Origin: Nonlabens ulvanivorans
Lineage (GTDB): Bacteria; Bacteroidota; Bacteroidia; Flavobacteriales; Flavobacteriaceae
Direction of reading: 5' to 3'
Assembly: GCF_000732625.1 (NCBI RefSeq)
Contig: NZ_JPJI01000032.1
Location: 806,001-870,000 of the forward strand
Length of the DNA stretch: 64,000 bases
In this document: positions 1 to 64,000 of the stretch, piece after piece
Position numbering within the stretch: position 1 is the first letter of the stretch
Layout of the letters: each line of letters begins with the position of its first letter
Made by a program: the position numbers and the translations under genes
Notes under the pieces: generated by a model
Databases searched by the model: none
Seen by the model: only the letters and a program-made list of their open reading frames with translations
What the model was told of the DNA's origin: nothing

Positions 1-2267
1 TAGAAATCATCAACCTTGAATTAAATATTGTTGAGGTTCCTAACTTAAGCAATGTAGAAATAACTGGTATCAAAGAACGAAAAGCTAAAGACTTAAGAGA
101 TGAACTTAAGCTTACTAGTGGTCGTAAAGCAACTGAAAACCTGGTTACCAACACACGTAATTTTATTGAAAATAAATACAAAGATGACGGTTATTTATAT
201 GCAGATGCTTTAGTTCGTGTACGCGAAGTAATCGATACAACAGATCAAAGCACTAATCGTGTTGATATGAAAATCGATATTAATAAAGGTGAGAAAGTAA
301 AAGTTGAAGAAATAACTTTTACTGGAAACCAGTTGATTGAAGACAAGAAGTTGCGTAAAGCAATGAAAAACACAAAACGTCGCAATCCTTTTAGGTTATT
401 AAAAAGGTCTAAATATATCGAGGCAGACTATCAAGAAGATTTAAGCTCTGTTCTTGATATGTATAAAGAAAGAGGTTTTAGAGATGCCCGTATTATAGGC
501 GATACTCTTATAAAAAACAGTGATAAAAGGATTTCTCTAGATATAGAGGTAGAAGAAGGTAAAAAGTATTATTTCGGTAATATAGAGTTTGTAGGGAATA
601 CTGTTTACACAGACGATCAATTAAGGAGAATATTGCAAGTTGATAAAGGTGATGTGTATAATGGAGTAGCGTTTTATGAACGTATTAGTAATCCACAAGA
701 TCCAGACTCTGATGATATCTCAAATCAATATCAAAATACGGGTTACCTATTCTCATCTGTAAATGCTGTTGAAACACGAGTGTATAATGACACCATAGAT
801 TTTGAAGTACGTATAGTAGAAGGTGAAGAAGCCTTCTTTAATAACATTACCGTTACTGGTAACACAAGAACTAATGACCACGTTATTTATAGAAATTTAC
901 AAACCACACCAGGTGAAAGATATTCTAGACAAAAAATTATTAACTCAATTCGTGAATTAGGTCAGCTAGGATTCTTTAATCCAGAAACGATTAATCCACA
1001 ACTTAAAAATGTAAGTCAGCAAGACGGTACTGTCGACGTTGAATTTGAATTAGAAGAAGCAGGAGCTAGCCAGATCGAACTACAAGGTGGTTATGGTGGT
1101 GGTGGTTTTGTGGGTACACTAGGTTTACGTTTCAACAACTTTTCTTTACGTAACATTTTTAATGGCGAGGCCTATGAACCAGTGCCTATGGGTGATGGAC
1201 AAACTCTTGCCATTAGAGCACAAGCAAGTACAATATTTAGAACATATAGTTTAAATTTTACGGAGCCGTGGTTAGGTGGTAAGAAACCAGTTTCATTTAA
1301 TGTTTCGTTTTCACACAGTGAACAGTTTCGTGTTAATCAGCAAAATTTCAGAGAAGTCGATCGTAGTCAACGATTCTTAATTACTGGAGGAACCATAGGG
1401 ATTGCTAAACGTTTAGAGTGGCCTGATAACTATTTCCAATTTTCACAAGCTTTATCATTCCAACATTATAACTTGAAGAATTATCAAACCTCTTTATTTA
1501 ATTTTCCTAATGGTTTTTCAAACAATCTAGCATATACCATCGGATTAAGTAGAAATAATGTAGGTGTAAACCCTATTTTCCCTACTTATGGATCCTCATT
1601 CTCAATTACCGCAAAGTTAACTCCGCCATATTCCTTATTCAACGGTGTTGATTATGCTACATTAGAAGATCAAGAAGAATTCCAAACTAATGGTGAAGCT
1701 GATTTAGCAAAAATTGATCAAGAACGATTTAAATTCTTAGAATATTACAAAGTTAAATTCCAAGGTACATGGTATACTCGTCTATATGATAAGTTGGTTT
1801 TACAAACTAACACTGAGTTTGGTTTCTTAGGAGCTTATAATCAAGATCGTGGTCTTGTACCATTTGAACGTTTCTTTGTAGGTGGTGATGGATTAGGTGC
1901 GTTCTCATTAGATGGACGTGACATTATAAGAATGCGTGGATATGATAACTCATCATTAACTACAAATGCAGATGGAGATACCGTTTATAATAAATTCTCT
2001 TTTGAGTTGAGGTACCCTATATCTTTAGAGCAAGCAGCATCTATTTATGTATTATCATTTGCAGAGGCAGCAGGTAGTTATAACAATTTTAGAGACTATA
2101 ACCCGTTTGAGGTTCAGCGATCTGCAGGTGCTGGATTGCGTATATTTATGCCAGCCTTTGGATTGTTAGGTATTGACTTTGGATATGGTTTTGATAAAGT
2201 GCCTACAGCAGTAAGTAATGATCCTAGTGGATGGAATGTTCACTTCATCATCGGGCAACAATTCTAA
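1..2267 (+). CDS. bamA: BamA/Omp85 outer-membrane assembly factor, 5' end missing
   Basis: Central subunit of the machine that inserts beta-barrel proteins into the outer membrane. The reading frame is open from base 3, so the gene starts left of the window; about 754 codons are visible. The first ~330 visible residues carry POTRA-type repeats (for example the pattern VEEITFTGNQLIEDKKLRKA and the later NNITVTGNTRTNDHVI). The rest is an Omp85 barrel rich in alternating aromatic/glycine strands, ending in a terminal Phe (IIGQQF), as expected for an outer-membrane barrel. The first Met in the frame, at 267, lies inside a POTRA domain and is not the start. Two OmpH/Skp-type periplasmic chaperones follow directly, the classic order in Bacteroidetes. 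Family call is firm; length cannot be judged. Confidence 0.95.
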   Translation, partial: EIINLELNIVEVPNLSNVEITGIKERKAKDLRDELKLTSGRKATENLVTNTRNFIENKYKDDGYLYADALVRVREVIDTTDQSTNRVDMKIDINKGEKVKVEEITFTGNQLIEDKKLRKAMKNTKRRNPFRLLKRSKYIEADYQEDLSSVLDMYKERGFRDARIIGDTLIKNSDKRISLDIEVEEGKKYYFGNIEFVGNTVYTDDQLRRILQVDKGDVYNGVAFYERISNPQDPDSDDISNQYQNTGYLFSSVNAVETRVYNDTIDFEVRIVEGEEAFFNNITVTGNTRTNDHVIYRNLQTTPGERYSRQKIINSIRELGQLGFFNPETINPQLKNVSQQDGTVDVEFELEEAGASQIELQGGYGGGGFVGTLGLRFNNFSLRNIFNGEAYEPVPMGDGQTLAIRAQASTIFRTYSLNFTEPWLGGKKPVSFNVSFSHSEQFRVNQQNFREVDRSQRFLITGGTIGIAKRLEWPDNYFQFSQALSFQHYNLKNYQTSLFNFPNGFSNNLAYTIGLSRNNVGVNPIFPTYGSSFSITAKLTPPYSLFNGVDYATLEDQEEFQTNGEADLAKIDQERFKFLEYYKVKFQGTWYTRLYDKLVLQTNTEFGFLGAYNQDRGLVPFERFFVGGDGLGAFSLDGRDIIRMRGYDNSSLTTNADGDTVYNKFSFELRYPISLEQAASIYVLSFAEAAGSYNNFRDYNPFEVQRSAGAGLRIFMPAFGLLGIDFGYGFDKVPTAVSNDPSGWNVHFIIGQQF

Positions 2268-2303
2268 GAATGGCACGATATTTTCTATAAACACTTTGAG
2301 CTT

Positions 2304-3164
2304 ATGAAAAATAAGATTTTTGTTATCAGTATAATGGCCTTTATGAGTTTCGCTTTCGCGAAAGCGCAAGGAGGAACTAGAGGTATTAGAGTAGGTTTCA
2401 TTGATATGGAATATATTCTCGAGAATGTGCCAGAATATCAAAAAGCATCTCAACAGCTAGAGCAAAAGATGGGTAAATGGAAGCAAGAAATTGATGCCAT
2501 GAGTCTAGAAGTACAACAAATGAAAGATGCTTTACAAAATGAAAGAGTCTTACTTACTAATGAGCTTATTGAAGAAAAAGAAGAAGATATTAAGATAAAA
2601 GAAGAAGAGCTTTTAAACTATCAACAAAAAAGATTTGGTCCTCAAGGTGATTTTGTTTTACAAAAAGAACAATTAATACAACCAGTACAAGATCAAGTTT
2701 TTAATGAAATACGTAAGATAGGAAGCCTTAAGAAATATGATTACATACTTGATAGTTCTGAGGCAGCAATGCTTTATAATGCAGAGCGTCATGATTTAAG
2801 TGATCAAGTTTTAAAAGCGATAGGAAGAACTGCAAAAATCGATTCTAGAAATAGAGGTAATGACAAAAAACCTACTAAAGAAGAATTGAGAGAACAAGAG
2901 AAAGAAGAACGTTACTTGTCTGTAGAAGAGGCAGAAACTGTAGAGAAAAAAGAAGAAGCAAAGGAACAACTAGTAAATGATAGAGAAAAGGCACGTCTAG
3001 AGAAGTTAAGAGTGCGTGACTCTATCAAAGCAGCCAGAGCTGCAAAGTTTCAAAAGCGTAGAGATAGTATCATCGAGGCTAGAGAGAGACGCAAGGATAG
3101 TATACTAAAAGCACGTGAAGAAAAGAAGAAGGCTAATCAAAAAACGCCTCCAGGCGGTGAATAA
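2304..3164 (+). CDS. OmpH/Skp-family periplasmic chaperone with charged C-terminal extension
   Basis: Predicted periplasmic holdase that escorts unfolded outer-membrane proteins to BamA. The signal peptide is residues 1-21, ending in AFAKA before Gln; that end is encoded by a copy of the GCTTTCGCGAAAGC palindrome. The OmpH core follows (starting near VGFIDMEYILENVPEYQKA) with a long coiled coil and the family's KYDYILDSSEAAML motif. After about residue 180 there is a ~100-residue tail almost entirely of Lys, Glu, Arg and Asp, absent from the 176-residue paralogue next door. It starts 36 bases after bamA and is probably co-transcribed with it. The extended tail is unusual for Skp (about 160 residues in E. 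coli); its role is unknown. Confidence 0.88.
   Translation: MKNKIFVISIMAFMSFAFAKAQGGTRGIRVGFIDMEYILENVPEYQKASQQLEQKMGKWKQEIDAMSLEVQQMKDALQNERVLLTNELIEEKEEDIKIKEEELLNYQQKRFGPQGDFVLQKEQLIQPVQDQVFNEIRKIGSLKKYDYILDSSEAAMLYNAERHDLSDQVLKAIGRTAKIDSRNRGNDKKPTKEELREQEKEERYLSVEEAETVEKKEEAKEQLVNDREKARLEKLRVRDSIKAARAAKFQKRRDSIIEARERRKDSILKAREEKKKANQKTPPGGE
2351..2366. repeat. GCTTTCGCGAAAGC palindrome, copy 1
   Basis: Exact core with symmetric C/G flanks (16-base perfect palindrome), encoding the AFAKA end of the OmpH-like signal peptide. Confidence 0.95.
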
Positions 3165-3178
3165 TAACACGATACCAT

Positions 3179-3186
3179 TATATTTG
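3179..3186 (+). promoter_or_regulatory. -7 promoter box (TATATTTG) for the second ompH
   Basis: Exact match to the Bacteroidetes -7 consensus TAnnTTTG, 49 bases before the ATG at 3236. No convincing TTG is visible at the -33 spacing, so this is a partial match. Confidence 0.4.
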
Positions 3187-3235
3187 CAGCCGCATTAATA
3201 GAAGTTAAAGCAAAACAATAATTAATAATTAGAAA

Positions 3236-3766
3236 ATGAAACAAGTAAAAACCCTTATAACAGCAGTAGTAGTGATGTTTCTTATGGCAGGAATCAACAC
3301 AGTGCAAGCTCAAGCTACTCCTAGTAAAGTATGTCACGTAGCATCTCAAGAGTTAGTGGAACAACTACCTCAAGCTAAAGCTGCTGATAAACAACTAAGA
3401 GATCTTGCTAAGACTTATGAAGCAACTCTAGGTGAAATGGATAAGGAATTGCAAAACAAAGCTGAGCAATTAAAAAGTCTTGCTGAATCACGTAGCGATG
3501 AAGAAAATCAACGTGCTTATCAAGAGCTTATGGCTGGTCAAAAGAAACTTGAAGAGTACTACCAAAGTTCTCAACAAGCTATGGCTCAAAAAAGAACAGA
3601 CCTTTTAAAGCCTTTATATAAGAAAGTACGTGACGCTATTCAAAAAGTAGCTCGTGCAAAAGGTTTTGATTATGTCCTAGACTCTACTACAGGAACAGGA
3701 GTAATCATGGCAGATGGTTATGATATCACTCCAGATGTAAAAAAAGAATTAGGTATTACTCAGTAA
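3236..3766 (+). CDS. ompH: OmpH/Skp-family periplasmic chaperone
   Basis: Second OmpH/Skp-like chaperone, 176 residues, close to the normal family length. Residues 1-25 form a signal peptide ending in VQAQA. The mature part starts with KVCHVASQELVEQLP, forms a long coiled-coil hairpin and ends with the OmpH signature GFDYVLDSTTGTGVIMADGYD. It probably acts with the neighbouring paralogue and BamA in outer-membrane protein transport across the periplasm. A TATATTTG box at 3179-3186 suggests that it also has its own promoter, and a strong terminator follows at 3782-3816. Confidence 0.9.
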   Translation: MKQVKTLITAVVVMFLMAGINTVQAQATPSKVCHVASQELVEQLPQAKAADKQLRDLAKTYEATLGEMDKELQNKAEQLKSLAESRSDEENQRAYQELMAGQKKLEEYYQSSQQAMAQKRTDLLKPLYKKVRDAIQKVARAKGFDYVLDSTTGTGVIMADGYDITPDVKKELGITQ

Positions 3767-3781
3767 TTAACTAATACTTAT

Positions 3782-3816
3782 AAAAAAACCGCTTGGTACA
3801 TCTAAGCGGTTTTTTT
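3782..3816 (+). terminator. Intrinsic terminator after the bamA-ompH cluster
   Basis: 13-base arms (AAAAAAACCGCTT / AAGCGGTTTTTTT) enclose a 9-base loop and end in a T tract. The position is just after the second ompH stop and before murI. Confidence 0.85.
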
Positions 3817-3853
3817 ATGCGTTAAATTCTGGTAATCACATTATCTTTATGTC

Positions 3854-4642
3854 ATGAGTAATTTACAGCCTATTGGATTTTTTGATAGTGGAGTTGGTGG
3901 TACTTCGGTGTGGAAAGAAGTTGTGCAATTACTGCCACATGAAAACACGATTTATCTAGCAGATAGCAAGCATGCGCCTTATGGACGTAAGCCTAAAAAT
4001 GATATAACTCAGTTATGTGTTAAAAACACAGAGTATTTACTTAGTCGTGGTTGCAAGTTAATAGCTGTGCCTTGTAATACTGCAACCACTAATAGTATAT
4101 CATATCTACGTGAACATTATGATGTGCCGTTTATAGGTATTGAGCCTGCTATAAAGCCAGCAGCGCTTAATAGTACTACAGGTAAGGTAGGGATTCTAGC
4201 CACGCAAGGAACATTATCTAGTGAATTGTTCAATAGAACTCAAAGAGCCTTTACAAAGGATGTAAACACTATAGAAATAGTAGGTACGGGCATTGTTGAA
4301 CTTATAGAATCTGGCAAAAAGGATTCTGAAGAAATGAGAAACCTTTTGGTAGGTATTACAGAGCCTTTTATGATATCAGGTATAGATTATCTAGTATTGG
4401 GCTGTAGTCATTATCCTTACATTAAAGACATGTTACAAGAGCTGTTGCCTAGCCGTGTAAAAATCATAGATAGTGGAGCTGCTGTAGCAAGACAAACACT
4501 TCATATTTTAAAGGAGTTTAATTTACTAAATGATCAGACTTCGTTAGGTCATCATGAGTTGTATTCTAATCTCAATACTCAAGTGCTAGACTTGCTAACT
4601 GTTGAAGTCAATAATAGAAAAGTGGACTATCTAGACTTTTAA
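3854..4642 (+). CDS. murI: Glutamate racemase
   Basis: Interconverts L- and D-glutamate, giving D-Glu for peptidoglycan stem peptides in the cytoplasm. The two catalytic cysteines are visible: Cys74 in VPCNTATTN and Cys184 in LGCSHYPYI. The substrate-binding N-terminus FFDSGVGGTSVW is also present. The length of 262 residues is normal for the family. The ATG at 3854 gives an N-terminus that fits known MurI proteins. The gene is separated from ompH by a terminator and converges on the LytTR regulator, overlapping its stop codon by a few bases. Confidence 0.96.
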   Translation: MSNLQPIGFFDSGVGGTSVWKEVVQLLPHENTIYLADSKHAPYGRKPKNDITQLCVKNTEYLLSRGCKLIAVPCNTATTNSISYLREHYDVPFIGIEPAIKPAALNSTTGKVGILATQGTLSSELFNRTQRAFTKDVNTIEIVGTGIVELIESGKKDSEEMRNLLVGITEPFMISGIDYLVLGCSHYPYIKDMLQELLPSRVKIIDSGAAVARQTLHILKEFNLLNDQTSLGHHELYSNLNTQVLDLLTVEVNNRKVDYLDF

Positions 4643-5373
4643 CAAAAGAATTTAAATAGTTCTAATTTTCTACTGGGACTCACCGGTAATTCTATCTTGC
4701 CCAGAATGACACTGCCGCCTTTACCTTTCTTATAGGCTGTTACATGCGAGGCATTTATTAAATGAGACTTATGAATTCTACAAAAACCTTTATCGGTAAG
4801 CATATCCTCAAAATGTTTTAATGTTTTAGAAACTAATTTATGAGAGTTTGCTAAATAGACGTTTGTATAATTATCATCTGCACTGCAGTAAATAATATCC
4901 TTTACTGGTATAACTTCAAAACCTTCTTGTGTTGGAATAGTAATTTTATCATTTAATTGAGAGCTATCTTGTTCTTTTACAGAAAGGCCGATATTTACTT
5001 CTTCCTCACGCTCTTTAATACTTTTTACAATATCGACAGCTTTAATAAGCTCGTCTATTTCGATAGGTTTTAATAAATAATAAGCAGCCTGTTGATTTAG
5101 TGCTTCTTTTGCATATTGATCATAAGCAGTTACAAAAACTGTTTCAAAATCTCTATTTCCTAGTTTGTCTAGTAGGTCAAAGGCTGTTCCATAAGGCATT
5201 TCTACATCTAGAAATAAAATGTCAATGTCAGTTTTACGTAATAACTGTAGTGCCTCATCGACGTTTGATGCTTCAGCAAGAACTGTGACGTTAGGACAGT
5301 ACTTAGACAGGTATTTCTTGAGAATCTCTCTAGAGATTTGCTCATCTTCTACAATGATCGCTTTTAAATTCAT
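4639..5373 (-). CDS. LytTR-family response regulator
   Basis: Cytoplasmic two-component response regulator. The receiver domain spans residues 1-120, with acidic residues near VEDE, the phospho-accepting Asp56 in LFLDVEMPYG, and the later LLKPIE lysine. A LytTR DNA-binding domain follows (about residues 140-244, CSADDNYTNVYL and FCRIHKSHLIN). I place the start at the ATG at 5373 (MNLKAIIVEDE). A longer TTG start at 5397 would overlap the upstream kinase and adds residues not expected in a receiver domain. It lies 10 bases downstream of the histidine kinase gene, so the two form an operon and almost certainly a signalling pair. Targets are unknown. Confidence 0.92.
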   Translation of the reverse strand: MNLKAIIVEDEQISREILKKYLSKYCPNVTVLAEASNVDEALQLLRKTDIDILFLDVEMPYGTAFDLLDKLGNRDFETVFVTAYDQYAKEALNQQAAYYLLKPIEIDELIKAVDIVKSIKEREEEVNIGLSVKEQDSSQLNDKITIPTQEGFEVIPVKDIIYCSADDNYTNVYLANSHKLVSKTLKHFEDMLTDKGFCRIHKSHLINASHVTAYKKGKGGSVILGKIELPVSPSRKLELFKFFC

Positions 5374-5383
5374 AGAGCATTTT

Positions 5384-7729
5384 TTAATTAGAAACAATCA
5401 TTTTAACGGTGACTGCAGTCCCTATGTCTGGAGATAGGCCAGCATCATTTACTATCATTTCAATCTGGCAATCGTGCAATTCATTTAGTAATGCTACTCT
5501 GTTCATGACGTTGCCCAGGCCTTTACTTTCTCGTTTCTTTTGGTGTTCTGTTTTGAGCTCTTTGGACTTAGCTCTTCCTATTCCGTTGTCAGTTATGGTA
5601 ACGATGATTTCGTTTTCTGCTTTCGCGAAAGCTACCTTTAAAAAGCCTTTCTCATCCTTATATCTCAATCCATGCCATACTGCATTTTCTATAATGGGCT
5701 GCAATAACATAGGTGGAACTTGTAAGGATGTACCTTCCAGTAATGGATCTACTATAAATTCATAATCAAACTTATCTTTAAATCGCTCGTGTTCTAGTTT
5801 GAGGTAAAGACCTAACAGTTCAGTTTCTTTTTCTAGTGGTATAAAATCTAATTCTGAATTCTCGAGAACACTGCGCATGAGCTTAGAAAAGTCTGCTAGA
5901 TATTTATTTGCAGCACGTTCATCATTCATTGCGATATAACTATTTACAGAATTAAGTGCATTAAAAATAAAATGTGGATTCATCTGGCTGCGCAGTGATT
6001 TGAGCGCTAATAAATGGTTATTAATGCGTTGCTGTTTATTGTTGCGCCACATAAAATATGCGAGAGAAATCAATAAAAGACTTAAGGCAACCAGTGAGTA
6101 GATGATCCAGCGTTGTCGATTGTTAACCTGTTGGGTTAATTCACGCTCTGTATTAATTAGAGCGATTCTATTTTCTGTAAGTTCCCGATCTTTCTCAAGT
6201 GTTAAAATACGAGTTTGTCTATTTACTAAATCTTGTGCTTTACGAGTGTTTAAAGCTATTTCTTGTTCTTTTTGCTCATAAAGTCGGTCAACAGTTTCAA
6301 TGTAAATCTCATTATATTTTAATGATTTTGCCGTGTTACCATTGGTGCGATAAAGTTTATAAAGATTACGCGCAGCCTCTTTTTTAGTATCTAGATCATC
6401 ATTTGCACTAGCTTCCTTAAAACTGTTTTCAAAAGAAGCGATTGCTTCTACAAAATTATTTGTGGCTTTATAGGCTTCAGCAATTTTAAGTTGTTCTTTT
6501 TGTTTTGAGTATGCGGTTGTGACGTTATCCACAGGTGTATCTATAGGCGCGCCCACTTCTAGATCTTCCATAATGGTATCTTCCATCTCTATAATATTAC
6601 TAGAGCTAGGTGTCTCAAGGTTAGTTACCGTCGCCTTTCTTTTTGCAGTACTAGCTTTATCAATAAGTTCGATATTTTTTTTACGCAAAGCAATTTCTTT
6701 ATCGTATTGTTGATTGCTATTATAAAAATCTGCAGTGGCAGATTGTGTGACCACATTACTTATAATTCCTTCATTTTTTGAATCTTGAATGGCGTTACTA
6801 TAATAAGACTCTGCAGTAGTGACTTGTCCTGTTGCATTATAAACATTTGCAATATTAGTGTTGAGTTGTGGTAATAATGCTTTTAAATTATTTGTCTGTG
6901 CAGTTTGTAAAGCTGCTTTATGATTTTTAAGCGCTGCCTCGGTATTGTTAGTTATTTCATAGATATTTCCTAATGTTGTATATGCAGTTACTATTTGTTG
7001 AGTGGATAGTCCTGTACTGCGGTTAGAAGACGTTTTTATTGATCTTTCATTAACAGTAAGAGCTTCCAGTATTTTGATCGCTTCTTGATAATTACCGTTG
7101 CTTTGTAGTGATTGGCCAAGTTTGAGTTGTCTTTGTGCTGTGTTTTCAGACTTAATCGCGGCTCTATAATTGGTAATCGCTAGGTCTGCTTGTTTGTTGA
7201 AAATGTATAAATCACCTAATGTTTCATAAGCACGAGCCTCTTTGCTAGTACTAATGCCACTAGAATTATTAGATAAAGCAGCAATTAAAAAGTCTGCCGT
7301 TTTTTGTGCATCCTTTTTAAGATAAACTTGGGCGCTATCCATTAACACTTCATAGCTCAATGATTTAAGGCGCTCTTTTTGTGAGAGGTCATCGATAACT
7401 TGAATCTCAATTTTATCATAACTTCTTATCGTATAATAAACAGTCTCAAAATCAGATCTCCTAATGATAATTTCATCACCTAGATTTGCTGGTATTTTAA
7501 AATAGCCTTGTAAATCTGTGGTTGCATATCGTCCCATAGGCCCTTCAATATTAACGCCAGATACAGGTTGTTTTTTATCGCTAATCACGCGTCCTTCTAG
7601 AACCATAGTGGTGCGTTCACTATTGGTCTTACGTGACTCATTACTTTGCGCCATAACCGTAGAGGTTAGACCCAAGGATAAAATTATATATAAGATTATT
7701 GCTCTCATTTCGGTTGTAAACTTAGGCAT
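5384..7729 (-). CDS. LytS-type sensor histidine kinase with CarboxypepD_reg and TPR sensor region
   Basis: Membrane sensor kinase, 781 residues, partner of the LytTR regulator downstream. In order: signal peptide (to about residue 28, MAQS); a CarboxypepD_reg-like beta-sandwich (about 40-110, GRVISDKKQPVSGVNIEGP); TPR-like helical repeats to about residue 500; a transmembrane helix (about 540-560, WIIYSLVALSLLLISLAYFM); a His_kinase domain with the phospho-accepting His in SQMNPHFIFNALNS; and a HATPase_c domain (IIENAVWHGL, ITDNGIGRAKS, KGLGNVMNRV). The palindromic element at 5619-5632 encodes VAFAKAE inside the ATPase domain. An alternative start is the Met eight residues in (7708), which gives a more typical signal peptide. 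Confidence 0.9.
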   Translation of the reverse strand: MPKFTTEMRAIILYIILSLGLTSTVMAQSNESRKTNSERTTMVLEGRVISDKKQPVSGVNIEGPMGRYATTDLQGYFKIPANLGDEIIIRRSDFETVYYTIRSYDKIEIQVIDDLSQKERLKSLSYEVLMDSAQVYLKKDAQKTADFLIAALSNNSSGISTSKEARAYETLGDLYIFNKQADLAITNYRAAIKSENTAQRQLKLGQSLQSNGNYQEAIKILEALTVNERSIKTSSNRSTGLSTQQIVTAYTTLGNIYEITNNTEAALKNHKAALQTAQTNNLKALLPQLNTNIANVYNATGQVTTAESYYSNAIQDSKNEGIISNVVTQSATADFYNSNQQYDKEIALRKKNIELIDKASTAKRKATVTNLETPSSSNIIEMEDTIMEDLEVGAPIDTPVDNVTTAYSKQKEQLKIAEAYKATNNFVEAIASFENSFKEASANDDLDTKKEAARNLYKLYRTNGNTAKSLKYNEIYIETVDRLYEQKEQEIALNTRKAQDLVNRQTRILTLEKDRELTENRIALINTERELTQQVNNRQRWIIYSLVALSLLLISLAYFMWRNNKQQRINNHLLALKSLRSQMNPHFIFNALNSVNSYIAMNDERAANKYLADFSKLMRSVLENSELDFIPLEKETELLGLYLKLEHERFKDKFDYEFIVDPLLEGTSLQVPPMLLQPIIENAVWHGLRYKDEKGFLKVAFAKAENEIIVTITDNGIGRAKSKELKTEHQKKRESKGLGNVMNRVALLNELHDCQIEMIVNDAGLSPDIGTAVTVKMIVSN
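5619..5632. repeat. GCTTTCGCGAAAGC palindrome, copy 2
   Basis: Exact 14-base core inside the histidine kinase gene, read as AFAKA in the ATPase domain. Confidence 0.95.
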
Positions 7730-7883
7730 TAAAAGTTAGATAGATTCAAGCACTGTGCCGTTTATGGGCCGATTAGAGCTTATATATTTTGGTAATTAAG
7801 AAGTGTACTCGATAGAAATACCATTACACTCATTCATATACTGGTTTCACTCATTTGACATATTTATAAGAAAAGTATCCCAG

Positions 7884-7891
7884 TAGATTTG
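7884..7891 (+). promoter_or_regulatory. -7 promoter box (TAGATTTG) for the 7909 gene
   Basis: Exact TAnnTTTG match 17 bases before the ATG at 7909. A TTTG lies at 7854-7857, at a rather long spacing of 26 bases. Confidence 0.35.
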
Positions 7892-7908
7892 ATTAAAATT
7901 CTAACAAA

Positions 7909-8940
7909 ATGAAAATCATCTCAACGACATTTTTAATCCTTTGTACACTTAGTTTGAGTGCACAGCATTTAGGTAATTTTAATAACCAAGCCTCGCAAAT
8001 GGAAATCTCGAGAGCTAATATTGCAACCGCAGATATGGGTAATGCGAGAGTGATAGGTTATAACACCAGCCCGGCTGCAAGCGTGACTTTACAACCCAGT
8101 AATATATTAAACTTAAGCTTGCGCAGTCTTTATAACGTTGAGGCAACAGATTACACAGCAGTTTTTAATATCAACCAGGTAGGTGAGACGGCTGATGAGA
8201 CCACACAGTTAATGAGTGATAAAATTAATGCCATTAAAGCTGAATTAAAAGGTAAAGGTTTCAATGGTCAATTTGCTATTGACATGATATCTTTTATGCC
8301 TCAGTATGAAATAGAAGTGACTAAAAAGCTTTTCAGCAAAACATATACAGAGGTTCCGGTCGGTTTTGAATTACAACAAAACTTATTGATTTCTTACCGT
8401 GATGATGCCGACTTTGAAAAAATACTGTCGGCATGTGCCAGTGCCGAGGTTTATAACCTAGTTAAAGTAGATTATTATGTGAAAAACCTAGAGGCAATAT
8501 ATGCTGATCTACAAACTAAACTACTTGCCGAAGTAAAAAAGAAGAAAGAATACTATACAGCATTGGGTTTTGATATGGATGAATATGATGTCCACATGGC
8601 AGATGCAAAATATTACCATATGCCTAAGGATCACTATAAAAGTTATGTTGCAGCCAATAATATAAGTATGGATGCACTTAAACAGAAAAAAGGTGTGACA
8701 CGTATTAAAAAACCTATCTCATATTATTATGATCCTATTCCTCATTCTGGTTATGATATTGTCGTAAATGCTGCTATTACTAGACCTGTAATACAACTAG
8801 GTATGGATTTAACATTGCGATATGTACCTAAGCCTGCAAAGCCAATTGCACCAGTTGCACCAGTAAAAGAGCCTAAACCTAAAGTGTATGTCATATCGCC
8901 TACAGGTCCAGTAGACATCAAACAACTACCTAACTCTTAA
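7909..8940 (+). CDS. Secreted protein of unknown function
   Basis: 343 residues. The signal peptide is residues 1-18 (MKIISTTFLILCTLSLSAQ). I do not recognise the family. The mature protein is mixed alpha/beta, with a Lys/Glu-rich helical stretch around residues 190-230 and a proline-rich tail (KPAKPIAPVAPVKEPKPK) that could span the periplasm or act as a linker. It is followed 10 bases later by a VWA-domain lipoprotein, so the two are likely co-transcribed and may act together at the cell envelope. No catalytic motif is apparent. Confidence 0.75.
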   Translation: MKIISTTFLILCTLSLSAQHLGNFNNQASQMEISRANIATADMGNARVIGYNTSPAASVTLQPSNILNLSLRSLYNVEATDYTAVFNINQVGETADETTQLMSDKINAIKAELKGKGFNGQFAIDMISFMPQYEIEVTKKLFSKTYTEVPVGFELQQNLLISYRDDADFEKILSACASAEVYNLVKVDYYVKNLEAIYADLQTKLLAEVKKKKEYYTALGFDMDEYDVHMADAKYYHMPKDHYKSYVAANNISMDALKQKKGVTRIKKPISYYYDPIPHSGYDIVVNAAITRPVIQLGMDLTLRYVPKPAKPIAPVAPVKEPKPKVYVISPTGPVDIKQLPNS

Positions 8941-8950
8941 ACGCAAAACC

Positions 8951-10126
8951 ATGAATAATTTTCAAAATATATTACTAGTTACCGTATTAATAACATTCAT
9001 TGCATGTAATGGAGCAGCTATGGGAAAACCTGTAAATGACAATATTCCAGAGGTTGCTTTATTGGAGAAAAAGCCTTCTCAACCTATTCAACCAGCAACT
9101 ATTCAAATAGCATTACTACTAGATACGAGTGGTAGTATGAATGGATTAATAGATCAAGCTAAAACTCAATTATGGAATCTGGTAAACAAAATGACTTATG
9201 CGCAGTGTAATGAAGTACAGGCTAATATTGAAATCGCGTTGTATGAGTACGGTAATACTACAATTCCACAACAAGAAGATTTTTTAAGGCAGATTGTTCC
9301 TTTTTCTACAGATCTAGATTTAATAAGTAAAGAATTATTTGCCCTTGATACTAATGGTGGTGATGAGTATTGTGGTGCGGTAATTAATCACGCAACTAAA
9401 AATCTAGAATGGCGCAATGGTACTCAAGATTTAAAGATGTTATTTATAGCTGGTAATGAATCTTTTCTTCAAGGCAATACTTCTATAGATGACGTTATGA
9501 AAGATGCTTCTCAAAAAGATATTACTGTTAACACTATATTCTGTGGTGATGCACAAACAGGAATCTCTTTGAAATGGAAAAACGCTGCTTTTTTAGGGAA
9601 AGGAGAATACATGGTAATTGATCATAATCAGCAAACTCAATATGTGTCTACACCATATGACGACCAGATATTACAGCTGAATTCACAGTTAAACAGCACT
9701 TATATTTCTTACGGAAGTCAAGGTCAATCTAGAATTGCACAACAAAATTATATAGATAATCAAACGGCTGGTGTATCTGTAACAGCAAATGTAAATCGCA
9801 GTGTTGTAAAATCAAAAAGTGTATATAATAATGCAGCTTGGGATTTAATTGATGCAGCAGAGGATGAAGAGATGCTAGAAGATTTAATTCTAGCAAATAA
9901 AAAAACTCTAGACGCAGATTTAAAAGATAAATCTATTGAGGAAATAAAGGCTATAACTCTAGTGAAAAAGAAGGAAAGGGAAAGCGTGCAAAAGAGTATT
10001 ATAGATTTGAGTGAGAAAAGAGAGGCTTATATAAAGTCGCAAAATGCTGGTGAAAATGGTCTAGAAAGCGCCATGATAAATGCGGTAAAAAAGAAAGCTG
10101 CCTTAAAAAATTATACATGGAAATAG
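8951..10126 (+). CDS. VWA-domain lipoprotein
   Basis: 391 residues. A lipoprotein-type signal peptide ends at Cys19 (TFIAC), so the protein is probably lipid-anchored in the envelope. A von Willebrand factor A domain runs from about residue 50 to 240, with a complete-looking MIDAS start (D58-T-S-G-S62 in LLLDTSGSMNGL), indicating metal-dependent protein binding. The C-terminal third is charged and helical (residues 285-391). The upstream gene encodes an unknown secreted protein 10 bases away, a likely partner. The gene ends at a palindrome-containing terminator. The ligand is unknown. Confidence 0.85.
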   Translation: MNNFQNILLVTVLITFIACNGAAMGKPVNDNIPEVALLEKKPSQPIQPATIQIALLLDTSGSMNGLIDQAKTQLWNLVNKMTYAQCNEVQANIEIALYEYGNTTIPQQEDFLRQIVPFSTDLDLISKELFALDTNGGDEYCGAVINHATKNLEWRNGTQDLKMLFIAGNESFLQGNTSIDDVMKDASQKDITVNTIFCGDAQTGISLKWKNAAFLGKGEYMVIDHNQQTQYVSTPYDDQILQLNSQLNSTYISYGSQGQSRIAQQNYIDNQTAGVSVTANVNRSVVKSKSVYNNAAWDLIDAAEDEEMLEDLILANKKTLDADLKDKSIEEIKAITLVKKKERESVQKSIIDLSEKREAYIKSQNAGENGLESAMINAVKKKAALKNYTWK

Positions 10127-10140
10127 TTGTAAGGATGTAG

Positions 10141-10184
10141 AGGTTGTTTTATCGCGCTTTCGCGAAAGCGTAATAAAACAACCT
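10141..10184 (+). terminator. Terminator-like hairpin with the palindrome at its tip
   Basis: AGGTTGTTTTAT (10141-10152) pairs perfectly with ATAAAACAACCT (10173-10184), and a T run follows. The space between the arms is filled by the 16-base palindrome, so the structure can extend as one long hairpin. It lies directly after the VWA gene. Confidence 0.75.
10155..10170. repeat. GCTTTCGCGAAAGC palindrome, copy 3
   Basis: Exact 16-base palindrome in the spacer, nested within the terminator stem 10141-10184. Confidence 0.95.
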
Positions 10185-10274
10185 TTTAATTTTTAAAACA
10201 ACATCTAATCCATAAGACTGACAAGCTGTTGAAAAATGCTCTTTGAATTGCCGTAACTAGCGGTAACAGAATCG

Positions 10275-10282
10275 TATTTTTG
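10275..10282 (+). promoter_or_regulatory. -7 promoter box (TATTTTTG) for mutS
   Basis: Exact TAnnTTTG match 23 bases before the mutS start at 10306. A TTG at 10248-10250 lies 24 bases upstream, slightly longer than the usual spacer. Confidence 0.4.
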
Positions 10283-10305
10283 ATGCTCACTCATAAGTAT
10301 ACGGT

Positions 10306-12909
10306 TTGTCAAAGAAGGTTAAGAAGGTCACTCCATTAATGCAACAGTACAACAGGATAAAGACTAAATATCCAGATGCGTTGTTGCTTTTCCGTGTTGG
10401 AGATTTTTATGAAACCTTTGGAGAGGACGCAATTAAGACTGCACGTATTTTAAATATTGTCTTAACCAGTAGAAATAATGGTGGAGAACCTATTGAACTA
10501 GCAGGTTTTCCTCATCATTCTATGAATACCTACTTACCTAAATTAGTAAAAGCAGGTGAGCGAGTTGCTATTTGCGATCAATTAGAAGATCCCAAGCAAA
10601 CTAAAACGATAGTAAAAAGAGGTGTTACTGAGTTAATCACACCTGGTGTAGCACTTAACGATGAGGTGCTGCAGTCCAAAAGCAACAACTTTTTAGCCGC
10701 TGTATCTGTAAATAAGAATATTTATGGTGTAGCGTTTTTAGACATTTCTACAGGTGAATTTTTAGTGAGTCAAGGGTCAAGAGAAGAAATTGATAAACTG
10801 TTGCAAAACTTCAATCCTAGCGAGGTATTAATTAATCGTAAGGATAAGACGCTATTAAAAAATGACTTCCCTTATGATTTGCCGTATTTCTTTTTAGAAG
10901 ATTGGGTGTTCCAAATAGATTTTGCCCATGAATCGTTATTAAAACATTTTAAAATCAATTCTTTAAAGGGATTTGGTATTGAAAAATTAGAAGAATCCAT
11001 CGTTTCTGCTGGTGCAATCTTACATTACTTAGAAGAGACACAACATAACAAGGTAGATCATATTGCTGGAATCTCTAGAATCGCAGACGAGGATTATGTG
11101 TGGATGGATCGATTTACTGTGCGCAATCTTGAACTGTATCAAGCATTAAGTACAGGAGCAGTCACTCTGATAGATATTATAGATCAAACTACAACGGCAA
11201 TGGGTGGTCGAATGTTGAAAAGATGGTTAGCATTTCCATTAAAAAATAAACAGCAGGTAGAGAAAAGACATGATATAGTGGAGTTTTTTACAAAATCTGC
11301 AGAAACTTTGAATGCGATTAAACTTGAGTTTAAACGCATGAGTGATTTAGAGAGGTTAGTTTCTAAAGTTGCGGTAGGGAAAATATGTCCTCGAGAGGTT
11401 GTACAACTTAAAAATAGTCTTGAGGCCATTGAGCCAGTAAAAAAAATAGCTGAAAGTTCTGGAAATAAAGCCTTACAAGTATTAGGGGATAGCCTTAATG
11501 CTTGTACACACATGACTCAATTAATTAAAGAGTCTATATATGAGGAAGCTCCTGTAAATATTTTAAAGGGTAGAACCATCGCTGCTGGTTATAATAGTGA
11601 GTTAGACGAGTTGAGAGGTCTCGCTAATAGTGGGAAAGAGTATCTGGATAACATGCTTGCAAGACACACAGAAGAGACTGGTATAACCAGTTTAAAAATT
11701 GCTAGTAACAACGTATTTGGATATTATATTGAGGTGAGAAATACTCACAAAGATAAAGTTCCAGAAGAGTGGATTAGAAAGCAAACACTGGTTAATGCAG
11801 AGCGATATATTACTGAGGAATTAAAGGAGTATGAATCAAAAATTTTAGGAGCTGAAGAGCGTATTAACGCTCTTCAGCAAGAGCTTTTTGATAAAATAGT
11901 TCAGGAAATAGTGCCTTTTATAAAAGTGATTCAAAATAATGCTCAATTAATTGGACAATTGGATTGTTTGATATCATTTGCTGCACATGCTGTCCAAAGC
12001 AATTATGTTAGACCGCAACTATTAGAAGGTGACGCTTTAGAAATAACAGGTGGTAGACATCCCGTAATTGAAAAGATGCTTCCTGCAGATAAGCCATATA
12101 TACCCAATGATGTTTTATTAGATAGAGATCAACAGCAAATCATAATGATTACTGGTCCTAACATGAGTGGTAAGTCGGCAATATTGAGACAGACAGCATT
12201 GATTGTACTACTTGCACAAATGGGAAGTTTTGTTCCTGCGACAGATGTTAAAATGGGTATTGTAGATAAAATTTTTACTCGAGTAGGTGCAAGTGATAAT
12301 ATTTCTCAAGGAGAATCTACATTCATGACAGAAATGAATGAAAGTGCTAGCATACTTAACAACATTAGTAAAAGTAGTTTAGTGCTGCTAGATGAAATAG
12401 GAAGAGGAACAAGCACCTACGATGGGATTTCTATAGCGTGGGCGATTACTGAGTACTTACATGAACATCCTTACATGCCTAAAACTCTTTTTGCAACTCA
12501 TTATCATGAATTAAATGAGATGACGGAAATGTTTGACCGTATCAAGAACTTTAATGTTGAGGTAAAGGAATTAAAGGATAAAGTATTATTTATGCGAAAA
12601 CTTATACCTGGAGGTAGTCATCATAGTTTTGGTATTCATGTGGCAAAGATGGCAGGAATGCCACAGCAAGTCATTAAAAAAGCAAATAAAATTTTAAAAA
12701 GACTTGAAAAGAGTCATCAACAAGAGGATTCTAAAAAAGTTTTGCAGGATACTCAAGAAGAAGAATTGCAATTGAGTTTTTTCAACCTAGACGACCCTTT
12801 GTTGCAAAACATTAAAGAAGAGATACTTATGGTTGATATAGATACGCTTACTCCAGTAGAAGCACTCATGAAACTTAACGAGATTAAACGTATGCTTCAA
12901 GGAAAATAA
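10306..12909 (+). CDS. mutS: DNA mismatch repair protein MutS
   Basis: Recognises mismatches and small loops and recruits MutL; ATPase. 867 residues, normal for MutS1. The N-terminal mismatch-reading motif with the intercalating Phe is present (GDFYETFGEDA). The Walker A motif is GPNMSGKSA near residue 615, followed by LLDEIGRGTSTYDG (Walker B and signature) and FATHYHEL. The C-terminal KANKILKRLE helix matches the family. The start is a TTG at 10306 giving MSKKVKKVTPLMQQY: the usual MutS N-terminus has several residues before TPxMQQY, and no in-frame ATG lies nearby. The next Met would delete the conserved lead-in. It stands alone between a terminator and the tRNA genes. Confidence 0.97.
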   Translation: MSKKVKKVTPLMQQYNRIKTKYPDALLLFRVGDFYETFGEDAIKTARILNIVLTSRNNGGEPIELAGFPHHSMNTYLPKLVKAGERVAICDQLEDPKQTKTIVKRGVTELITPGVALNDEVLQSKSNNFLAAVSVNKNIYGVAFLDISTGEFLVSQGSREEIDKLLQNFNPSEVLINRKDKTLLKNDFPYDLPYFFLEDWVFQIDFAHESLLKHFKINSLKGFGIEKLEESIVSAGAILHYLEETQHNKVDHIAGISRIADEDYVWMDRFTVRNLELYQALSTGAVTLIDIIDQTTTAMGGRMLKRWLAFPLKNKQQVEKRHDIVEFFTKSAETLNAIKLEFKRMSDLERLVSKVAVGKICPREVVQLKNSLEAIEPVKKIAESSGNKALQVLGDSLNACTHMTQLIKESIYEEAPVNILKGRTIAAGYNSELDELRGLANSGKEYLDNMLARHTEETGITSLKIASNNVFGYYIEVRNTHKDKVPEEWIRKQTLVNAERYITEELKEYESKILGAEERINALQQELFDKIVQEIVPFIKVIQNNAQLIGQLDCLISFAAHAVQSNYVRPQLLEGDALEITGGRHPVIEKMLPADKPYIPNDVLLDRDQQQIIMITGPNMSGKSAILRQTALIVLLAQMGSFVPATDVKMGIVDKIFTRVGASDNISQGESTFMTEMNESASILNNISKSSLVLLDEIGRGTSTYDGISIAWAITEYLHEHPYMPKTLFATHYHELNEMTEMFDRIKNFNVEVKELKDKVLFMRKLIPGGSHHSFGIHVAKMAGMPQQVIKKANKILKRLEKSHQQEDSKKVLQDTQEEELQLSFFNLDDPLLQNIKEEILMVDIDTLTPVEALMKLNEIKRMLQGK

Positions 12910-12938
12910 TTTTTATCAAATAATTTTAATTGAAACGC

Positions 12939-12968
12939 TTTGCAGATAAAGGAAAGTTGTTAAATTTG
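12939..12968 (+). promoter_or_regulatory. Promoter of the tRNA-Gly/tRNA-Leu unit
   Basis: TTTG (12939-12942), an 18-base spacer and TAAATTTG (12961-12968) match both halves of the Bacteroidetes promoter. The tRNA begins 37 bases further on. Confidence 0.65.
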
Positions 12969-13004
12969 CACTCGCTTTGAAAAGCTTTTGAGTTTTTCAA
13001 TTTT

Positions 13005-13076
13005 GCGAAAGTAGCTCAGGGGTAGAGCATCACCTTGCCAAGGTGGAGGTCGCGGGTTCAAATCCCGTCTTTCGCT
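13005..13076 (+). tRNA. tRNA-Gly (GCC anticodon)
   Basis: Cloverleaf is readable: acceptor GCGAAAG / CTTTCGC, D-arm with GCTCAGGGGTAGAGC, anticodon loop TTGCCAA (anticodon GCC), and T-arm CGGGTTCAAATCCCG. The CCA end is not encoded. It shares a promoter with the tRNA-Leu downstream. Confidence 0.95.
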
Positions 13077-13134
13077 CAAAAGTTTGTTCTTAAAAAGATT
13101 TTAATAATACCAATGATGTGTCGTGGACACAATC

Positions 13135-13220
13135 GCTCGAGTGGTGGAATTGGTAGACACGTTGGACTTAAAATCCAATGGGTAGTAATGCCCGTACGGG
13201 TTCAAGTCCCGTCTCGAGTA
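13135..13220 (+). tRNA. tRNA-Leu (UAA anticodon)
   Basis: Class II tRNA with a long variable arm (GGGTAGTAATGCCC). Acceptor GCTCGAG pairs with CTCGAGT (first pair G-U). The anticodon stem-loop TTGGA CTTAAAA TCCAA gives UAA. T-arm is CGGGTTCAAGTCCCG. No encoded CCA. Confidence 0.95.
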
Positions 13221-13221
13221 C

Positions 13222-13256
13222 AAAGAGGTTATCTAGAAATAGGTAGCCTCTTTTTT
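13222..13256 (+). terminator. Terminator of the tRNA unit
   Basis: AAAGAGG and CCTCTTT arms with partly paired interior, followed by a T run, directly after tRNA-Leu. The remaining spacer from 13257 to 13325 shows nothing else recognisable. Confidence 0.7.
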
Positions 13257-13325
13257 ATTATAATAATTTTTGAGAAATTGATTTATGTAGAGCTTTTAAG
13301 GTAGTAGCTTTAATATTGATGTATA

Positions 13326-13352
13326 ACAAAACCGCCTTTTAGGCGGTTTTGT
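13326..13352. terminator. Bidirectional terminator hairpin
   Basis: Perfect 12-base arms ACAAAACCGCCT / AGGCGGTTTTGT with a 3-base loop, 20 bases past the stop of the minus-strand lipoprotein gene. T-rich on both strands. Confidence 0.75.
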
Positions 13353-13371
13353 TTTTTAAAGAGAAAGTGGA

Positions 13372-13818
13372 TTATTTTCCAATCATTTTCTTTCCAGCTT
13401 CAGTCGCTTTATCTGCAGCACCTTTAGCAGCATCACCAGCGTTATCAACTGCAGTGTTAGCAGCGTCTTTAGCTCCATCTACGGCTTTGTTAGCAGCATC
13501 TTTCACGTCACCAGCAGCACTTTCTACAGCTTCACCAGCGTCATCTAAAGCATCTTTTGCATTGTCTAACCCTTCTTTAGCAGCGCCAGTTGCATTGTCA
13601 GCAGCATTTTCAATTGCGTCACCAGCATTTTCAATACCGTCCTGTGCACTTTCTACAGCGTCACCAGCAGCGTCCATTGCATCGCCAGCAGCATCTCCTG
13701 CAGCATCTGCAGCATTTTCAACGCCGTTTGCAGCATCTTCCATTCCTTTTTCTACTTCTCTACATCCTACTGCGAACATAAGAGAAAGAGCCATCGCTCC
13801 GATAAATAATTTTTTCAT
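13372..13818 (-). CDS. Ala/Asp-rich low-complexity lipoprotein (LEA-like)
   Basis: 148 residues. The lipoprotein signal ends at Cys19 (MFAVGC). The entire mature part is a repeat of short degenerate units such as ENAADAAGDAAGDAMDAAGD, built from Ala, Asp, Gly, Glu, Asn and Lys with almost no large hydrophobic residues. The composition shifts from acidic in the middle to Lys-containing at the end. Such periodic amphipathic sequence resembles LEA-like or YtxH/apolipoprotein-type stress proteins, but that is an analogy, not homology shown here. A TACATTTG promoter box lies upstream at 13847-13854. The long open frame on the opposite strand is a by-product of the repetitive composition. Confidence 0.85.
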   Translation of the reverse strand: MKKLFIGAMALSLMFAVGCREVEKGMEDAANGVENAADAAGDAAGDAMDAAGDAVESAQDGIENAGDAIENAADNATGAAKEGLDNAKDALDDAGEAVESAAGDVKDAANKAVDGAKDAANTAVDNAGDAAKGAADKATEAGKKMIGK

Positions 13819-13846
13819 TTTGAGGTAGATTTATTGATTTATTAAA

Positions 13847-13854
13847 CAAATGTA
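13847..13854 (-). promoter_or_regulatory. -7 promoter box (TACATTTG) for the Ala/Asp lipoprotein
   Basis: On the minus strand this reads TACATTTG, an exact TAnnTTTG match 28 bases before the ATG. No clear -33 element. Confidence 0.4.
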
Positions 13855-13986
13855 TACTTTTTGATTAAATAACTTAATTTCTAAATTATAAATAGCTATT
13901 TATCGATTAGTTGTATGATTTCATCTATGATTTGAAGTTGAATGGTTGATTTCGTAATTGGATTTCAAAAAATCATCAGAGGTTCT

Positions 13987-14790
13987 TTAAAGTTTTTCAC
14001 TTAGGTATTTCCAATATCTTTTAGGAACATGCTGCACATGTAGTTTGAGGTTTTTTCTTGACTTTATATTGGTACTTTGAAAATATTGATTCCATAGATC
14101 TCTATAATTATTTTCTTTTTCTTGAAAACCAGTCGTTAATTCAATATTGTTCTTATTAGAAGTAGCAGTGGTATTTAATATTCCTCGTTGACCTTTAGGA
14201 GTTTTAAAGTCTATATAAACTTCTTGTACTATATTTTGATCGTAGCTTATTCCATAGTTCCGACTCAAATCATATATGACCCAATTTTGATCAGCATATC
14301 TGTTTTTGAAATGTTTTGTAATTAAGGGTAAAACATTGAAGTCTGGTTCGATATTAGCATAGTAGGTTTTTTCATCTATTAAGTGAAACCTAACAAATGC
14401 CTCCATTCGATGCTTTTCACGACCTACCATCTTTGCTGCTTGTGCAATTTTTAATACACTTGGGTTAGTGAAATCACCGCTTGGTGTTTTTTGCTTTTGG
14501 AAAGTGGATTTTATATATTCATATATAGTATTTTCTATTCCATTTATTTCACTTAAGAAAGCGCAATAGACTTGATGTGAGTCTCTATAATTGCATAGAG
14601 ATTCAAAACGGTTCCATACTCGTTTTGCTTTATCAATATCTGTGGTAATGACCTCCATACCGTCAAAAAGATTTTTTTGTGTTTTGGAAGCTTTAGAAAT
14701 AATAGGTGATTTTATTTTATGATCATAGATGATAAAAATCGTAGTTAATAATCCATTTAAACTACCATCATATAATAAAGTGGTAGTCAT
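13987..14790 (-). CDS. DUF4130 / TIGR03915-type putative DNA metabolism protein
   Basis: 267 residues. It resembles the family found as the obligate partner of the radical SAM DNA repair/modification protein. Supporting motifs are the N-terminal TTLLYDGSLNGLLTTIF, the central KMVGREKHRMEAFVRF and the C-terminal HVPKRYWKYLSEK. Its start overlaps the stop of the radical SAM gene by four bases (ATGA), so translation is coupled. In other bacteria this domain occurs with or fused to uracil-DNA-glycosylase-like UdgX proteins (family knowledge), suggesting work on damaged bases. The exact reaction is not known to me. It lies last in a run of DNA-damage genes. Confidence 0.8.
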   Translation of the reverse strand: MTTTLLYDGSLNGLLTTIFIIYDHKIKSPIISKASKTQKNLFDGMEVITTDIDKAKRVWNRFESLCNYRDSHQVYCAFLSEINGIENTIYEYIKSTFQKQKTPSGDFTNPSVLKIAQAAKMVGREKHRMEAFVRFHLIDEKTYYANIEPDFNVLPLITKHFKNRYADQNWVIYDLSRNYGISYDQNIVQEVYIDFKTPKGQRGILNTTATSNKNNIELTTGFQEKENNYRDLWNQYFQSTNIKSRKNLKLHVQHVPKRYWKYLSEKL

Positions 14791-16049
14791 GAGAATAAAT
14801 TGAGTTGATTGTTAAAGTTTTTATGATACTTACTATTAGAGTTAAGCATGATTAAGTTTTTAATTTTAGAACTAGTAAGATCTCTAGTCTCAAAATCGCG
14901 TGAGTCACAGGTCATGAAATATTTAGATCGATTCATAGAGATTCCTATTGCTTTCAAGTGTTGCCAATTTAGTTTTCTATATCTTCTGGCTCTTATAATT
15001 TTACCTACAGATCGCATTCCTATTCCTGGCACTCGAGCTATCATTCTTTTATCTGCTTTATTAATGTCTATAGGGAATTGGTCTAGGTTGCGCAATGCCC
15101 ACGATAGTTTAGGATCTATATCCATATCAAGATTTTGATGAGTTTCATTTAATATTTCTTGAATATTAAAACCATAAAATCTTAATAACCAGTCGGTCTG
15201 ATAAAGCCTATTTTCTCTCATCATGGGCACCTCTGTACCTATTGCTGGTAATCTAGAGTCGTTTGCCACAGGTATGTATCCTGAATAGTAAACACGTTTC
15301 ATTTGAAATTTATTATAAAAGAAATTTGCGCTATACATAATGTCGCGATCACTCTCACCTGTAGCACCTACTATCATTTGAGTACTTTGACCAGCTGGAG
15401 CATAAATAGGTGTATTTTTAATAAGTTTTTTTTCAGATTTATATATTTGAATAGAGTTTTGAACCGCTTTCATAGGTTTAATAAAATCTTTATGATCTTT
15501 ATCTGGTGCTAGTAGTTTCAATCCAGCCTTAGTTGGGATTTCAATATTTACAGATAATCGATCTGCATATAACCCAGCTTCTTGCATCAGTTCATCGCTA
15601 GCACCTGGAATGGACTTAAGATGTATATAACCATTGAAATTCTCTTCCTCTCTCAGCTTTTTTGCTACTCTAATCAATCTTTCCATTGTAGCATCAGGAC
15701 TTTTAAAAATTCCAGAACTCAAAAACAATCCTTCAATGTAATTGCGGCGGTAAAAATTAATAGTAAGATCTACCACTTCTTGTACAGTAAAAGCGGCACG
15801 TTTGATATCATTAGACTTTCTAGTCACACAATAGGCACAATCAAAAATGCATACGTTCGTCAATAAAATTTTAAGTAATGATACACAGCGACCATCTTCA
15901 GTATGGGTATGACATATACCCATACCGCTAGAATCACCTAGACCTTTGTTCTTATTTTGCCTTTTACTTCCACTACTGCTGCAGCTCACGTCATATTTTG
16001 CAGCATCTGCTAGAATTTCTAATTTCTCTTTTATTCTCTCGTAATTCAT
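14787..16049 (-). CDS. Radical SAM protein, putative DNA modification/repair (TIGR03916-type)
   Basis: 420 residues. The radical SAM cluster motif is clear: Cys67, Cys71 and Cys74 in CIFDCAYC, which would bind a 4Fe-4S cluster and cleave S-adenosylmethionine. A second Cys-rich N-terminal part (CSSSG, GMGICHTHTEDGRC) precedes it. The C-terminal region (about 330-365) contains a helix-hairpin-helix DNA-binding motif (ARVPGIGMRSVGKII). This combination defines the family annotated as putative DNA repair radical SAM protein. The substrate is unknown. It is translationally coupled to the DUF4130 partner and lies 121 bases downstream of the DnaE2-like gene. No own promoter is evident. Confidence 0.87.
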   Translation of the reverse strand: MNYERIKEKLEILADAAKYDVSCSSSGSKRQNKNKGLGDSSGMGICHTHTEDGRCVSLLKILLTNVCIFDCAYCVTRKSNDIKRAAFTVQEVVDLTINFYRRNYIEGLFLSSGIFKSPDATMERLIRVAKKLREEENFNGYIHLKSIPGASDELMQEAGLYADRLSVNIEIPTKAGLKLLAPDKDHKDFIKPMKAVQNSIQIYKSEKKLIKNTPIYAPAGQSTQMIVGATGESDRDIMYSANFFYNKFQMKRVYYSGYIPVANDSRLPAIGTEVPMMRENRLYQTDWLLRFYGFNIQEILNETHQNLDMDIDPKLSWALRNLDQFPIDINKADKRMIARVPGIGMRSVGKIIRARRYRKLNWQHLKAIGISMNRSKYFMTCDSRDFETRDLTSSKIKNLIMLNSNSKYHKNFNNQLNLFS

Positions 16050-16170
16050 GTGTATAGACTATTCAGACTTTTATTTGAACTCTTTTATATAATGATTGCT
16101 TTATTCTTATTATTAGATGAGAATCAATCAGTTTTACTTGACTTTCTCGATACTCTAGGTTGATGTATTT

Positions 16171-19100
16171 TTATTTTTCAAGAGGTAATTCTAGCTTACG
16201 ATACCCATTACCATTTCCCATTCTACGATCTCGTAAGTTGGATTGCTTTTCTAAACGTTGCATGGTTTGGGGATTCTCTTCTGCATACCTCGGATCTTGA
16301 ATATAATCGGCCTTATGCATGTTGTGTACCTCAATAGAAAAGAAATCAAATTCTTCTACCACCTTACCATATATTTTATAGATTCCGCTTCCGCGAAAGC
16401 TGATCTTAGAGGCCACAGGAGGAAACATAACCGTATCGAAAAAGTCACCGTTAATGTCTAAAAACGTACCGAACTGCATGCGCTTGCCTTTAGCAGTATG
16501 AGTGGTTTTAATGTTTACAACATAGCCATACATTAATATCATTTTATTGTGATGTGCTATCATTTCTGTACGGCCGTAATGATTTTGAGGTGGCTCTAAC
16601 AGTAAATCAAAATGAGAGCACAAAGGAAACCCTAGAAGTTCTATTTGTTCATAAGCCATCTCTAAAGCGGTTGTGTGTAATCTGGGTATACTTGCTTTCT
16701 GATGCTCAGTAACAAATAATTTATTCTGTATATACTTTTGAGGTGACTTATCTAATTTAAAATGTGCGTGCCATAACAATTCATAGCGATCTATTCCTGT
16801 AAATCTAAAAGCATCTATGCGTATCAAAAGAGCTAATTGGTCAATGCTTATGAGTACTCGATCTATGAAATCTTCTAAGGATTTAAAAACTCCATTAAGA
16901 TGACGCGCCTCTATTATGCGTATCATAGTTTTTTTCTCTAGCTCTTTGAGATAGCTATAGCCCAGGTAGATACTAGTTCCTTTTATAGTATTAGCAATAT
17001 CGCTATGGTTAACACACGGTGATTCTATAGTTGCACCACACATCTTTGCTTCATGAACATAGAGCTCAGGCCTGTAAAAACCACCACCATTATTTAATGT
17101 GGCTACCATATACTCTAGTGGAAAGTATCTTTTAAGATAAAGACTTTGGTAACTTTCTACAGCATACGATGCAGAATGGCCTTTTGCAAAAGCATAACCA
17201 GCAAAACTCTTTATTTGATTCCAAATTTCTTGTGTCTGTTTAGGATCATGGCCTATATCGATACAGTTTTTAAAATACTTTTGTTCCACCTTTTGAAACT
17301 CTTCACGAGAACGATATTTTCCGCTCATTCCACGTCTCAATACATCTGCCTCAGCAAGATCTAGCTTTGCATAGTAGTGAGCAACCTTAATGACGTCTTC
17401 CTGATAGACCATAATACCATAAGTTTCTGGCATTATTTCTTGCATAATGGGATGTGCTTCTTTGCGCTTTTCAGGATAGCGTGTACGCAAAATAAACTCG
17501 CGCATCATACCACTTTGGGCTACACCTGGACGTATGACAGAACTTGCAGCAACCAGTCCTATATAATCATTAGTGGCTAGTTTGCTCAATAGCATTCTCA
17601 TCGCTGGTGATTCTATATAAAAACAACCTATGCATTTTGCTTGTGAGATCATGTTATTAATCTCTGGATCTAGCATAAATTTTTTCACATCGGTTTGTAG
17701 ATTTGCTATAGTCGCATCGGGTTGATTGTACTTAATGATCTCTATGCTATCACGTATTTTCCCTAGGCCACGCTGTGCTAGAATATCAAATTTGTGAATC
17801 CCAGCATCCTCAGCAATGTGCATATCAAATTGAACCGTACGATAACCTTTAGGCGGTAAACTGGTAGCACTGTAGTAATGAATAGGTTTTTCCGTGATTA
17901 AAATTCCGCCAGCGTGTATGCTTGTATAATTAGGCATGCCTTTTATTAAATGACTGTATTTTAATACCAGTTGGTGCATTTGATCTAGTTGCTCTAGTTG
18001 AAAATGGCCAGTGGTAAGCATATCTATATCTGTTTTAGGCAACCCAAAAACTTTACCTAATTCTCTTACTACTGCTCGATATTGAAAAGTATTATAAGTG
18101 GCTAGCAGCGCTACATTATTAAATTCATTGAATATAAAGCGTGTAATATCTTCTCTGTCGTCCCATGCAAAATCGATATCAAAATCTGGTGGACTGGTTC
18201 TATAGTCATTAATAAAACGTTCAAAGTATAGATCTAGTTCTATCGGATCAACCTCTGTGATTTTAAGTAAATAAGCTAAAATGCTATTTGCACCACTACC
18301 ACGACCTACATAAAAAAATCCTTTACTGCGAGCATATTCACAGATGCGCCAATTGATTAAAAAATATGCAACAAAACCTTTTTTATGGACTATACCTATT
18401 TCTTTTTCTATGCGCTCAATAACAACTGTCTTATCCTCTCTGTCTCCATATCTATCCTTAATGCCTTCATAAGCTAACTTTCTCAGTTTTGCATAATCTG
18501 CTTCTTTACTAGTGCTGTAGACTTGTTGATTTGCGTTAAGTTGTGCGTTTTCAAAATTGAAACTGACATGACATTGTGATAATAATTGTGTCGTGTTTTG
18601 AAGGATTATCGGATATTCTTTAAAAACTTTTTTTAATTGAGAAACTGGAATCATTTGTTGCTCAACATTACCTTGTTGCGACTCTGGTAGCTGACTCAAA
18701 AGAATATTTAGGTCTATACAGCGCAATAGGCGATGTGCGTTATAGTCTTTTTTAGACCTAAAACTTACTGTTTGCATCACAACCATTTTATCCAGCATGT
18801 TTACATAACTAGTAAATGGCATTTTACGTAATGTGGTTGTAGAGACACCTATGAATTCGCTTTCGCGAAAGCGAACTTTATCAAGCTCTATTACTTTATC
18901 AAACGGATATATAAGGTATACATTATCAAAGGCTGGTGGCTCTGAAGGAAATGGAATTTTATTTTCTAGATGATACGATAGAAAAGTATTAAGCTCTTGA
19001 AACCCATCATTGTTTTTTGCAATACCAACGTATTGTTGATGATGATTGTTTCTGAAATCTATACCTAGCACGCCATGTAGTTGATGTTGTGCACATAGTC

Positions 19101-19245
19101 TTATAAAATTTAAACAGGCGCTGGTGTTGTTAATATCTGTAAGGACAATTGTTTTCACACCATTTTCTAGGGCTAGATCAATGAGATCTTGCTCATTAAA
19201 AGTGCCATAACGCAAAGAGTAATATGTGTGATTATTTAAATACAA
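16171..19245 (-). CDS. dnaE2: DnaE2-like error-prone DNA polymerase III alpha subunit
   Basis: 1024 residues, shorter than replicative DnaE and matching the DnaE2/ImuC type used in translesion synthesis. The polymerase aspartates are intact: D356 and D358 in PPDFDIDF, and D487 in HKFDILAQ. A GRGSGAN motif and a C-terminal OB-fold (KGKRMQFGTFLDINGDFFD) are present. The N-terminal PHP domain looks decayed: the usual HxH metal motif is YLNNHT here and the usual TDHNN is TDINN, so metal-dependent proofreading is unlikely. Ten bases separate it from dinB upstream, so they are one transcription unit. Two palindrome copies lie within the gene, at 18858 and (variant) 16387. Confidence 0.9.
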   Translation of the reverse strand: MYLNNHTYYSLRYGTFNEQDLIDLALENGVKTIVLTDINNTSACLNFIRLCAQHQLHGVLGIDFRNNHHQQYVGIAKNNDGFQELNTFLSYHLENKIPFPSEPPAFDNVYLIYPFDKVIELDKVRFRESEFIGVSTTTLRKMPFTSYVNMLDKMVVMQTVSFRSKKDYNAHRLLRCIDLNILLSQLPESQQGNVEQQMIPVSQLKKVFKEYPIILQNTTQLLSQCHVSFNFENAQLNANQQVYSTSKEADYAKLRKLAYEGIKDRYGDREDKTVVIERIEKEIGIVHKKGFVAYFLINWRICEYARSKGFFYVGRGSGANSILAYLLKITEVDPIELDLYFERFINDYRTSPPDFDIDFAWDDREDITRFIFNEFNNVALLATYNTFQYRAVVRELGKVFGLPKTDIDMLTTGHFQLEQLDQMHQLVLKYSHLIKGMPNYTSIHAGGILITEKPIHYYSATSLPPKGYRTVQFDMHIAEDAGIHKFDILAQRGLGKIRDSIEIIKYNQPDATIANLQTDVKKFMLDPEINNMISQAKCIGCFYIESPAMRMLLSKLATNDYIGLVAASSVIRPGVAQSGMMREFILRTRYPEKRKEAHPIMQEIMPETYGIMVYQEDVIKVAHYYAKLDLAEADVLRRGMSGKYRSREEFQKVEQKYFKNCIDIGHDPKQTQEIWNQIKSFAGYAFAKGHSASYAVESYQSLYLKRYFPLEYMVATLNNGGGFYRPELYVHEAKMCGATIESPCVNHSDIANTIKGTSIYLGYSYLKELEKKTMIRIIEARHLNGVFKSLEDFIDRVLISIDQLALLIRIDAFRFTGIDRYELLWHAHFKLDKSPQKYIQNKLFVTEHQKASIPRLHTTALEMAYEQIELLGFPLCSHFDLLLEPPQNHYGRTEMIAHHNKMILMYGYVVNIKTTHTAKGKRMQFGTFLDINGDFFDTVMFPPVASKISFRGSGIYKIYGKVVEEFDFFSIEVHNMHKADYIQDPRYAEENPQTMQRLEKQSNLRDRRMGNGNGYRKLELPLEK
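16387..16400. repeat. Palindrome, copy 4 (one-base variant)
   Basis: GCTTCCGCGAAAGC, one mismatch to the core, near the 3' end of the DnaE2-like gene; read as SFRGSG, not in the AFAKA frame. Confidence 0.85.
18858..18873. repeat. GCTTTCGCGAAAGC palindrome, copy 5
   Basis: Exact core with TTC/GAA flanks (20-base perfect palindrome, 18856-18875) in the PHP region of the DnaE2-like gene, read as VRFRESE. Confidence 0.95.
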
Positions 19246-19255
19246 GTTGAGTATT

Positions 19256-20473
19256 TTATTGTTTACGATGTGCTAGGACTACTGGTGGTAGCCCATTAAA
19301 TGGATTTAACATTCTGCCTATGGTTCTTGATTCCATTCCAGCTGCTCTCATAACAGTCCTGTCTCCATATTTTTCTCTTATTTTATCTAATGCTTTATAT
19401 AAATTCATAGAGGTTTCATTATCGTCAAAGAGGTTGATCTGATAGTGACCGTTAACAATGTGAGAGAATTTTATTCCTATTAATCTTATCAATAATCGAC
19501 GATTGTAAAGTTTTTCAAAGATTTCTATGATATGTGGAATTAAAATATGATCTGCACTGCAATAAGGGATGCGCATTTGTTTAGTATACGTGTTAAAGTC
19601 AGAGTATTTTATTTTAACATTAATGCAACCAGTTAACTTATCACCACGCCTTAATTGAAAAGCTAGGTTTTCTGTCATGGCAATTAGAATGGATTTGAGT
19701 TTTTTAATATCTATGGTGTCGCGATCAAAAGTGCGCTCTGTACTAATAGATTTACGTTCATTAAATGCGACGACTGGTCTGTTATCTATTCCTTGTGCAC
19801 GTCGCCATATCAGGCCTCCATTTTTACCTAGTACATTAATCATCATTTCTTCAGGCATTTCTTGAATGGTGTGGATACGTTTAATGCCTAGATGTCTCAA
19901 TGTTTGATATGTTTTATCACCTACTTGTGGTATTTTTTTTATTGAAAGTGGTGCTATAAAAAGTTTTTCTGTCCCTTCAGAAATCATAAGTTGACTGTTT
20001 GGTTTTGCCTCACCTGTCGCGATTTTTGAAACCACCTTGTTTGTAGATAGACCAAAGGATATAGGTAATCCAGTCTCGTCGATGATTTTTTTACGTATTG
20101 CTGTTGCTAGTTTATAACATCCATAAAAGCGATCTGTTCCAGACAGGTCTGCATAAAATTCATCAATACTAGATTTTTCAAAAAGAGGAGTTTCTTGTTT
20201 GATAATTTCAGTCACCTCATCAGAGTGTTTTGAATAAATACCAGCATTACCTCTTATCACCACAGCTTCTGGGCATAGTTGTTTTGCTAGTTTCATAGAC
20301 ATACCACTATGGACACCATAACCTCTAGTTTCATAACTACAGGCTGCTACAACGCCACGATCACTAGTCCCACCTACTAATATCGGACGATTTGTAAGAC
20401 GTGCATCCATTTTTCTCTCTACAGAAACATAGAAAGTGTCGAGATCTAAATGTAGGATTTGTTTATCGCTCAT
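19256..20473 (-). CDS. dinB: Y-family DNA polymerase IV (DinB/ImuB-like)
   Basis: 405 residues from the ATG at 20473 (MSDKQILHLDLDTFY). A 21-residue longer form starting at 20536 is less likely because it adds a non-family N-terminus and reaches almost to a terminator. Y-family catalytic residues are present: Asp10 (HLDLDTFYVSVE) and D104-E105 in SSIDEFYADL. The little-finger domain and the end (LFDDNETSMNLYKALDKIREKYG) follow. It performs low-fidelity synthesis across DNA lesions. Co-transcribed with the DnaE2-like polymerase 10 bases downstream, a pairing like the imuB-dnaE2 mutasome. The intact active site suggests a working polymerase rather than an inactive ImuB. Confidence 0.92.
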   Translation of the reverse strand: MSDKQILHLDLDTFYVSVERKMDARLTNRPILVGGTSDRGVVAACSYETRGYGVHSGMSMKLAKQLCPEAVVIRGNAGIYSKHSDEVTEIIKQETPLFEKSSIDEFYADLSGTDRFYGCYKLATAIRKKIIDETGLPISFGLSTNKVVSKIATGEAKPNSQLMISEGTEKLFIAPLSIKKIPQVGDKTYQTLRHLGIKRIHTIQEMPEEMMINVLGKNGGLIWRRAQGIDNRPVVAFNERKSISTERTFDRDTIDIKKLKSILIAMTENLAFQLRRGDKLTGCINVKIKYSDFNTYTKQMRIPYCSADHILIPHIIEIFEKLYNRRLLIRLIGIKFSHIVNGHYQINLFDDNETSMNLYKALDKIREKYGDRTVMRAAGMESRTIGRMLNPFNGLPPVVLAHRKQ

Positions 20474-20537
20474 AGCTTTTATTCTTTGAAGTGGTGTGAT
20501 AGTTTTAATTACACATTGCTTAAAACAAGCGGTCAAA

Positions 20538-20567
20538 AAACCTCACAAGATTTTTCCTGTGAGGTTT
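20538..20567 (-). terminator. Terminator between the 98-residue gene and dinB
   Basis: Perfect 10-base arms AAACCTCACA / TGTGAGGTTT with a 10-base loop; on the minus strand it is followed by a T run. It would end or attenuate transcription coming from the SRAP promoter before dinB. Confidence 0.7.
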
Positions 20568-20606
20568 ATAGGCTATAACTCGTTTTTATTTATGTCTACA
20601 GTTTAA

Positions 20607-20903
20607 TTAATCGGTCATGTTTTTAATAACTAAATCATTTACTGTAGGTTCCATAAAACTTACAAAGCCTTCTTTTTCAATTTCATTTTTAAAATGAATA
20701 CCATTTTGAGACAGTACTTCATTTAGTGTGTGATACACCTTATGTATAAGGTCTTCTGTTTCGGCTATTTTATCTGACCAAGATTTCACTTTGTAAACTA
20801 CCTTCATAGTTGTTTGGTGTCCTGTTTTTCTTGACACCATAAGTTGTTCTACTCGTTGTGTCAGTTCTGTTTTTATGAGTTCTATGTTCATATCCTGATA
20901 CAT
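20607..20903 (-). CDS. Small protein of unknown function in the DNA-damage cluster
   Basis: 98 residues, or 94 if the second Met (20891) is used. Family not recognised. It is soluble, mostly helical at the N-terminus (MNIELIKTELTQRVEQLM), with a basic central strand (KVVYKVKSW) and an acidic C-terminus. No transmembrane segment, Cys motif or HTH is evident. It begins two bases after the stop of the SRAP gene, so it is co-transcribed and probably translationally coupled with it, and a terminator follows before dinB. The position suggests a helper of SRAP or of the damage response, but this is inference from context only. Confidence 0.75.
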   Translation of the reverse strand: MYQDMNIELIKTELTQRVEQLMVSRKTGHQTTMKVVYKVKSWSDKIAETEDLIHKVYHTLNEVLSQNGIHFKNEIEKEGFVSFMEPTVNDLVIKNMTD

Positions 20904-20905
20904 TT

Positions 20906-21733
20906 TTAAAATAAAATGAATTGATCTCCTTCTACCAGACGTTCTTCCCTTATAGTAAATGAATGGTCCTCTGCATATTTAAGGCGCTCGTATAAACAGC
21001 GGTCATAATCTTTAAATAATTTCTCGCCAGTAGGTTTTAATAATTCAAGACCATTTGCATCTGGTTTTTTAATCTTTTGAGATATAGGGTAAGCATTAAA
21101 ACCTTTAGAGTCAAAAGGCTTCATTAACTTTGAAATCTCGGTAATACTTAAGTCAGGTTGTATCCAGCGTTGCTCATCTTCTTTACTTAAAATTACTGGT
21201 GATCTATGATGACCTATACGGTTGATTAATCTGTTTGCCGTTGTAGTAACCATGGCTACCGTATGATGAATTTCTCCAGTAAGTGGATGTTGCCATGAAT
21301 CATGTATACCAGCTATAGCAAATGGGCCACGATCACGATTAGGATAAACCAGAAAAGGCTTGTTTAATTTCTCTTGCTTTGGACCTTCAATAAAAGCATC
21401 TACTAAAATTAAACATCGTTGAGATTTAATGGCATGTCTGAACATAGGTTTATTAAATATTCCTAATGTTCCCTTATAATCCATTTCATTTTCTATGTTA
21501 TTACTGCCTTCACTACGGGCATTTAACATGTAGGTTTGCTTATGTGCCCAGTGTGGTGTAAAACCATAAGTAAATAGTTGAATTTCACCAGGAGCTTCAC
21601 TTGTAATTACAGGAAGTTGCTCACCAGCAGATATATTTACATTCTCTGGCAATTGAACATTGTTTTTAAAGACAGCATTAAAGCGCTTTTCTAATTGCTC
21701 TTGCGGTGTTATTATAGTTGCTCTTCCACACAT
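20906..21733 (-). CDS. SRAP (HMCES/YedK-type) abasic-site protein
   Basis: 275 residues. SRAP proteins form a covalent thiazolidine link between Cys2 and abasic sites in single-stranded DNA, shielding them. Cys2 is present right after the initiator Met (MCGRATI). Other family positions are recognisable: the LNARSEG motif, the Glu in VDAFIEGP, and the His region HHRSPVILS, where the usual DRMP is replaced by HRSP. The gene starts a minus-strand unit facing away from the S24 repressor, with GGAAT-type palindromes and a TATATTTG box in its upstream region. The annotation 'SOS response-associated peptidase' used for this family is a historic name. Confidence 0.93.
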   Translation of the reverse strand: MCGRATIITPQEQLEKRFNAVFKNNVQLPENVNISAGEQLPVITSEAPGEIQLFTYGFTPHWAHKQTYMLNARSEGSNNIENEMDYKGTLGIFNKPMFRHAIKSQRCLILVDAFIEGPKQEKLNKPFLVYPNRDRGPFAIAGIHDSWQHPLTGEIHHTVAMVTTTANRLINRIGHHRSPVILSKEDEQRWIQPDLSITEISKLMKPFDSKGFNAYPISQKIKKPDANGLELLKPTGEKLFKDYDRCLYERLKYAEDHSFTIREERLVEGDQFILF

Positions 21734-21747
21734 AATATTTTGTTTTA

Positions 21748-21760
21748 TGGAAATATTCCA
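21748..21760. promoter_or_regulatory. Operator-like palindrome 1 (TGGAA-ATA-TTCCA)
   Basis: Perfect 5-base arms with a 3-base centre, in the predicted leader of the SRAP gene. Part of a set of related sites in this spacer; a probable binding site of the S24 repressor. Confidence 0.6.
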
Positions 21761-21771
21761 AGAATCATTCC
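21761..21771. promoter_or_regulatory. Degenerate operator-like site 2
   Basis: AGAATCATTCC: 4-base perfect arms (GAAT/ATTC), one mismatch to the GGAAT-n-ATTCC form. Immediately next to site 1. Confidence 0.35.
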
Positions 21772-21782
21772 GTTTTACATTT

Positions 21783-21790
21783 CAAATATA
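21783..21790 (-). promoter_or_regulatory. -7 promoter box (TATATTTG) for the SRAP unit
   Basis: Read on the minus strand, an exact TAnnTTTG box 50 bases before the SRAP start codon. Operator site 3 abuts it on the upstream side, within the -33/-7 spacer. Confidence 0.55.
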
Positions 21791-21803
21791 TGGAATAATT
21801 CCA
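21791..21803. promoter_or_regulatory. Operator-like palindrome 3 (TGGAAT-A-ATTCCA)
   Basis: Perfect 6-base arms around one base, the best copy in the set. It touches the -7 box of the SRAP promoter, a position where binding would block RNA polymerase. Confidence 0.65.
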
Positions 21804-21809
21804 ATAACT

Positions 21810-21822
21810 TGGAAATAATCCT
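21810..21822. promoter_or_regulatory. Degenerate operator-like site 4
   Basis: TGGAAATAATCCT: only GGA/TCC arms match the consensus. Its spacing between sites 3 and 5 suggests a weak half of the array, or chance. Confidence 0.25.
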
Positions 21823-21831
21823 ATGTTAAAA

Positions 21832-21861
21832 TTGGAATTATTCCTAAAAGGCCTATATTTG
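21832..21861 (+). promoter_or_regulatory. Promoter of the S24 repressor gene
   Basis: TTG (21832-21834), exactly 19 bases, then TATATTTG (21854-21861): a full Bacteroidetes promoter match. The ATG is at 21866, only four bases after the -7 box, so the message would be leaderless or nearly so. Confidence 0.7.
21834..21844. promoter_or_regulatory. Operator-like palindrome 5 (GGAAT-T-ATTCC)
   Basis: Perfect 5-base arms around one base. It overlaps the last base of the -33 TTG of the S24 repressor's own promoter, the expected position for autorepression. Confidence 0.65.
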
Positions 21862-21865
21862 TTCT

Positions 21866-22630
21866 ATGGCACAAGAGATATCTATAGAGGCACAACGCTT
21901 TAAAAAAGTAAGAGAAGAGTTAGGGAAAACCCAATCTGAGTTTGCAGAACTGCTTGACGCAGGAAGTACAACTGCAGATATTGAACGAGGTAAAAAGAAA
22001 ATTACTGGTAAAATTGTGACCGAGCTCTTGCGTCAGTTTCATATAAACCCATTATGGTTATATGGCAATAGTTATAATAAACATTTAGAAACCACCTCGA
22101 GCACAGCCCCTAAAATTATAAGTATGGATACTAGTGATCGAGAAAATATGATCATGGTACCTATAAAAGCCAGTGCAGGTTATGCTACTAATGTGCTAGA
22201 TACTGATTGGTATCAAGATTTGCCTGCCTTTAGCATTCCTTTACCTCAATATAAGGAAGGTAGTTTTAGAGCTTTTCAAGTGCGCGGCGATAGTATGTTA
22301 CCTGTATTACAACCTGCAGAATGGGTAATGGGTAAAGCAGTAGAAAGTGTAAGACAAGCAAATGATAACCGCATACATGTGGTGGTAACGGCAGACACGG
22401 TTGTTGTAAAAAAACTGCGCAAGTCTGAGATAAGTGATTTAGTAAATCTTATTTCTTTAAATAGAGATTATCCAGTTATAGAACAATCCATTTCTGAAAT
22501 TAAAGAGCTTTGGGAAGTAAATTCAAAGTTGAGCTTTGATTTAGATGTCCATGAAGGTGAAGAAGCCATGATTTCTTTAAAACAAGGCTTGGATAGTTTG
22601 CGCGATGAGATTGCTCAGCTTAAAAAATAG
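21866..22630 (+). CDS. LexA-like HTH/S24-peptidase repressor
   Basis: 254 residues. An N-terminal XRE-type helix-turn-helix (about 10-65, LGKTQSEFAELLDAGSTTADIE) is joined to a C-terminal S24 peptidase fold. The self-cleavage residues of LexA/UmuD/CI proteins are all present: a scissile Ala104-Gly105 in KASAGYA, the nucleophile Ser143 in VRGDSMLP, and the general base Lys182 in VVVKKL. A short charged helix ends the protein. It is therefore expected to repress as a dimer and to inactivate itself when RecA filaments form on damaged DNA. It is divergent from the SRAP unit, with palindromic sites at both promoters, so it probably controls both. That the polymerases downstream also belong to the regulon is inference. 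Confidence 0.9.
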   Translation: MAQEISIEAQRFKKVREELGKTQSEFAELLDAGSTTADIERGKKKITGKIVTELLRQFHINPLWLYGNSYNKHLETTSSTAPKIISMDTSDRENMIMVPIKASAGYATNVLDTDWYQDLPAFSIPLPQYKEGSFRAFQVRGDSMLPVLQPAEWVMGKAVESVRQANDNRIHVVVTADTVVVKKLRKSEISDLVNLISLNRDYPVIEQSISEIKELWEVNSKLSFDLDVHEGEEAMISLKQGLDSLRDEIAQLKK

Positions 22631-22656
22631 GTGTAGAATAGGAAGTTTTTGTAATT

Positions 22657-22672
22657 CGCTTTCGCGGAAGCG
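22657..22672. repeat. Palindrome, copy 6 (one-base variant)
   Basis: CGCTTTCGCGGAAGCG with TT/AA flanks, in the spacer between the S24 repressor and the DUF2461 gene; one mismatch to the core. Confidence 0.85.
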
Positions 22673-22711
22673 AACTACTTATAAACACGCTAACTTAATG
22701 GAACATTAATC

Positions 22712-23371
22712 ATGAGTTTTTATAAACTATATAATTTCTTACGAGACCTACAAAAAAACAATTCTAAAGACTGGATGGATGAGAATAGGTCACAATATCT
22801 AGAGGTGCGCAACTGGTATATCCAATGGCTAGACGAATTGAATACAGAACTAGCTAAAGTTGATAAGGATTATCATGATACACCAGGTCGTAAAGCGATT
22901 AATCGTATTAATAATAATTTGATGTTTCACCCAAATAAACCGGTTTATAAAGATCATTTTGGTGCTGGAATGGACCTTGCAGCAAATGGGAAGCAAGGTG
23001 ATTTTTATATACACCTAGGGACACGAGAATCTTTTATCGCTGGTGGATTTTATAAACCTAAAAAAGAAATTCTTAGCTCATTAAGGGATGCTATAGATTA
23101 TAATGGAGCTGATTATAAAAAGATTCTCAATAAAAAGTCTTTTAAAGACACTTTTCATATCATTAATGATGGCGATTCCTTAAAAACAGCACCTAAGGGA
23201 TACTCTCAAGATCATGAGCATATCGACTTATTGCGATTAAAAACATTTGCGGTTCAACACGATTTAACACAAAATGAAGTGCAAGCTGATGATTTTAAAG
23301 CAAAGTGTATTGAGGTTTATAAAGAAATGAAACCTTTTAGAGCTTATCTAAATAAAGCAGTTACAGTTTAA
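22712..23371 (+). CDS. DUF2461 family protein
   Basis: 219 residues, full length for the family. Recognised from FLRDLQKNNSKDWMDENR, the central NLMFHPNKPVYKDHFGA and the FYIHLGTRESFIAGGFYKP segments. Cytoplasmic; no signal or membrane segments. The molecular function of DUF2461 is not established to my knowledge. The gene follows the S24 repressor after a palindrome copy and converges on the next minus-strand gene, overlapping it by four bases. Confidence 0.88.
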   Translation: MSFYKLYNFLRDLQKNNSKDWMDENRSQYLEVRNWYIQWLDELNTELAKVDKDYHDTPGRKAINRINNNLMFHPNKPVYKDHFGAGMDLAANGKQGDFYIHLGTRESFIAGGFYKPKKEILSSLRDAIDYNGADYKKILNKKSFKDTFHIINDGDSLKTAPKGYSQDHEHIDLLRLKTFAVQHDLTQNEVQADDFKAKCIEVYKEMKPFRAYLNKAVTV

Positions 23372-24342
23372 TCTTCTTTATAAAATACCTTAAACTCTGC
23401 GCCGATACCATAATTATCATGACCACTGCGCACTAGGGAAGAATTTGGGTTGTAATTAAGATCAAATGGAACCCATTCTTTATTATTATAAAAAATACGT
23501 CTTACCCAGGTTTGTTTTCCTTCTACCTCATTAGTAAATGGTAATAAAGGTCTATAGGTGGTAGATACTTTTTGTAGACCTCTTACAGTCTGTATTTCTC
23601 TATACTTTTTGGCTTTAATTAATTTCCCATCTGGTGTAGTGTATCCTAAAATTTGAATGGCAGCAAATATTCCTGTTTTAGGAATATTAATATTTAAATA
23701 ATCGATATCAATCTCTACGATATCATCTGATTTTTCAGTTACGACATAAGTTATACTAGGATAAAAAGAGCGATGTGACGGCTGTCCATTTTCAACATCA
23801 TAAAACATAATTCTCACCATTGTAGAAAATGCTCTTAGCTTTCCTTTTTTACTAACTTGACTTTCTTCCTTTACAATAGGAAATTGTAATTGTGATATAC
23901 GTGTAGGTTGATTGTCTATTCTATTAAATCGAACAGCGATTTCTGATTCTACAGTTGGTAACCAGCAATTAAAGTAATTATCATGCGCTATGGGTTTCTG
24001 CTTTTTCTTTTTGAACTTACCATTGAGTTCTGCACTAAGCATAACAGCCTCTAATTGATCTGCTTCTTGAGTCAATAGTATTTCAGTATTCACCAAGTTT
24101 GCTGCAACAGTTAGGTCTTGATAGCCTATTGATGATATGTAAAGAGAATCTACGTCTTTATAAAGCTTCTTAGTAAATCTGAAAATACCGTCATCATCTG
24201 CAAAAGTTCCCTTACCATTACCAAAACTTATCGTCGCAAAGGGAACTCCTTTTTTAGAAGTAGCATCTTTGATGGTAATGTCCTGACCTGTTGAGATTAA
24301 AGAACATATTAATACACTAAGAAATAACCAGTTTTTCATCAA
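23368..24342 (-). CDS. CarboxypepD_reg-like domain secreted protein
   Basis: 324 residues. Signal peptide about 1-19 (MMKNWLFLSVLICSLISTGQ). A CarboxypepD_reg-like beta-sandwich follows (about 20-95, TIKDATSKKGVPFATISFGNG), the domain common at the N-terminus of Bacteroidetes TonB receptors and cell-surface proteins. The remaining ~220 residues are beta-rich and not recognised. The start overlaps the end of waaA by 26 bases, so it is translated from the same message. No TonB barrel is present, so it is probably a stand-alone periplasmic or surface protein. Confidence 0.82.
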   Translation of the reverse strand: MMKNWLFLSVLICSLISTGQDITIKDATSKKGVPFATISFGNGKGTFADDDGIFRFTKKLYKDVDSLYISSIGYQDLTVAANLVNTEILLTQEADQLEAVMLSAELNGKFKKKKQKPIAHDNYFNCWLPTVESEIAVRFNRIDNQPTRISQLQFPIVKEESQVSKKGKLRAFSTMVRIMFYDVENGQPSHRSFYPSITYVVTEKSDDIVEIDIDYLNINIPKTGIFAAIQILGYTTPDGKLIKAKKYREIQTVRGLQKVSTTYRPLLPFTNEVEGKQTWVRRIFYNNKEWVPFDLNYNPNSSLVRSGHDNYGIGAEFKVFYKED

Positions 24343-25603
24343 TTTGTTTTAAATAATTAAGCACTTCTCGAGTAGCACCTGTATTACTATTAATCCAGTG
24401 TCCACAAATCATTCCAGTTTTATCTCTCAAGAAATCATCTGTTAGTAGTTGATCCATAATTTCCATCAACTCGTCAGGCGTTGATACTGAAAATAATCCG
24501 CCTAAATCTTCCAACTTACCAGCTTCTGGAAATTTTTTATAGTTCTTACCTATGATAACAGGCACGCCATAGGTAGCTGCCTCTAGTATATTATGTAAAC
24601 CGCTAGTTCCCATCGCTCCACCTACATAGGCAATTGTAGCATAACTATAAACCTTAGTTAATAAACCTATAGTGTCGATAACTAAAATATTGCTTTGTTG
24701 TAAGGCGGTAACACTTTTGGGCGTCAACGTTTTTTGATTTCGCTTCAAAGAAGACCATAGTATAGGTTCATCATCGAGCTGTCCCACAAGTTGTTTTATC
24801 TTATCTGATCCAGTTTCATGCGGAGCAATAACAACTTTACAATCACCAGATTCATAGTTTTCTCTGAGCCATTTTTGTAGCACTTGAATATCTTCTGGCC
24901 AGCTACTACCTACTACAAGACATTTTTTATCACCTATAAATCTATCTAAGAAATCGAGTTGATTGTCTCGTTCAATAAGATGACTCGCACGATCAAATCG
25001 GGTATCACCGCTAACTCTTGCATTAAGATAGCCTAATCGGTTAAGGTTTCTATAAGAATCTTCATTTTGTAAAAAGAAATGATTTATTGCTTTTAAGTAT
25101 TTAGTCATCCAGCTCCCATACCATTTGTTAAACGACATGTTTTCTCTAAAAACTCCACTAACTAATATGGTCTTGATATCTCGTTTTTTGAGCTCCTTTA
25201 AGTAATTGGGCCAGAATTCGTACTTCACCATAATGGCTAGTGACGGCTCTACAATCTCAACAAATTTTGATGCGTTAGCAGTAGTATCTAAAGGTAGATA
25301 ACAAACGGTATCTACTAGTGTTGTGTTTTTTTTGTTTTCATAACCGCTTGGTGAAAAGAAGGTTAGGACAATTTGATAGTTTTCTCTATTTAATTTTTCT
25401 AATACAGGAACTACTTGTTCAAATTCACCAAGACTAGCAGCGTGCACCCATATTTTAGGCATCGTTTTCTTAATACTTTGATCTAATATATCCCAACTAT
25501 GAGCGCGGCCTTTAGCTCCTAGTTGAAGTTTTTTATTAAAAACGCCAGCGATAGGTAATAGGGCTTTAGTAATGGTAATAAGACTGTCGTATAATAATTT
25601 CAA
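24317..25603 (-). CDS. waaA: 3-deoxy-D-manno-octulosonic acid (Kdo) transferase
   Basis: Adds Kdo to lipid A precursor at the inner membrane, starting the LPS core. 428 residues, the normal length. An N-terminal membrane-associated helix is followed by a GT-B glycosyltransferase fold. Recognised motifs are WVHAASLGEFEQ, MVKYEFWPNY, VVGSSWPEDI, VIAPHE, and the C-terminal YVGGAMGTSGLHNILEAATYGVPVI. A minus-strand TATTTTTG box at 25620-25627 lies directly upstream. It shares its end with the downstream CarboxypepD_reg gene. Confidence 0.94.
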   Translation of the reverse strand: MKLLYDSLITITKALLPIAGVFNKKLQLGAKGRAHSWDILDQSIKKTMPKIWVHAASLGEFEQVVPVLEKLNRENYQIVLTFFSPSGYENKKNTTLVDTVCYLPLDTTANASKFVEIVEPSLAIMVKYEFWPNYLKELKKRDIKTILVSGVFRENMSFNKWYGSWMTKYLKAINHFFLQNEDSYRNLNRLGYLNARVSGDTRFDRASHLIERDNQLDFLDRFIGDKKCLVVGSSWPEDIQVLQKWLRENYESGDCKVVIAPHETGSDKIKQLVGQLDDEPILWSSLKRNQKTLTPKSVTALQQSNILVIDTIGLLTKVYSYATIAYVGGAMGTSGLHNILEAATYGVPVIIGKNYKKFPEAGKLEDLGGLFSVSTPDELMEIMDQLLTDDFLRDKTGMICGHWINSNTGATREVLNYLKQIDEKLVIS

Positions 25604-25619
25604 TCTAATAGGTTTTAAT

Positions 25620-25627
25620 CAAAAATA
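25620..25627 (-). promoter_or_regulatory. -7 promoter box (TATTTTTG) for waaA
   Basis: Exact TAnnTTTG match on the minus strand, 16 bases before the waaA start. No clear -33 partner. Confidence 0.4.
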
Positions 25628-25680
25628 ACATAAAAATAACGTTTGGGAAGACCCGTGATTATTATGTATTTTTACGAGAC

Positions 25681-25701
25681 TCATCACAGTAGTCGTGATG
25701 A
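25681..25701 (+). other. Hairpin in the leader of the DegT aminotransferase gene
   Basis: TCATCAC and GTGATGA arms (7 bases, perfect) around a 7-base loop, 18 bases before the ATG and after a TATTTTTA -7-like box (25667-25674). It could be an operator or an RNA hairpin. Confidence 0.4.
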
Positions 25702-25719
25702 TATTAATATCTTTCTTAA

Positions 25720-26853
25720 ATGCGTAAAATTCAGATGGTTGACCTTAAAGGTCAATACGAAAAAATAAAAGATCAAGTCAATAATGGCGTGATGAGTGTT
25801 ATCGAATCTACAGCTTTCATTAATGGACCAGAAGTTCATAGTTTTCAAAAAGAGCTAGAGGATTATTTAGATGTAAAACACGTTATTCCATGTGCAAATG
25901 GGACTGATGCGTTGCAAATAGCGATGATGGGTTTAGGTCTGCAACCTGGTGATGAAGTGATTACTACTGATTTTACATTTGCAGCAACGGTAGAGGTTAT
26001 TGCGTTACTTAATTTGACTCCAGTACTTGTTGATGTGAATCCGTTTGATTTTAATATCGATACTGAGGCGATTAAAAAAGCAATTACTCCTAAGACCAAA
26101 GCTATTGTTCCTGTACATTTATTTGGACTTGCGGCAAATATGGATGAAATTATGGCGATTGCCAAAGAGCACAACCTCTATGTCATTGAAGATAACGCTC
26201 AAGGGATAGGTTCTAGTTACATGCATAGCGACGGTTCTAAATCCAAAACAGGAACTATTGGTCACGTAGGAACAACTTCTTTTTTTCCATCTAAGAATTT
26301 GGGATGCTATGGTGACGGTGGAGCTATCTTTACAAATGATGATGAACTAGCACATACCATTAGAGGTGTTGTAAATCACGGTATGTATGAACGTTACCAC
26401 CACGACGTGGTAGGTGTAAACTCGCGACTAGACTCCATGCAGGCAACTGTTTTAAGAGCAAAATTACCGCATTTAGACTCTTATAATAATGCCCGTAGAG
26501 ATGCTGCCAGAAAATATACAGCTGCCTTTGCCAGCAATGAAAAAATCATTACACCACTAGTATGTGATAGTTGCGATTGTCATGTATTTCATCAATATAC
26601 TTTGGTGATAAAAGATGCAAACCGTGATGAACTGGTGAAGCATTTACAGGCAAACGACATTCCATGTGGTGTTTATTACCCAATACCACTGCATCTTCAA
26701 AAAGCATATGCAGACGAGCGCTACAATGAAGATGATTTTAAAGTGACCAATCAACTTGTGAAAGAATGTATCTCATTACCTATGCATACAGAGCTAGATG
26801 ATGAGCAAATCAAGTTTATTACAGACGCTGTTCTGGAATTTGTAAATCGATAG
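25720..26853 (+). CDS. DegT/DnrJ/EryC1/StrS-family PLP aminotransferase
   Basis: 377 residues, standard length. PLP-dependent enzyme that aminates keto-sugars for surface polysaccharides or LPS. Typical motifs: PCANGTDALQIAMMGLGL, the PLP-contacting VIEDNAQGIGSSY, and the Schiff-base Lys in TTSFFPSKNLGCYGDGGA. The later HGMYERYHHDVVGVNSRLD and the C-terminal substrate loop (CGVYYPIPLHLQKAY) also match. It lies next to, and divergent from, waaA, which supports a role in surface glycan synthesis (WbpE-like). The exact sugar cannot be read from the sequence. Confidence 0.92.
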   Translation: MRKIQMVDLKGQYEKIKDQVNNGVMSVIESTAFINGPEVHSFQKELEDYLDVKHVIPCANGTDALQIAMMGLGLQPGDEVITTDFTFAATVEVIALLNLTPVLVDVNPFDFNIDTEAIKKAITPKTKAIVPVHLFGLAANMDEIMAIAKEHNLYVIEDNAQGIGSSYMHSDGSKSKTGTIGHVGTTSFFPSKNLGCYGDGGAIFTNDDELAHTIRGVVNHGMYERYHHDVVGVNSRLDSMQATVLRAKLPHLDSYNNARRDAARKYTAAFASNEKIITPLVCDSCDCHVFHQYTLVIKDANRDELVKHLQANDIPCGVYYPIPLHLQKAYADERYNEDDFKVTNQLVKECISLPMHTELDDEQIKFITDAVLEFVNR

Positions 26854-26856
26854 AAC

Positions 26857-27375
26857 ATGACTCATCGTAGTCTATTAACTTTAGTTTTAAGAATAGCAGG
26901 AATTTTTCTTTTCACTAAGATTTTTGATCATTTTGGATCTTATATATTTTCGATTTGGTCTATATCTGCGATGGATATTTTAGATAAAACAGTTGAGGCG
27001 ATGGATAGGTTTTATTTCTCAAATCTATTCTTATTAGTTGTAAATATTCTGGTATCCTTTATCCTTATCATTAAAGCAGAATGGATTGCAAAGAAATTAG
27101 TAAAAACTGAAGAATCGATATCTATAGATTTAAATGTAAAATCACTGACTAAAGTTATTCTTTTAACGACAAGTATCATCTGGATAGCGAGAGCAGTTTA
27201 CTTCTTGCCACAAGCAATCAGATATTGTATTGCTGTTTATGAAAAGACTATGGATATGCCAAATGCTGTGTTTTACGATTTTGAAATGGCAACATACATT
27301 TTTAAACTAGCTCTTGCCATAATATTCTTTTTGAGAATTGATAAAATTACCAACTGGATTACTAAAAAGATTTAA
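26857..27375 (+). CDS. Integral membrane protein of unknown function
   Basis: 172 residues with about four hydrophobic segments (near 8-30, 55-75, 97-118, 145-162) separated by short charged loops. Family not recognised. The predicted location is the inner membrane. It starts three bases after the aminotransferase stop, so it is probably co-transcribed with it. No catalytic motif is seen. Confidence 0.75.
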   Translation: MTHRSLLTLVLRIAGIFLFTKIFDHFGSYIFSIWSISAMDILDKTVEAMDRFYFSNLFLLVVNILVSFILIIKAEWIAKKLVKTEESISIDLNVKSLTKVILLTTSIIWIARAVYFLPQAIRYCIAVYEKTMDMPNAVFYDFEMATYIFKLALAIIFFLRIDKITNWITKKI

Positions 27376-27407
27376 TTTTAGGTCTAATAATTGATAATAA
27401 AACCACT

Positions 27408-28520
27408 ATGAAAGCAAAATTAAACATTCTTTTTATAGTGGTTTTTCTTTTTTCCGCTTTCGCGAAAGCGCAGTTAAAAACAGGTCACTGCTATTTTATA
27501 AATGCAGAGAATGGTTTGAATTTAAGAGAAGGACCAAGTGTGAATCATAAGATTGTTGGAAAATTTAGCTATGGCACTCAAGTGAAAGTTATTGAAAATG
27601 TTCCATCAGTAGGGAAGACTTTTGTGATAGGTAATGGCAAAAAAATACACGGAAGTTGGGTGCGTGTTGAACCTACATTTAATAGCGATTACTATAAAAA
27701 TACAAGATTATATCTTTTTGACGCTTATCTGAGCAAGCACCTGACTACAATCCCGCCACAAAGCCTTCATAACTTTGTAGAGCTTTATGATAGCGCGGCG
27801 CATGACGATTATAAACCTACTAAAGGTGTTTCTTCCAGAAGAGAAATGTGGGAAACAGGAACACATTGCGATGTGCGTTATGAATATAATCCAGCCGCAA
27901 AAGAAGCACTCAAAGATATTATTCAATTTGAAATAGTCAACCGAGAAGATTACATCAATAAAAAAATCATAGGGAACTATGAAATTGATACCTCTTGGCA
28001 ACCTAAGAAATTCAAATTAGAGAACGATTATCGACCTGTGGAATGGGAACAGTATTACTTGCCATTAAATGGTGGTAAAGATTCTGTTTTAATAAAAGAT
28101 AATCTGGGAGAATGGGCTTCAAAAACAGAGTACTACGGTCAGATTGATGAATTAGACAGCTATTTAATCTCAGGCTTTGCAGAAGATGCAGAGGTTATTC
28201 TTGTGAATCGCACCACTGGGAAAAGGTCTATGTTATCAAGTGGTTTTCCAACAATTTCCCCTAAAGGTGAATATCTTATAGCCGAGTATTACAACGGTTT
28301 TGACTACACCACTTATTTTACCGTCGGTGAGTTTGATGAAGAAGCCATACTGCAAGGAGCTTTTATCACTTTTTCTAGTTGGATTACAGCTGGTGAATTT
28401 TTCTGGATTGCAGAGAACGAATTTATAATGGGCGTGTTGCCTATGGATAATGTGACTCTATACGGCGAGGAGTTGAAAGATTCTAAGGTTATTTATTTAA
28501 AAGGAACCATTCAGTTTTAA
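27408..28520 (+). CDS. Secreted SH3-domain protein, tandem copy 1
   Basis: 370 residues. The signal peptide (residues 1-21) ends in AFAKA, encoded by a palindrome copy, and is cleaved before Gln. A bacterial SH3 (SH3b) domain follows at about 24-75 (AENGLNLREGPSVNHKIVG and YGTQVKVIE), a fold that binds peptidoglycan or peptides. The remaining ~290 residues are not recognised but align in outline with the next gene: LYLFDAYLSKHLTTIPPQSL here against YVFSAYLDYHLKEIPERSL there. It is probably periplasmic or on the outer surface. It starts 32 bases after the membrane-protein gene and ends three bases before its paralogue. Confidence 0.83.
   Translation: MKAKLNILFIVVFLFSAFAKAQLKTGHCYFINAENGLNLREGPSVNHKIVGKFSYGTQVKVIENVPSVGKTFVIGNGKKIHGSWVRVEPTFNSDYYKNTRLYLFDAYLSKHLTTIPPQSLHNFVELYDSAAHDDYKPTKGVSSRREMWETGTHCDVRYEYNPAAKEALKDIIQFEIVNREDYINKKIIGNYEIDTSWQPKKFKLENDYRPVEWEQYYLPLNGGKDSVLIKDNLGEWASKTEYYGQIDELDSYLISGFAEDAEVILVNRTTGKRSMLSSGFPTISPKGEYLIAEYYNGFDYTTYFTVGEFDEEAILQGAFITFSSWITAGEFFWIAENEFIMGVLPMDNVTLYGEELKDSKVIYLKGTIQF
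27455..27470. repeat. GCTTTCGCGAAAGC palindrome, copy 7
   Basis: Exact 16-base palindrome encoding the AFAKA end of the signal peptide of SH3 protein copy 1. Confidence 0.95.
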
Positions 28521-28523
28521 GGA

Positions 28524-29699
28524 ATGAGAATACTACTTACAGTTTTATTGTTTTTGAATTACGCTTTCGCGAAAGCGTATACCACACCATCTTACGATAA
28601 AGAGTGTATATACGTGATTGCAAAAAACGGTTTAAACATGCGTAATGCAGCTGGACCGCATGGTAATATTATTGAAAAACTTCCTTATGGAACTAAGCTA
28701 GACTGGTCACCGCCAGGATCAAATGATGTCAAGGAATATGTCGTAGACGATGGAAAGAAACTAGAAGGTTACTGGGTGAAAGTATGGCGCAGTGTGCCTT
28801 ATGAAGAACTTAAGGGCAATGCCGAAGGTTATGTTTTCAGTGCATATTTAGATTATCATCTTAAAGAGATTCCTGAACGCTCATTGTATCTGTACAATCA
28901 TTTCTCAATTCAAGAAGAGGAATCTCAGACCTATTTTGAATCGTCCTACCATATTGATAAAGATACCTACAATTATTCTGCTTATATAGATTGTTATCCT
29001 TGGTATGATGAGCACCATGGATATCATACTGCTCGTACTAATAGTGATGAATTTTATATATCACAACCGGCAGACACACTTCAAAATTTTATTAAACTAG
29101 AACTTGTCGAGTATAATAAAGTAATTAAGGAAAAGAAAAAAACAGATTTTGACTTGGATTACGGCTTTCAACCGAATTTGTTGTCCATTGAAAAGAGTGA
29201 AACAGAATTTGATTTTCTTAAGAAGTATTATCTGCCTCTAAAAAATGGTGATTCTGTTGAGGTTAAGGCGCATACTGGAGAGTTTCCTCATAACGTAGAA
29301 TATATGGGCGAGCTCAAAAAGCAAAACAAATATCTAATCGCTGCAGATTTTGAAGGTTTAGAATATGCGTGGATAGACCAATATACAGGAGAACGTATTA
29401 ATGGTGCTATTCCCAATATTTCTCCTGACAATAAATATGGAGTAAGTCACGAAGTGGTATATTATGAACAAGGTGCTCAAATAGCAATCAGCTGGCTGGA
29501 TGCCGATTTAAAAACAACTAAAAGCCTTTATGTAAACTTTCAATCTTGGGTTGTTAGTTCAAGTCTTAACGATTCTTTTTGGATATCAGATAATGAGATT
29601 ATTTTAATGGTACATCCTATTGATAATACCGTTCAAGAAGTTGACATGGATGAGCCTATCCAGCCACAGTGGCAATATTTGAAATTGACGATTCTGTAG
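28524..29699 (+). CDS. Secreted SH3-domain protein, tandem copy 2
   Basis: 391 residues, a diverged paralogue of the gene just upstream. The signal peptide (1-18) again ends in AFAKA from a palindrome copy, here in a different flanking context (LNYAFAKAYT). The SH3b domain is at about 25-85 (AKNGLNMRNAAGPHGNI and LPYGTKLDWS). The unknown C-terminal part shares the same layout, including repeated 'KYYLPLKNGDSV'-like and 'GELKKQNKYLIAADFEG'-like segments. Both genes are in one transcript. The pair likely arose by tandem duplication, and the palindrome is present in both signal peptides. Confidence 0.82.
   Translation: MRILLTVLLFLNYAFAKAYTTPSYDKECIYVIAKNGLNMRNAAGPHGNIIEKLPYGTKLDWSPPGSNDVKEYVVDDGKKLEGYWVKVWRSVPYEELKGNAEGYVFSAYLDYHLKEIPERSLYLYNHFSIQEEESQTYFESSYHIDKDTYNYSAYIDCYPWYDEHHGYHTARTNSDEFYISQPADTLQNFIKLELVEYNKVIKEKKKTDFDLDYGFQPNLLSIEKSETEFDFLKKYYLPLKNGDSVEVKAHTGEFPHNVEYMGELKKQNKYLIAADFEGLEYAWIDQYTGERINGAIPNISPDNKYGVSHEVVYYEQGAQIAISWLDADLKTTKSLYVNFQSWVVSSSLNDSFWISDNEIILMVHPIDNTVQEVDMDEPIQPQWQYLKLTIL
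28562..28577. repeat. GCTTTCGCGAAAGC palindrome, copy 8
   Basis: Exact core; perfect 20-base palindrome (28560-28579) with TA flanks, encoding the AFAKA end of the signal peptide of SH3 protein copy 2. Confidence 0.95.
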
Positions 29700-29707
29700 T
29701 ATATTTA
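29678..29707 (+). promoter_or_regulatory. Candidate promoter of the amidohydrolase gene
   Basis: TTTG (29678-29681), an 18-base spacer and TATATTTA (29700-29707), one mismatch to TAnnTTTG. The -33 part lies in the end of the preceding gene. Confidence 0.4.
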
Positions 29708-29747
29708 ATAGGACATTTTCATAACTTCACGATTCAAATGATAGGTT

Positions 29748-31028
29748 ATGAAATTTAAATTTACATTCTTTTTATTACTAACGGTTTTTATAGCTGTTGC
29801 TCAAGATAGCATGACCTACATTCATGCTGGTCACTTGCTGGATACTAAAAATGGTGAATGGCAAAATCAAATGACTATTACGGTTAAGAATGATCGTGTC
29901 TCAAAAGTTGAAAAAGGATTCAAAGATGTCCCTGAAGATGGCACCTATATAGATCTCAAAGATAAATGGGTCATGCCTGGTTTTACAGACATGCATGTAC
30001 ACATGGAGACAGAATATAATCCACATGCTTATGTGTCAAAATATGTGGATGATCCAGCAGATGTTGCCTATAGCTCTGTCCAATATGCAGAGATTACTTT
30101 ACTATCTGGATTTACAACTGTGAGAGATTTAGGCGGTAGCGGTATCAATATATCTTTAAGAGACGCCATTAACTCTGGTAAAGTTCCAGGACCTAGAATA
30201 TTTACTGCAGGAAAATCTATAGCCACAACTGGTGGACACGCAGATCCTACAAATGGAAGCAATCAAGCATTAATGGGTGATCCAGGACCACGTGAAGGCG
30301 TTGCAAACTCACCTGCAGAAGGTCGGGAAGCAGTAAGACATCGTTATAAAAATGGTGCTGATTGTATAAAAATAACGGCGACTGGTGGCGTCTTAAGCGT
30401 TGCAAAAAATGGTAGTAATCCGCAATTTACTATAGAAGAGATTAAAGCAATTACTGAAACTGCTGCAGACTATGGATTTCACGTCGCAGCACATGCGCAT
30501 GGTGATGAAGGAATGCGTCGCGCTGTTTTAGGTGGCGTGAAAACTATTGAGCATGGAACGTATATGAGTGAGGAAACGATGGATTTAATGAAGAAAATGG
30601 ATTGTTATCTAGTACCTACTATCACCGCAGGAAAAGAGGTTGCTGAAAAGGCCGAAGTAGATGGTTTTTATCCAGCTATAGTAGTTCCTAAAGCAAGAAC
30701 GGTAGGACCACAGATTCAAGGAACTTTTGCTAGAGCTTATAAACGTGGAGTTCCTATTGTATTTGGAACAGATGCTGGAGTTTTTGCGCACGGTAAAAAC
30801 GCAAAGGAATTTGGGTATATGCACGAGGCTGGAATGCCTATAATGGAAACCATTCAAAGTGCTACCATCGTACCAGCTATTATTTTAAATGAAGAAAATA
30901 ACATAGGTCAAGTCCAACAAGGTTTCTATGCAGACATCATTGCAGTCTCAGAAAACCCAGAGGATAATGTAGCAACTCTAGAAGAGATGAGCTTTGTAAT
31001 GAAGGATGGAGTGGTTTATAAAAGGTAG
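29748..31028 (+). CDS. Secreted amidohydrolase (imidazolonepropionase/prolidase-like)
   Basis: 426 residues. Signal peptide 1-18 (MKFKFTFFLLLTVFIAVAQ). It has the metal-dependent amidohydrolase superfamily pattern: metal His pair in MPGFTDMHVHME, the bridging Lys region CIKITATGGV, His residues in HVAAHAHGDEGMRRAV and IEHGTYM, and the catalytic Asp in FGTDAGVFAHG. This is the subgroup that includes Xaa-Pro dipeptidases and imidazolonepropionase-like enzymes; the substrate cannot be fixed from sequence. Predicted periplasmic. It converges with the ABC1 kinase gene. Confidence 0.9.
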   Translation: MKFKFTFFLLLTVFIAVAQDSMTYIHAGHLLDTKNGEWQNQMTITVKNDRVSKVEKGFKDVPEDGTYIDLKDKWVMPGFTDMHVHMETEYNPHAYVSKYVDDPADVAYSSVQYAEITLLSGFTTVRDLGGSGINISLRDAINSGKVPGPRIFTAGKSIATTGGHADPTNGSNQALMGDPGPREGVANSPAEGREAVRHRYKNGADCIKITATGGVLSVAKNGSNPQFTIEEIKAITETAADYGFHVAAHAHGDEGMRRAVLGGVKTIEHGTYMSEETMDLMKKMDCYLVPTITAGKEVAEKAEVDGFYPAIVVPKARTVGPQIQGTFARAYKRGVPIVFGTDAGVFAHGKNAKEFGYMHEAGMPIMETIQSATIVPAIILNEENNIGQVQQGFYADIIAVSENPEDNVATLEEMSFVMKDGVVYKR

Positions 31029-31032
31029 GCTT

Positions 31033-32373
31033 TTACAACGCACTATGATTTTTAAACCCTTTTTCCTCAAGATACTTCACATATTCATGAGTATTTACAG
31101 TAGCTTTTAAATCATGTAAAAGATTATAAAGTCCAAAGAACGTGCGATTGATATACAAGAAGTGCTTGCTACCACGATTACCATTCATTTTACGTAACTC
31201 TTTATCATTGCTGTATTTTTCACTAAGTGATGATATTTCATCCCAAAATGATTCATCAGAAAAGTCAAAAGTTTTTTCTTGAAAAGGCTTAGTAAACAGA
31301 CTCAACATCTCGTGAAATAACGCACTGAAATAAGTGATTTCTTTCTCACTATCATCTTGTCTTAAAATTTCTAACTCAAATAACTTTGCTTTAAAAATCT
31401 CAGGATTATTAATACTTGCCGGCACAGCAAGTTCAAAGTAAGGTTGGTAGAATTCGTCAACAATTTCTTTAATACAGCCAAAGTCGATCGCGATTAGTTC
31501 TTCATCTTTAGAAATCAAAAAATTCCCTGGATGTGGATCTGCATGAACGGCTTTTAAACCGTGCATTTGAAACATATAAAAATCCCAAAGAGTTTGCCCT
31601 AATTTATTTCCAGTCTCTTGAGAAAAATCTGTTTTTGCAAACTCGCTCAAATGCTGACCACTCATCCAGTCCATTGTGATAATACGCTTGCTGGAAAGGT
31701 CTGGATAATAAGTAGGGAATTTGAAATTTGGGATATGAGAGCAAGCCTCAGTGATTTCTACACTTTGTTTTACCTCAAGTTCGTAATCAGTCTCTTCAGT
31801 TAATTTATCTTCAACCTCTGCAAAATACCTTTTAGAATCTTCACCCTTAAGATTAAACATTTTAATAGCAATAGGCTTTACTAAGGCAAGGTCACTACCT
31901 ATAGACTCTGCAACACCAGGATACTGAATTTTCACGGCTAGTTCTTTACCATCTTTAGTCGCTTTATGAACTTGACCTATACTAGCTGCGTTTACAGAAT
32001 CTTTTGAGAACGTATCATAAATCTCTTCAGGAAAGGCGCCTTGGTACTTTTTAAAAGTTTTACGCACTAATGGAGCGCTCAATGGAGGCACGCTGAACTG
32101 AGCAAGGCTGAATTTTTCTACATAAGCACCTGGTAGCAAGCTCTTATCCATAGAAAGCATTTGCGCTACTTTAAGCGCACTACCTTTTAAACTTTTTAAC
32201 CCATCATAAATATCGGTTGCATTATCCTCATCTAGCGAAGAACGGTCCATTGATGGGTTCACCGCTTTCTTAGAATAATATTTAATATAATTAGCACCTA
32301 TTTTAGCACCAGTTTTCACTAGCTCTGTGGTACGGCCTATTTTACTGGTAGGTATTTTATCTAGTGTTTTCAT
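31033..32373 (-). CDS. ABC1/UbiB (AarF/ADCK)-family atypical kinase
   Basis: 446 residues. Members are atypical protein-kinase-like ATPases linked to isoprenoid-quinone or lipid metabolism. Visible signatures: the KxGQ-type region is LKGSALKVAQMLS; the Ala-rich nucleotide loop is AASIGQVHKA; the ion-pair Lys is in AVKIQYPG; HADPHPGNFL is the catalytic loop; and the DFG-type Asp is in IAIDFGCIKE. No transmembrane helix is obvious, unlike E. coli UbiB. It is downstream of a TetR-type regulator on the same strand with a 177-base gap containing a repeat element and a palindrome variant. Confidence 0.9.
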   Translation of the reverse strand: MKTLDKIPTSKIGRTTELVKTGAKIGANYIKYYSKKAVNPSMDRSSLDEDNATDIYDGLKSLKGSALKVAQMLSMDKSLLPGAYVEKFSLAQFSVPPLSAPLVRKTFKKYQGAFPEEIYDTFSKDSVNAASIGQVHKATKDGKELAVKIQYPGVAESIGSDLALVKPIAIKMFNLKGEDSKRYFAEVEDKLTEETDYELEVKQSVEITEACSHIPNFKFPTYYPDLSSKRIITMDWMSGQHLSEFAKTDFSQETGNKLGQTLWDFYMFQMHGLKAVHADPHPGNFLISKDEELIAIDFGCIKEIVDEFYQPYFELAVPASINNPEIFKAKLFELEILRQDDSEKEITYFSALFHEMLSLFTKPFQEKTFDFSDESFWDEISSLSEKYSNDKELRKMNGNRGSKHFLYINRTFFGLYNLLHDLKATVNTHEYVKYLEEKGFKNHSAL

Positions 32374-32394
32374 ATTAATTTACTTTGTGAAATC

Positions 32395-32418
32395 CACTTC
32401 GACAAGCTCAGTGTGACA
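32395..32418. repeat. CTTCGACAAGCTCAG-type dispersed repeat, copy A
   Basis: CACTTCGACAAGCTCAGTGTGACA in the spacer upstream of the ABC1 gene; a second family of short repeats, with two related copies at 35771-35830. Confidence 0.65.
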
Positions 32419-32468
32419 CTCTTGAAACAACTCAAGATTTAAATTTGTAAAATGGTTGGTAACGATAA

Positions 32469-32484
32469 CGCTTTCGCGAAGGCT
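32469..32484. repeat. Palindrome, copy 9 (variant)
   Basis: CGCTTTCGCGAAGGCT: one mismatch in the right arm of the core, in the spacer between the ABC1 gene and the TetR gene. Confidence 0.8.
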
Positions 32485-32550
32485 AAAAAATAAGCTTACT
32501 TATTCAGTCTGGATATTTAGGTTTGAGCTTAAACTTAGATTTAAGTTTAA

Positions 32551-33234
32551 CTAAGCCATACGCTCTTTCCACAAAAACTTACCGAAGTCTAAAACAGCGT
32601 CTAATGGAGTATTATCAAAAACATCAAATATGGTATTCACAGATTTCTCGATAGCCATATCTGTCTTTTCAAATCCAGCACTATCATCATCCATCCAGAA
32701 TTTCATTAAGAATAACATTTGTACCCAAGCACCTTCGCTATAAATAGTCTCACTGCGTTCTAAAAGTATATTGGTCTTGTTCTCATTGCGCTCTTGGATC
32801 AATTCCTTAGCAAACCCTTTTACATGCTTGCGCAATCCTTTGAGTTGCTCCATCTTATTCATCATGTGCAGATTCTCTTTAAGAGTAAAAAGCACATAGC
32901 TTCTATTTAAGGTAAGTAACTCAAAGAAAGTATAGAAAAACGTGAGCATTTTTTCACGATTTGAAAAATGCGCATATTCTTCGTTTTTATGAGCTACATC
33001 CATAGTCATGGTGAAGAAAGTGTTCCAGATATCTTTACGCAACCCATCAAAATTACCGAAGAAGTTATAAAATTCTGATTCAGACATGTTGTTGTCCTTA
33101 GCAAATTTGTAAACGCTCTTAGGTGTTTTTTCATGCTCAAGAACATAATCCATATAAGCAGTAATCACGTCATGACGAGTGATTTCTTTCTTTTTAGCAG
33201 TCTTTTTTGGGGTGGTTTTCTTTGCCGTTGCCAT
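32551..33234 (-). CDS. TetR-family transcriptional regulator (Bacteroidetes type)
   Basis: 227 residues. A Lys-rich N-terminal tail (AKKTTPKKTAKKKE) precedes a TetR-type HTH at about 18-65 (SVYKFAKDNNMSESEFYNFFG), followed by an all-helical ligand/dimer domain with many aromatic residues. It precedes the ABC1 kinase gene in the same direction, an arrangement I would expect to be functional: the regulator may control the kinase or sense a lipid-like ligand. A minus-strand TAGTTTTG box lies at 33294-33301. Confidence 0.85.
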   Translation of the reverse strand: MATAKKTTPKKTAKKKEITRHDVITAYMDYVLEHEKTPKSVYKFAKDNNMSESEFYNFFGNFDGLRKDIWNTFFTMTMDVAHKNEEYAHFSNREKMLTFFYTFFELLTLNRSYVLFTLKENLHMMNKMEQLKGLRKHVKGFAKELIQERNENKTNILLERSETIYSEGAWVQMLFLMKFWMDDDSAGFEKTDMAIEKSVNTIFDVFDNTPLDAVLDFGKFLWKERMA

Positions 33235-33293
33235 AATAAATTACTTTAGTGTAAAGATATGAATTGTTTAACTTATTAGTACATATGTTTAAA

Positions 33294-33301
33294 CAAAACT
33301 A
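33294..33301 (-). promoter_or_regulatory. -7 promoter box (TAGTTTTG) for the TetR/ABC1 unit
   Basis: Exact TAnnTTTG match on the minus strand, 60 bases before the TetR start codon; no clear -33 element. Confidence 0.3.
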
Positions 33302-33352
33302 TGTTAAGGTTTAGTCGTCAGTTTTAGTTAAAACTTAAAGTGATTGCATAAA

Positions 33353-33385
33353 AAAATCCCTCTTGAAACTTTCAAGAGGGATTTT
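33353..33385 (-). terminator. Terminator after the MORN-like gene
   Basis: Perfect 15-base arms AAAATCCCTCTTGAA / TTCAAGAGGGATTTT with a 3-base loop and a T run on the minus strand. Confidence 0.85.
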
Positions 33386-33405
33386 CTAGATTGATAGTGT
33401 ATTGC

Positions 33406-33765
33406 TTACGGTTTGTTAGTTGCTACTGGGTTTTTGTTTACCCAAGTGTTTACTGACACGATAGCATTATTACTATAATCTACTTCTGTAAGTTTTTCAT
33501 CATTCCAGAAAAACCATTTTCCAGCTTTCTCACCATTTTTATATTCGGCTTGAGCGCTTTTTTGTCCTTCCAGATCATATGAAATCCACTCACCATGTCT
33601 TTCATTGTTTTCATTAAACATTCCGACTTGTGCTACAGTTCCATCAGAATAAAAATAAGTAGCTTTTATAGTTCCGTCGTTTTGCTTTTCAAATTGTGGT
33701 TTTGTCTCTTGTGCCATTGCAATTACTCCTACAAAAAGTGCGCACATAAAAATTAATTTCTTCAT
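33406..33765 (-). CDS. Small secreted MORN-like repeat protein
   Basis: 119 residues. Signal peptide 1-18 (ending VIAMAQ). The mature part contains MORN-variant units of the form YSDGTVAQVGMFNENNERHG and KNGEKAGKWFFWNDE, as in the YwqK-like family. Function unknown; the 'antitoxin' label carried by some relatives is not supported by context here, since no toxin partner is adjacent. Expression is probably regulated: a minus-strand TAAATTTG box (33787-33794) with CAA/TTG 20 bases upstream is overlapped by an 11-base-phased repeat array. A strong terminator follows. Confidence 0.82.
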   Translation of the reverse strand: MKKLIFMCALFVGVIAMAQETKPQFEKQNDGTIKATYFYSDGTVAQVGMFNENNERHGEWISYDLEGQKSAQAEYKNGEKAGKWFFWNDEKLTEVDYSNNAIVSVNTWVNKNPVATNKP

Positions 33766-33786
33766 CGTTCCGTCATTTTAGATAAT

Positions 33787-33817
33787 CAAATTTAACTTTA
33801 AAAATACATATAAGCAA
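33787..33817 (-). promoter_or_regulatory. Promoter of the MORN-like gene
   Basis: On the minus strand TTG (33815-33817), a 20-base spacer, TAAATTTG (33787-33794); both halves match the Bacteroidetes promoter. The ATG is 21 bases further on. Confidence 0.55.
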
Positions 33818-33843
33818 CATTCAGGTAACATTAAATTTACATT
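33793..33843. promoter_or_regulatory. Phased TAACATT repeat array (candidate regulator-binding site)
   Basis: Seven-base units spaced exactly 11 bases apart: TAACTTT (33793), ATACATA (33804), CAACATT (33815), TAACATT (33826), TTACATT (33837). The three rightmost match well and the first two loosely. A 7+4 direct-repeat layout is typical of OmpR/PhoB-type winged-helix regulators. It overlaps the promoter of the MORN-like gene. Confidence 0.45.
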
Positions 33844-33967
33844 AGAGGCTTAATCTACTGTTAAAGAGTGCGTTGTACTTTATTGAAACTAACGATTTTT
33901 GACGTTAAAGTTCGCTATTGCCACATAATCTTTGCTTTATTGCTGCTCGAGATGTTTAAAATCGGCT

Positions 33968-33975
33968 TATTTTTG
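33968..33975 (+). promoter_or_regulatory. -7 promoter box (TATTTTTG) for aspS
   Basis: Exact TAnnTTTG match 21 bases before the aspS ATG; -33 element not clear. Confidence 0.4.
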
Positions 33976-33996
33976 CAGCTTATTATATGAATAGTT

Positions 33997-35745
33997 ATGT
34001 ATAGATCACACGATTGTGGTAGCCTGCGCGCTAGCGATGTAAATAAAGAAGTAACACTGGCCGGTTGGGTTCAAAAAAGCCGTGATAAAGGTTTTATGGT
34101 TTGGGTGGATTTAAGAGACCGTTATGGCGTTACTCAATTAATCTTTGATGAAGAACGTACCGATAAAGCCTTGCTAGAAAGAGCGCAAAAACTAGGTCGT
34201 GAGTTTGTGATACAGGTTAAGGGTACCGTGATTGAACGTGAATCTAAAAATGCTAAAATGTCTACAGGTGATGTAGAGATTCTCGTAAAAGAATTGAACA
34301 TTTTAAGTGAGTCTAAAACGCCACCTTTTACCATAGAAGATAATACTGATGGTGGAGAAGAGTTGCGTATGAAGTATCGCTATCTAGACATACGTCGTAA
34401 TCCAGTGCGCGAGAACTTGATTTTCCGTTCTAAGGTTGCGATGGAAGTACGTAATTTTCTAGCCGGTAAAGATTTTATCGAGGTAGAAACGCCGGTACTT
34501 ATTAAATCGACGCCAGAAGGTGCTCGTGACTTTGTCGTGCCATCGCGTATGAATGAAGGGCAATTTTATGCCTTACCACAGTCGCCACAGACCTTTAAGC
34601 AACTGCTTATGGTAGGTGGAATGGATAAGTATTTCCAGATTGTAAAATGTTTCCGTGATGAAGACCTGCGTGCAGATCGTCAACCAGAGTTTACACAAAT
34701 AGACTGCGAGATGTCATTTGTAGAGCAAGAAGATGTGTTGAATATATTTGAGGACATGACACGTCACTTATTGAAAAAGGTAAAGAACATCGATGTTGCA
34801 GATTTCCCTCGCATGACTTATGAAGATGCGATGAAGAAATATGGTAATGATAAACCAGATATCCGTTTTGGGATGGAGTTTGGTGAGTTAGACGCTTTCG
34901 CGAAAGCGAAGGACTTCAAAATCTTTAACGAGGCAGAATTAGTTGTGGGAATAGCAGTTCCCGGTGCTAATAGTTACACGAGAAAAGAAATTGATAAATT
35001 AATTGATTGGGTAAGACGTCCACAAGTTGGTGCGCTAGGAATGGTTTATGTGCGTTGTAATGAAGACGGAACGTATAAGTCTAGCGTTGATAAGTTTTAT
35101 GACCAAGAAGATCTTGCAAACTGGGCAAAAGCTACTGGTGCAAAAGCTGGTGATTTAATTTGCGTATTGTCTGGTCCTGCAAATAAGACTAGAACACAGT
35201 TAAGTGCTTTAAGAATGGAAATGGCTGAGCGTCTAGGATTACGTGATCCAGAAGTATTTGCACCATTATGGGTTGTAGATTTCCCGCTATTAGAATGGGA
35301 TGAAGACACAGAGCGCTATCACGCGATGCATCATCCATTTACTTCTCCTAAACCAGAAGACATTGATAAGTTAGAAACAGATCCAGGTAATGTGCGTGCA
35401 AACGCTTACGATCTTGTGATGAATGGTAATGAGATAGGTGGTGGATCAGTAAGAATATTTGATAAGAAATTACAGGCATTAATGTTTGACCATTTAGGAT
35501 TCACACCAGATGAGGCAAGAGCCCAGTTTGGTTTCTTGATGGACGCCTTTGAATATGGTGCGCCACCACATGCAGGATTAGCATTTGGATTTGATAGATT
35601 AGTTTCTATCCTAGGTGGACAAGAAACGATACGTGACTTTATTGCTTTTCCTAAGAACAATAGTGGTCGCGATGTAATGATCGATGCACCTAGTGCAATT
35701 GATCAAGAGCAGTTAACAGAGTTAAACTTGAAGGTTACGTTATAA
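33997..35745 (+). CDS. aspS: Aspartyl-tRNA synthetase
   Basis: Charges tRNA-Asp. 582 residues, full bacterial length. N-terminal OB-fold anticodon domain ([26 protein letters not shown]), class II catalytic domain with motif 1 around [15 protein letters not shown], motif 2 [18 protein letters not shown], the GAD-type insertion domain, and motif 3 ([14 protein letters not shown]). The start is 33997: the ATG 12 bases earlier runs into a stop. A palindrome copy (34893-34908) is read as DAFAKAKDF in the insertion domain, which tolerates sequence variation. Confidence 0.97.
34893..34908. repeat. GCTTTCGCGAAAGC palindrome, copy 10
   Basis: Exact 16-base palindrome inside aspS, read as AFAKA in the insertion domain. 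Confidence 0.95.
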
Positions 35746-35770
35746 TCGTTAAGTATCAAGATGAGATAGC

Positions 35771-35830
35771 TCACATTGAGCTTGTCGGAGACGTGATTTA
35801 TGACAATAGGTTGATTTTTTGACAAGCTCA
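35771..35830. repeat. CTTCGACAAGCTCAG-type repeats, copies B and C in inverted orientation
   Basis: TGAGCTTGTC (35777-35786) and GACAAGCTCA (35821-35830) are perfect 10-base inverted arms. The left copy continues like copy A at 32395. The pair lies just after aspS and may form a hairpin. Confidence 0.6.
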
Positions 35831-35869
35831 TCATTTCATTTTATAGTTCAATTTTAGTGAAAAGTTTTA

Positions 35870-36103
35870 ATGAAAATTATAAGCATACTATTAATAGGAG
35901 TCATCATTACCTTAATTATAGGTTTTTATAATCTGTATAATGGCGGTGATTATGCGCTAGCACAAAAGACGATAGGTGCCGCTGTGATGACTTTGTTTTT
36001 TATAGTAATGCCTGGTTTTTTAATCGTGCGCTATAAAGACAAGAAATTGAAATCATTCATCTGGAATCCAGATGCTTTGAGAGATGATGATGAGGAAGAA
36101 TAG
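35870..36103 (+). CDS. Small membrane protein, two transmembrane helices
   Basis: 77 residues. Helices at about 3-22 (IISILLIGVIITLIIGFYNL) and 35-54, then a basic patch and an acidic tail (DALRDDDEEE). Family not recognised; no partner is evident. It lies between aspS and the convergent tadA, with its stop four bases from that of tadA. Confidence 0.7.
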   Translation: MKIISILLIGVIITLIIGFYNLYNGGDYALAQKTIGAAVMTLFFIVMPGFLIVRYKDKKLKSFIWNPDALRDDDEEE

Positions 36104-36106
36104 GCC

Positions 36107-36556
36107 TTAATTCAAGCTTCTTTTTCTAGCAAAAAATTCATTTATTATTGCACTACATTCTTCTTCTAGAATTCCCGAAACGACCTTGGTTTTAGGATGT
36201 AACTGTGTTCCCATTTTAAGATAACCTCTATGTTCATCGCTCGCTCCGTACACTATATTTGATATTTGAGACCAGTAAAGAGCACCAGCGCACATCTGGC
36301 AAGGTTCTAGTGTGACGTAAAGTGTGCAATCTTTTAAGTATTTACCTCCTAAAAAACTTGCTCCAGCGGTAATGGCTTGCATCTCTGCATGTGCGGTAAC
36401 GTCAGTCAACGTTTCTGTAAGGTTGTGACCTTTGGCAATAATGCGATTTTGAGTAACGATTACAGCACCAACGGGAATTTCACCACGATCTAAGGCAGTT
36501 TGCGCTTCTTGTAACGCTTTTTTCATAAAATACTCGTGGTCGTAAGGCTCTATCAT
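36107..36556 (-). CDS. tadA: tRNA-specific adenosine deaminase
   Basis: Converts A34 to inosine in tRNA-Arg(ACG). 149 residues, normal. Zinc-dependent deaminase motif: His and Glu in TAHAEMQAI, and the two cysteines in LEPCQMCAGAL. N-terminal ALQEAQTALDRGEIPVGAVIV is typical. Zinc ligands are complete, so it should be active. Confidence 0.95.
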   Translation of the reverse strand: MIEPYDHEYFMKKALQEAQTALDRGEIPVGAVIVTQNRIIAKGHNLTETLTDVTAHAEMQAITAGASFLGGKYLKDCTLYVTLEPCQMCAGALYWSQISNIVYGASDEHRGYLKMGTQLHPKTKVVSGILEEECSAIINEFFARKRSLN

Positions 36557-36692
36557 GGTTTAAAAATAAAACTAAAATCAAAATCAAAATCAATTTGGGT
36601 GTGATTAATATTAAATCATCTACAAATGGGAACTTGAAGAGACATTTTTATGGCAAGAATCTTGATGTTAAGAAAACCTTAATTCACCAATT

Positions 36693-37631
36693 ATGGGAAA
36701 GTATTATTCATTGCGCATTCCAGAGCCATGTCATGAAGATTGGAACCAAATGACACCTAGCGTTAAAGGAAGACACTGTAGTTCTTGTGATAAAACAGTG
36801 ATTGATTTTACCATAATGAGCGATTACCAGATTAAAGATTTTTTAAAAATGAATCAAGGTCAGAAGCTCTGTGGACATATTAAAAAATCTCAGTTAGATT
36901 TGATTCATATAAAAATTCCGGTTCAAGCTTTAAGTACATACCGATTAGGACATCGTTCTTTTTTACTGGCATTGTTGATTGTGATGGGAACAAGTTTGAT
37001 GAGCTGTAAGGATGATTATGGTAATAAAGTAAAGATTGATCAGGTTGAGGTTGTGGATTCTTTAGGACAATCGATTGATGATATTCCTATTACAGGAGGA
37101 TTACATAGGCCACCTATGGATCCTAGTTCATGTAAATCGGCAATAGATTCCACTCAGCAGCAACCAGTAGAAGACATAATTCCTGTAGTTGGAAAATTAC
37201 CTATTCCGCCACCACCACCTATAGTAGGAGAAATTATAGAGGTTCAAGGTGGAATAGGTTGGGATATTCCAGAGATTCCAGAAGTTCCTTTTGCTATTGT
37301 TGAGAAAGTGCCTCAGTTTCCAGAAACTCCATTTGAATTAAGTGAAGAAGAGTCTAGGAAATATTTTCAAAGTAAAATAAATGAGCATGTTGACCGGCAT
37401 TTTAACACTTCTGTTTGTGTAAACTTAGAAGGAAGACAAAAGATAACCACACAATTCTCGATAAATGAAAAAGGAAAAATAGTAGATGTGAAAGTTAGAG
37501 CTCCACAAGATCAGTTAGAAAAAGAAACAAGAAGAGTTCTTGCTCTATTACCAGATTTCATACCAGGAAAACAAAATGGAGAAGTAACAACAGTAATATA
37601 TTCCTTACCGATAATATTTGAAATTAAATAA
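36693..37631 (+). CDS. Cys-motif N-domain plus TonB-C-like membrane protein
   Basis: 312 residues in three parts. The N-terminal ~75 residues carry four Cys in a pattern seen in flavobacterial proteins (EPCHEDWNQMTPSVKGRHCS, then SC and later LCGH), probably a small metal-binding domain. A transmembrane or lipid-type segment follows at about 92-110 (FLLALLIVMGTSLMSC). A proline-rich linker (LPIPPPPPIVGE) then leads to a C-terminal TonB-C-like domain (about 225-312, TQFSINEKGKIVDVKV). The layout resembles an unusual energy-transducer or anchor protein with its N-domain in the cytoplasm. Function unproven. Confidence 0.75.
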   Translation: MGKYYSLRIPEPCHEDWNQMTPSVKGRHCSSCDKTVIDFTIMSDYQIKDFLKMNQGQKLCGHIKKSQLDLIHIKIPVQALSTYRLGHRSFLLALLIVMGTSLMSCKDDYGNKVKIDQVEVVDSLGQSIDDIPITGGLHRPPMDPSSCKSAIDSTQQQPVEDIIPVVGKLPIPPPPPIVGEIIEVQGGIGWDIPEIPEVPFAIVEKVPQFPETPFELSEEESRKYFQSKINEHVDRHFNTSVCVNLEGRQKITTQFSINEKGKIVDVKVRAPQDQLEKETRRVLALLPDFIPGKQNGEVTTVIYSLPIIFEIK

Positions 37632-37669
37632 TCAGCACATCAACTCAACAAAAAATTAGTTTTCATCTT

Positions 37670-37677
37670 ACCTTTGA
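37670..37677 (+). promoter_or_regulatory. -7 promoter box (TACCTTTG) immediately before dxs
   Basis: Exact TAnnTTTG match ending three bases before the ATG of dxs, which implies a leaderless message; no -33 TTG at proper distance. Confidence 0.35.
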
Positions 37678-37680
37678 GGA

Positions 37681-39450
37681 ATGTCTCAAACACTACTTTC
37701 TCAAATCAACTCACCTGCCGACTTAAAAGGTCTAGATGAAAATGAGTTACCGCAAATTGCTCAAGAATTGCGCGATTTTATTATTGAGGTAGTAGCTACT
37801 AAAGAAGGTCATTTAGGTGCAAGTCTAGGAGTTGTCGAGCTCACCATTGCGTTACACTATGTGTTTGATACGCCAGAAGATTTACTGGTTTGGGATGTAG
37901 GTCATCAGGCTTATGGCCATAAAATATTGACAGGTAGGCGAGATGTTTTTCGTACGAACAGAGACTTGAACGGTATCTCTGGATTTCCTAAAAGAGATGA
38001 AAGTGTTTATGACACCTTTGGAGTAGGTCACAGTTCTACTTCTATCAGTGCTGCGCTAGGAATGGCGATGGCTAGCCAGTTGAGAGGAATCGACAGAAAA
38101 CACATTGCTGTAGTAGGTGATGCTAGTATTGCCAGCGGTATGGCATTTGAAGCGCTCAATCATGCAGGAGTAAGCGATGCAGATTTATTGGTGATTCTCA
38201 ACGATAATGCTATCGGAATAGATCCTGCCGTAGGCGCATTAAAAGATTACCTTACTAAGACCAAATCTGGTAAAGAAACAGGTCGCGATAATATATTTGA
38301 ATCGTTAAATTTTGATTATTCTGGTCCTATCGATGGGCATGACTTACCACTTTTATTAAAAGAACTAAAAAGACAAAAATCTCTTAAAGGTCCACGATTA
38401 CTCCACGTAAGAACCACCAAAGGGAAAGGTCTCAAACAGGCAGAAATTGATCAAGTACGCTATCACGCGCCCGGTAAATTTGATAAAATTACAGGTGATA
38501 TCACACCAGCAGATACGAGTTTATTGCCACCTAAGTTTCAAGAAGTTTTTGGAAATACCATTGTAGAACTTGCTGAGCAAAACGAGAATATCATAGGGAT
38601 CACGCCAGCCATGCCTACTGGAAGTTCCATGAAGATCATGATGAATGCTATGCCTGATCGTGCATTTGATGTCGGAATTGCAGAGCAGCACGCCGTAACA
38701 CTTGCGGCAGGAATGGCTACACAAGGATTAGTTCCTTTTTGTAATATTTATTCTACTTTTTTACAACGCGCCTATGATCAAGTTATTCATGATGTAGCAT
38801 TACAAAAATTACCTGTTGTTTTCTGTCTGGATCGTGCAGGTTTAGTAGGTCAGGATGGAGCGACTCACCATGGTAATTTTGATCTTGCTTATTTAAATTG
38901 TATTCCAGATTTAATTATTGCTGCGCCTATGGATGCCATCGAGTTAAGGAATATGATGTATACCGCGCAATTAGGTCTTGAGTTACCTATAGCGATCAGG
39001 TATCCTCGTGGTCGTGGTCGTATATTGAACTGGCAACAACCTTTTCAGAAACTACCAATTGGTCAGTCTCGTGTGATTCATTTAGGTACTAAGATCGCTG
39101 TTCTTTCTATAGGTTCTATAGGAGCAATGATAGATGATTTAATCAGTGATGAAGAACTTGATGTCACTCATGTAGATATGCGTTTCTTAAAACCGTTTGA
39201 CCACGATATGTTAGATGATATTTTTGAGCAGCACGAGCACATTATCACTATAGAAGATGGAACCATTATAGGTGGATTAGGCAGTATGGTAGTAGATTAC
39301 GCTTCCGCGAAAGCGTATAAAAACAACATCTATAAACTAGGAATCCCAGATGTATTTATACAACATGGCCCCACAAAAGACCTGCATAAAATAGCTGGAA
39401 TTGATAGTGAGACCGTATATAATTTAATCAGTGATTTATCTACTCGATAA
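37681..39450 (+). CDS. dxs: 1-deoxy-D-xylulose-5-phosphate synthase
   Basis: First enzyme of the MEP isoprenoid pathway: condenses pyruvate and glyceraldehyde-3-phosphate using thiamine diphosphate. 589 residues, slightly shorter than the usual ~620. Motifs: VWDVGHQAYGHKILTGR, FGVGHSSTSISAALGMA, the TPP-binding GDASIASGMAFEALNHAG, and the pyrimidine-domain FDVGIAEQHAVTLAAGMA. The variant palindrome at 39300-39315 is read as YASAKAYK near the C-terminus. The end overlaps the convergent T9SS gene by 11 bases. It fits with the polyprenyl synthase at 57.5 kb. Confidence 0.96.
   Translation: MSQTLLSQINSPADLKGLDENELPQIAQELRDFIIEVVATKEGHLGASLGVVELTIALHYVFDTPEDLLVWDVGHQAYGHKILTGRRDVFRTNRDLNGISGFPKRDESVYDTFGVGHSSTSISAALGMAMASQLRGIDRKHIAVVGDASIASGMAFEALNHAGVSDADLLVILNDNAIGIDPAVGALKDYLTKTKSGKETGRDNIFESLNFDYSGPIDGHDLPLLLKELKRQKSLKGPRLLHVRTTKGKGLKQAEIDQVRYHAPGKFDKITGDITPADTSLLPPKFQEVFGNTIVELAEQNENIIGITPAMPTGSSMKIMMNAMPDRAFDVGIAEQHAVTLAAGMATQGLVPFCNIYSTFLQRAYDQVIHDVALQKLPVVFCLDRAGLVGQDGATHHGNFDLAYLNCIPDLIIAAPMDAIELRNMMYTAQLGLELPIAIRYPRGRGRILNWQQPFQKLPIGQSRVIHLGTKIAVLSIGSIGAMIDDLISDEELDVTHVDMRFLKPFDHDMLDDIFEQHEHIITIEDGTIIGGLGSMVVDYASAKAYKNNIYKLGIPDVFIQHGPTKDLHKIAGIDSETVYNLISDLSTR
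39300..39315. repeat. Palindrome, copy 11 (one-base variant)
   Basis: CGCTTCCGCGAAAGCG, one mismatch to the core, inside dxs; read as ASAKA. Confidence 0.85.
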
Positions 39451-42277
39451 TCATTTTTAAGCTTTGGTCGTAACTGCCTGATTTGATATTCACAATATAA
39501 ATACCACTTGCAGGCTGAGTTAATGATATGCTTTGTTGCTGACTAGATAGATTCATCATTTCATTGTAAACTTCTTGACCACTTAAATTGTAAATAGTCA
39601 CCTGAGCGTTATCTAAAGCTGTGCCTGAAACTAAGTTGATCGTTCCATTATTTATAGTCGGGAAGAGTTTTATATTATTTTGAGAGATTTGTGACTCTTC
39701 AAACCCTAGAGTATTGAATTGTCCTGTAAACATTCCACGCCCATGTGTAGAGGCTAGTATAGTGTTATCACTAACTCTTAAATCTAGGTCAACCACCTTT
39801 ACACTAGTCATACCGTTATTAGTTTGGGTCCATGTTGGGCTTACGCTATTGAAATCACCTGTAACATAAATTCCTTCTTCCGTTCCTATGATCACTTCTT
39901 CTGCCAGTAATGGGTTTTTAAGAATGGCTTTTACGGGTATATCTGGTAGATTACCTTCTTTACTGGCCCATGTAGTACCACCATCTGTACTATACCATAC
40001 GCTGTCTACTCCGTAATTATGCATGGTGATTAAAATCTCTTGCTCTGTGGCACCAAATTCTATGTCAGACACTGAACCTAAAAATTGAGATCCTGTAATT
40101 TCTGTCCAAACAGGAGATGCTGTGTTGGCATTATCAACCATTATTAGTCTAGAATCTATCGTTCCTAAAAATAATTTGGTCGATGTAATGGTAAAAGGAG
40201 AAACCTTCATTGCAGTAGGTCTTGAAGAACTTATCAAAGCATTGGTAATTGTATTGCAGCTTGCAGCATTAGGTCCTAATGCACAAACTAATATGCCGTT
40301 TGCCCCATTAAAGGTAGCGCCGTTTGCAAAAAACACATCTAGATTTTCATCTAGTTCTGCGACGTTAATAAAATCACCACCACTACCTTGAGAGATAGCA
40401 TATAGGCTACCAGTCCCGAATAGTGAGTTAATCGTGCTGCCTGGAGGAATTGGATAATCTGCATAAAGGTGTGTTTGTCCAGTAACTGATAAGACTACAT
40501 AATTACCGTCTTTGTCAATGTTAGTGTAAGCTCCGTCACCACCTATAGGATCAAAGAATGGTGTCAATCCATTGGCTGGTGCATCATTAGTAAGTTGTGA
40601 GCCGTTATCTTGAGTTCCACCGGCAAAGTCATCACCATCTGCAACATCAGTGTCTGCAATATCTCCATAATAGAATTGTGTCACATTATAACCGTTATTT
40701 CTATTTGCTATCGCGTTAGGCGATGATAATGCGCCACTCAATGAGTTGGCATATGATACACCACCATCAGACCCAATAATTGCTTCATTATTCAGTCCTG
40801 GTCTAAAGGTTAAAGCATGTACATCTGCATGAATAAAAGGGACATTTAATCCATTAAGGTTAGGGTTTTCTGACCATTTTGAAATTTGATTCCAATTATT
40901 TCCACCGTTTGCAGATCTATGTAAATCGATTCCACCAGCATAGATGATTTGGTCATTTGTAGGATCAGTTTCAATTACTAAATCATAAAAAGCTTGTCCT
41001 CTAGTAAAATCTGTTGCAGAGATGCTGTTATCTGCATCATTAGGTTCATTTAAGGCAGTAATTGTAGTTAACTTGTCTGTTGAGATGTATAAATCTGCTC
41101 CAGCTGCGGCATCAACTGCTGCATAAATAAGATTAGCGTTTGTAGGAGAAGTGGCAAGCTCAACACGATCTGTAGAGGCTATAAATTGATCGAGTGTCCA
41201 GTTAGTTCCATCAGTACTAGAATAGATTCTTCCGCCACCTTGACCTATACCTGGAGAAGCGATTGATCCCATAAATAAGGTATTGTCTGCTCCTATTTCA
41301 AAATCGTTAGGCGATACATAAAAGGTGAGTCCGGAAAAACTAAATGATAAAGCAGGATTTTCAATACGTGTCCATGTTGCTCCATCATCTACACTGCGAT
41401 ATAATCCAGCGTTTTGAGCTCCCAGAATATTTGAAGGATTAGCGATATTACCATTAGGTGCGGCATAAAAAGTAGAGCCTACACCTACATAGATTTCACT
41501 AGTACCATTAACGTCTCTTATCGCAATATCATTAACGGTAAATAATCCTGACTTAAATAAAGAGCCACCGCCACTTACGGTACCTGATCCTGCTGGTTGT
41601 ATGTTAACTTGAGACCAAGTAGAGCCACCATCTGTAGTTTTATAGACACCATTACCTATTGCAGCGCCTTGTGCATATTGTTCTCCTGTACCTATATAAA
41701 AGGTGGATGAGTCATTAGGGTCTAATGCATATGCGTTAACGCTTAAGTCACCTGCGATACCTGGTATAATTGTCCATGTTGATGTTGCGCTAGTGATGTC
41801 ATTATTGATCCATAGTCCGCCACCAACGCCACCGGCAAAAACACGATTGTAATCGACGCCATCACCATTATTTGCTCCTACATCAGTAGGGTCAAAAAAC
41901 ACCACACGCGTTCTACCACCAGTATTTAACGGGCCTCTTTCTTGCCATGGTGTGGTATTATTACCTGGCGCACCTAGTGTTGTATATAAACTAGGAGTCG
42001 TAGATTCTACTAAAAAAGGAGTAGGAATTCCTAATGTAGGATTCATGGTTAGTTCCCATTCTCTCTCATTATAAGCATTAGGTGGTAAGCTTAATTTCTT
42101 ACGTTTCTCTTTAGAAAGATTTCTTGTGTCTTTAAATGGACTATTGTCTAGAAATTCTTTGTGCTGTTGTCTTTTAAGAGCGATCTCGCTCAAGTCTTCT
42201 GTTGTAGAGTTAATTACAAATAAGACTGTAATTATCGTAGTCACAGCAATTACAGATAGTAGAATATACTTTTTCAT
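39440..42277 (-). CDS. T9SS-secreted Asp-box (sialidase/VPS10-type propeller) protein
   Basis: 945 residues. N-terminal signal/membrane segment about 1-25. A beta-propeller with several Asp boxes follows: YKTTDGGSTWSQV, YRSVDDGATWTRI, YSSTDGTNWTLD, WYSTDGGTTWASK. The last ~75 residues form a type A type IX secretion sorting domain (FPTINNGTINLVSG, YNLSGQEVYNE, GIYIVNIKSG), so it is exported across the outer membrane and anchored or released there. No catalytic residues of sialidases are identified, so binding or adhesion is as likely as hydrolysis. It begins 34 bases after dgt and may be in its operon. Confidence 0.9.
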   Translation of the reverse strand: MKKYILLSVIAVTTIITVLFVINSTTEDLSEIALKRQQHKEFLDNSPFKDTRNLSKEKRKKLSLPPNAYNEREWELTMNPTLGIPTPFLVESTTPSLYTTLGAPGNNTTPWQERGPLNTGGRTRVVFFDPTDVGANNGDGVDYNRVFAGGVGGGLWINNDITSATSTWTIIPGIAGDLSVNAYALDPNDSSTFYIGTGEQYAQGAAIGNGVYKTTDGGSTWSQVNIQPAGSGTVSGGGSLFKSGLFTVNDIAIRDVNGTSEIYVGVGSTFYAAPNGNIANPSNILGAQNAGLYRSVDDGATWTRIENPALSFSFSGLTFYVSPNDFEIGADNTLFMGSIASPGIGQGGGRIYSSTDGTNWTLDQFIASTDRVELATSPTNANLIYAAVDAAAGADLYISTDKLTTITALNEPNDADNSISATDFTRGQAFYDLVIETDPTNDQIIYAGGIDLHRSANGGNNWNQISKWSENPNLNGLNVPFIHADVHALTFRPGLNNEAIIGSDGGVSYANSLSGALSSPNAIANRNNGYNVTQFYYGDIADTDVADGDDFAGGTQDNGSQLTNDAPANGLTPFFDPIGGDGAYTNIDKDGNYVVLSVTGQTHLYADYPIPPGSTINSLFGTGSLYAISQGSGGDFINVAELDENLDVFFANGATFNGANGILVCALGPNAASCNTITNALISSSRPTAMKVSPFTITSTKLFLGTIDSRLIMVDNANTASPVWTEITGSQFLGSVSDIEFGATEQEILITMHNYGVDSVWYSTDGGTTWASKEGNLPDIPVKAILKNPLLAEEVIIGTEEGIYVTGDFNSVSPTWTQTNNGMTSVKVVDLDLRVSDNTILASTHGRGMFTGQFNTLGFEESQISQNNIKLFPTINNGTINLVSGTALDNAQVTIYNLSGQEVYNEMMNLSSQQQSISLTQPASGIYIVNIKSGSYDQSLKMIIE

Positions 42278-42311
42278 AAAAAATTATATTTTTAAAGATA
42301 CAAAAAGCTCT

Positions 42312-43646
42312 TTATTTAATAGATCCATTGATAACACTGAAGAGTTGTAGTGCTCTACTATCAGTTAATGAAGCCACATAACCACACGCATTTAAGATAC
42401 GCTCATATAGCGATGACGTGTTTTTTTGCAATCCAGAGCAAGTGTTCAAAATAAGTTTATCATAAATCGATTTATTATCTTCTAGATCATTTACAGTTGC
42501 TGTGATTACCGCATGCAGTATATCTGTCAATATTTTATAGCCAGCGATTTCTTTTTGGATCACTTCTTCATTACGATATACCTTTTCTATAGTAATCGCA
42601 AGAATATCATCTATTTGTGGTTTGAACTGGGACTTATCAGTTAGGGCATGTTTATAAGTGCCATTAAGAATTGTTTCTTCATTATTCATAAATACATCTA
42701 CACAATCAGTAATCAGGTTATTGATAGCTAGTGACCTTAGGTAGGTTAATCTTTCTGCGGTAGAGGTTAATTGTGAGTAGACTTCTGACTTAATATTCTT
42801 GCGCACCAAATTAATTAGGTATTCCAAAGCAAAATCTTCAGGAATCCAACCTAGATTAATTCCGTCTTCAAAGTCTATGATAGTGTAGCAAATATCATCT
42901 GCAGCTTCAACCAGATAGGTGAGTGGATGACGCATGTATGGTTCCATGCTAGAGTCATTATTTTTAATTCCTAACTCTTGAGCGACATCTTTAAAGTGTT
43001 CTAGATCTGCTTGAAAAACACCAAATTTCTTTTGGGATATGTGATTAGTCGGCTTTAATGGTAAAGATTCTTTAGGGTATTTTGTAAAAGCGCCTAAAGT
43101 GGCATACGACAATCTTAAGCCGCCAGGAGTTCCTGGAGAATCTAGATTAAGTAGTCGGTATCCATTTGCGTTTCCTTCATAATCGATGAGGTCTTGTTGT
43201 TGCTTTCGCGAAAGCGAATCCATAAAAACCTTTCCTTTACCACTTGAGAAGTAACTACCTATAGCATTCTCTCCACTATGACCGAATGGTGGATTACCGA
43301 TATCATGCGCTAATGATGCAGCGGCAACGATGGCACCAAAATCCTGCATTTTATATCCTGCTTCTACTAATGATGGGTGCTTTTCTAATATGCGTTGTCC
43401 GGCCATACGACCTAAGGAACGACCTACTACAGATACTTCTAGACTGTGCGTTAATCTAGTGTGTACAAAGCCAGTCTGGCTTAATGGGATGACCTGTGTT
43501 TTATCTTGCAGACTACGGAAATGTTGTGAGAATATCACTCGGTCATAGTCTACTTCAAAACCTAGTCGTAATTCATCTTGTAATTTTCTAGGTCTAGGTG
43601 CTGTGTCGCCGTGTCTTTTTAAGGATAGTAGGTTTTCCCAATTCAT
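42312..43646 (-). CDS. dgt: Deoxyguanosinetriphosphate triphosphohydrolase (dGTPase)
   Basis: 444 residues. HD-domain enzyme that splits dGTP to deoxyguanosine and triphosphate. Motifs: FRSLQDKTQV, RLTHSLEVSVVG, and the HD metal site SLAHDIGNPPFGHSGE, plus the later VEAADDICYTIID. The palindrome at 43202-43215 is read as DSLSRKQ, the third possible frame of the element, in a loop. The start is ATG 43646, divergent from the TonB receptor gene. Confidence 0.93.
   Translation of the reverse strand: MNWENLLSLKRHGDTAPRPRKLQDELRLGFEVDYDRVIFSQHFRSLQDKTQVIPLSQTGFVHTRLTHSLEVSVVGRSLGRMAGQRILEKHPSLVEAGYKMQDFGAIVAAASLAHDIGNPPFGHSGENAIGSYFSSGKGKVFMDSLSRKQQQDLIDYEGNANGYRLLNLDSPGTPGGLRLSYATLGAFTKYPKESLPLKPTNHISQKKFGVFQADLEHFKDVAQELGIKNNDSSMEPYMRHPLTYLVEAADDICYTIIDFEDGINLGWIPEDFALEYLINLVRKNIKSEVYSQLTSTAERLTYLRSLAINNLITDCVDVFMNNEETILNGTYKHALTDKSQFKPQIDDILAITIEKVYRNEEVIQKEIAGYKILTDILHAVITATVNDLEDNKSIYDKLILNTCSGLQKNTSSLYERILNACGYVASLTDSRALQLFSVINGSIK
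43202..43215. repeat. GCTTTCGCGAAAGC palindrome, copy 12
   Basis: Exact core in dgt, read as LSRK, a different frame from AFAKA. Confidence 0.95.
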
Positions 43647-43716
43647 GATGATGCTTTAGGGCTGCAATATAAGAAGGCTAAACCATAAAAACAGGCCTAT
43701 AAAGATTTACCATTTC

Positions 43717-43757
43717 TTAACAATTCCTATGCAGATAGTTAATGTTCACATAACCTG
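43717..43757 (+). promoter_or_regulatory. Phased TAAC-type repeats upstream of the TonB receptor
   Basis: TAACAAT (43718), TAATGTT (43740) and TAACCTG (43751) lie in 11-base register, skipping one degenerate unit. Similar in style to the 33793 array, but weaker. Confidence 0.3.
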
Positions 43758-43804
43758 TTTGCGTCGTTTACTGCTGTTTATTTGCAAAATATAAATAACA
43801 CGTA

Positions 43805-46582
43805 ATGAACAAGTTAGTTTTTATTTTATTATTTTTCGTAACTGCCTTAGCGTCAGCGCAAAACGGAACTATTGCCGGGACAATTATTGATAAGGATTAT
43901 AATGATGAGCCAGTAGCATTTGCATCAATACAAGTAAAAGGTACTTCAAAAGGAGCTCAATCTGATATGGACGGTAAGTTTACCATTTCCATCTCTCCGG
44001 GCACTTACACATTGATTGTAACCTTTGTTGGGATGCAAACGGTTGAAACACCTGTAACAGTTGTGGCTGGTAATAAAACAGATCTTACAATTCCTATGAC
44101 TGCAGAAGCAGCGGCTTTAGATGATATAGTAATTACTGTTCAAATTAGTAGAGAAAAAGAAGAGGTCTTGCTCAAGGAACAACAGCAAGCTGTTGAAATA
44201 AAACAAGAGATTGGCGCACAAGAAATGTCACGTAAAGGTGCAGGAGATGTTGCAGCGGCTGTCTCAAAAACGACGGGAGTTTCTAAACAAGAAGGAAGTA
44301 GTGATGTCTATGTTAGAGGTTTAGGAGATCGGTATAATTTTACTTCTTTGAATGGATTGCCGTTACCTTCTAATAATCCTTTTTACAAAAACATTGAGCT
44401 GGGAATATTTAGTACAGACATAGTACAGTCTGTATCTATTGATAAAGTAATGAATGTAGAAAGTTATGCTGAGTTTGCTGGGGCAAATATTGATATTGTT
44501 ACTAAAAATTATAACGGCAAAGGTATGTTTGAAGTTACAGTTGGAAGTAAATATAATTCAGCTGCAATGGGTGAGGATAATTTTAGATTACAGGATGGAC
44601 CAGGAAGAACTGGTTTTTATGACACTGATATTCCTAGTAATCCTTTAGGGAGCTACAATTTTCCAACTAGTTGGAATCCTCAATCAACTAATACACCTTT
44701 AGGGTTAAGTTTTGGTATTAGAGCAGGAAAGAGATTTAGTATCGGAGAAGATGGTAAATTAGGGGTTTTTGCAAATATTAGCCATGACAATAGCTTTAGA
44801 TATATTAATGGTGCATTTAAGTCTAGTGTAACCAAACAAGGTTTCGCTAATAAAGATTTTGAGTACGAAGATTTTTCATACGGCACGAACACTACTGGTA
44901 TATTAAATATGGGGTATCAGATAAATAGTGCAAATAATATTACTTATAATTTTTTATTGATTAACGATACAAGTCAAAATCATAGAGAATCTTTAGGTAG
45001 AGAAGTTGATGTTGCAGATGAAAATGCTTTTATACGTCGTTCAAATTTTGATAGAACAACATTGTTAATTAATCAATTATTAGGGAGTCATGATTTATCC
45101 GATAGGCTAGATTTAAAATGGGGACTTGCTTATAATATTGTTAAAAATGATACGCCAGATCGTATGAAAAACTACTTACAACCTGCGAGTGAAGGTAGTT
45201 CTGACTTTATTTTCAATAATGATGTGTCTGCAACTAACCATAGGTTTTTCCAAGAAATAGAAGATAATGAGATTGCAGCCAATGCTTCTTTGGAATATAA
45301 AATAGGAGGTAAAGAAGATGAATACGGTGACATGCAATACAAAGGGAAATTATTTGGTGGTTATAGTGCTCGTATGAGAACAGTTGATTTTCAGGCTACT
45401 CAGTTTAATTTTAGAATAATTAATAATCGTATCGTAGATCCAAATAATTTAGATAATTACTTTAATCAAGCTAATTTTGCCTCTGGTGATTATAGTATAT
45501 CAACTTTTAATGGTGGTATACAATCACCTAATGCATTAGTGCCTCAAACTTATAATGGTGATCAAACAATTCATGCTGGATTTATAGGAGCTTCATATCA
45601 ATTGACTGAAAAATTATTTTTAAAAGGTGGATTGAGAGCTGAATATATTGACCAAGCTCTGGAGTATAATACCATTTTATTACCGAATGGAGAGACTAAC
45701 TTTGATACATTTCAAATCTTGCCTAGCCTTGTCGCAAAGTATGCACTTAATGAAAAACAAAATTTAAGATTTGGTGCGTCTAAAACTTATACTTTGCCTC
45801 AATTTAGAGAAAGAGCGCCTTTCCCAATTGAAGATGAAAATGAAAATATTGAATTTGGTAATCCTGACCTTTCTATTTCTACAGATTATAATTTAGATGT
45901 TAAATGGGAGATATTTCCGAAAGACGATGAGGTGATTGCGGTAACTGGATTTGGTAAATTGATTCAAGATCCTATCAACAAATTAGTTGTAGCTTCTTCA
46001 ACTAATGACTTTTCATATGTGAATTCAGGAGAAAGTGCATATGCTGTTGGTCTAGAGCTAGAGGCGAGAAAAAATATTTTTAAAAGAGAGATATCCGGTG
46101 AAGAAAATGATTTAGAAGAGAAGCTTTCATTTGGCGCCAATGTTTCCTATTTATACACAGTCCAGGATTTTGACGAAGAGAAAATACGTGAGGAAACTGA
46201 TTTAAATGTAGAATTTACTAATGAAGAAGGCCAATTAACTGGCGCTTCTCCTATCCTTGTTAATGGTGATATTTCTTATTTGAGAGAGTTCGATAATGAT
46301 AAAAGTGTGTTAGCAACTTTATCTTATAATTATTACAGTGAAAGGTTATATGCTATTGGAACAAATAATGATTTAGGAAATCAATTTGATGAAGCAGTGG
46401 GAACATTGGATTTCATCTTAAAAACTAATCTTTCTAAAAAATTTGGTATTAGTTTATCTGCAAAAAATTTAACTAACCCTACAGTTTCAAGATTTCAAGA
46501 GGATACAGCAATCGGTGATGTGAATGTCTTAGAGTTTCAAAGAGGAATCGATGTTAACCTAGGCTTAACATTCAAATTTTAA
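43805..46582 (+). CDS. TonB-dependent outer-membrane receptor with CarboxypepD_reg domain
   Basis: 925 residues. Signal peptide 1-18 (LASAQ). A CarboxypepD_reg beta-sandwich (about 20-110) and a TonB plug (DVAAAVSKTTGVSKQEG, then DVYVRGLGDRYNFTSLNGL) are followed by a large barrel ending in an aromatic residue (LGLTFKF). There is no SusD gene. A lipoprotein gene follows after a terminator, then a PiT phosphate transporter. The ligand is unknown; neighbours suggest a phosphorus compound, but this is inference. Phased TAAC-type repeats lie upstream at 43717-43757. Confidence 0.92.
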   Translation: MNKLVFILLFFVTALASAQNGTIAGTIIDKDYNDEPVAFASIQVKGTSKGAQSDMDGKFTISISPGTYTLIVTFVGMQTVETPVTVVAGNKTDLTIPMTAEAAALDDIVITVQISREKEEVLLKEQQQAVEIKQEIGAQEMSRKGAGDVAAAVSKTTGVSKQEGSSDVYVRGLGDRYNFTSLNGLPLPSNNPFYKNIELGIFSTDIVQSVSIDKVMNVESYAEFAGANIDIVTKNYNGKGMFEVTVGSKYNSAAMGEDNFRLQDGPGRTGFYDTDIPSNPLGSYNFPTSWNPQSTNTPLGLSFGIRAGKRFSIGEDGKLGVFANISHDNSFRYINGAFKSSVTKQGFANKDFEYEDFSYGTNTTGILNMGYQINSANNITYNFLLINDTSQNHRESLGREVDVADENAFIRRSNFDRTTLLINQLLGSHDLSDRLDLKWGLAYNIVKNDTPDRMKNYLQPASEGSSDFIFNNDVSATNHRFFQEIEDNEIAANASLEYKIGGKEDEYGDMQYKGKLFGGYSARMRTVDFQATQFNFRIINNRIVDPNNLDNYFNQANFASGDYSISTFNGGIQSPNALVPQTYNGDQTIHAGFIGASYQLTEKLFLKGGLRAEYIDQALEYNTILLPNGETNFDTFQILPSLVAKYALNEKQNLRFGASKTYTLPQFRERAPFPIEDENENIEFGNPDLSISTDYNLDVKWEIFPKDDEVIAVTGFGKLIQDPINKLVVASSTNDFSYVNSGESAYAVGLELEARKNIFKREISGEENDLEEKLSFGANVSYLYTVQDFDEEKIREETDLNVEFTNEEGQLTGASPILVNGDISYLREFDNDKSVLATLSYNYYSERLYAIGTNNDLGNQFDEAVGTLDFILKTNLSKKFGISLSAKNLTNPTVSRFQEDTAIGDVNVLEFQRGIDVNLGLTFKF

Positions 46583-46600
46583 TAACTACTACACTAATTT

Positions 46601-46628
46601 AAAGGGCTCAGAGGAATCTGAGCCCTTT
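46601..46628 (+). terminator. Terminator after the TonB receptor
   Basis: Perfect 12-base arms AAAGGGCTCAGA / TCTGAGCCCTTT with a 4-base loop and a T run. Confidence 0.85.
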
Positions 46629-46733
46629 TTTTATGCATTTTCAATTAATAGTTATTTAAAATTAGAAATACACCATCTTAACGTTGTGTTTGTTTCTTTG
46701 TCAAGAATTAAACAACAATAATTAAAACTTTAA

Positions 46734-47900
46734 ATGATGAAAAAATTATTCATATCTATGCTTGCAGTTGCTGCTTTGACAGTTTCATGTAGTGATGATG
46801 ACACAACAGGTGGTGATACTGCTATAACTGTTGATGCAAATGATTTTCAGGGTACTTTTACTGAAGCAGGTGTTATAAGACTTGATGCTGGGTTAACTTA
46901 TAAATTAACAGGGGCTGTAGTTATTGAAGATGGTGTGGAATTAGAGATTCCTGCTGGAACCGTTATAGAGGCAGTAGGTGGTACCTCTTCTTATATTGCG
47001 ATTGCTCAAGGTGGTTTAATAGATGTTCAAGGAACAGCAACTAATCCAGTTGTGATGACATCTGGTTTAGCAACAAAAACTGCCGGAGATTGGGGTGGAC
47101 TTGTATTGTGTGGTAAAGCACCTTCTAATAAAGGTGGAAGTGTAACTGCAGAGGTTTCTGGTTTAACTTACGGTGGTACTGAGACTACAGATTCTAGTGG
47201 TTCTATCCGTTATTTAAGAGTTGAATATGCAGGAGCTACTTTTAATTCTTCAAAAGAATTTAATGGAGTTTCTTTCTTTGGTGTTGGTAGTGGTACAACT
47301 GTCGATTATGTACAAGTATTTGAAGGTAATGATGATGGTTTTGAGTTTTTTGGTGGTAATGTAACTGCAAATCACTTAGTAGTTAATAATCCAACAGATG
47401 ATGCTTTTGACTGGACTGAAGGATGGCAAGGTGCAGGTTCTTTCTGGTATGCAGATCTTACTTCTGGTAGAGGACATAGAATTATTGAAGCTGATAACTT
47501 AGAAGCAGACAACAATGCTACTCCTATCTCTAGTCCTACTATAACAAATTTGACTGGTGTTGGTAACGGAGATGGAACTGAAGATGATGGTCTTAAAATT
47601 CGTCGTGGAACTAAAGGTGATTTTGATAACATAGTTTTAGTCGGTCATAATGAATCGATAGAAATTGATGACGCAGCAACTACTGCATTCTTTGCAGCAG
47701 GTTCTGAGTTAATTTTCACAAACGTAGCTATTACTACTACAGATGCATTAATGAATGTTGATGGGACTGATTTTTCAACTCGCGCTGATGTAATCGCAAC
47801 ATACCCGAATGCGGTAATTACTGAAAATGCTACAGCTACAGGTGCAGGTAGTGGAACTGCGGTTCCTGCATGGGCTCAAGGATGGACTACTGGACTGTAA
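46734..47900 (+). CDS. Lipoprotein with beta-helix-like repeats, partner of the TonB receptor
   Basis: 388 residues (or 387 from the second Met). Lipoprotein signal ends at Cys19 (ALTVSC), followed by the SDDD acidic tether usual for surface-exposed Bacteroidetes lipoproteins. The mature part is Gly/Thr/Val rich with short parallel strands (GVELEIPAGTVIEAVGG, VNNPTDDAFDWTEGWQGAG), suggesting a right-handed beta-helix. No enzymatic motif is identified. It lies 152 bases after the receptor, separated by a terminator, so it probably has its own promoter. It may be a surface partner that delivers ligand, or a binding protein. Confidence 0.83.
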   Translation: MMKKLFISMLAVAALTVSCSDDDTTGGDTAITVDANDFQGTFTEAGVIRLDAGLTYKLTGAVVIEDGVELEIPAGTVIEAVGGTSSYIAIAQGGLIDVQGTATNPVVMTSGLATKTAGDWGGLVLCGKAPSNKGGSVTAEVSGLTYGGTETTDSSGSIRYLRVEYAGATFNSSKEFNGVSFFGVGSGTTVDYVQVFEGNDDGFEFFGGNVTANHLVVNNPTDDAFDWTEGWQGAGSFWYADLTSGRGHRIIEADNLEADNNATPISSPTITNLTGVGNGDGTEDDGLKIRRGTKGDFDNIVLVGHNESIEIDDAATTAFFAAGSELIFTNVAITTTDALMNVDGTDFSTRADVIATYPNAVITENATATGAGSGTAVPAWAQGWTTGL

Positions 47901-47925
47901 TTAAAAGTCTTTTACTTATTATAAG

Positions 47926-47953
47926 AAAAAGCCACTCAATAGAGTGGCTTTTT
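47926..47953 (+). terminator. Terminator after the lipoprotein gene
   Basis: Perfect 12-base arms AAAAAGCCACTC / GAGTGGCTTTTT with a 4-base loop. Confidence 0.85.
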
Positions 47954-47993
47954 TTATGAAACTAGGTTATGTTCTTTAGGTTTTAATAATATA

Positions 47994-48009
47994 CGCTTTC
48001 GCGAAAGCG
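47994..48009. repeat. GCTTTCGCGAAAGC palindrome, copy 13
   Basis: Exact 16-base palindrome in the spacer between the lipoprotein and the PiT transporter gene. Confidence 0.95.
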
Positions 48010-48033
48010 GAATCTTACAAGTGAGATGAATTT

Positions 48034-48060
48034 ATAACACTTAGGTAACGTACAGTAACT
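48034..48060 (+). promoter_or_regulatory. TAAC direct repeats upstream of the PiT transporter
   Basis: TAAC at 48035, 48046 and 48056 (steps of 11 and 10 bases) about 40-65 bases before the ATG. It may be a PhoB-type binding site; the match is short. Confidence 0.35.
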
Positions 48061-48098
48061 AATAAAGTATGATTTTTGCACTCTTAAATTAGCCTCAA

Positions 48099-50360
48099 AT
48101 GGGAGATATTTATGTTTATATGCTGGTTATACTTGCCGGCCTTGCCATCACTGACTTAGTCGTAGGAGTAAGTAATGATGCAGTAAACTTTTTAAACAGT
48201 GCTATAGGTTCTAAAGCGATAAGCTTTAAAACCATAATGATTATAGCCAGTATAGGTATCGCAGTAGGAGCATTGTCCTCTAGTGGTATGATGGAAGTCG
48301 CGCGTAAAGGGATTTTTGTGCCTAGCGAGTTTTATTTTGATGAGGTGATGATCATTTTTATGGCCGTGATGATCACAGATATATTGTTGTTGGATTTTTT
48401 CAATTCCATGGGATTACCAACCTCCACCACAGTTTCTATTGTGTTTGAACTATTAGGTGCCGCTGTCTGTATGTCTTTAATTAAAATTTATGGAGAAGGC
48501 GAGACTGGAGAAACAATTCTTGATTTAGGTAAATATATTGCTAGTGATAAGGCCATAGAAATTATTCTAGGGATTTTACTATCAGTAGTGGTTGCCTTTA
48601 CGATAGGTGCTCTAGTACAGTTTTTATCTAGATTGATGCTTACTTTTAATTACCCTAAAAGGCCTGCTTATCTGGCTGGATTCTTTGGTGGGTTATCTTT
48701 AACGAGTTTGTTTTACTTTATCATTGTTAAAGGTTTAAAAGGAGCAGATTTAGGCGGTTTAACGAGCTTTTTAAATGGCCTAGATGTATATACTTTAGTG
48801 GGATGGGCAACGGTATTTTGGATGTTGTTCAGTTATCTCTATGTATATGTGATGAAATGGGATATCTATAAGTTAATTATTATTCTAGGGACTTTTGGAC
48901 TTGCAATGGCATTTGCTGGGAATGACCTCGTTAACTTTATCGGTGTGCCTATAGGTGCTTATCAAGCATGGGAAGCCTGGAGTGGTAGTGGAGTAGACGC
49001 TACAGCTTATGGTATGGCAGCATTAGGGGAAAAACTTCCATCAAATAAATGGTTATTAGTACTTGCTGGAGTTATTATGGTGGTTACTTTGTGGTTTTCT
49101 TCAAAAGCACAAGCCGTTGTAAAAACATCAGTAGATCTTGCAAGACAAGATAGTGGTACAGAACGTTTTCAATCTAATGCTCTTTCTAGAATTTTAGTAC
49201 GTTACTCACTTAACGCTGCCGAGGCTATACAGCATATTCTACCTGAAAAAGCTACTAATTATATTGCTTCTAGATTCGAAAAATTACCAGAGCCAGCAGT
49301 AGTGCCTAAGCATGCTGATAAGCCTGCCTTTGATTATGTGAGAGCAAGTGTTAACCTTATGGTAGCTAGTATATTAATATCGATTGCCACTTCTTTTAAA
49401 TTACCATTATCAACTACCTATGTGACATTTATGGTTGCTATGGGAACATCACTAGCAGATCGAGCATGGGGAACAGAAAGTGCTGTGTATCGTATTGCAG
49501 GTGTACTTAATGTAATAGGTGGATGGTTTTTCACTGCATTTAGTGCCTTTACAGCGGCTGCAGTATTTGCGTTGATTATTTATTATGGTGGATTCTATGC
49601 TATACTAGGTCTAGTTGTAGTAGCCATTGTCTTATTAGTACGCAGCTTTGTAAATCATAAGAATAGTCAACTGGTAGAAAAAGAAACAGAAGAGCTTAAA
49701 AAGGCTGAGAGCAATACCATTCAAGGTATCATTGATGAAAGTTCAGAAAATGTTGCTGCGGTTTTCAAACGTTCTAAGCGTATTTATAAAAACACACTAG
49801 ATGGATTAATATCACAGGATTTAAATATCTTAAAATCCTCAAAGAAAGAGGCTAATAAGTTAAGTGGCGAGATTGATGGATTGCGCAATAACATCTTTTA
49901 TTTAATTCGTAATCTAGATGAACAACACCTAGGTGCATCTAAGTTCTATATTGAAGTACTAGGAAACTTGCAGGATATATCACAATCACTAGATTATATT
50001 TCAAAATCTGCAACGACACACATCGATAACAATCATAAGAGCTTAAAGTTTACTCAAATTAAAGATCTTAAAGAGATTATATTGAGAAGTCACGAAGTAT
50101 TTGCGGTATCTCAAACCATTTTTACTAAAAAGGACTTTGGTAAACTGGCTGAAATCATCACTTTAAAACAAGAGCTTCTAGGGCTAATTGATCAAAAGAT
50201 TGATAAGCAAGTAAAGCGTACAAAGGATACTGAGAACTCTCCTAAAAATACGACCTTATACTTTGGTCTTTTATTAGAAACTCGCGACCTCATGAATGCC
50301 GCGATGAATGTAGTAGAGCGCTATTATACAGAGTATGACGCAAAACGTTTTGAAGACTAA
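48099..50360 (+). CDS. PiT-family inorganic phosphate transporter with PhoU-like C-terminus
   Basis: 753 residues. The N-terminal ~520 residues are a polytopic membrane domain with the two PiT signature repeats: GVSNDAVNFLNSAIG near residue 25 and AGNDLVNFIGVPIG near residue 270. It imports phosphate with a cation. The C-terminal ~230 residues are soluble and helical, like PhoU/DUF47 regulators that normally are separate proteins. Here the two are fused in one chain, which could give direct control of transport. A terminator follows at 50381-50412. Confidence 0.92.
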   Translation: MGDIYVYMLVILAGLAITDLVVGVSNDAVNFLNSAIGSKAISFKTIMIIASIGIAVGALSSSGMMEVARKGIFVPSEFYFDEVMIIFMAVMITDILLLDFFNSMGLPTSTTVSIVFELLGAAVCMSLIKIYGEGETGETILDLGKYIASDKAIEIILGILLSVVVAFTIGALVQFLSRLMLTFNYPKRPAYLAGFFGGLSLTSLFYFIIVKGLKGADLGGLTSFLNGLDVYTLVGWATVFWMLFSYLYVYVMKWDIYKLIIILGTFGLAMAFAGNDLVNFIGVPIGAYQAWEAWSGSGVDATAYGMAALGEKLPSNKWLLVLAGVIMVVTLWFSSKAQAVVKTSVDLARQDSGTERFQSNALSRILVRYSLNAAEAIQHILPEKATNYIASRFEKLPEPAVVPKHADKPAFDYVRASVNLMVASILISIATSFKLPLSTTYVTFMVAMGTSLADRAWGTESAVYRIAGVLNVIGGWFFTAFSAFTAAAVFALIIYYGGFYAILGLVVVAIVLLVRSFVNHKNSQLVEKETEELKKAESNTIQGIIDESSENVAAVFKRSKRIYKNTLDGLISQDLNILKSSKKEANKLSGEIDGLRNNIFYLIRNLDEQHLGASKFYIEVLGNLQDISQSLDYISKSATTHIDNNHKSLKFTQIKDLKEIILRSHEVFAVSQTIFTKKDFGKLAEIITLKQELLGLIDQKIDKQVKRTKDTENSPKNTTLYFGLLLETRDLMNAAMNVVERYYTEYDAKRFED

Positions 50361-50380
50361 AACGTATCGTGTCTATCATA

Positions 50381-50412
50381 AAAAATCCTGCCTTGTAAAA
50401 GGCAGGATTTTT
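50381..50412 (+). terminator. Terminator after the PiT transporter
   Basis: Perfect 14-base arms AAAAATCCTGCCTT / AAGGCAGGATTTTT with a 4-base loop. Confidence 0.85.
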
Positions 50413-50643
50413 TGTTTCATCAAGAAATAACAATCACTTTCACCTACTACAATAGCTTTTCTATGCGGTAAGGTAAATTGGAGTACGCTTTCGCGAAAGC
50501 GTAACATGAGTAGCTAAAAGAGTTGTTTGCATCAGGTTTAGAGCATTTGTCTTCTTTAAATAAACATGTTATTTATGATCTGAAAAACGGAATGTAATTG
50601 CATTCTATCCAAGTCATTAGTAGCTTAAGCAATGACACAAAAA
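50413..50643. other. Gene-free spacer between convergent units
   Basis: The 338-base gap 50361-50698 contains the PiT terminator, one palindrome copy (50486-50501) and the efflux-operon terminator. The rest has no open frame of note, no RNA motif and no promoter match that I can see. Confidence 0.6.
50486..50501. repeat. GCTTTCGCGAAAGC palindrome, copy 14
   Basis: Exact core, extended to a 20-base perfect palindrome with TA flanks (50484-50503), in a gene-free spacer. Confidence 0.95.
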
Positions 50644-50669
50644 AGCCCTTTTCAATAAAGAAAAGGGCT
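50644..50669 (-). terminator. Terminator of the RND efflux operon
   Basis: Perfect 10-base arms AGCCCTTTTC / GAAAAGGGCT; the minus strand continues into a T run. Confidence 0.8.
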
Positions 50670-50698
50670 CTATTAACAACCAGTTTTATAGGGATAAA

Positions 50699-53600
50699 CT
50701 AGGCTGCTTCTATATGTTCTTGCACTTTAACAGTTTTAGGAGATCTAAATCTTCTCCATCTAAGTTTTATACGGTGAACCATGTACAATAATACCGGTAC
50801 AATTACTAAGGTTAAGAAAGTGGCAAATATCAATCCGTATATCACGGTCCAGGCAAGTGGTCCCCAGAAAATTACATTGTCTCCACCGACAAATATCTTA
50901 GGGTCAAACTCGCTAAATAATGTAAAAAAGTTGATGTTTAAACCTATCGCTAGCGGTATAAGTCCTAGCACAGTTGTTATAGCCGTCAATATTACAGGTC
51001 TTAAACGTGCTTTACCACCTTTTACGATAGCATTAAACATGTCTTCTTTACTAATGATGTCATCATCTTCTAGGTCTAGTTGTTCTCTGCGGCGCAGTTT
51101 AAGTATGTCTATATAATCGATCAGTACCACACCGTTATTTACAACAATCCCAGCTAGTGATATGATTCCCATCATAGTCATTAATATGACAAAAGAATCA
51201 CCTGTAACGATAAGACCTAAGAATACACCTATGAAACTTAAGAAAATTGCCACCATGATTATAGTAGGTTTGGAAATAGAACCGAATTGAAAAATAAGAA
51301 TAAGGAAGATTAAAAATAATCCACCAAATAAAGCACTCATTAAAAAGGTCATTTCTTTATTTTGCTCTTCAATTTGACCGGTATAATCTATTTTAATATC
51401 CTCAGGTGTCTCAAAATCTAACATCTCGTTTTGGATGTCTGCTACAACGGCACCAGCATCAGTAAAACCTGGTTTTAAAGCAGAATATACGGTTACTACA
51501 CGTTTTGCATCTTTATGCTTTATAGCACTGAAGCTAGAGGTGTTTTTTTGCTGTGCAATAGCACTTACAGGTACTTCCTTAATCTGTCCTGTTGCCATGT
51601 CTCTAAAAGTGATACGTTGATTAAAAATAGCGCTGCGATCATAACGTTGCTCTTCATTAAAACGGATATTGATATCATAGTCTTCACCTTCATTTTTATA
51701 AATTCCGGCTTTTTCTCCGAAGACAGCACGACGCAATTGCATACCTACCTGACTATTGCTAACTCCTAGTTCACCTGCTTTTTCACGATCGACACTCACT
51801 AGCATAGAAGGTTTACTTCTGTTAACGTCAACTTTTAATTGGTCTACACCAGCCACGTTACGAGCGTTAAGGAATTTCACCATTTGCTCTGCTGTTACAA
51901 TAAGTTCACCATAATCATTTCCTTCAAGTTCGATGTTTACAGGATAGCCTTGTGGTGGTCCGGCGGCATCTTTTTCTACAGAAATAGATACACCTGGATA
52001 GACACCAGCTAGTGCTTCTTGAACTTTTTTGCGCAGCACCTCGCTATCTTTTCCATTACGGAATTTGTACTCACGCATACTTGCAGTGATTTTACCTTTA
52101 TGTGGCATTTCTGCAGCACTTCCACCATCAGTTTGAGGATTTCCTGCGCCCATTCCTACCTGTGACACGGCACTTTCTACTAAAAAGTTACGATCACCTT
52201 CCATATATTCCTCTGCATTAATAATTTCAAATACACGAGATTCAATTTCTTTAGTAATCTGATTTGTTTTTTCTATGGCAGTTCCTTGTGGATATTCTAC
52301 ATAGACTATAATCTGATTAGGCTTATTATCTGGGAAGAACTCAATCTTTGTCCTACCAGATCCTATGGAGCTACCGAAAGCCATTAAAACAGCCACAAAC
52401 ATGATGAACATACCGCCTATAAAGAGATAAGGTTTTATACCGCTCAAGGCAAATTTTAAAAAGTTTTCATAGACTTTATCCAACCAAGCAAGAAATGTTT
52501 TTTGGAATCCACGTGTTAATGGTTTGATAAGGTATTTGTATAACCAGAAAAGAATAACTGTTAATACCATAACACTACCTAAACCTCTAACAGGTCCACC
52601 GACTATAAGAATAAATATCCCTAAGGTTCCCATAATAGCCGTCAGGTATAGCAGTTGTTTTACACTTAGATTACGGTCTTCAATCTCCATAAATTTTGAA
52701 ACCAACATTGAATTAAAGAAAATGGCAACAAATAAGGAACTACCTAAAACTATAGATAAAGTTATAGGAAAATAAATCATGAATTGCCCCATCAATCCAG
52801 GCCATAAACCTAATGGTACAAAGGCTGCTACGGTGGTGAGTGTGGAGATGATAATAGGTATGGCAATCTCACCAACACCTTTTTTAGCCGCCTCAATACG
52901 AGACATGCCTTCTTCATCCATCAATCGATATACATTCTCAACTACTACAATACCATTGTCGACTAGCATTCCTAATCCCATAATCATGGCAAAAAGAATC
53001 ATCGTATTTAAGGTGTATCCAAAAAAGCTAATGATTGCAAAAGACATGAACATGGACATAGGTATTGCAAACCCTACAAATAGTGCGTTTCTAAATCCTA
53101 AAAAGAACATTAAAACACCTACTACTAGTAAAATACCGAAAATGATATTATTAACTAAATCATCTACCTGATTCAATGTCTTTGAAGAAAGATCATTTGC
53201 GATTGTTATATCAAGATCGGCTGGTAAAGCACCAGATTCTTGAGATTCTTTAACTATTTCTCTAATAGCATCTGCCGCAACAATCATGTTTTTACCAGAA
53301 CGTTTTTTTACATCTAGCATCACTACTTGGTCACCATACTCACGCGCAAAAGTGTTTTTATCTTCTTCTTTAAACGTAATCGTTGCAACATCTCTTATGT
53401 AAATAGGCCCATTCTCATTCTTGATAACAAAATTTTCTAATTCTTTAGGGTCGCTAATCTCTCCTACAATTCTTATGGTGCGACGTTGACCGCTAGATTT
53501 TAAATTACCAGCACTAACAGTTGCATTTCCACCACGTACCGTATTCAAGATGTCATCAAAACTGATTTGTGCCGCAGTCATTTTATAGATGTCTACTGCT

Positions 53601-54199
53601 ATTTCAACTTCTAGATCTTGAGCACCACGGATATCAACCTGCTTAATTTGCTCTATATCTTCTATCTCATCCTCAAGGTACTCTGCATAGGTTTTTAATT
53701 TTCTAACTGTATAATCACCTTTAATGTTGATATTCATTATAGGCATTTCCTCACTTAAGGTCAGATTAAAAACATTAGGAGTAACAGGCTTGTTATTAAA
53801 TGTAGGCCAGTCTTCTCCAGCACTTTCAGAGTCTACTTCATCTTTTACTAGTTGTTTTGCCGTCTCTACTTCAATATCCTCATCAAATTCAACAATGATA
53901 ATCGAGTAGTCTTCTTGAGAAGTCGATTCTGTCTCGGTGACACCAGAGATATTTTTTAATTTATCTTCTAATGGATCTGTTATTAATCTTTCAACATCTT
54001 CAGCCGTGTTACCAGGCCATACACTTGAGATATAAATTTTAGTTTCCTTTATTTCAGGGAAATCTTCTCTAGGCATATTATTGTATGCACTTAAACCTAG
54101 GAAGAATATAATAGCCATCATTACATAAACAACTGTAGAGTTGTCTATAGCCCATGAGGAGAGTTTAAACTCTTTATCACTTTTCTTTTTAGTAGCCAT
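50699..54199 (-). CDS. RND efflux pump, inner-membrane permease (HAE1/AcrB-like)
   Basis: 1166 residues, longer than AcrB (1049). Proton-driven export of drugs, detergents or metabolites through a tripartite channel. Twelve or more hydrophobic segments are arranged in the two RND halves. The TM4 proton-relay region MGLGMLVDNGIVVVENVYR contains an Asp, although the canonical double Asp appears as DN. A poorly conserved mid-chain insertion around residues 510-560 accounts for the length. It ends the operon TetR-TolC-MFP-RND, with the MFP stop two bases upstream. Confidence 0.93.
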   Translation of the reverse strand: MATKKKSDKEFKLSSWAIDNSTVVYVMMAIIFFLGLSAYNNMPREDFPEIKETKIYISSVWPGNTAEDVERLITDPLEDKLKNISGVTETESTSQEDYSIIIVEFDEDIEVETAKQLVKDEVDSESAGEDWPTFNNKPVTPNVFNLTLSEEMPIMNINIKGDYTVRKLKTYAEYLEDEIEDIEQIKQVDIRGAQDLEVEIAVDIYKMTAAQISFDDILNTVRGGNATVSAGNLKSSGQRRTIRIVGEISDPKELENFVIKNENGPIYIRDVATITFKEEDKNTFAREYGDQVVMLDVKKRSGKNMIVAADAIREIVKESQESGALPADLDITIANDLSSKTLNQVDDLVNNIIFGILLVVGVLMFFLGFRNALFVGFAIPMSMFMSFAIISFFGYTLNTMILFAMIMGLGMLVDNGIVVVENVYRLMDEEGMSRIEAAKKGVGEIAIPIIISTLTTVAAFVPLGLWPGLMGQFMIYFPITLSIVLGSSLFVAIFFNSMLVSKFMEIEDRNLSVKQLLYLTAIMGTLGIFILIVGGPVRGLGSVMVLTVILFWLYKYLIKPLTRGFQKTFLAWLDKVYENFLKFALSGIKPYLFIGGMFIMFVAVLMAFGSSIGSGRTKIEFFPDNKPNQIIVYVEYPQGTAIEKTNQITKEIESRVFEIINAEEYMEGDRNFLVESAVSQVGMGAGNPQTDGGSAAEMPHKGKITASMREYKFRNGKDSEVLRKKVQEALAGVYPGVSISVEKDAAGPPQGYPVNIELEGNDYGELIVTAEQMVKFLNARNVAGVDQLKVDVNRSKPSMLVSVDREKAGELGVSNSQVGMQLRRAVFGEKAGIYKNEGEDYDINIRFNEEQRYDRSAIFNQRITFRDMATGQIKEVPVSAIAQQKNTSSFSAIKHKDAKRVVTVYSALKPGFTDAGAVVADIQNEMLDFETPEDIKIDYTGQIEEQNKEMTFLMSALFGGLFLIFLILIFQFGSISKPTIIMVAIFLSFIGVFLGLIVTGDSFVILMTMMGIISLAGIVVNNGVVLIDYIDILKLRRREQLDLEDDDIISKEDMFNAIVKGGKARLRPVILTAITTVLGLIPLAIGLNINFFTLFSEFDPKIFVGGDNVIFWGPLAWTVIYGLIFATFLTLVIVPVLLYMVHRIKLRWRRFRSPKTVKVQEHIEAA

Positions 54200-54201
54200 G
54201 A

Positions 54202-55359
54202 TTAAGAGTTTTTAATGTCTATTAATTGTCCTTCTCTTACGGTACGTGCACCTTCAGTAATTACTTGATCACCTATTTTAAGCCCTTCAGTTATTTCTAT
54301 TAGGTCACCGCTAGCTTTACCTGTAGTTACTTTACGTCTTATCGCTTGTACTCCATCTTCAGACTCATTAACAATCATTACATATTGTTCACCTTCTTGA
54401 TTTTCACTGATGACACTCAATGGTACTAGAATAGCGTTTTCAGAGGTGTAGTCATTAATTTTCAATCTTGCAGTAAGATTAGGCTTAATATTTCCTGTTT
54501 TGTTATCTACAGGAATCTCAATAGAAAATGAACGATTTGCAGGATTAATGTAACTACTGGTCTGTCTAATCGTACTTTCTGTTTTTTCAGATAATACAGG
54601 GAATTCTACCGTTACTTCAGTACCTTTTTTAATTGATGTAATATACGTTTCTGGTACATCAACATTGATGTACATATCTTTCAAAGAAACTAATCTGAAT
54701 AAGGCAGTCATACCAGGACTTACCACATTACCTTGCTCTGTAATGACATCATCTATAGTACCAGCAAAAGGAGCTCTAACGGTAGTTTTAGATAAAGTAC
54801 GTTGCATAGAACTTATAGCTTTACTTTGTCCTTCATAATTAGCTTTTGCCTGCAAAAATTGGATTTCAGAACCTATGTTTTGATCCCATAATCTTTTTTG
54901 ACGCTCAAAAGTGGTCTTAGCAAGCTGTTCTTGTACTTGCATTTGTTGAATCTGTTGTGATAATCCTCCATCATCTATTTTAGCAAGAATTTGCCCAGCG
55001 ACAACCTTCTGTCCTTCTTTTACATATACCTGCGTTAACAATCCAGACATCTCTGGCATTATGGTGATGTTTTGTTTAGTGTCAACACTACCTTGAAGTT
55101 CTATAAAATGATCAAATAGAGTGTCTTTTACAATCATCGTACTTACCTGTGTATTGATAGGCTTATCACCATGCTCGTTTTGATAATCTTGTATTTTTTT
55201 TAGAGTTTCGTCGATAGACGCTTTTTGATTATTTAGCTCTGTCTTCTTTGCTGCGATTGCTTTTTCATCACCTTGCGCTAGTAGCTCGTCTATAGAAGGA
55301 GATTTACCACCACAAGAAACGATAAGTGCTGTTGTAAGTATGATTAATATTTTTTTCAT
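54202..55359 (-). CDS. RND efflux periplasmic adaptor (membrane fusion protein)
   Basis: 385 residues. Lipoprotein signal with Cys16 (LIVSCGG). An N-terminal coiled coil and a biotinyl-lipoyl-like hairpin (LLTQVYVKEGQKVVAGQILAK) are followed by beta-barrel and membrane-proximal domains (TTGKASGDLIEITEGLKIGD). It bridges the RND permease and the TolC channel. It lies two bases upstream of the permease gene, in one operon. Standard HlyD/AcrA family layout. Confidence 0.93.
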   Translation of the reverse strand: MKKILIILTTALIVSCGGKSPSIDELLAQGDEKAIAAKKTELNNQKASIDETLKKIQDYQNEHGDKPINTQVSTMIVKDTLFDHFIELQGSVDTKQNITIMPEMSGLLTQVYVKEGQKVVAGQILAKIDDGGLSQQIQQMQVQEQLAKTTFERQKRLWDQNIGSEIQFLQAKANYEGQSKAISSMQRTLSKTTVRAPFAGTIDDVITEQGNVVSPGMTALFRLVSLKDMYINVDVPETYITSIKKGTEVTVEFPVLSEKTESTIRQTSSYINPANRSFSIEIPVDNKTGNIKPNLTARLKINDYTSENAILVPLSVISENQEGEQYVMIVNESEDGVQAIRRKVTTGKASGDLIEITEGLKIGDQVITEGARTVREGQLIDIKNS

Positions 55360-55383
55360 GATAAGAATGTTCAGTGGTGAAAT

Positions 55384-56754
55384 TTAGTTTTTGGTTGTGT
55401 AATTGGGTAGGTTAAGTATGGTTTCCAGGTTTGCTTTTTCTGTAATTACTTGATACATACTATTCAGATACTCTGCTTGTGTGCTGTATAATTGAGTTTG
55501 TGCCTGTCTTAGGTCAAAACTAGTGGCGATTCCTTCTCTGAATTTTATGGTGTTTTTGTTCTCAATACGTTCTGCCAGTGCTAGATTATCTTTGCTAGTG
55601 GTATAATTATCAATCGCTGTTTGATAATTGTTTACTGCAGTAGCATAGTTAAGACGTATTTCTTCCATGGTGCGTTGTAAATCAGTCTCGGCTTGATCCC
55701 ATGCTATTTTAGTACGGTCCTGTGCTGCTTTTCTACCAAAAGAGCTGAAAATAGGTACGTTAATACTAACACCTGCTACCGATTGTTGATACCATGGTTG
55801 ATTGCTATTGAAAAATGAAAAATCACTATCAAAAGATTGGGTTCCATAATTGATAAAACCGCTCACTGTAGGTAACCCTTTTGCTAGTTCTAGTTTGTGT
55901 TCTAAGCGTCGTTGTTGCGTGTAATTATAAGCAATCTGGTAATCTACCGATTTATCCATTTCTAAAGATTCCTCAGTTACAGAAGGATCAATATTGCGCA
56001 TGGTTAATGCTTCAAGATCATCTGTTAGTGTAACAGGAGTTGAAAGTTCTATACCTAACGCTAGTTTTAACATGTCTAGCGCAATCTCTCGTTGTCTCTT
56101 TGCACTATTCAATTGATTATCTAGTTGAGATAGTGTGATCTGTAATTGTTCAACATCTTCTTCTTCGGCAAGTCCATTTTCAAAGATTTTAGTAGTCTCA
56201 TTTAAGTTTTTTTCAAGCGTATTGCGATTTTTAGTGATAATGTCTATGTTTTCTTCCGTGAGTAAAACACCGCCATAAGCATTGATGATTCCTTTTCTGA
56301 CTTCTAGTTTTGTCTTGTTATTTGCGTTTTCAGAAAAATCTAGAAAGGTTTTAGAAGCCTCTAAAGCAACGATATATGAACCGTCAAAAATCAATTGGGT
56401 TAATGTAGCTGTTAAAGTCATGTTTTGTCTAGGTCCAAAAACCACAGGTATAAAGGTGCCAGGAGTACCACCGGCAAGTTCTGCTGGTAAAGGTGTTACC
56501 GGTTGCTTCAATTGGTTTTGATAATCAATAGCACCATTGATTTGTGGTAGACCTGTTGCTGTGGTTTCCCATTTTTGTTTTAAAGCTTTAGCAACATCGC
56601 GTTTAGCATTAATAGATTGATAGTTGTTTTCTAATCCGTGCTCGATAGCCTGTTCCAAGGATAAGCTATAGCTGGATGGTGTAGTTTCTTGGCTGTACGC
56701 TTTCGCGAAAGCGAGACCAAAAAGCAATAATGTTATTTTAATTTTTAAGGGCAT
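55384..56754 (-). CDS. TolC-family outer-membrane efflux channel
   Basis: 456 residues. The signal peptide is residues 1-19; its end (LAFAKAYSQ) is encoded by a palindrome copy. The mature protein has the duplicated OEP domain with long helices (IEHGLENNYQSINAKRDVAK; FREGIATSFDLRQAQTQLY). It forms the outer-membrane exit duct of the pump. Directly follows the TetR gene with no gap, so translation may be coupled. Confidence 0.93.
   Translation of the reverse strand: MPLKIKITLLLFGLAFAKAYSQETTPSSYSLSLEQAIEHGLENNYQSINAKRDVAKALKQKWETTATGLPQINGAIDYQNQLKQPVTPLPAELAGGTPGTFIPVVFGPRQNMTLTATLTQLIFDGSYIVALEASKTFLDFSENANNKTKLEVRKGIINAYGGVLLTEENIDIITKNRNTLEKNLNETTKIFENGLAEEEDVEQLQITLSQLDNQLNSAKRQREIALDMLKLALGIELSTPVTLTDDLEALTMRNIDPSVTEESLEMDKSVDYQIAYNYTQQRRLEHKLELAKGLPTVSGFINYGTQSFDSDFSFFNSNQPWYQQSVAGVSINVPIFSSFGRKAAQDRTKIAWDQAETDLQRTMEEIRLNYATAVNNYQTAIDNYTTSKDNLALAERIENKNTIKFREGIATSFDLRQAQTQLYSTQAEYLNSMYQVITEKANLETILNLPNYTTKN
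56698..56713. repeat. GCTTTCGCGAAAGC palindrome, copy 15
   Basis: Exact 16-base palindrome encoding AFAKA at the end of the TolC-family signal peptide. Confidence 0.95.
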
Positions 56755-57369
56755 TTAATCGTGATTTGTGTTAGTGATTAGGTTGAGAATTTTACGTCCT
56801 GCTGGAGTTACGATACCACGCAAGTGATACTCTAAATAGTGGTCATGAAGTTTTTGAACTGGAAATTGAGTATTAGGAAAAAGGTGTAAGTCCTTAATGC
56901 CTTGTAAGCCTACATAGTAGATTCTAGAAACAAAGTCCTTATCTAGATTATCACGATATAAACCTTGCTCTATACCTATTTCTAGATTTTTATTAACGCA
57001 TTCCTTCATATACTCAAACTGTATAGCAGTTACCTTTTGATGTACACGTGGATAGTAACGTTGTAATTGATGAATAGGTGATGATTTATCACCTTTAAGA
57101 GATGTTAATACCATTTTTTTGATATCATAGAGCTCTTCAATCGGGTTAGTTGATGTGCTGCATATGTTATCTATGCCGCCACAAATAGTGTTAGATATAG
57201 CAAGAGTCACCTCTGTGATGAGTTCTTCCTTATTTTTAAAGTAACTATAAAGTGTTTTTTTACTCATACCCATTTCTGAAGATATATCATCCATGGTCAC
57301 ACTCTTAAACCCTAGGTCTAAGAACATCTCAGTAGATTTTTGTAATATCTCAGTTTTAATATCGGTCAT
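56755..57369 (-). CDS. TetR-family regulator of the efflux operon
   Basis: 204 residues. N-terminal HTH at about 20-55 (VTMDDISSEMGMSKKTLYSYFKNKEEL) and a helical ligand domain. It is the first gene of the TetR-TolC-MFP-RND operon, so it is probably an autorepressor released by a pump substrate. Its upstream region holds a TATATTTG box (57389-57396) and a 7-base-arm inverted repeat (57403-57430). Confidence 0.92.
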   Translation of the reverse strand: MTDIKTEILQKSTEMFLDLGFKSVTMDDISSEMGMSKKTLYSYFKNKEELITEVTLAISNTICGGIDNICSTSTNPIEELYDIKKMVLTSLKGDKSSPIHQLQRYYPRVHQKVTAIQFEYMKECVNKNLEIGIEQGLYRDNLDKDFVSRIYYVGLQGIKDLHLFPNTQFPVQKLHDHYLEYHLRGIVTPAGRKILNLITNTNHD

Positions 57370-57388
57370 ATTCTAATTTAAGCAGCTG

Positions 57389-57396
57389 CAAATATA
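57389..57396 (-). promoter_or_regulatory. -7 promoter box (TATATTTG) of the efflux operon
   Basis: Exact TAnnTTTG match on the minus strand, 20 bases before the TetR start. No TTG at the exact -33 distance. Confidence 0.5.
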
Positions 57397-57402
57397 AACA
57401 GC

Positions 57403-57430
57403 GGAAACTTTAAAAACGATTAGAGTTTCC
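57403..57430. promoter_or_regulatory. Candidate TetR operator
   Basis: Inverted repeat GGAAACT...AGTTTCC, 7-base perfect arms and a 14-base centre, just upstream of the -7 box where the -33 region would lie. Position and size suit a TetR-type dimer site. Confidence 0.4.
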
Positions 57431-57508
57431 AAAGTTTTACAATTGTTTAACATAACCTGTAGGTAAAAGATTCTTTTCTTATCCTTTAGGTATGATTACT
57501 TTTACCAT

Positions 57509-58492
57509 ATGAATGAAATGTCCCAATTAAGAACTGTCTTTCTAGAAGCGTTAACATCTAGAGTTACCGCACAAGAGCCTGTATCTTTATATGATCCAGT
57601 ACACTATATATTACAATTAGGTGGTAAGCGGCTGCGACCACTACTGACTCTTATGAGTGCACAGATGTATGGTGCGAGCATTGATAAGGCTATGGATGCT
57701 GCTATTGCGGTAGAGGTATTTCACAACTTTACTTTATTGCATGATGATATTATGGATGCTGCAGACTTGCGTCGTGGTAAAGAAACGGTACATGTCAAAT
57801 GGGATGTAAATACAGGTATTTTATCTGGTGATGCAATGTTAATTATGGCTTACCAGTTATTTAATTCTTATGATCCTGAAACTTTTTATGAGTTGAATCA
57901 GGTTTTTTCAAAGACCGCGCTTGAAGTCTGTGAAGGACAGCAATATGATGTAGATTTTGAAACAAGAGATGATGTAACAATACCAGAATACATCAACATG
58001 ATTAAATTAAAAACTTCTGTTCTGGTAGGTTGCGCATTACAAATGGGAGCGATTATCGCAGGAGTAGATAAAAAGGAACAGGAACTGATTTATGATTATG
58101 GAATTAATTTGGGACTCGCGTTCCAGTTGATGGATGATTATTTAGATGCCTTTGGTAATCCAGAAACCTTTGGTAAGGAAGTAGGTGGTGATATAAGAGA
58201 GAATAAAAAGACTTATTTGTATCTAAAGAGTATTGAAGATGAAGGTTGTGCTACTGAGCTTAAAGAATGGTTTGCTATGGATTATCAAGAGATGAATGAA
58301 GAGCAAATTGAAACAAAAAAAGAAACGGTAAAAGTATTTTTTGAAGAAAGCGGTGGTGCTGTTGCAACTCAAGACGCCATAAAAACTTATACAGATAAAG
58401 CACTTAATATTATAGAGCAACTAGCTATAAGCGATGACTCTAAAAAGCAGCTTATTGCTTTTTCACTTGATTTAATGAGTCGTGTTAGTTAA
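57509..58492 (+). CDS. Polyprenyl diphosphate synthase
   Basis: 327 residues. Condenses isopentenyl diphosphate with an allylic primer, supplying quinone side chains or similar lipids. The two Asp-rich motifs are complete: DDIMD at residues 79-83 with the downstream RRGK, and DDYLD near residue 220. GGKRLRPLL is also typical. The chain length cannot be read safely. It overlaps the next gene by one base (TAATG), so they are co-translated. Confidence 0.93.
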   Translation: MNEMSQLRTVFLEALTSRVTAQEPVSLYDPVHYILQLGGKRLRPLLTLMSAQMYGASIDKAMDAAIAVEVFHNFTLLHDDIMDAADLRRGKETVHVKWDVNTGILSGDAMLIMAYQLFNSYDPETFYELNQVFSKTALEVCEGQQYDVDFETRDDVTIPEYINMIKLKTSVLVGCALQMGAIIAGVDKKEQELIYDYGINLGLAFQLMDDYLDAFGNPETFGKEVGGDIRENKKTYLYLKSIEDEGCATELKEWFAMDYQEMNEEQIETKKETVKVFFEESGGAVATQDAIKTYTDKALNIIEQLAISDDSKKQLIAFSLDLMSRVS

Positions 58493-58797
58493 TGAGTGAT
58501 TTACTACCACAAATACAAGAAAAGTTAGAGTCTAGACATCATGTGTTTACGATTTATAAAAATCAGGTAAATAAGGATCTGGAGCGATCTGGATTTGAGG
58601 CCATAGAAGAAAATAATCCTAAAGAGTTTCTCATGGAGCTAGCTTCGTTACTTAGTGAAGCTATAGAAGACTCAAATCCTAAACTACAACAACTCTACTA
58701 TCTAGCAGATGTTCAAGAACGCCATTTGCAACACGGCATCATTCTAGGATTTATAAATCGAGAATGGATTAAGATTCAGTTTAGATTGAGGCAGTAA
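58492..58797 (+). CDS. Small protein of unknown function coupled to the prenyl synthase
   Basis: 101 residues. Family not recognised. Soluble and helical, with an acidic middle (EAIEENNPKEFLMELASLL) and a basic C-terminus (WIKIQFRLRQ). Its start codon overlaps the stop of the polyprenyl synthase gene by one base. Tight coupling suggests a related role, but nothing in the sequence defines it. It ends in a convergent spacer made up mostly of a palindrome copy. Confidence 0.75.
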   Translation: MSDLLPQIQEKLESRHHVFTIYKNQVNKDLERSGFEAIEENNPKEFLMELASLLSEAIEDSNPKLQQLYYLADVQERHLQHGIILGFINREWIKIQFRLRQ

Positions 58798-58804
58798 ATT
58801 ATGA

Positions 58805-58820
58805 CGCTTTCGCGAAAGCG
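58805..58820. repeat. GCTTTCGCGAAAGC palindrome, copy 16
   Basis: Exact core, 18-base perfect palindrome (58804-58821), filling most of a 28-base gap between two convergent genes; may serve as a terminator for both. Confidence 0.95.
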
Positions 58821-58825
58821 TGTCT

Positions 58826-59359
58826 TTAAAACAATACTCTTACAAAAGGTTGAATCCCATTATTATATATACTGCGCTCGTTATCATATAGGACATCATA
58901 TCGAGCACCTATCACAAAGTTACCTTGTCGATAACCTGCGCCTAAAAACAATGCCGGAATCCAGTAATTATCATCAAAACTAGCATCTGCAAAGTTTCTA
59001 TTTACATTTAGATATTCAAAATCAGCACTAACTTGTAGATAGTCTATAGGAGAAGCGATAGCAATCAAGCTACCACCAGCTACCGTTGATTTAAAATCAT
59101 CAAATCTGTTTAAATCCCTTTCAGAGTAACTGTAATTGAGACCTACACCTAGTCCTACCGTATTGTTTACTTGATAAATAGCTTGTGGAGCAATTAAAAT
59201 TGATGTAAAATTATTACCAAAGTTGGCACCTACGTTTCCTCCAAATCTTACATTATTCCAAAAATTAGAGCCTTCTTTATCTTGTTGGCCATTAGATTGA
59301 TAAAAAAATAGGCTGCAAACTAAGAATATCGTAATTGATAGGGTAGATGTGTTTTTCAT
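58826..59359 (-). CDS. Small outer-membrane beta-barrel protein
   Basis: 177 residues from the ATG at 59359 (MKNTSTLSITIFLVCSLFF). An upstream Met at 59383 would put eight extra residues before the signal peptide and is less likely. After the signal peptide the protein alternates polar and hydrophobic residues with Gly/Tyr turns (RFGGNVGANFGNNFTSILI, VGLGVGLNYSYSERDL) and ends in Phe (FVRVLF), consistent with an eight-stranded barrel. Function unknown. Confidence 0.8.
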   Translation of the reverse strand: MKNTSTLSITIFLVCSLFFYQSNGQQDKEGSNFWNNVRFGGNVGANFGNNFTSILIAPQAIYQVNNTVGLGVGLNYSYSERDLNRFDDFKSTVAGGSLIAIASPIDYLQVSADFEYLNVNRNFADASFDDNYWIPALFLGAGYRQGNFVIGARYDVLYDNERSIYNNGIQPFVRVLF

Positions 59360-59440
59360 AATGCTGTTTTTTAGCAAATTCAATAGTTATAAATATACAA
59401 AAGTCGATGTCATCCGAGCACTTTTCTTTATTTTTGCTCT

Positions 59441-59448
59441 TACATTTG
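59441..59448 (+). promoter_or_regulatory. -7 promoter box (TACATTTG) for sucAB
   Basis: Exact TAnnTTTG match 25 bases before the sucA ATG, followed by an AGGAGA sequence at 59455-59460; the -33 element is unclear. Confidence 0.4.
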
Positions 59449-59473
59449 ATAAAAAGGAGAATTCCTTCGATAT

Positions 59474-62221
59474 ATGGACAAGTTTTCATTTCTGAACGCC
59501 GCACATACCGCGTACTTCGCACAACTTTACGACGAATATTTAATCAATCCAGATAGAGTAGAGCCATCTTGGCGAGCTTTCTTTCAAGGTTTCGACTTTG
59601 GGATGGAAAGCGCCCATGAAGGTGATTTTGAGATGGATCAGGCCGCAGCACCAGTTGCGATTCCTGCTCACGTTCAAAAAGAGTTTCAGGTTGTTAAATT
59701 AATAGATGCTTACCGCACACGTGGTCATTTATTTACCAAGACTAATCCTGTAAGGGATCGCCGTACTTATGAGCCTACACTCGATTTAGTAAACTTTGGT
59801 CTTTCTGATGCAGACTTAAATACAGAGTTTGATAGTGGTGACTTAATAGGAATCGGTAAAACAAGTCTTAACAACATTATCGCCCACTTAAAACAAGTAT
59901 ACTGCGAGAGTATAGGTGTAGAGTATATGTATATACGTAAGCCTGCAGAGGTAAAGTGGATACAAAACTGGTTGCATAAAAATAATAATCACCCTAGTTT
60001 TTCTAAGGATGATAAATTGCAAATTCTTAAGAAATTAAATGAAGCTGTTTCTTTTGAATCCTTCTTACACACAAAATATGTTGGTCAGAAACGTTTCTCT
60101 CTAGAAGGAAACGAGTCTTTAATTCCTGCACTTGATTCTTTAGTAGAAAATGCTGCAAATAAAGGTGTTAATCACTTTGTTTTAGGAATGGCGCACCGTG
60201 GTAGATTAAATGTGCTAACTAATATCTTTGGTAAGCCAGTAACTGATATCTTTTCTGAATTTGATGGAAAAGATTATGAGCAAGACATTTTTGATGGTGA
60301 TGTAAAATATCACCTAGGTTATACTAGTAAACGTAAAACAGATAGTGGTAAGGATATCAATATTAATATTGTACCTAACCCGTCACACCTTGAAACTGTG
60401 GGAGCAGTAGTAGAAGGAATTGCACGTGCAAAACAGGACATGCATTCTCCAGAAGATTTTTCAAAAGTATTGCCTATCGTATTACACGGTGATGCGGCAA
60501 TCGCTGGTCAAGGTATTGTATATGAAGTAGTGCAAATGGCACAACTTGATGCTTATAAAACTGCTGGTACCATTCACATGGTGGTTAATAATCAGGTAGG
60601 TTTTACAACTAATTATTTAGACGCTCGTTCTTCAACGTATTGTACAGACATCGCAAAAGTGACCTTGTCACCAGTACTACATGTTAATGCAGATGATGCA
60701 GAGGCTGTTGTACATGCTATGAACTTTGCTCTAGATTACCGTATGGAGTTTGGTCGCGACGTATTTATTGATTTGCTAGGATATAGAAAGTACGGTCATA
60801 ATGAAGGTGATGAACCTATGTTCACACAGCCTCAATTATATAAAGCTATTAAGAAGCATGAGAATCCTCGTGATATTTATGCTGATAGACTTCTTAAGGA
60901 AGGCGTTATCGATAAAAATACGGTAGAGAAGTTTGAGACTGCTTACAAAAGTGAGCTTGAGGAACAACTTGCGACCTCTCGTGAAAAAGAAAATACCATC
61001 ATCACACCATTCATGCAAGATGAGTGGCAAGGTTTTGAACAAGCCACTGAGGTAGAGATGATGAAAAAGGTGGAGACAGGTGTAGACCGCAAAACCTTAG
61101 AAAAAATTACAGCAACGATTTCTAAACTGCCTGAAGATGAAAATTTCTTTAGAAAAATTAAGAAGTTGATTCTGGACCGTCGCAAAATGTTTGATGCAGA
61201 TAAACTGGACTGGGCAATGGGAGAACACCTAGCCTATGGTAGTTTAATGATGGAAGGTTACAATGTGCGCATGAGTGGACAAGATGTAGAGCGAGGAACG
61301 TTCTCACACCGTCACGCTGTGGTAAAATCAGAGAATAGTGAACACGAGTTTATTTTACATAATCTTATAGATGGTGTAAAAGGTAAAATGGACATTTATA
61401 ACTCACACCTTTCAGAATATGGTGTTGTAGGTTTTGAATATGGATATGCACTAGCACAACCACAAACACTTACCATCTGGGAAGCACAATTTGGTGATTT
61501 CTCAAATGGAGCACAAATCATGATGGATCAATACATCAGTGCTGGTGAGGATAAATGGAAAAATCAAAACGGTCTGGTTAAATTATTACCACACGGTTAT
61601 GAAGGTCAAGGAGCTGAGCACTCAAGTGCTAGAATAGAGCGTTACTTGCAACTATGTGCAAAGGATAATATGTTTATGGCAAACTGTACAACGCCAGCAA
61701 ACATGTTCCATTTGCTACGTCGTCAGATGTTAGTAAATTATCGCAAGCCATTAGTTGTGTTTACACCTAAGTCTTTATTGCGTTACCCTAAAGCGGTAAG
61801 TGCAGTAGATGAGTTAGTAAACGGACATTTTCAAGAAGTAATAGATGTTGATGGAGACGCTTTCGCGAAAGCAGAAACACTAGTATTCGTATCTGGTAAG
61901 TTCTATTATGATTTACTAGAATATCGAGAAGAAAATAATCGCACAGACGTTGCACTGGTAAGACTAGAACAATTGTTCCCATTACCGATTGAGCAAATAC
62001 AAGAAGTGATGAAAAAATATGGTTCTAAAGATGTCGTATGGGCACAAGAAGAACCTAGAAATATGGGTGCTTATGCACATCTTATGTTACACATGCCAGA
62101 GACTAGAAACTGGCGCGTGTGCTCAAGAAACATGTATGCAGCACCAGCCTCAGGTAGTTCAACACGATCTAAGGCAAGACAAGCAAGAATAATAGAAGAC
62201 GTATTTAATACCAACAAATAA
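59474..62221 (+). CDS. sucA: 2-oxoglutarate dehydrogenase E1 component
   Basis: TPP-dependent decarboxylase of the TCA cycle complex. 915 residues. N-terminal motif [20 protein letters not shown] for E2 binding; [18 protein letters not shown]/Mg site [13 protein letters not shown] and the later NNQVGFTTN; pyrimidine-part [11 protein letters not shown] and [14 protein letters not shown]. The palindrome at 61858-61873 is read as DAFAKAET near the C-terminus. It forms an operon with sucB four bases downstream. Confidence 0.97.
61858..61873. repeat. GCTTTCGCGAAAGC palindrome, copy 17
   Basis: Exact 14-base core (61859-61872) inside sucA, read as AFAKA. Confidence 0.95.
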
Positions 62222-62225
62222 GATT

Positions 62226-63512
62226 ATGGCTCTAGAAATGAAAGTGCCTTCACCGGGCGAGTCGATTACAGAAGTAGAAATAGCAGAATGGCTAGTTGCC
62301 ACTGGCGATTGGGTTGAAAAAGACCAAGCAATTGCCGAGGTGGATAGCGATAAAGCAACACTTGAATTACCTGCCGAGGCTAGTGGTATCATTACCTTAA
62401 AAGCTGAAGAAGGTGACGCAGTTGCTGTAGGTGCTGTAGTCTGTCTAATTGATACCGAGGCTGCAAATCCTAATGGCGGATCTCAAGATGTTGAGAACGC
62501 TCCATCTAGTATGGGTGGCGGCGATGAAGGAGGAGACAATGGCGACGTTGCAACGGAAATGAAAAAGGATGCACCGGCTGATAAGTCTTCAAACTCTGAA
62601 AAAGCTCCGCAACCTGCACAAGCTAAAGAAACTTATGCTAGCGGTACGGCAAGTCCTGCTGCAAAAAAGATTCTAGATGAGAAAGGTGTAGATGCAAAAT
62701 CTGTTTCTGGAACTGGTCGCGATGGTCGTATTACTAAAGACGATGCTGTAAACGCAAAACCATCTATGGGAACACCAGGAGCTGGATCACGTGGTGAATC
62801 TCGTACTAAGCTTTCTATGTTACGTAGAAAAGTTGCAGAACGTCTGGTAAGTGTTAAGAACGACACAGCGATGTTGACTACTTTTAATGAGGTAGACATG
62901 AAGCCTATCTTTGACTTACGTAAAGAGTACAAAGAAGACTTTAAAGCAAAGCATGGTGTAGGATTAGGATTTATGTCCTTCTTTACTAAAGCGGTTACTA
63001 GAGCGCTAGAAATGTATCCTGCTGTTAATTCTATGATTGACGGTAAGGAGATGGTTTCTTTTGATTATAAAGATATTTCTATTGCTGTATCAGGTCCTAA
63101 AGGATTAATGGTACCGGTAATAAGAAATGCAGAGAACTTATCTTTTAGAGGTGTAGAAGCTGAGGTAAAAAGATTAGCATTAAGAGCTCGTGATGGAGAC
63201 ATCACAGTAGACGAAATGACTGGCGGTACCTTTACCATTACTAATGGTGGAGTTTTCGGTAGTATGATGAGTACACCTATTATTAATCCACCTCAGAGTG
63301 CGATTCTAGGAATGCATAACATTATCGAGCGTCCAGTAGTCGTAGATGGAAATATTGTTGCAAGACCGATGATGTATCTAGCTGTATCCTATGACCACCG
63401 TATCATCGATGGTAAAGAATCTGTAGGTTTCTTAGTAGCAATTAAAGAAGCATTAGAAGATCCTATCAACATCTTAATGGATGGAGACGTTAAGAAGGCG
63501 TTGGAAATGTAA
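62226..63512 (+). CDS. sucB: Dihydrolipoamide succinyltransferase (2-oxoglutarate dehydrogenase E2)
   Basis: 428 residues. Lipoyl domain at 1-80 with the lipoylated Lys in [10 protein letters not shown]; an acidic/Gly/Ala linker; the peripheral-subunit binding domain (about 140-175, [18 protein letters not shown]); and the catalytic domain ending with [16 protein letters not shown], which holds the HxxxDG active site. It transfers succinyl groups to CoA. A terminator follows at 63534-63569. Confidence 0.96.
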
Positions 63513-63533
63513 AAATTTCCTAATTATAATTTA

Positions 63534-63569
63534 TAAAGCCCAAAGGTTTTTAAAAACCTTTGGGCTTTA
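63534..63569 (+). terminator. Terminator of sucAB
   Basis: A perfect 36-base palindrome (18-base arms starting TAAAGCCC), T-rich at its end. Confidence 0.85.
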
Positions 63570-63584
63570 TTGTAAACGGAAGAA

Positions 63585-63625
63585 AAAAATCCTCTATAAA
63601 AACACAGTTTTTATAGAGGATTTTT
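63585..63625 (-). terminator. Terminator of the fabD unit
   Basis: Perfect 19-base arms (starting AAAAATCCTC) with a 3-base loop; the minus strand runs into T residues. 20 bases past the fabD stop. Confidence 0.85.
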
Positions 63626-63644
63626 ATGTTATGAATGTTGTAAT

Positions 63645-64000
63645 TTATTCACTTACCACACCAGCACTCACATTTGCCTCACGATTAATCTTCTTAATCA
63701 TTCCCTGCAATGCTCTTCCTGGTCCAACTTCTATAAATTCAGTAGCACCATCGGCAATCATATTTTGAACAGATTGTGTCCATTTTACAGGACCAGTAAG
63801 TTGATAAATAAGATTTGTTTTAATCTCATCTACTGCTGTTGTTCCTAGCGTAGTTACATTTTGATATACAGGACATGAAGGAGCTTCAAACTCGGTAGCT
63901 TCTATAGCTGCCGCTAGTTCTTCACGTGCCGGTTCCATTAATGGAGAATGGAATGCTCCACCTACTGGTAGCATTAAGGCGCGTTTTGCACCTTTTTCTT
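63645..64000 (-). CDS. fabD: Malonyl-CoA:ACP transacylase, C-terminal part only
   Basis: Loads malonate onto acyl carrier protein for fatty-acid synthesis. Only the C-terminal ~118 residues lie within the window; the frame is open to the right edge (EKGAKRAL before MLPVGGAFHSP). Recognised from the catalytic His segment VGGAFHSPLM, the substrate loop QLTGPVKWTQSVQ, and FIEVGPGRALQGMIKK. The Met at 63974 is internal, not the start. Confidence 0.93.
   Translation of the reverse strand, partial: EKGAKRALMLPVGGAFHSPLMEPAREELAAAIEATEFEAPSCPVYQNVTTLGTTAVDEIKTNLIYQLTGPVKWTQSVQNMIADGATEFIEVGPGRALQGMIKKINREANVSAGVVSE

Follow-up and report, generated by a model that had tools for sequence, protein, structure and literature searches.

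Short repeated DNA elements of several kinds have been described in bacteria. HIP1 of cyanobacteria (GCGATCGC) is a palindrome iterated in coding and non-coding DNA, and the Rickettsia palindromic elements are palindromic DNA translated within proteins, where they stand as insertions. In known uptake systems the machinery includes an ATPase of the type IV pilus or pseudopilus kind, and the chromosomal sites of Noc, SlmA and MatP are confined to the origin or terminus domain. The uptake sequences of Pasteurellaceae and Neisseriaceae (USS and DUS), according to the portions available of PMC1939737, PMC7811141 and PMC2346458, occur in hundreds of evenly spaced copies with AT-rich flanks, arise by point mutation, are found in genes with a location bias within them, and are over-represented in non-coding DNA; they are not palindromes, as far as the available text of PMC1939737 goes. 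REP sequences are described as extragenic in the available parts of PMC2817692 and PMC3733652.

The element examined here is a 14-mer palindrome, GCTTTCGCGAAAGC, of Nonlabens ulvanivorans, followed up from a stretch of 64,000 nucleotides (the window). It resembles USS and DUS in copy number, even spacing, AT-rich flanks, origin by point mutation, presence in genes with a location bias, and non-coding excess; it differs from them in being palindromic, in belonging to Bacteroidota and in that most carriers are without a PF00437 ATPase, and its role in uptake is putative. Compared with HIP1 it is longer, has characteristic flanks, occurs about once per 4–8 kb and is independent of PF00145 and PF01555 methylases. 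Unlike the Rickettsia elements, most of its alignable copies replace existing codons without gaps. With REPs it shares short length, palindromy and high copy number, but 97 of 161 copies here lie inside called genes. The 14-mer was not found in the open-access literature searched, although papers beyond it, or using another name for the motif, could exist.

Occurrence and placement of the palindrome

The window contains 13 exact copies, and 17 when up to one mismatch is allowed, against a chance expectation of 0.02 for the latter (Table 1). An earlier note on this DNA had counted eleven genic copies, which is correct if one-mismatch copies are included (9 of the 13 exact and 2 of the 4 one-mismatch copies, at 16387 and 39301). 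The source genome (G000) has 566 copies and none of the reversed control; all 23 Nonlabens genomes carry the palindrome, with 288–857 copies each. Distribution is patchy; Nonlabens, Dokdonia and a third genus (G190) carry roughly one copy per 4 to 8 kb. Densities in the sampled stretches were near the whole-genome density in G000, a second Nonlabens (G307), G190 and Dokdonia G206.

Table 1. Secreted-protein genes and palindrome copies in the window
Feature	Position	Strand	Remarks
OmpH-like protein	2304..3164	+	PF03938 match
SH3_3 protein, first	27408..28520	+	PF08239 match
SH3_3 protein, second	28524..29699	+	PF08239 match
TolC-like outer-membrane efflux protein	55384..56754	-	OEP PF02321 match
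Exact copy, AFAKA frame, signal-peptide end of OmpH-like protein	2352..2365		A-K-A↓Q; element-free orthologues xxA↓Q at same position
Exact copy, AFAKA frame, signal-peptide end of first SH3_3 protein	27456..27469		A-K-A↓Q
Exact copy, AFAKA frame, signal-peptide end of second SH3_3 protein	28563..28576		A-K-A↓Y plausible
Exact copy, AFAKA frame, signal-peptide end of TolC-like channel gene (minus strand)	56699..56712		Likely cut A-Y-S↓Q, two residues past AFAKA
Exact copy, genic, AFAKA frame, internal	5619..5632		
Exact copy, genic, RFRES frame	18859..18872		
Exact copy, genic, AFAKA frame, internal	34894..34907		G087 and G190 orthologues without element, gap-free alignment
Exact copy, genic, LSRK frame	43202..43215		
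Exact copy, genic, AFAKA frame, internal	61859..61872		
Exact copy, intergenic	10156..10169		
Exact copy, intergenic	47995..48008		
Exact copy, intergenic	50487..50500		
Exact copy, intergenic	58806..58819		
One-mismatch copy, genic	16387..16400		
One-mismatch copy, intergenic	22658..22671		
One-mismatch copy, intergenic	32470..32483		
One-mismatch copy, genic	39301..39314		

As the earlier note had described, four exact copies (2352, 27456, 28563 and 56699) each read AFAKA immediately past the N-terminal hydrophobic segment. Its proposal that A-K-A is the triplet recognised for cleavage (↓) stood in part: judged from sequence, this cut is likely at 2352 and 27456 and plausible at 28563, and at 56699 the other cut given in Table 1 is likelier.

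Genome-wide placement was examined in 864 kb of the source genome, with junctions called automatically by a simple hydrophobicity rule for signal peptides that 1.24% of codons satisfy. Copies read in the AFAKA frame followed an N-terminal hydrophobic segment in 16 of 60 cases, compared with 0.74 expected (binomial p = 2.7e-17), and no copy met the rule among the 51 read in the remaining two frames (Fisher p = 1.8e-5 against the AFAKA frame). One of these 16, in the gene at sample position 110402, has the element past the likely cut, and two extra junction cases visible by eye (56106 and 159636 in the sample) fail the automatic rule. Genic copies are indeed placed non-randomly, as had been suspected, with enrichment at signal-peptide ends in the AFAKA frame only. 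Among AFAKA-frame copies elsewhere, 8/41 in G307 and 5/29 in G190 (one of which is spurious on inspection by eye) were at signal-peptide ends; in Dokdonia G206 the enrichment was weak (2/21, p = 0.035).

The junction copies showed the predicted features of Sec/SPase I signal peptides, namely a positive N-region, a hydrophobic stretch and small residues at -3 and -1. In Nonlabens, AFAKA↓Q (A-K-A↓Q) was the arrangement seen most often: in G000, Q directly followed AFAKA in 11 of 16 junction copies versus 2 of the 44 AFAKA copies elsewhere (Fisher p = 8e-7), and in G307 in 6 of 8 versus 0 of 33. None of the five junction copies of G190 had Q in this place, and four of them read AFAKA-x-A↓Q; outside Nonlabens, the cut at AFAKA junctions likely falls a few residues later. 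The palindrome is not a secretory element as such, since 60 of 161 copies are intergenic by a stricter count and most genic ones are internal.

Origin of the copies and junctions in element-free relatives

The copy in TolC was kept in 23 of 23 Nonlabens genomes and that in OmpH in 17 of 18 examined (own genome included in both), and TolC of G190 and of Dokdonia G206 was likewise element-bearing. Outside the genus, and as read by eye, element-free TolC N-termini had A↓Q or S↓Q in 17 of 18 cases and G↓Q in the remaining one, and element-free OmpH N-termini had A↓Q or S↓Q in 13 of 13. OmpH of Nonlabens G242 reads TFAQA↓Q instead of AFAKA↓Q, with DNA close but not identical to the palindrome. In the element-free relative G087, 44 positions stood in the exact A/S↓Q register, and 11% of them were AFAKA-like (BLOSUM62 score at least 8), compared with 1.1% elsewhere; these junctions are pre-adapted to AFAKA about tenfold.

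Alignments with G087 were gap-free in 11/11 (G190), 11/18 (G000) and 7/10 (G307) cases, a total of 29 of 39 alignable comparisons, some sites being shared by G000 and G307 and five more, at unaligned ends, standing outside the 39. The span checked covered the three residues preceding the element start and the seven following it. Some of the alignments, too, showed a junction of its own in the sequence lacking the element. Gaps at the element occurred in 7 of the 18 G000 and 3 of the 10 G307 alignments, one of them a clean five-residue gap, and some copies may therefore be insertions. For most alignable copies, accumulation by point mutation fits better than insertion. Versions with 0, 1 and 2 mismatches numbered 148, 27 and 13 against 0.0009, 0.043 and 1.0 expected, an over-representation that drops with the number of mismatches.

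The earlier note had held that the repeat supplies the export signal of these proteins, and had proposed comparing orthologues from species lacking the element to see whether the AKA end was gained. The comparison, made widely for TolC and OmpH, speaks against this: element-free orthologues already have a junction of their own in the same place. Together with the mostly gap-free alignments, these junctions indicate that the palindrome overwrote existing junctions and created no export signals.

Spacing was far more even than random. Its coefficient of variation was 0.45 in G000, compared with about 1.0 in simulations (lowest of 5000, 0.73), and the smallest gap was 1135 bp, below which 28 gaps were expected by chance. 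The values for G307, G190 and G206, given here without simulated counterparts, were 0.53, 0.71 and 0.53. The element has perfect dyad symmetry and a long symmetrical flank signature, C-poor on the left and G-poor on the right, in intergenic and every genic class.

Maintenance of the palindrome

We consider it probable that a double-stranded DNA recognition site, maintained genome-wide, overwrote pre-existing signal-peptide cleavage junctions that tolerate AFAKA. A genome-wide drive or selection would keep the palindrome at about one per 4 to 8 kb; most copies would originate as point substitutions in sequence already present, and they would persist in free DNA or at coding positions that can bear one of the palindrome's three translations without harm. 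Such a tolerant place would be the end of a Sec signal peptide, which is short, weakly constrained and already Ala-rich, and AFAKA would satisfy the small-x-small rule either as A-K-A↓Q or, with its last Ala at -3, as A-x-A/S↓Q. In those proteins the element would now be part of the cut site, with cleavage presumably at the bond named. We infer that tolerance is the reason for the placement; a junction that tolerates, and is pre-adapted to, a DNA site kept up for some other purpose fits better than creation of an export signal. A repeated DNA site would thus shape protein sequence at a predictable place, where its translation appears nearly neutral. The system is countable, each genome offering hundreds of sites and the carriers comprising 23 genomes of Nonlabens plus two other genera, and it lends itself to the question of how a proteome and a DNA signal spread over the whole genome accommodate each other.

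As to the nature of the site, the pattern tentatively fits best, by analogy, a DNA uptake sequence: competent cells would prefer palindrome-bearing DNA, and recombination would let copies accumulate through uptake-biased molecular drive. Copy number, even spacing, AT-rich flanks, point-mutation origin and non-coding excess are as in uptake sequences, so far as the accessible parts of PMC1939737 and PMC7811141 describe them. Among the sites listed for G302, a Nonlabens, the two longest intervals free of the element (the only two examined) contain a JetD/Wadjet-type cluster, RHS-repeat proteins and secretion genes, and are probably acquired DNA. All 12 genomes searched had the ComEC family (PF03772), element-free relatives equally among them. 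The type IV pilus or pseudopilus ATPase expected of an uptake machine was not found with the PF00437 profile in most carriers, scoring below cut-off in 20 of 23 Nonlabens (G000 included), Dokdonia G206 and G190. A type IV pilus or type II secretion machine as the common factor was rejected, the secretin and PF00437 ATPase of G302 being limited to the 3 of 23 Nonlabens above cut-off. No paper on competence in these genera was among the matches listed. We know of no palindromic uptake sequence, and a Bacteroidota palindrome serving uptake or self-recognition would be of a kind not known to us from elsewhere. The fuller account, similarly tentative, is that such a sequence spread through three Flavobacteriaceae lineages and rewrote signal-peptidase sites of many secreted proteins, settling at the same junction more than once, so that the proteome records a DNA-level drive. 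Of the roughly 254 genes of the 864-kb sample with a hydrophobic N-terminus, 16 carry the element at the junction, or approximately one-sixth of those with a Q-type junction. Were the site an uptake signal, genetic exchange among these Bacteroidota would become open to testing.

Equally conceivable, and just as tentative, is a protein-binding site: a protein that organises the chromosome or acts in replication or repair would require double-stranded sites spread evenly. The dyad and flank symmetry, the even spacing and the agreement of stretch densities with whole-genome densities favour it; the sampled densities, however, gave no hint of the restriction to an origin or terminus domain that Noc, SlmA and MatP sites show.

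Positive co-option, in which AFAKA improves the cleavage or export signal and selection therefore favours the element at signal-peptide ends, appears improbable. It could draw on the persistence of the TolC copy in Nonlabens, G190 and Dokdonia, and on a QCAMC protein whose same junction is occupied in two Nonlabens and G190 with registers six bases apart. The roughly tenfold pre-adaptation alone also falls short of the whole enrichment, so a positive benefit at junctions may exist. Against co-option, relatives' orthologues, including the TFAQA form of OmpH, have ordinary junctions, and conservation is general, 30 of 42 alignable copies being retained in G307. Moreover, the occupancy of junctions is, by our own arithmetic, similar to that of intergenic regions (58/442).

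A site tied to a DNA methyltransferase is very unlikely: the motif is palindromic and iterated like HIP1 (PMC4390886, in the part available), but dependence on methylases of families PF00145 and PF01555 was rejected, three Nonlabens without a match to either (G305, G307 and G242) still carrying 752, 563 and 664 copies. Insertion of a mobile palindrome of MITE or REP-like type at AT-rich sites, suggested by copy number, palindromic structure and the gapped minority of alignments, which remains, is the least credible reading and is largely refuted by the mostly gap-free alignments on element-free orthologues, the even spacing and the excess of one- and two-mismatch versions.

A terminator or promoter role was rejected, the 60 intergenic copies showing no bias (39 co-directional, 14 divergent and 7 convergent, against 58.5, 29.4 and 12.1% of intergenic bases). 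Attraction of the element to junctions through T-rich hydrophobic codons and A-rich mature N-termini resembling its flanks was likewise rejected; with a flank matrix from 50 intergenic copies, junctions did not score higher than internal coding positions (means -10.3 and -10.0, one-sided p = 0.999).

Repeat copies at signal-peptide ends

A pattern scan of the window for the palindrome, GCTTTCGCGAAAGC, gave 13 exact copies (nine genic and four intergenic) and four one-mismatch copies, with 0.02 matches of at most one mismatch expected by chance; the exact copies were first met as two-mismatch matches to a trial pattern. In each palindrome half, in the copy within the OmpH-like gene and in all exact copies, one strand carries GCGAAAGC, a sequence that would form an unusually stable DNA mini-hairpin. 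The flank signature, seen in intergenic copies and in every genic class, is symmetrical and extends approximately 18 bases, being faint beyond. In the four copies singled out by the earlier note, AFAKA was confirmed to lie directly at the end of the N-terminal hydrophobic segment, and the protein names proposed there agree with Pfam for all four.

Positions of the four named copies and of other features in the window
Feature	Position	Remark
Copy in OmpH-like protein	2352-2365	
tRNA gene	13005-13076	just before repeat ORF
tRNA gene	13135-13220	just before repeat ORF
148-aa ORF of imperfect 28-39 nt repeats	13372-13818	directly past the two tRNA genes
Copy in SH3_3 protein	27456	
Copy in SH3_3 protein	28563	
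Copy in TolC-like channel	56699	minus-strand gene

Sampled stretches, not whole genomes, were used for counting; that of the own genome was 864 kb with 161 copies. With genes called by a simple hexamer method, 111 copies were in ORFs or 5′ extensions thereof, reading AFAKA (60), RFRES (27) or LSRKR (24); by a stricter count, 97 of the 161 fell within called genes and 4 at gene edges, which left 60 intergenic. An automatic junction rule (start codon, basic residue, and hydrophobic 8-mer ending no more than 4 residues from the position) matched 16 of the 60 AFAKA copies vs. 0.74 expected and none of the 51 copies in the other two frames; gene finder and rule are both simple; the rule misses two clear junction cases, and of its matches across all samples no fewer than two are doubtful. 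The proposed enrichment of genic copies at signal-peptide ends was thereby borne out genome-wide, and cleavage at these sites would be predicted. Matches among AFAKA-frame copies were also found in a second Nonlabens, G307 (8/41), in G190 of another genus of the family (5/29, one plainly not a signal peptide), and in Dokdonia G206 (2/21).

Junctions in orthologues and residues after the element

Orthologue junctions were compared for TolC and OmpH. In TolC, the element was at the junction in all 23 Nonlabens genomes, own included, and absent in seven relatives from the same search, which had ordinary N-termini with endings such as ATA/Q and AFS/Q (slash, predicted cut); of 13 genomes examined in addition, G190 and G206 alone were carriers. 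In OmpH, besides the window copy, 16 of the 17 congeners examined (of 22) had the element, the exception, G242, ending in TFAQA/QR with DNA near the palindrome; 13 genomes of other genera, including G190 and G206, were all without it (e.g., AQA/QR and VSA/QR). Because element-free relatives have ordinary junctions, those of TolC and OmpH are independent of the element and, by parsimony, predate it. The claim that the repeat supplies the export signal was thus not supported for these two proteins. In G299, a TolC-like gene (contig C25) was interrupted by stops and split into two matches, possibly an assembly fault.

Q directly followed AFAKA in 11/16 junction copies vs. 2/44 others in the own genome, 6/8 vs. 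0/33 in G307, and 0/5 vs. 2/24 in G190, where four of the five junction copies read AFAKA-x-A/Q. Among element-free genes with a hydrophobic N-terminus, 76 of 238 had small-x-small/Q, so this is a usual junction type of the lineage.

Origin and persistence of copies

Element-bearing proteins were aligned to orthologues in 390 kb of G087, a near element-free relative. Alignments were gap-free near the element at 11/11 (G190), 11/18 (own genome) and 7/10 (G307) alignable sites, with 1, 3 and 1 further sites, respectively, at unaligned ends. One alignment had a clean five-residue gap at the element; insertion is therefore possible at some sites. One- and two-mismatch versions were over-represented, to a falling degree. 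Sites were kept in G307 for 30 of 42 alignable own-genome sites, and for 29 of 47 in the reverse direction.

In G087, AFAKA-like residues occurred at 11% of the 44 positions in the exact register (A or S, then the cut, then Q) vs. 1.1% elsewhere (approximately tenfold), with 8.7 vs. 10.2 DNA mismatches to the element. By arithmetic from the sample, the element occupies some 12 to 16 of approximately 90 Q-type junctions; counted against all genes with a hydrophobic N-terminus (about 254), the figure is 16. Such occupancy is of the same order as that of intergenic regions of at least 40 bp (58/442). At one junction, in a QCAMC-containing protein, the element lies one base from the Q codon in the own genome and G307, and seven in G190; these differing registers suggest separate arrivals. 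The idea that flank composition itself suits signal peptides failed its test.

Distribution and nature of the element

The own genome (3.21 Mb) had 566 copies (reversed control, 0), and the 23 Nonlabens genomes, this one included, had 288 to 857 each. Copies were spaced far more evenly than random. Among 299 family genomes, 61 had at least one copy, and more than 19 outside the genus were found only in G190 (408) and G206 (857). Among the matches listed were 80 named loci, and the 12 with one copy or more came from Nonlabens, strain BBFL7, Dokdonia and a single Cytophagaceae MAG. The first approximately 30 TolC residues are identical between G301 and BBFL7 and between G206 and Dokdonia sinensis, which is the basis of the genus names used here. 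In a BamA tree of 20 rows, carriers require three state changes, two forced by well-supported branches, so that the element was either gained repeatedly or gained and later lost in some lineages. The 16-mer was in 11 of 395 genomes of a phylum sample, more than twice only in the own genome.

Uptake sequences are described as evenly spaced, with AT-rich flanks, point-mutation origin and excess outside genes (PMC1939737, PMC7811141) and biased location within genes (PMC2346458). The element fits this pattern, its even spacing and flank signature matching the description; however, because it is palindromic and most carriers have no PF00437 ATPase that passes the cut-off, a DNA uptake sequence is a possible but doubtful reading, about as likely as a structural DNA-binding site. 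ComEC is present in carriers and likewise in non-carriers. The signal-peptide conclusion holds whichever reading is right.

All five exact copies of G087 lie in one 30-kb stretch (C1:2535001-2565000; GC 0.396 vs. 0.34), in genes resembling by eye a P-type ATPase, a Fur-like regulator and TolC-like channels; the stretch may be an island received from a donor that carries the element. G101, G078, G215 and G087 each have two copies separated by 933 bp. In another Nonlabens (G302:C4:297001-353000), two element-free stretches hold JetD with an SbcC-like ATPase (Wadjet-type), a STAND-like NTPase, RHS-repeat proteins, a secretin and a T2SSE ATPase, the last above cut-off in 3/23 Nonlabens and in G215. 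The 16-mer was also found in 41 stretches of viral contigs, with several copies on some contigs; these may come from phages that infect carriers, or from bacteria whose DNA was mislabelled.
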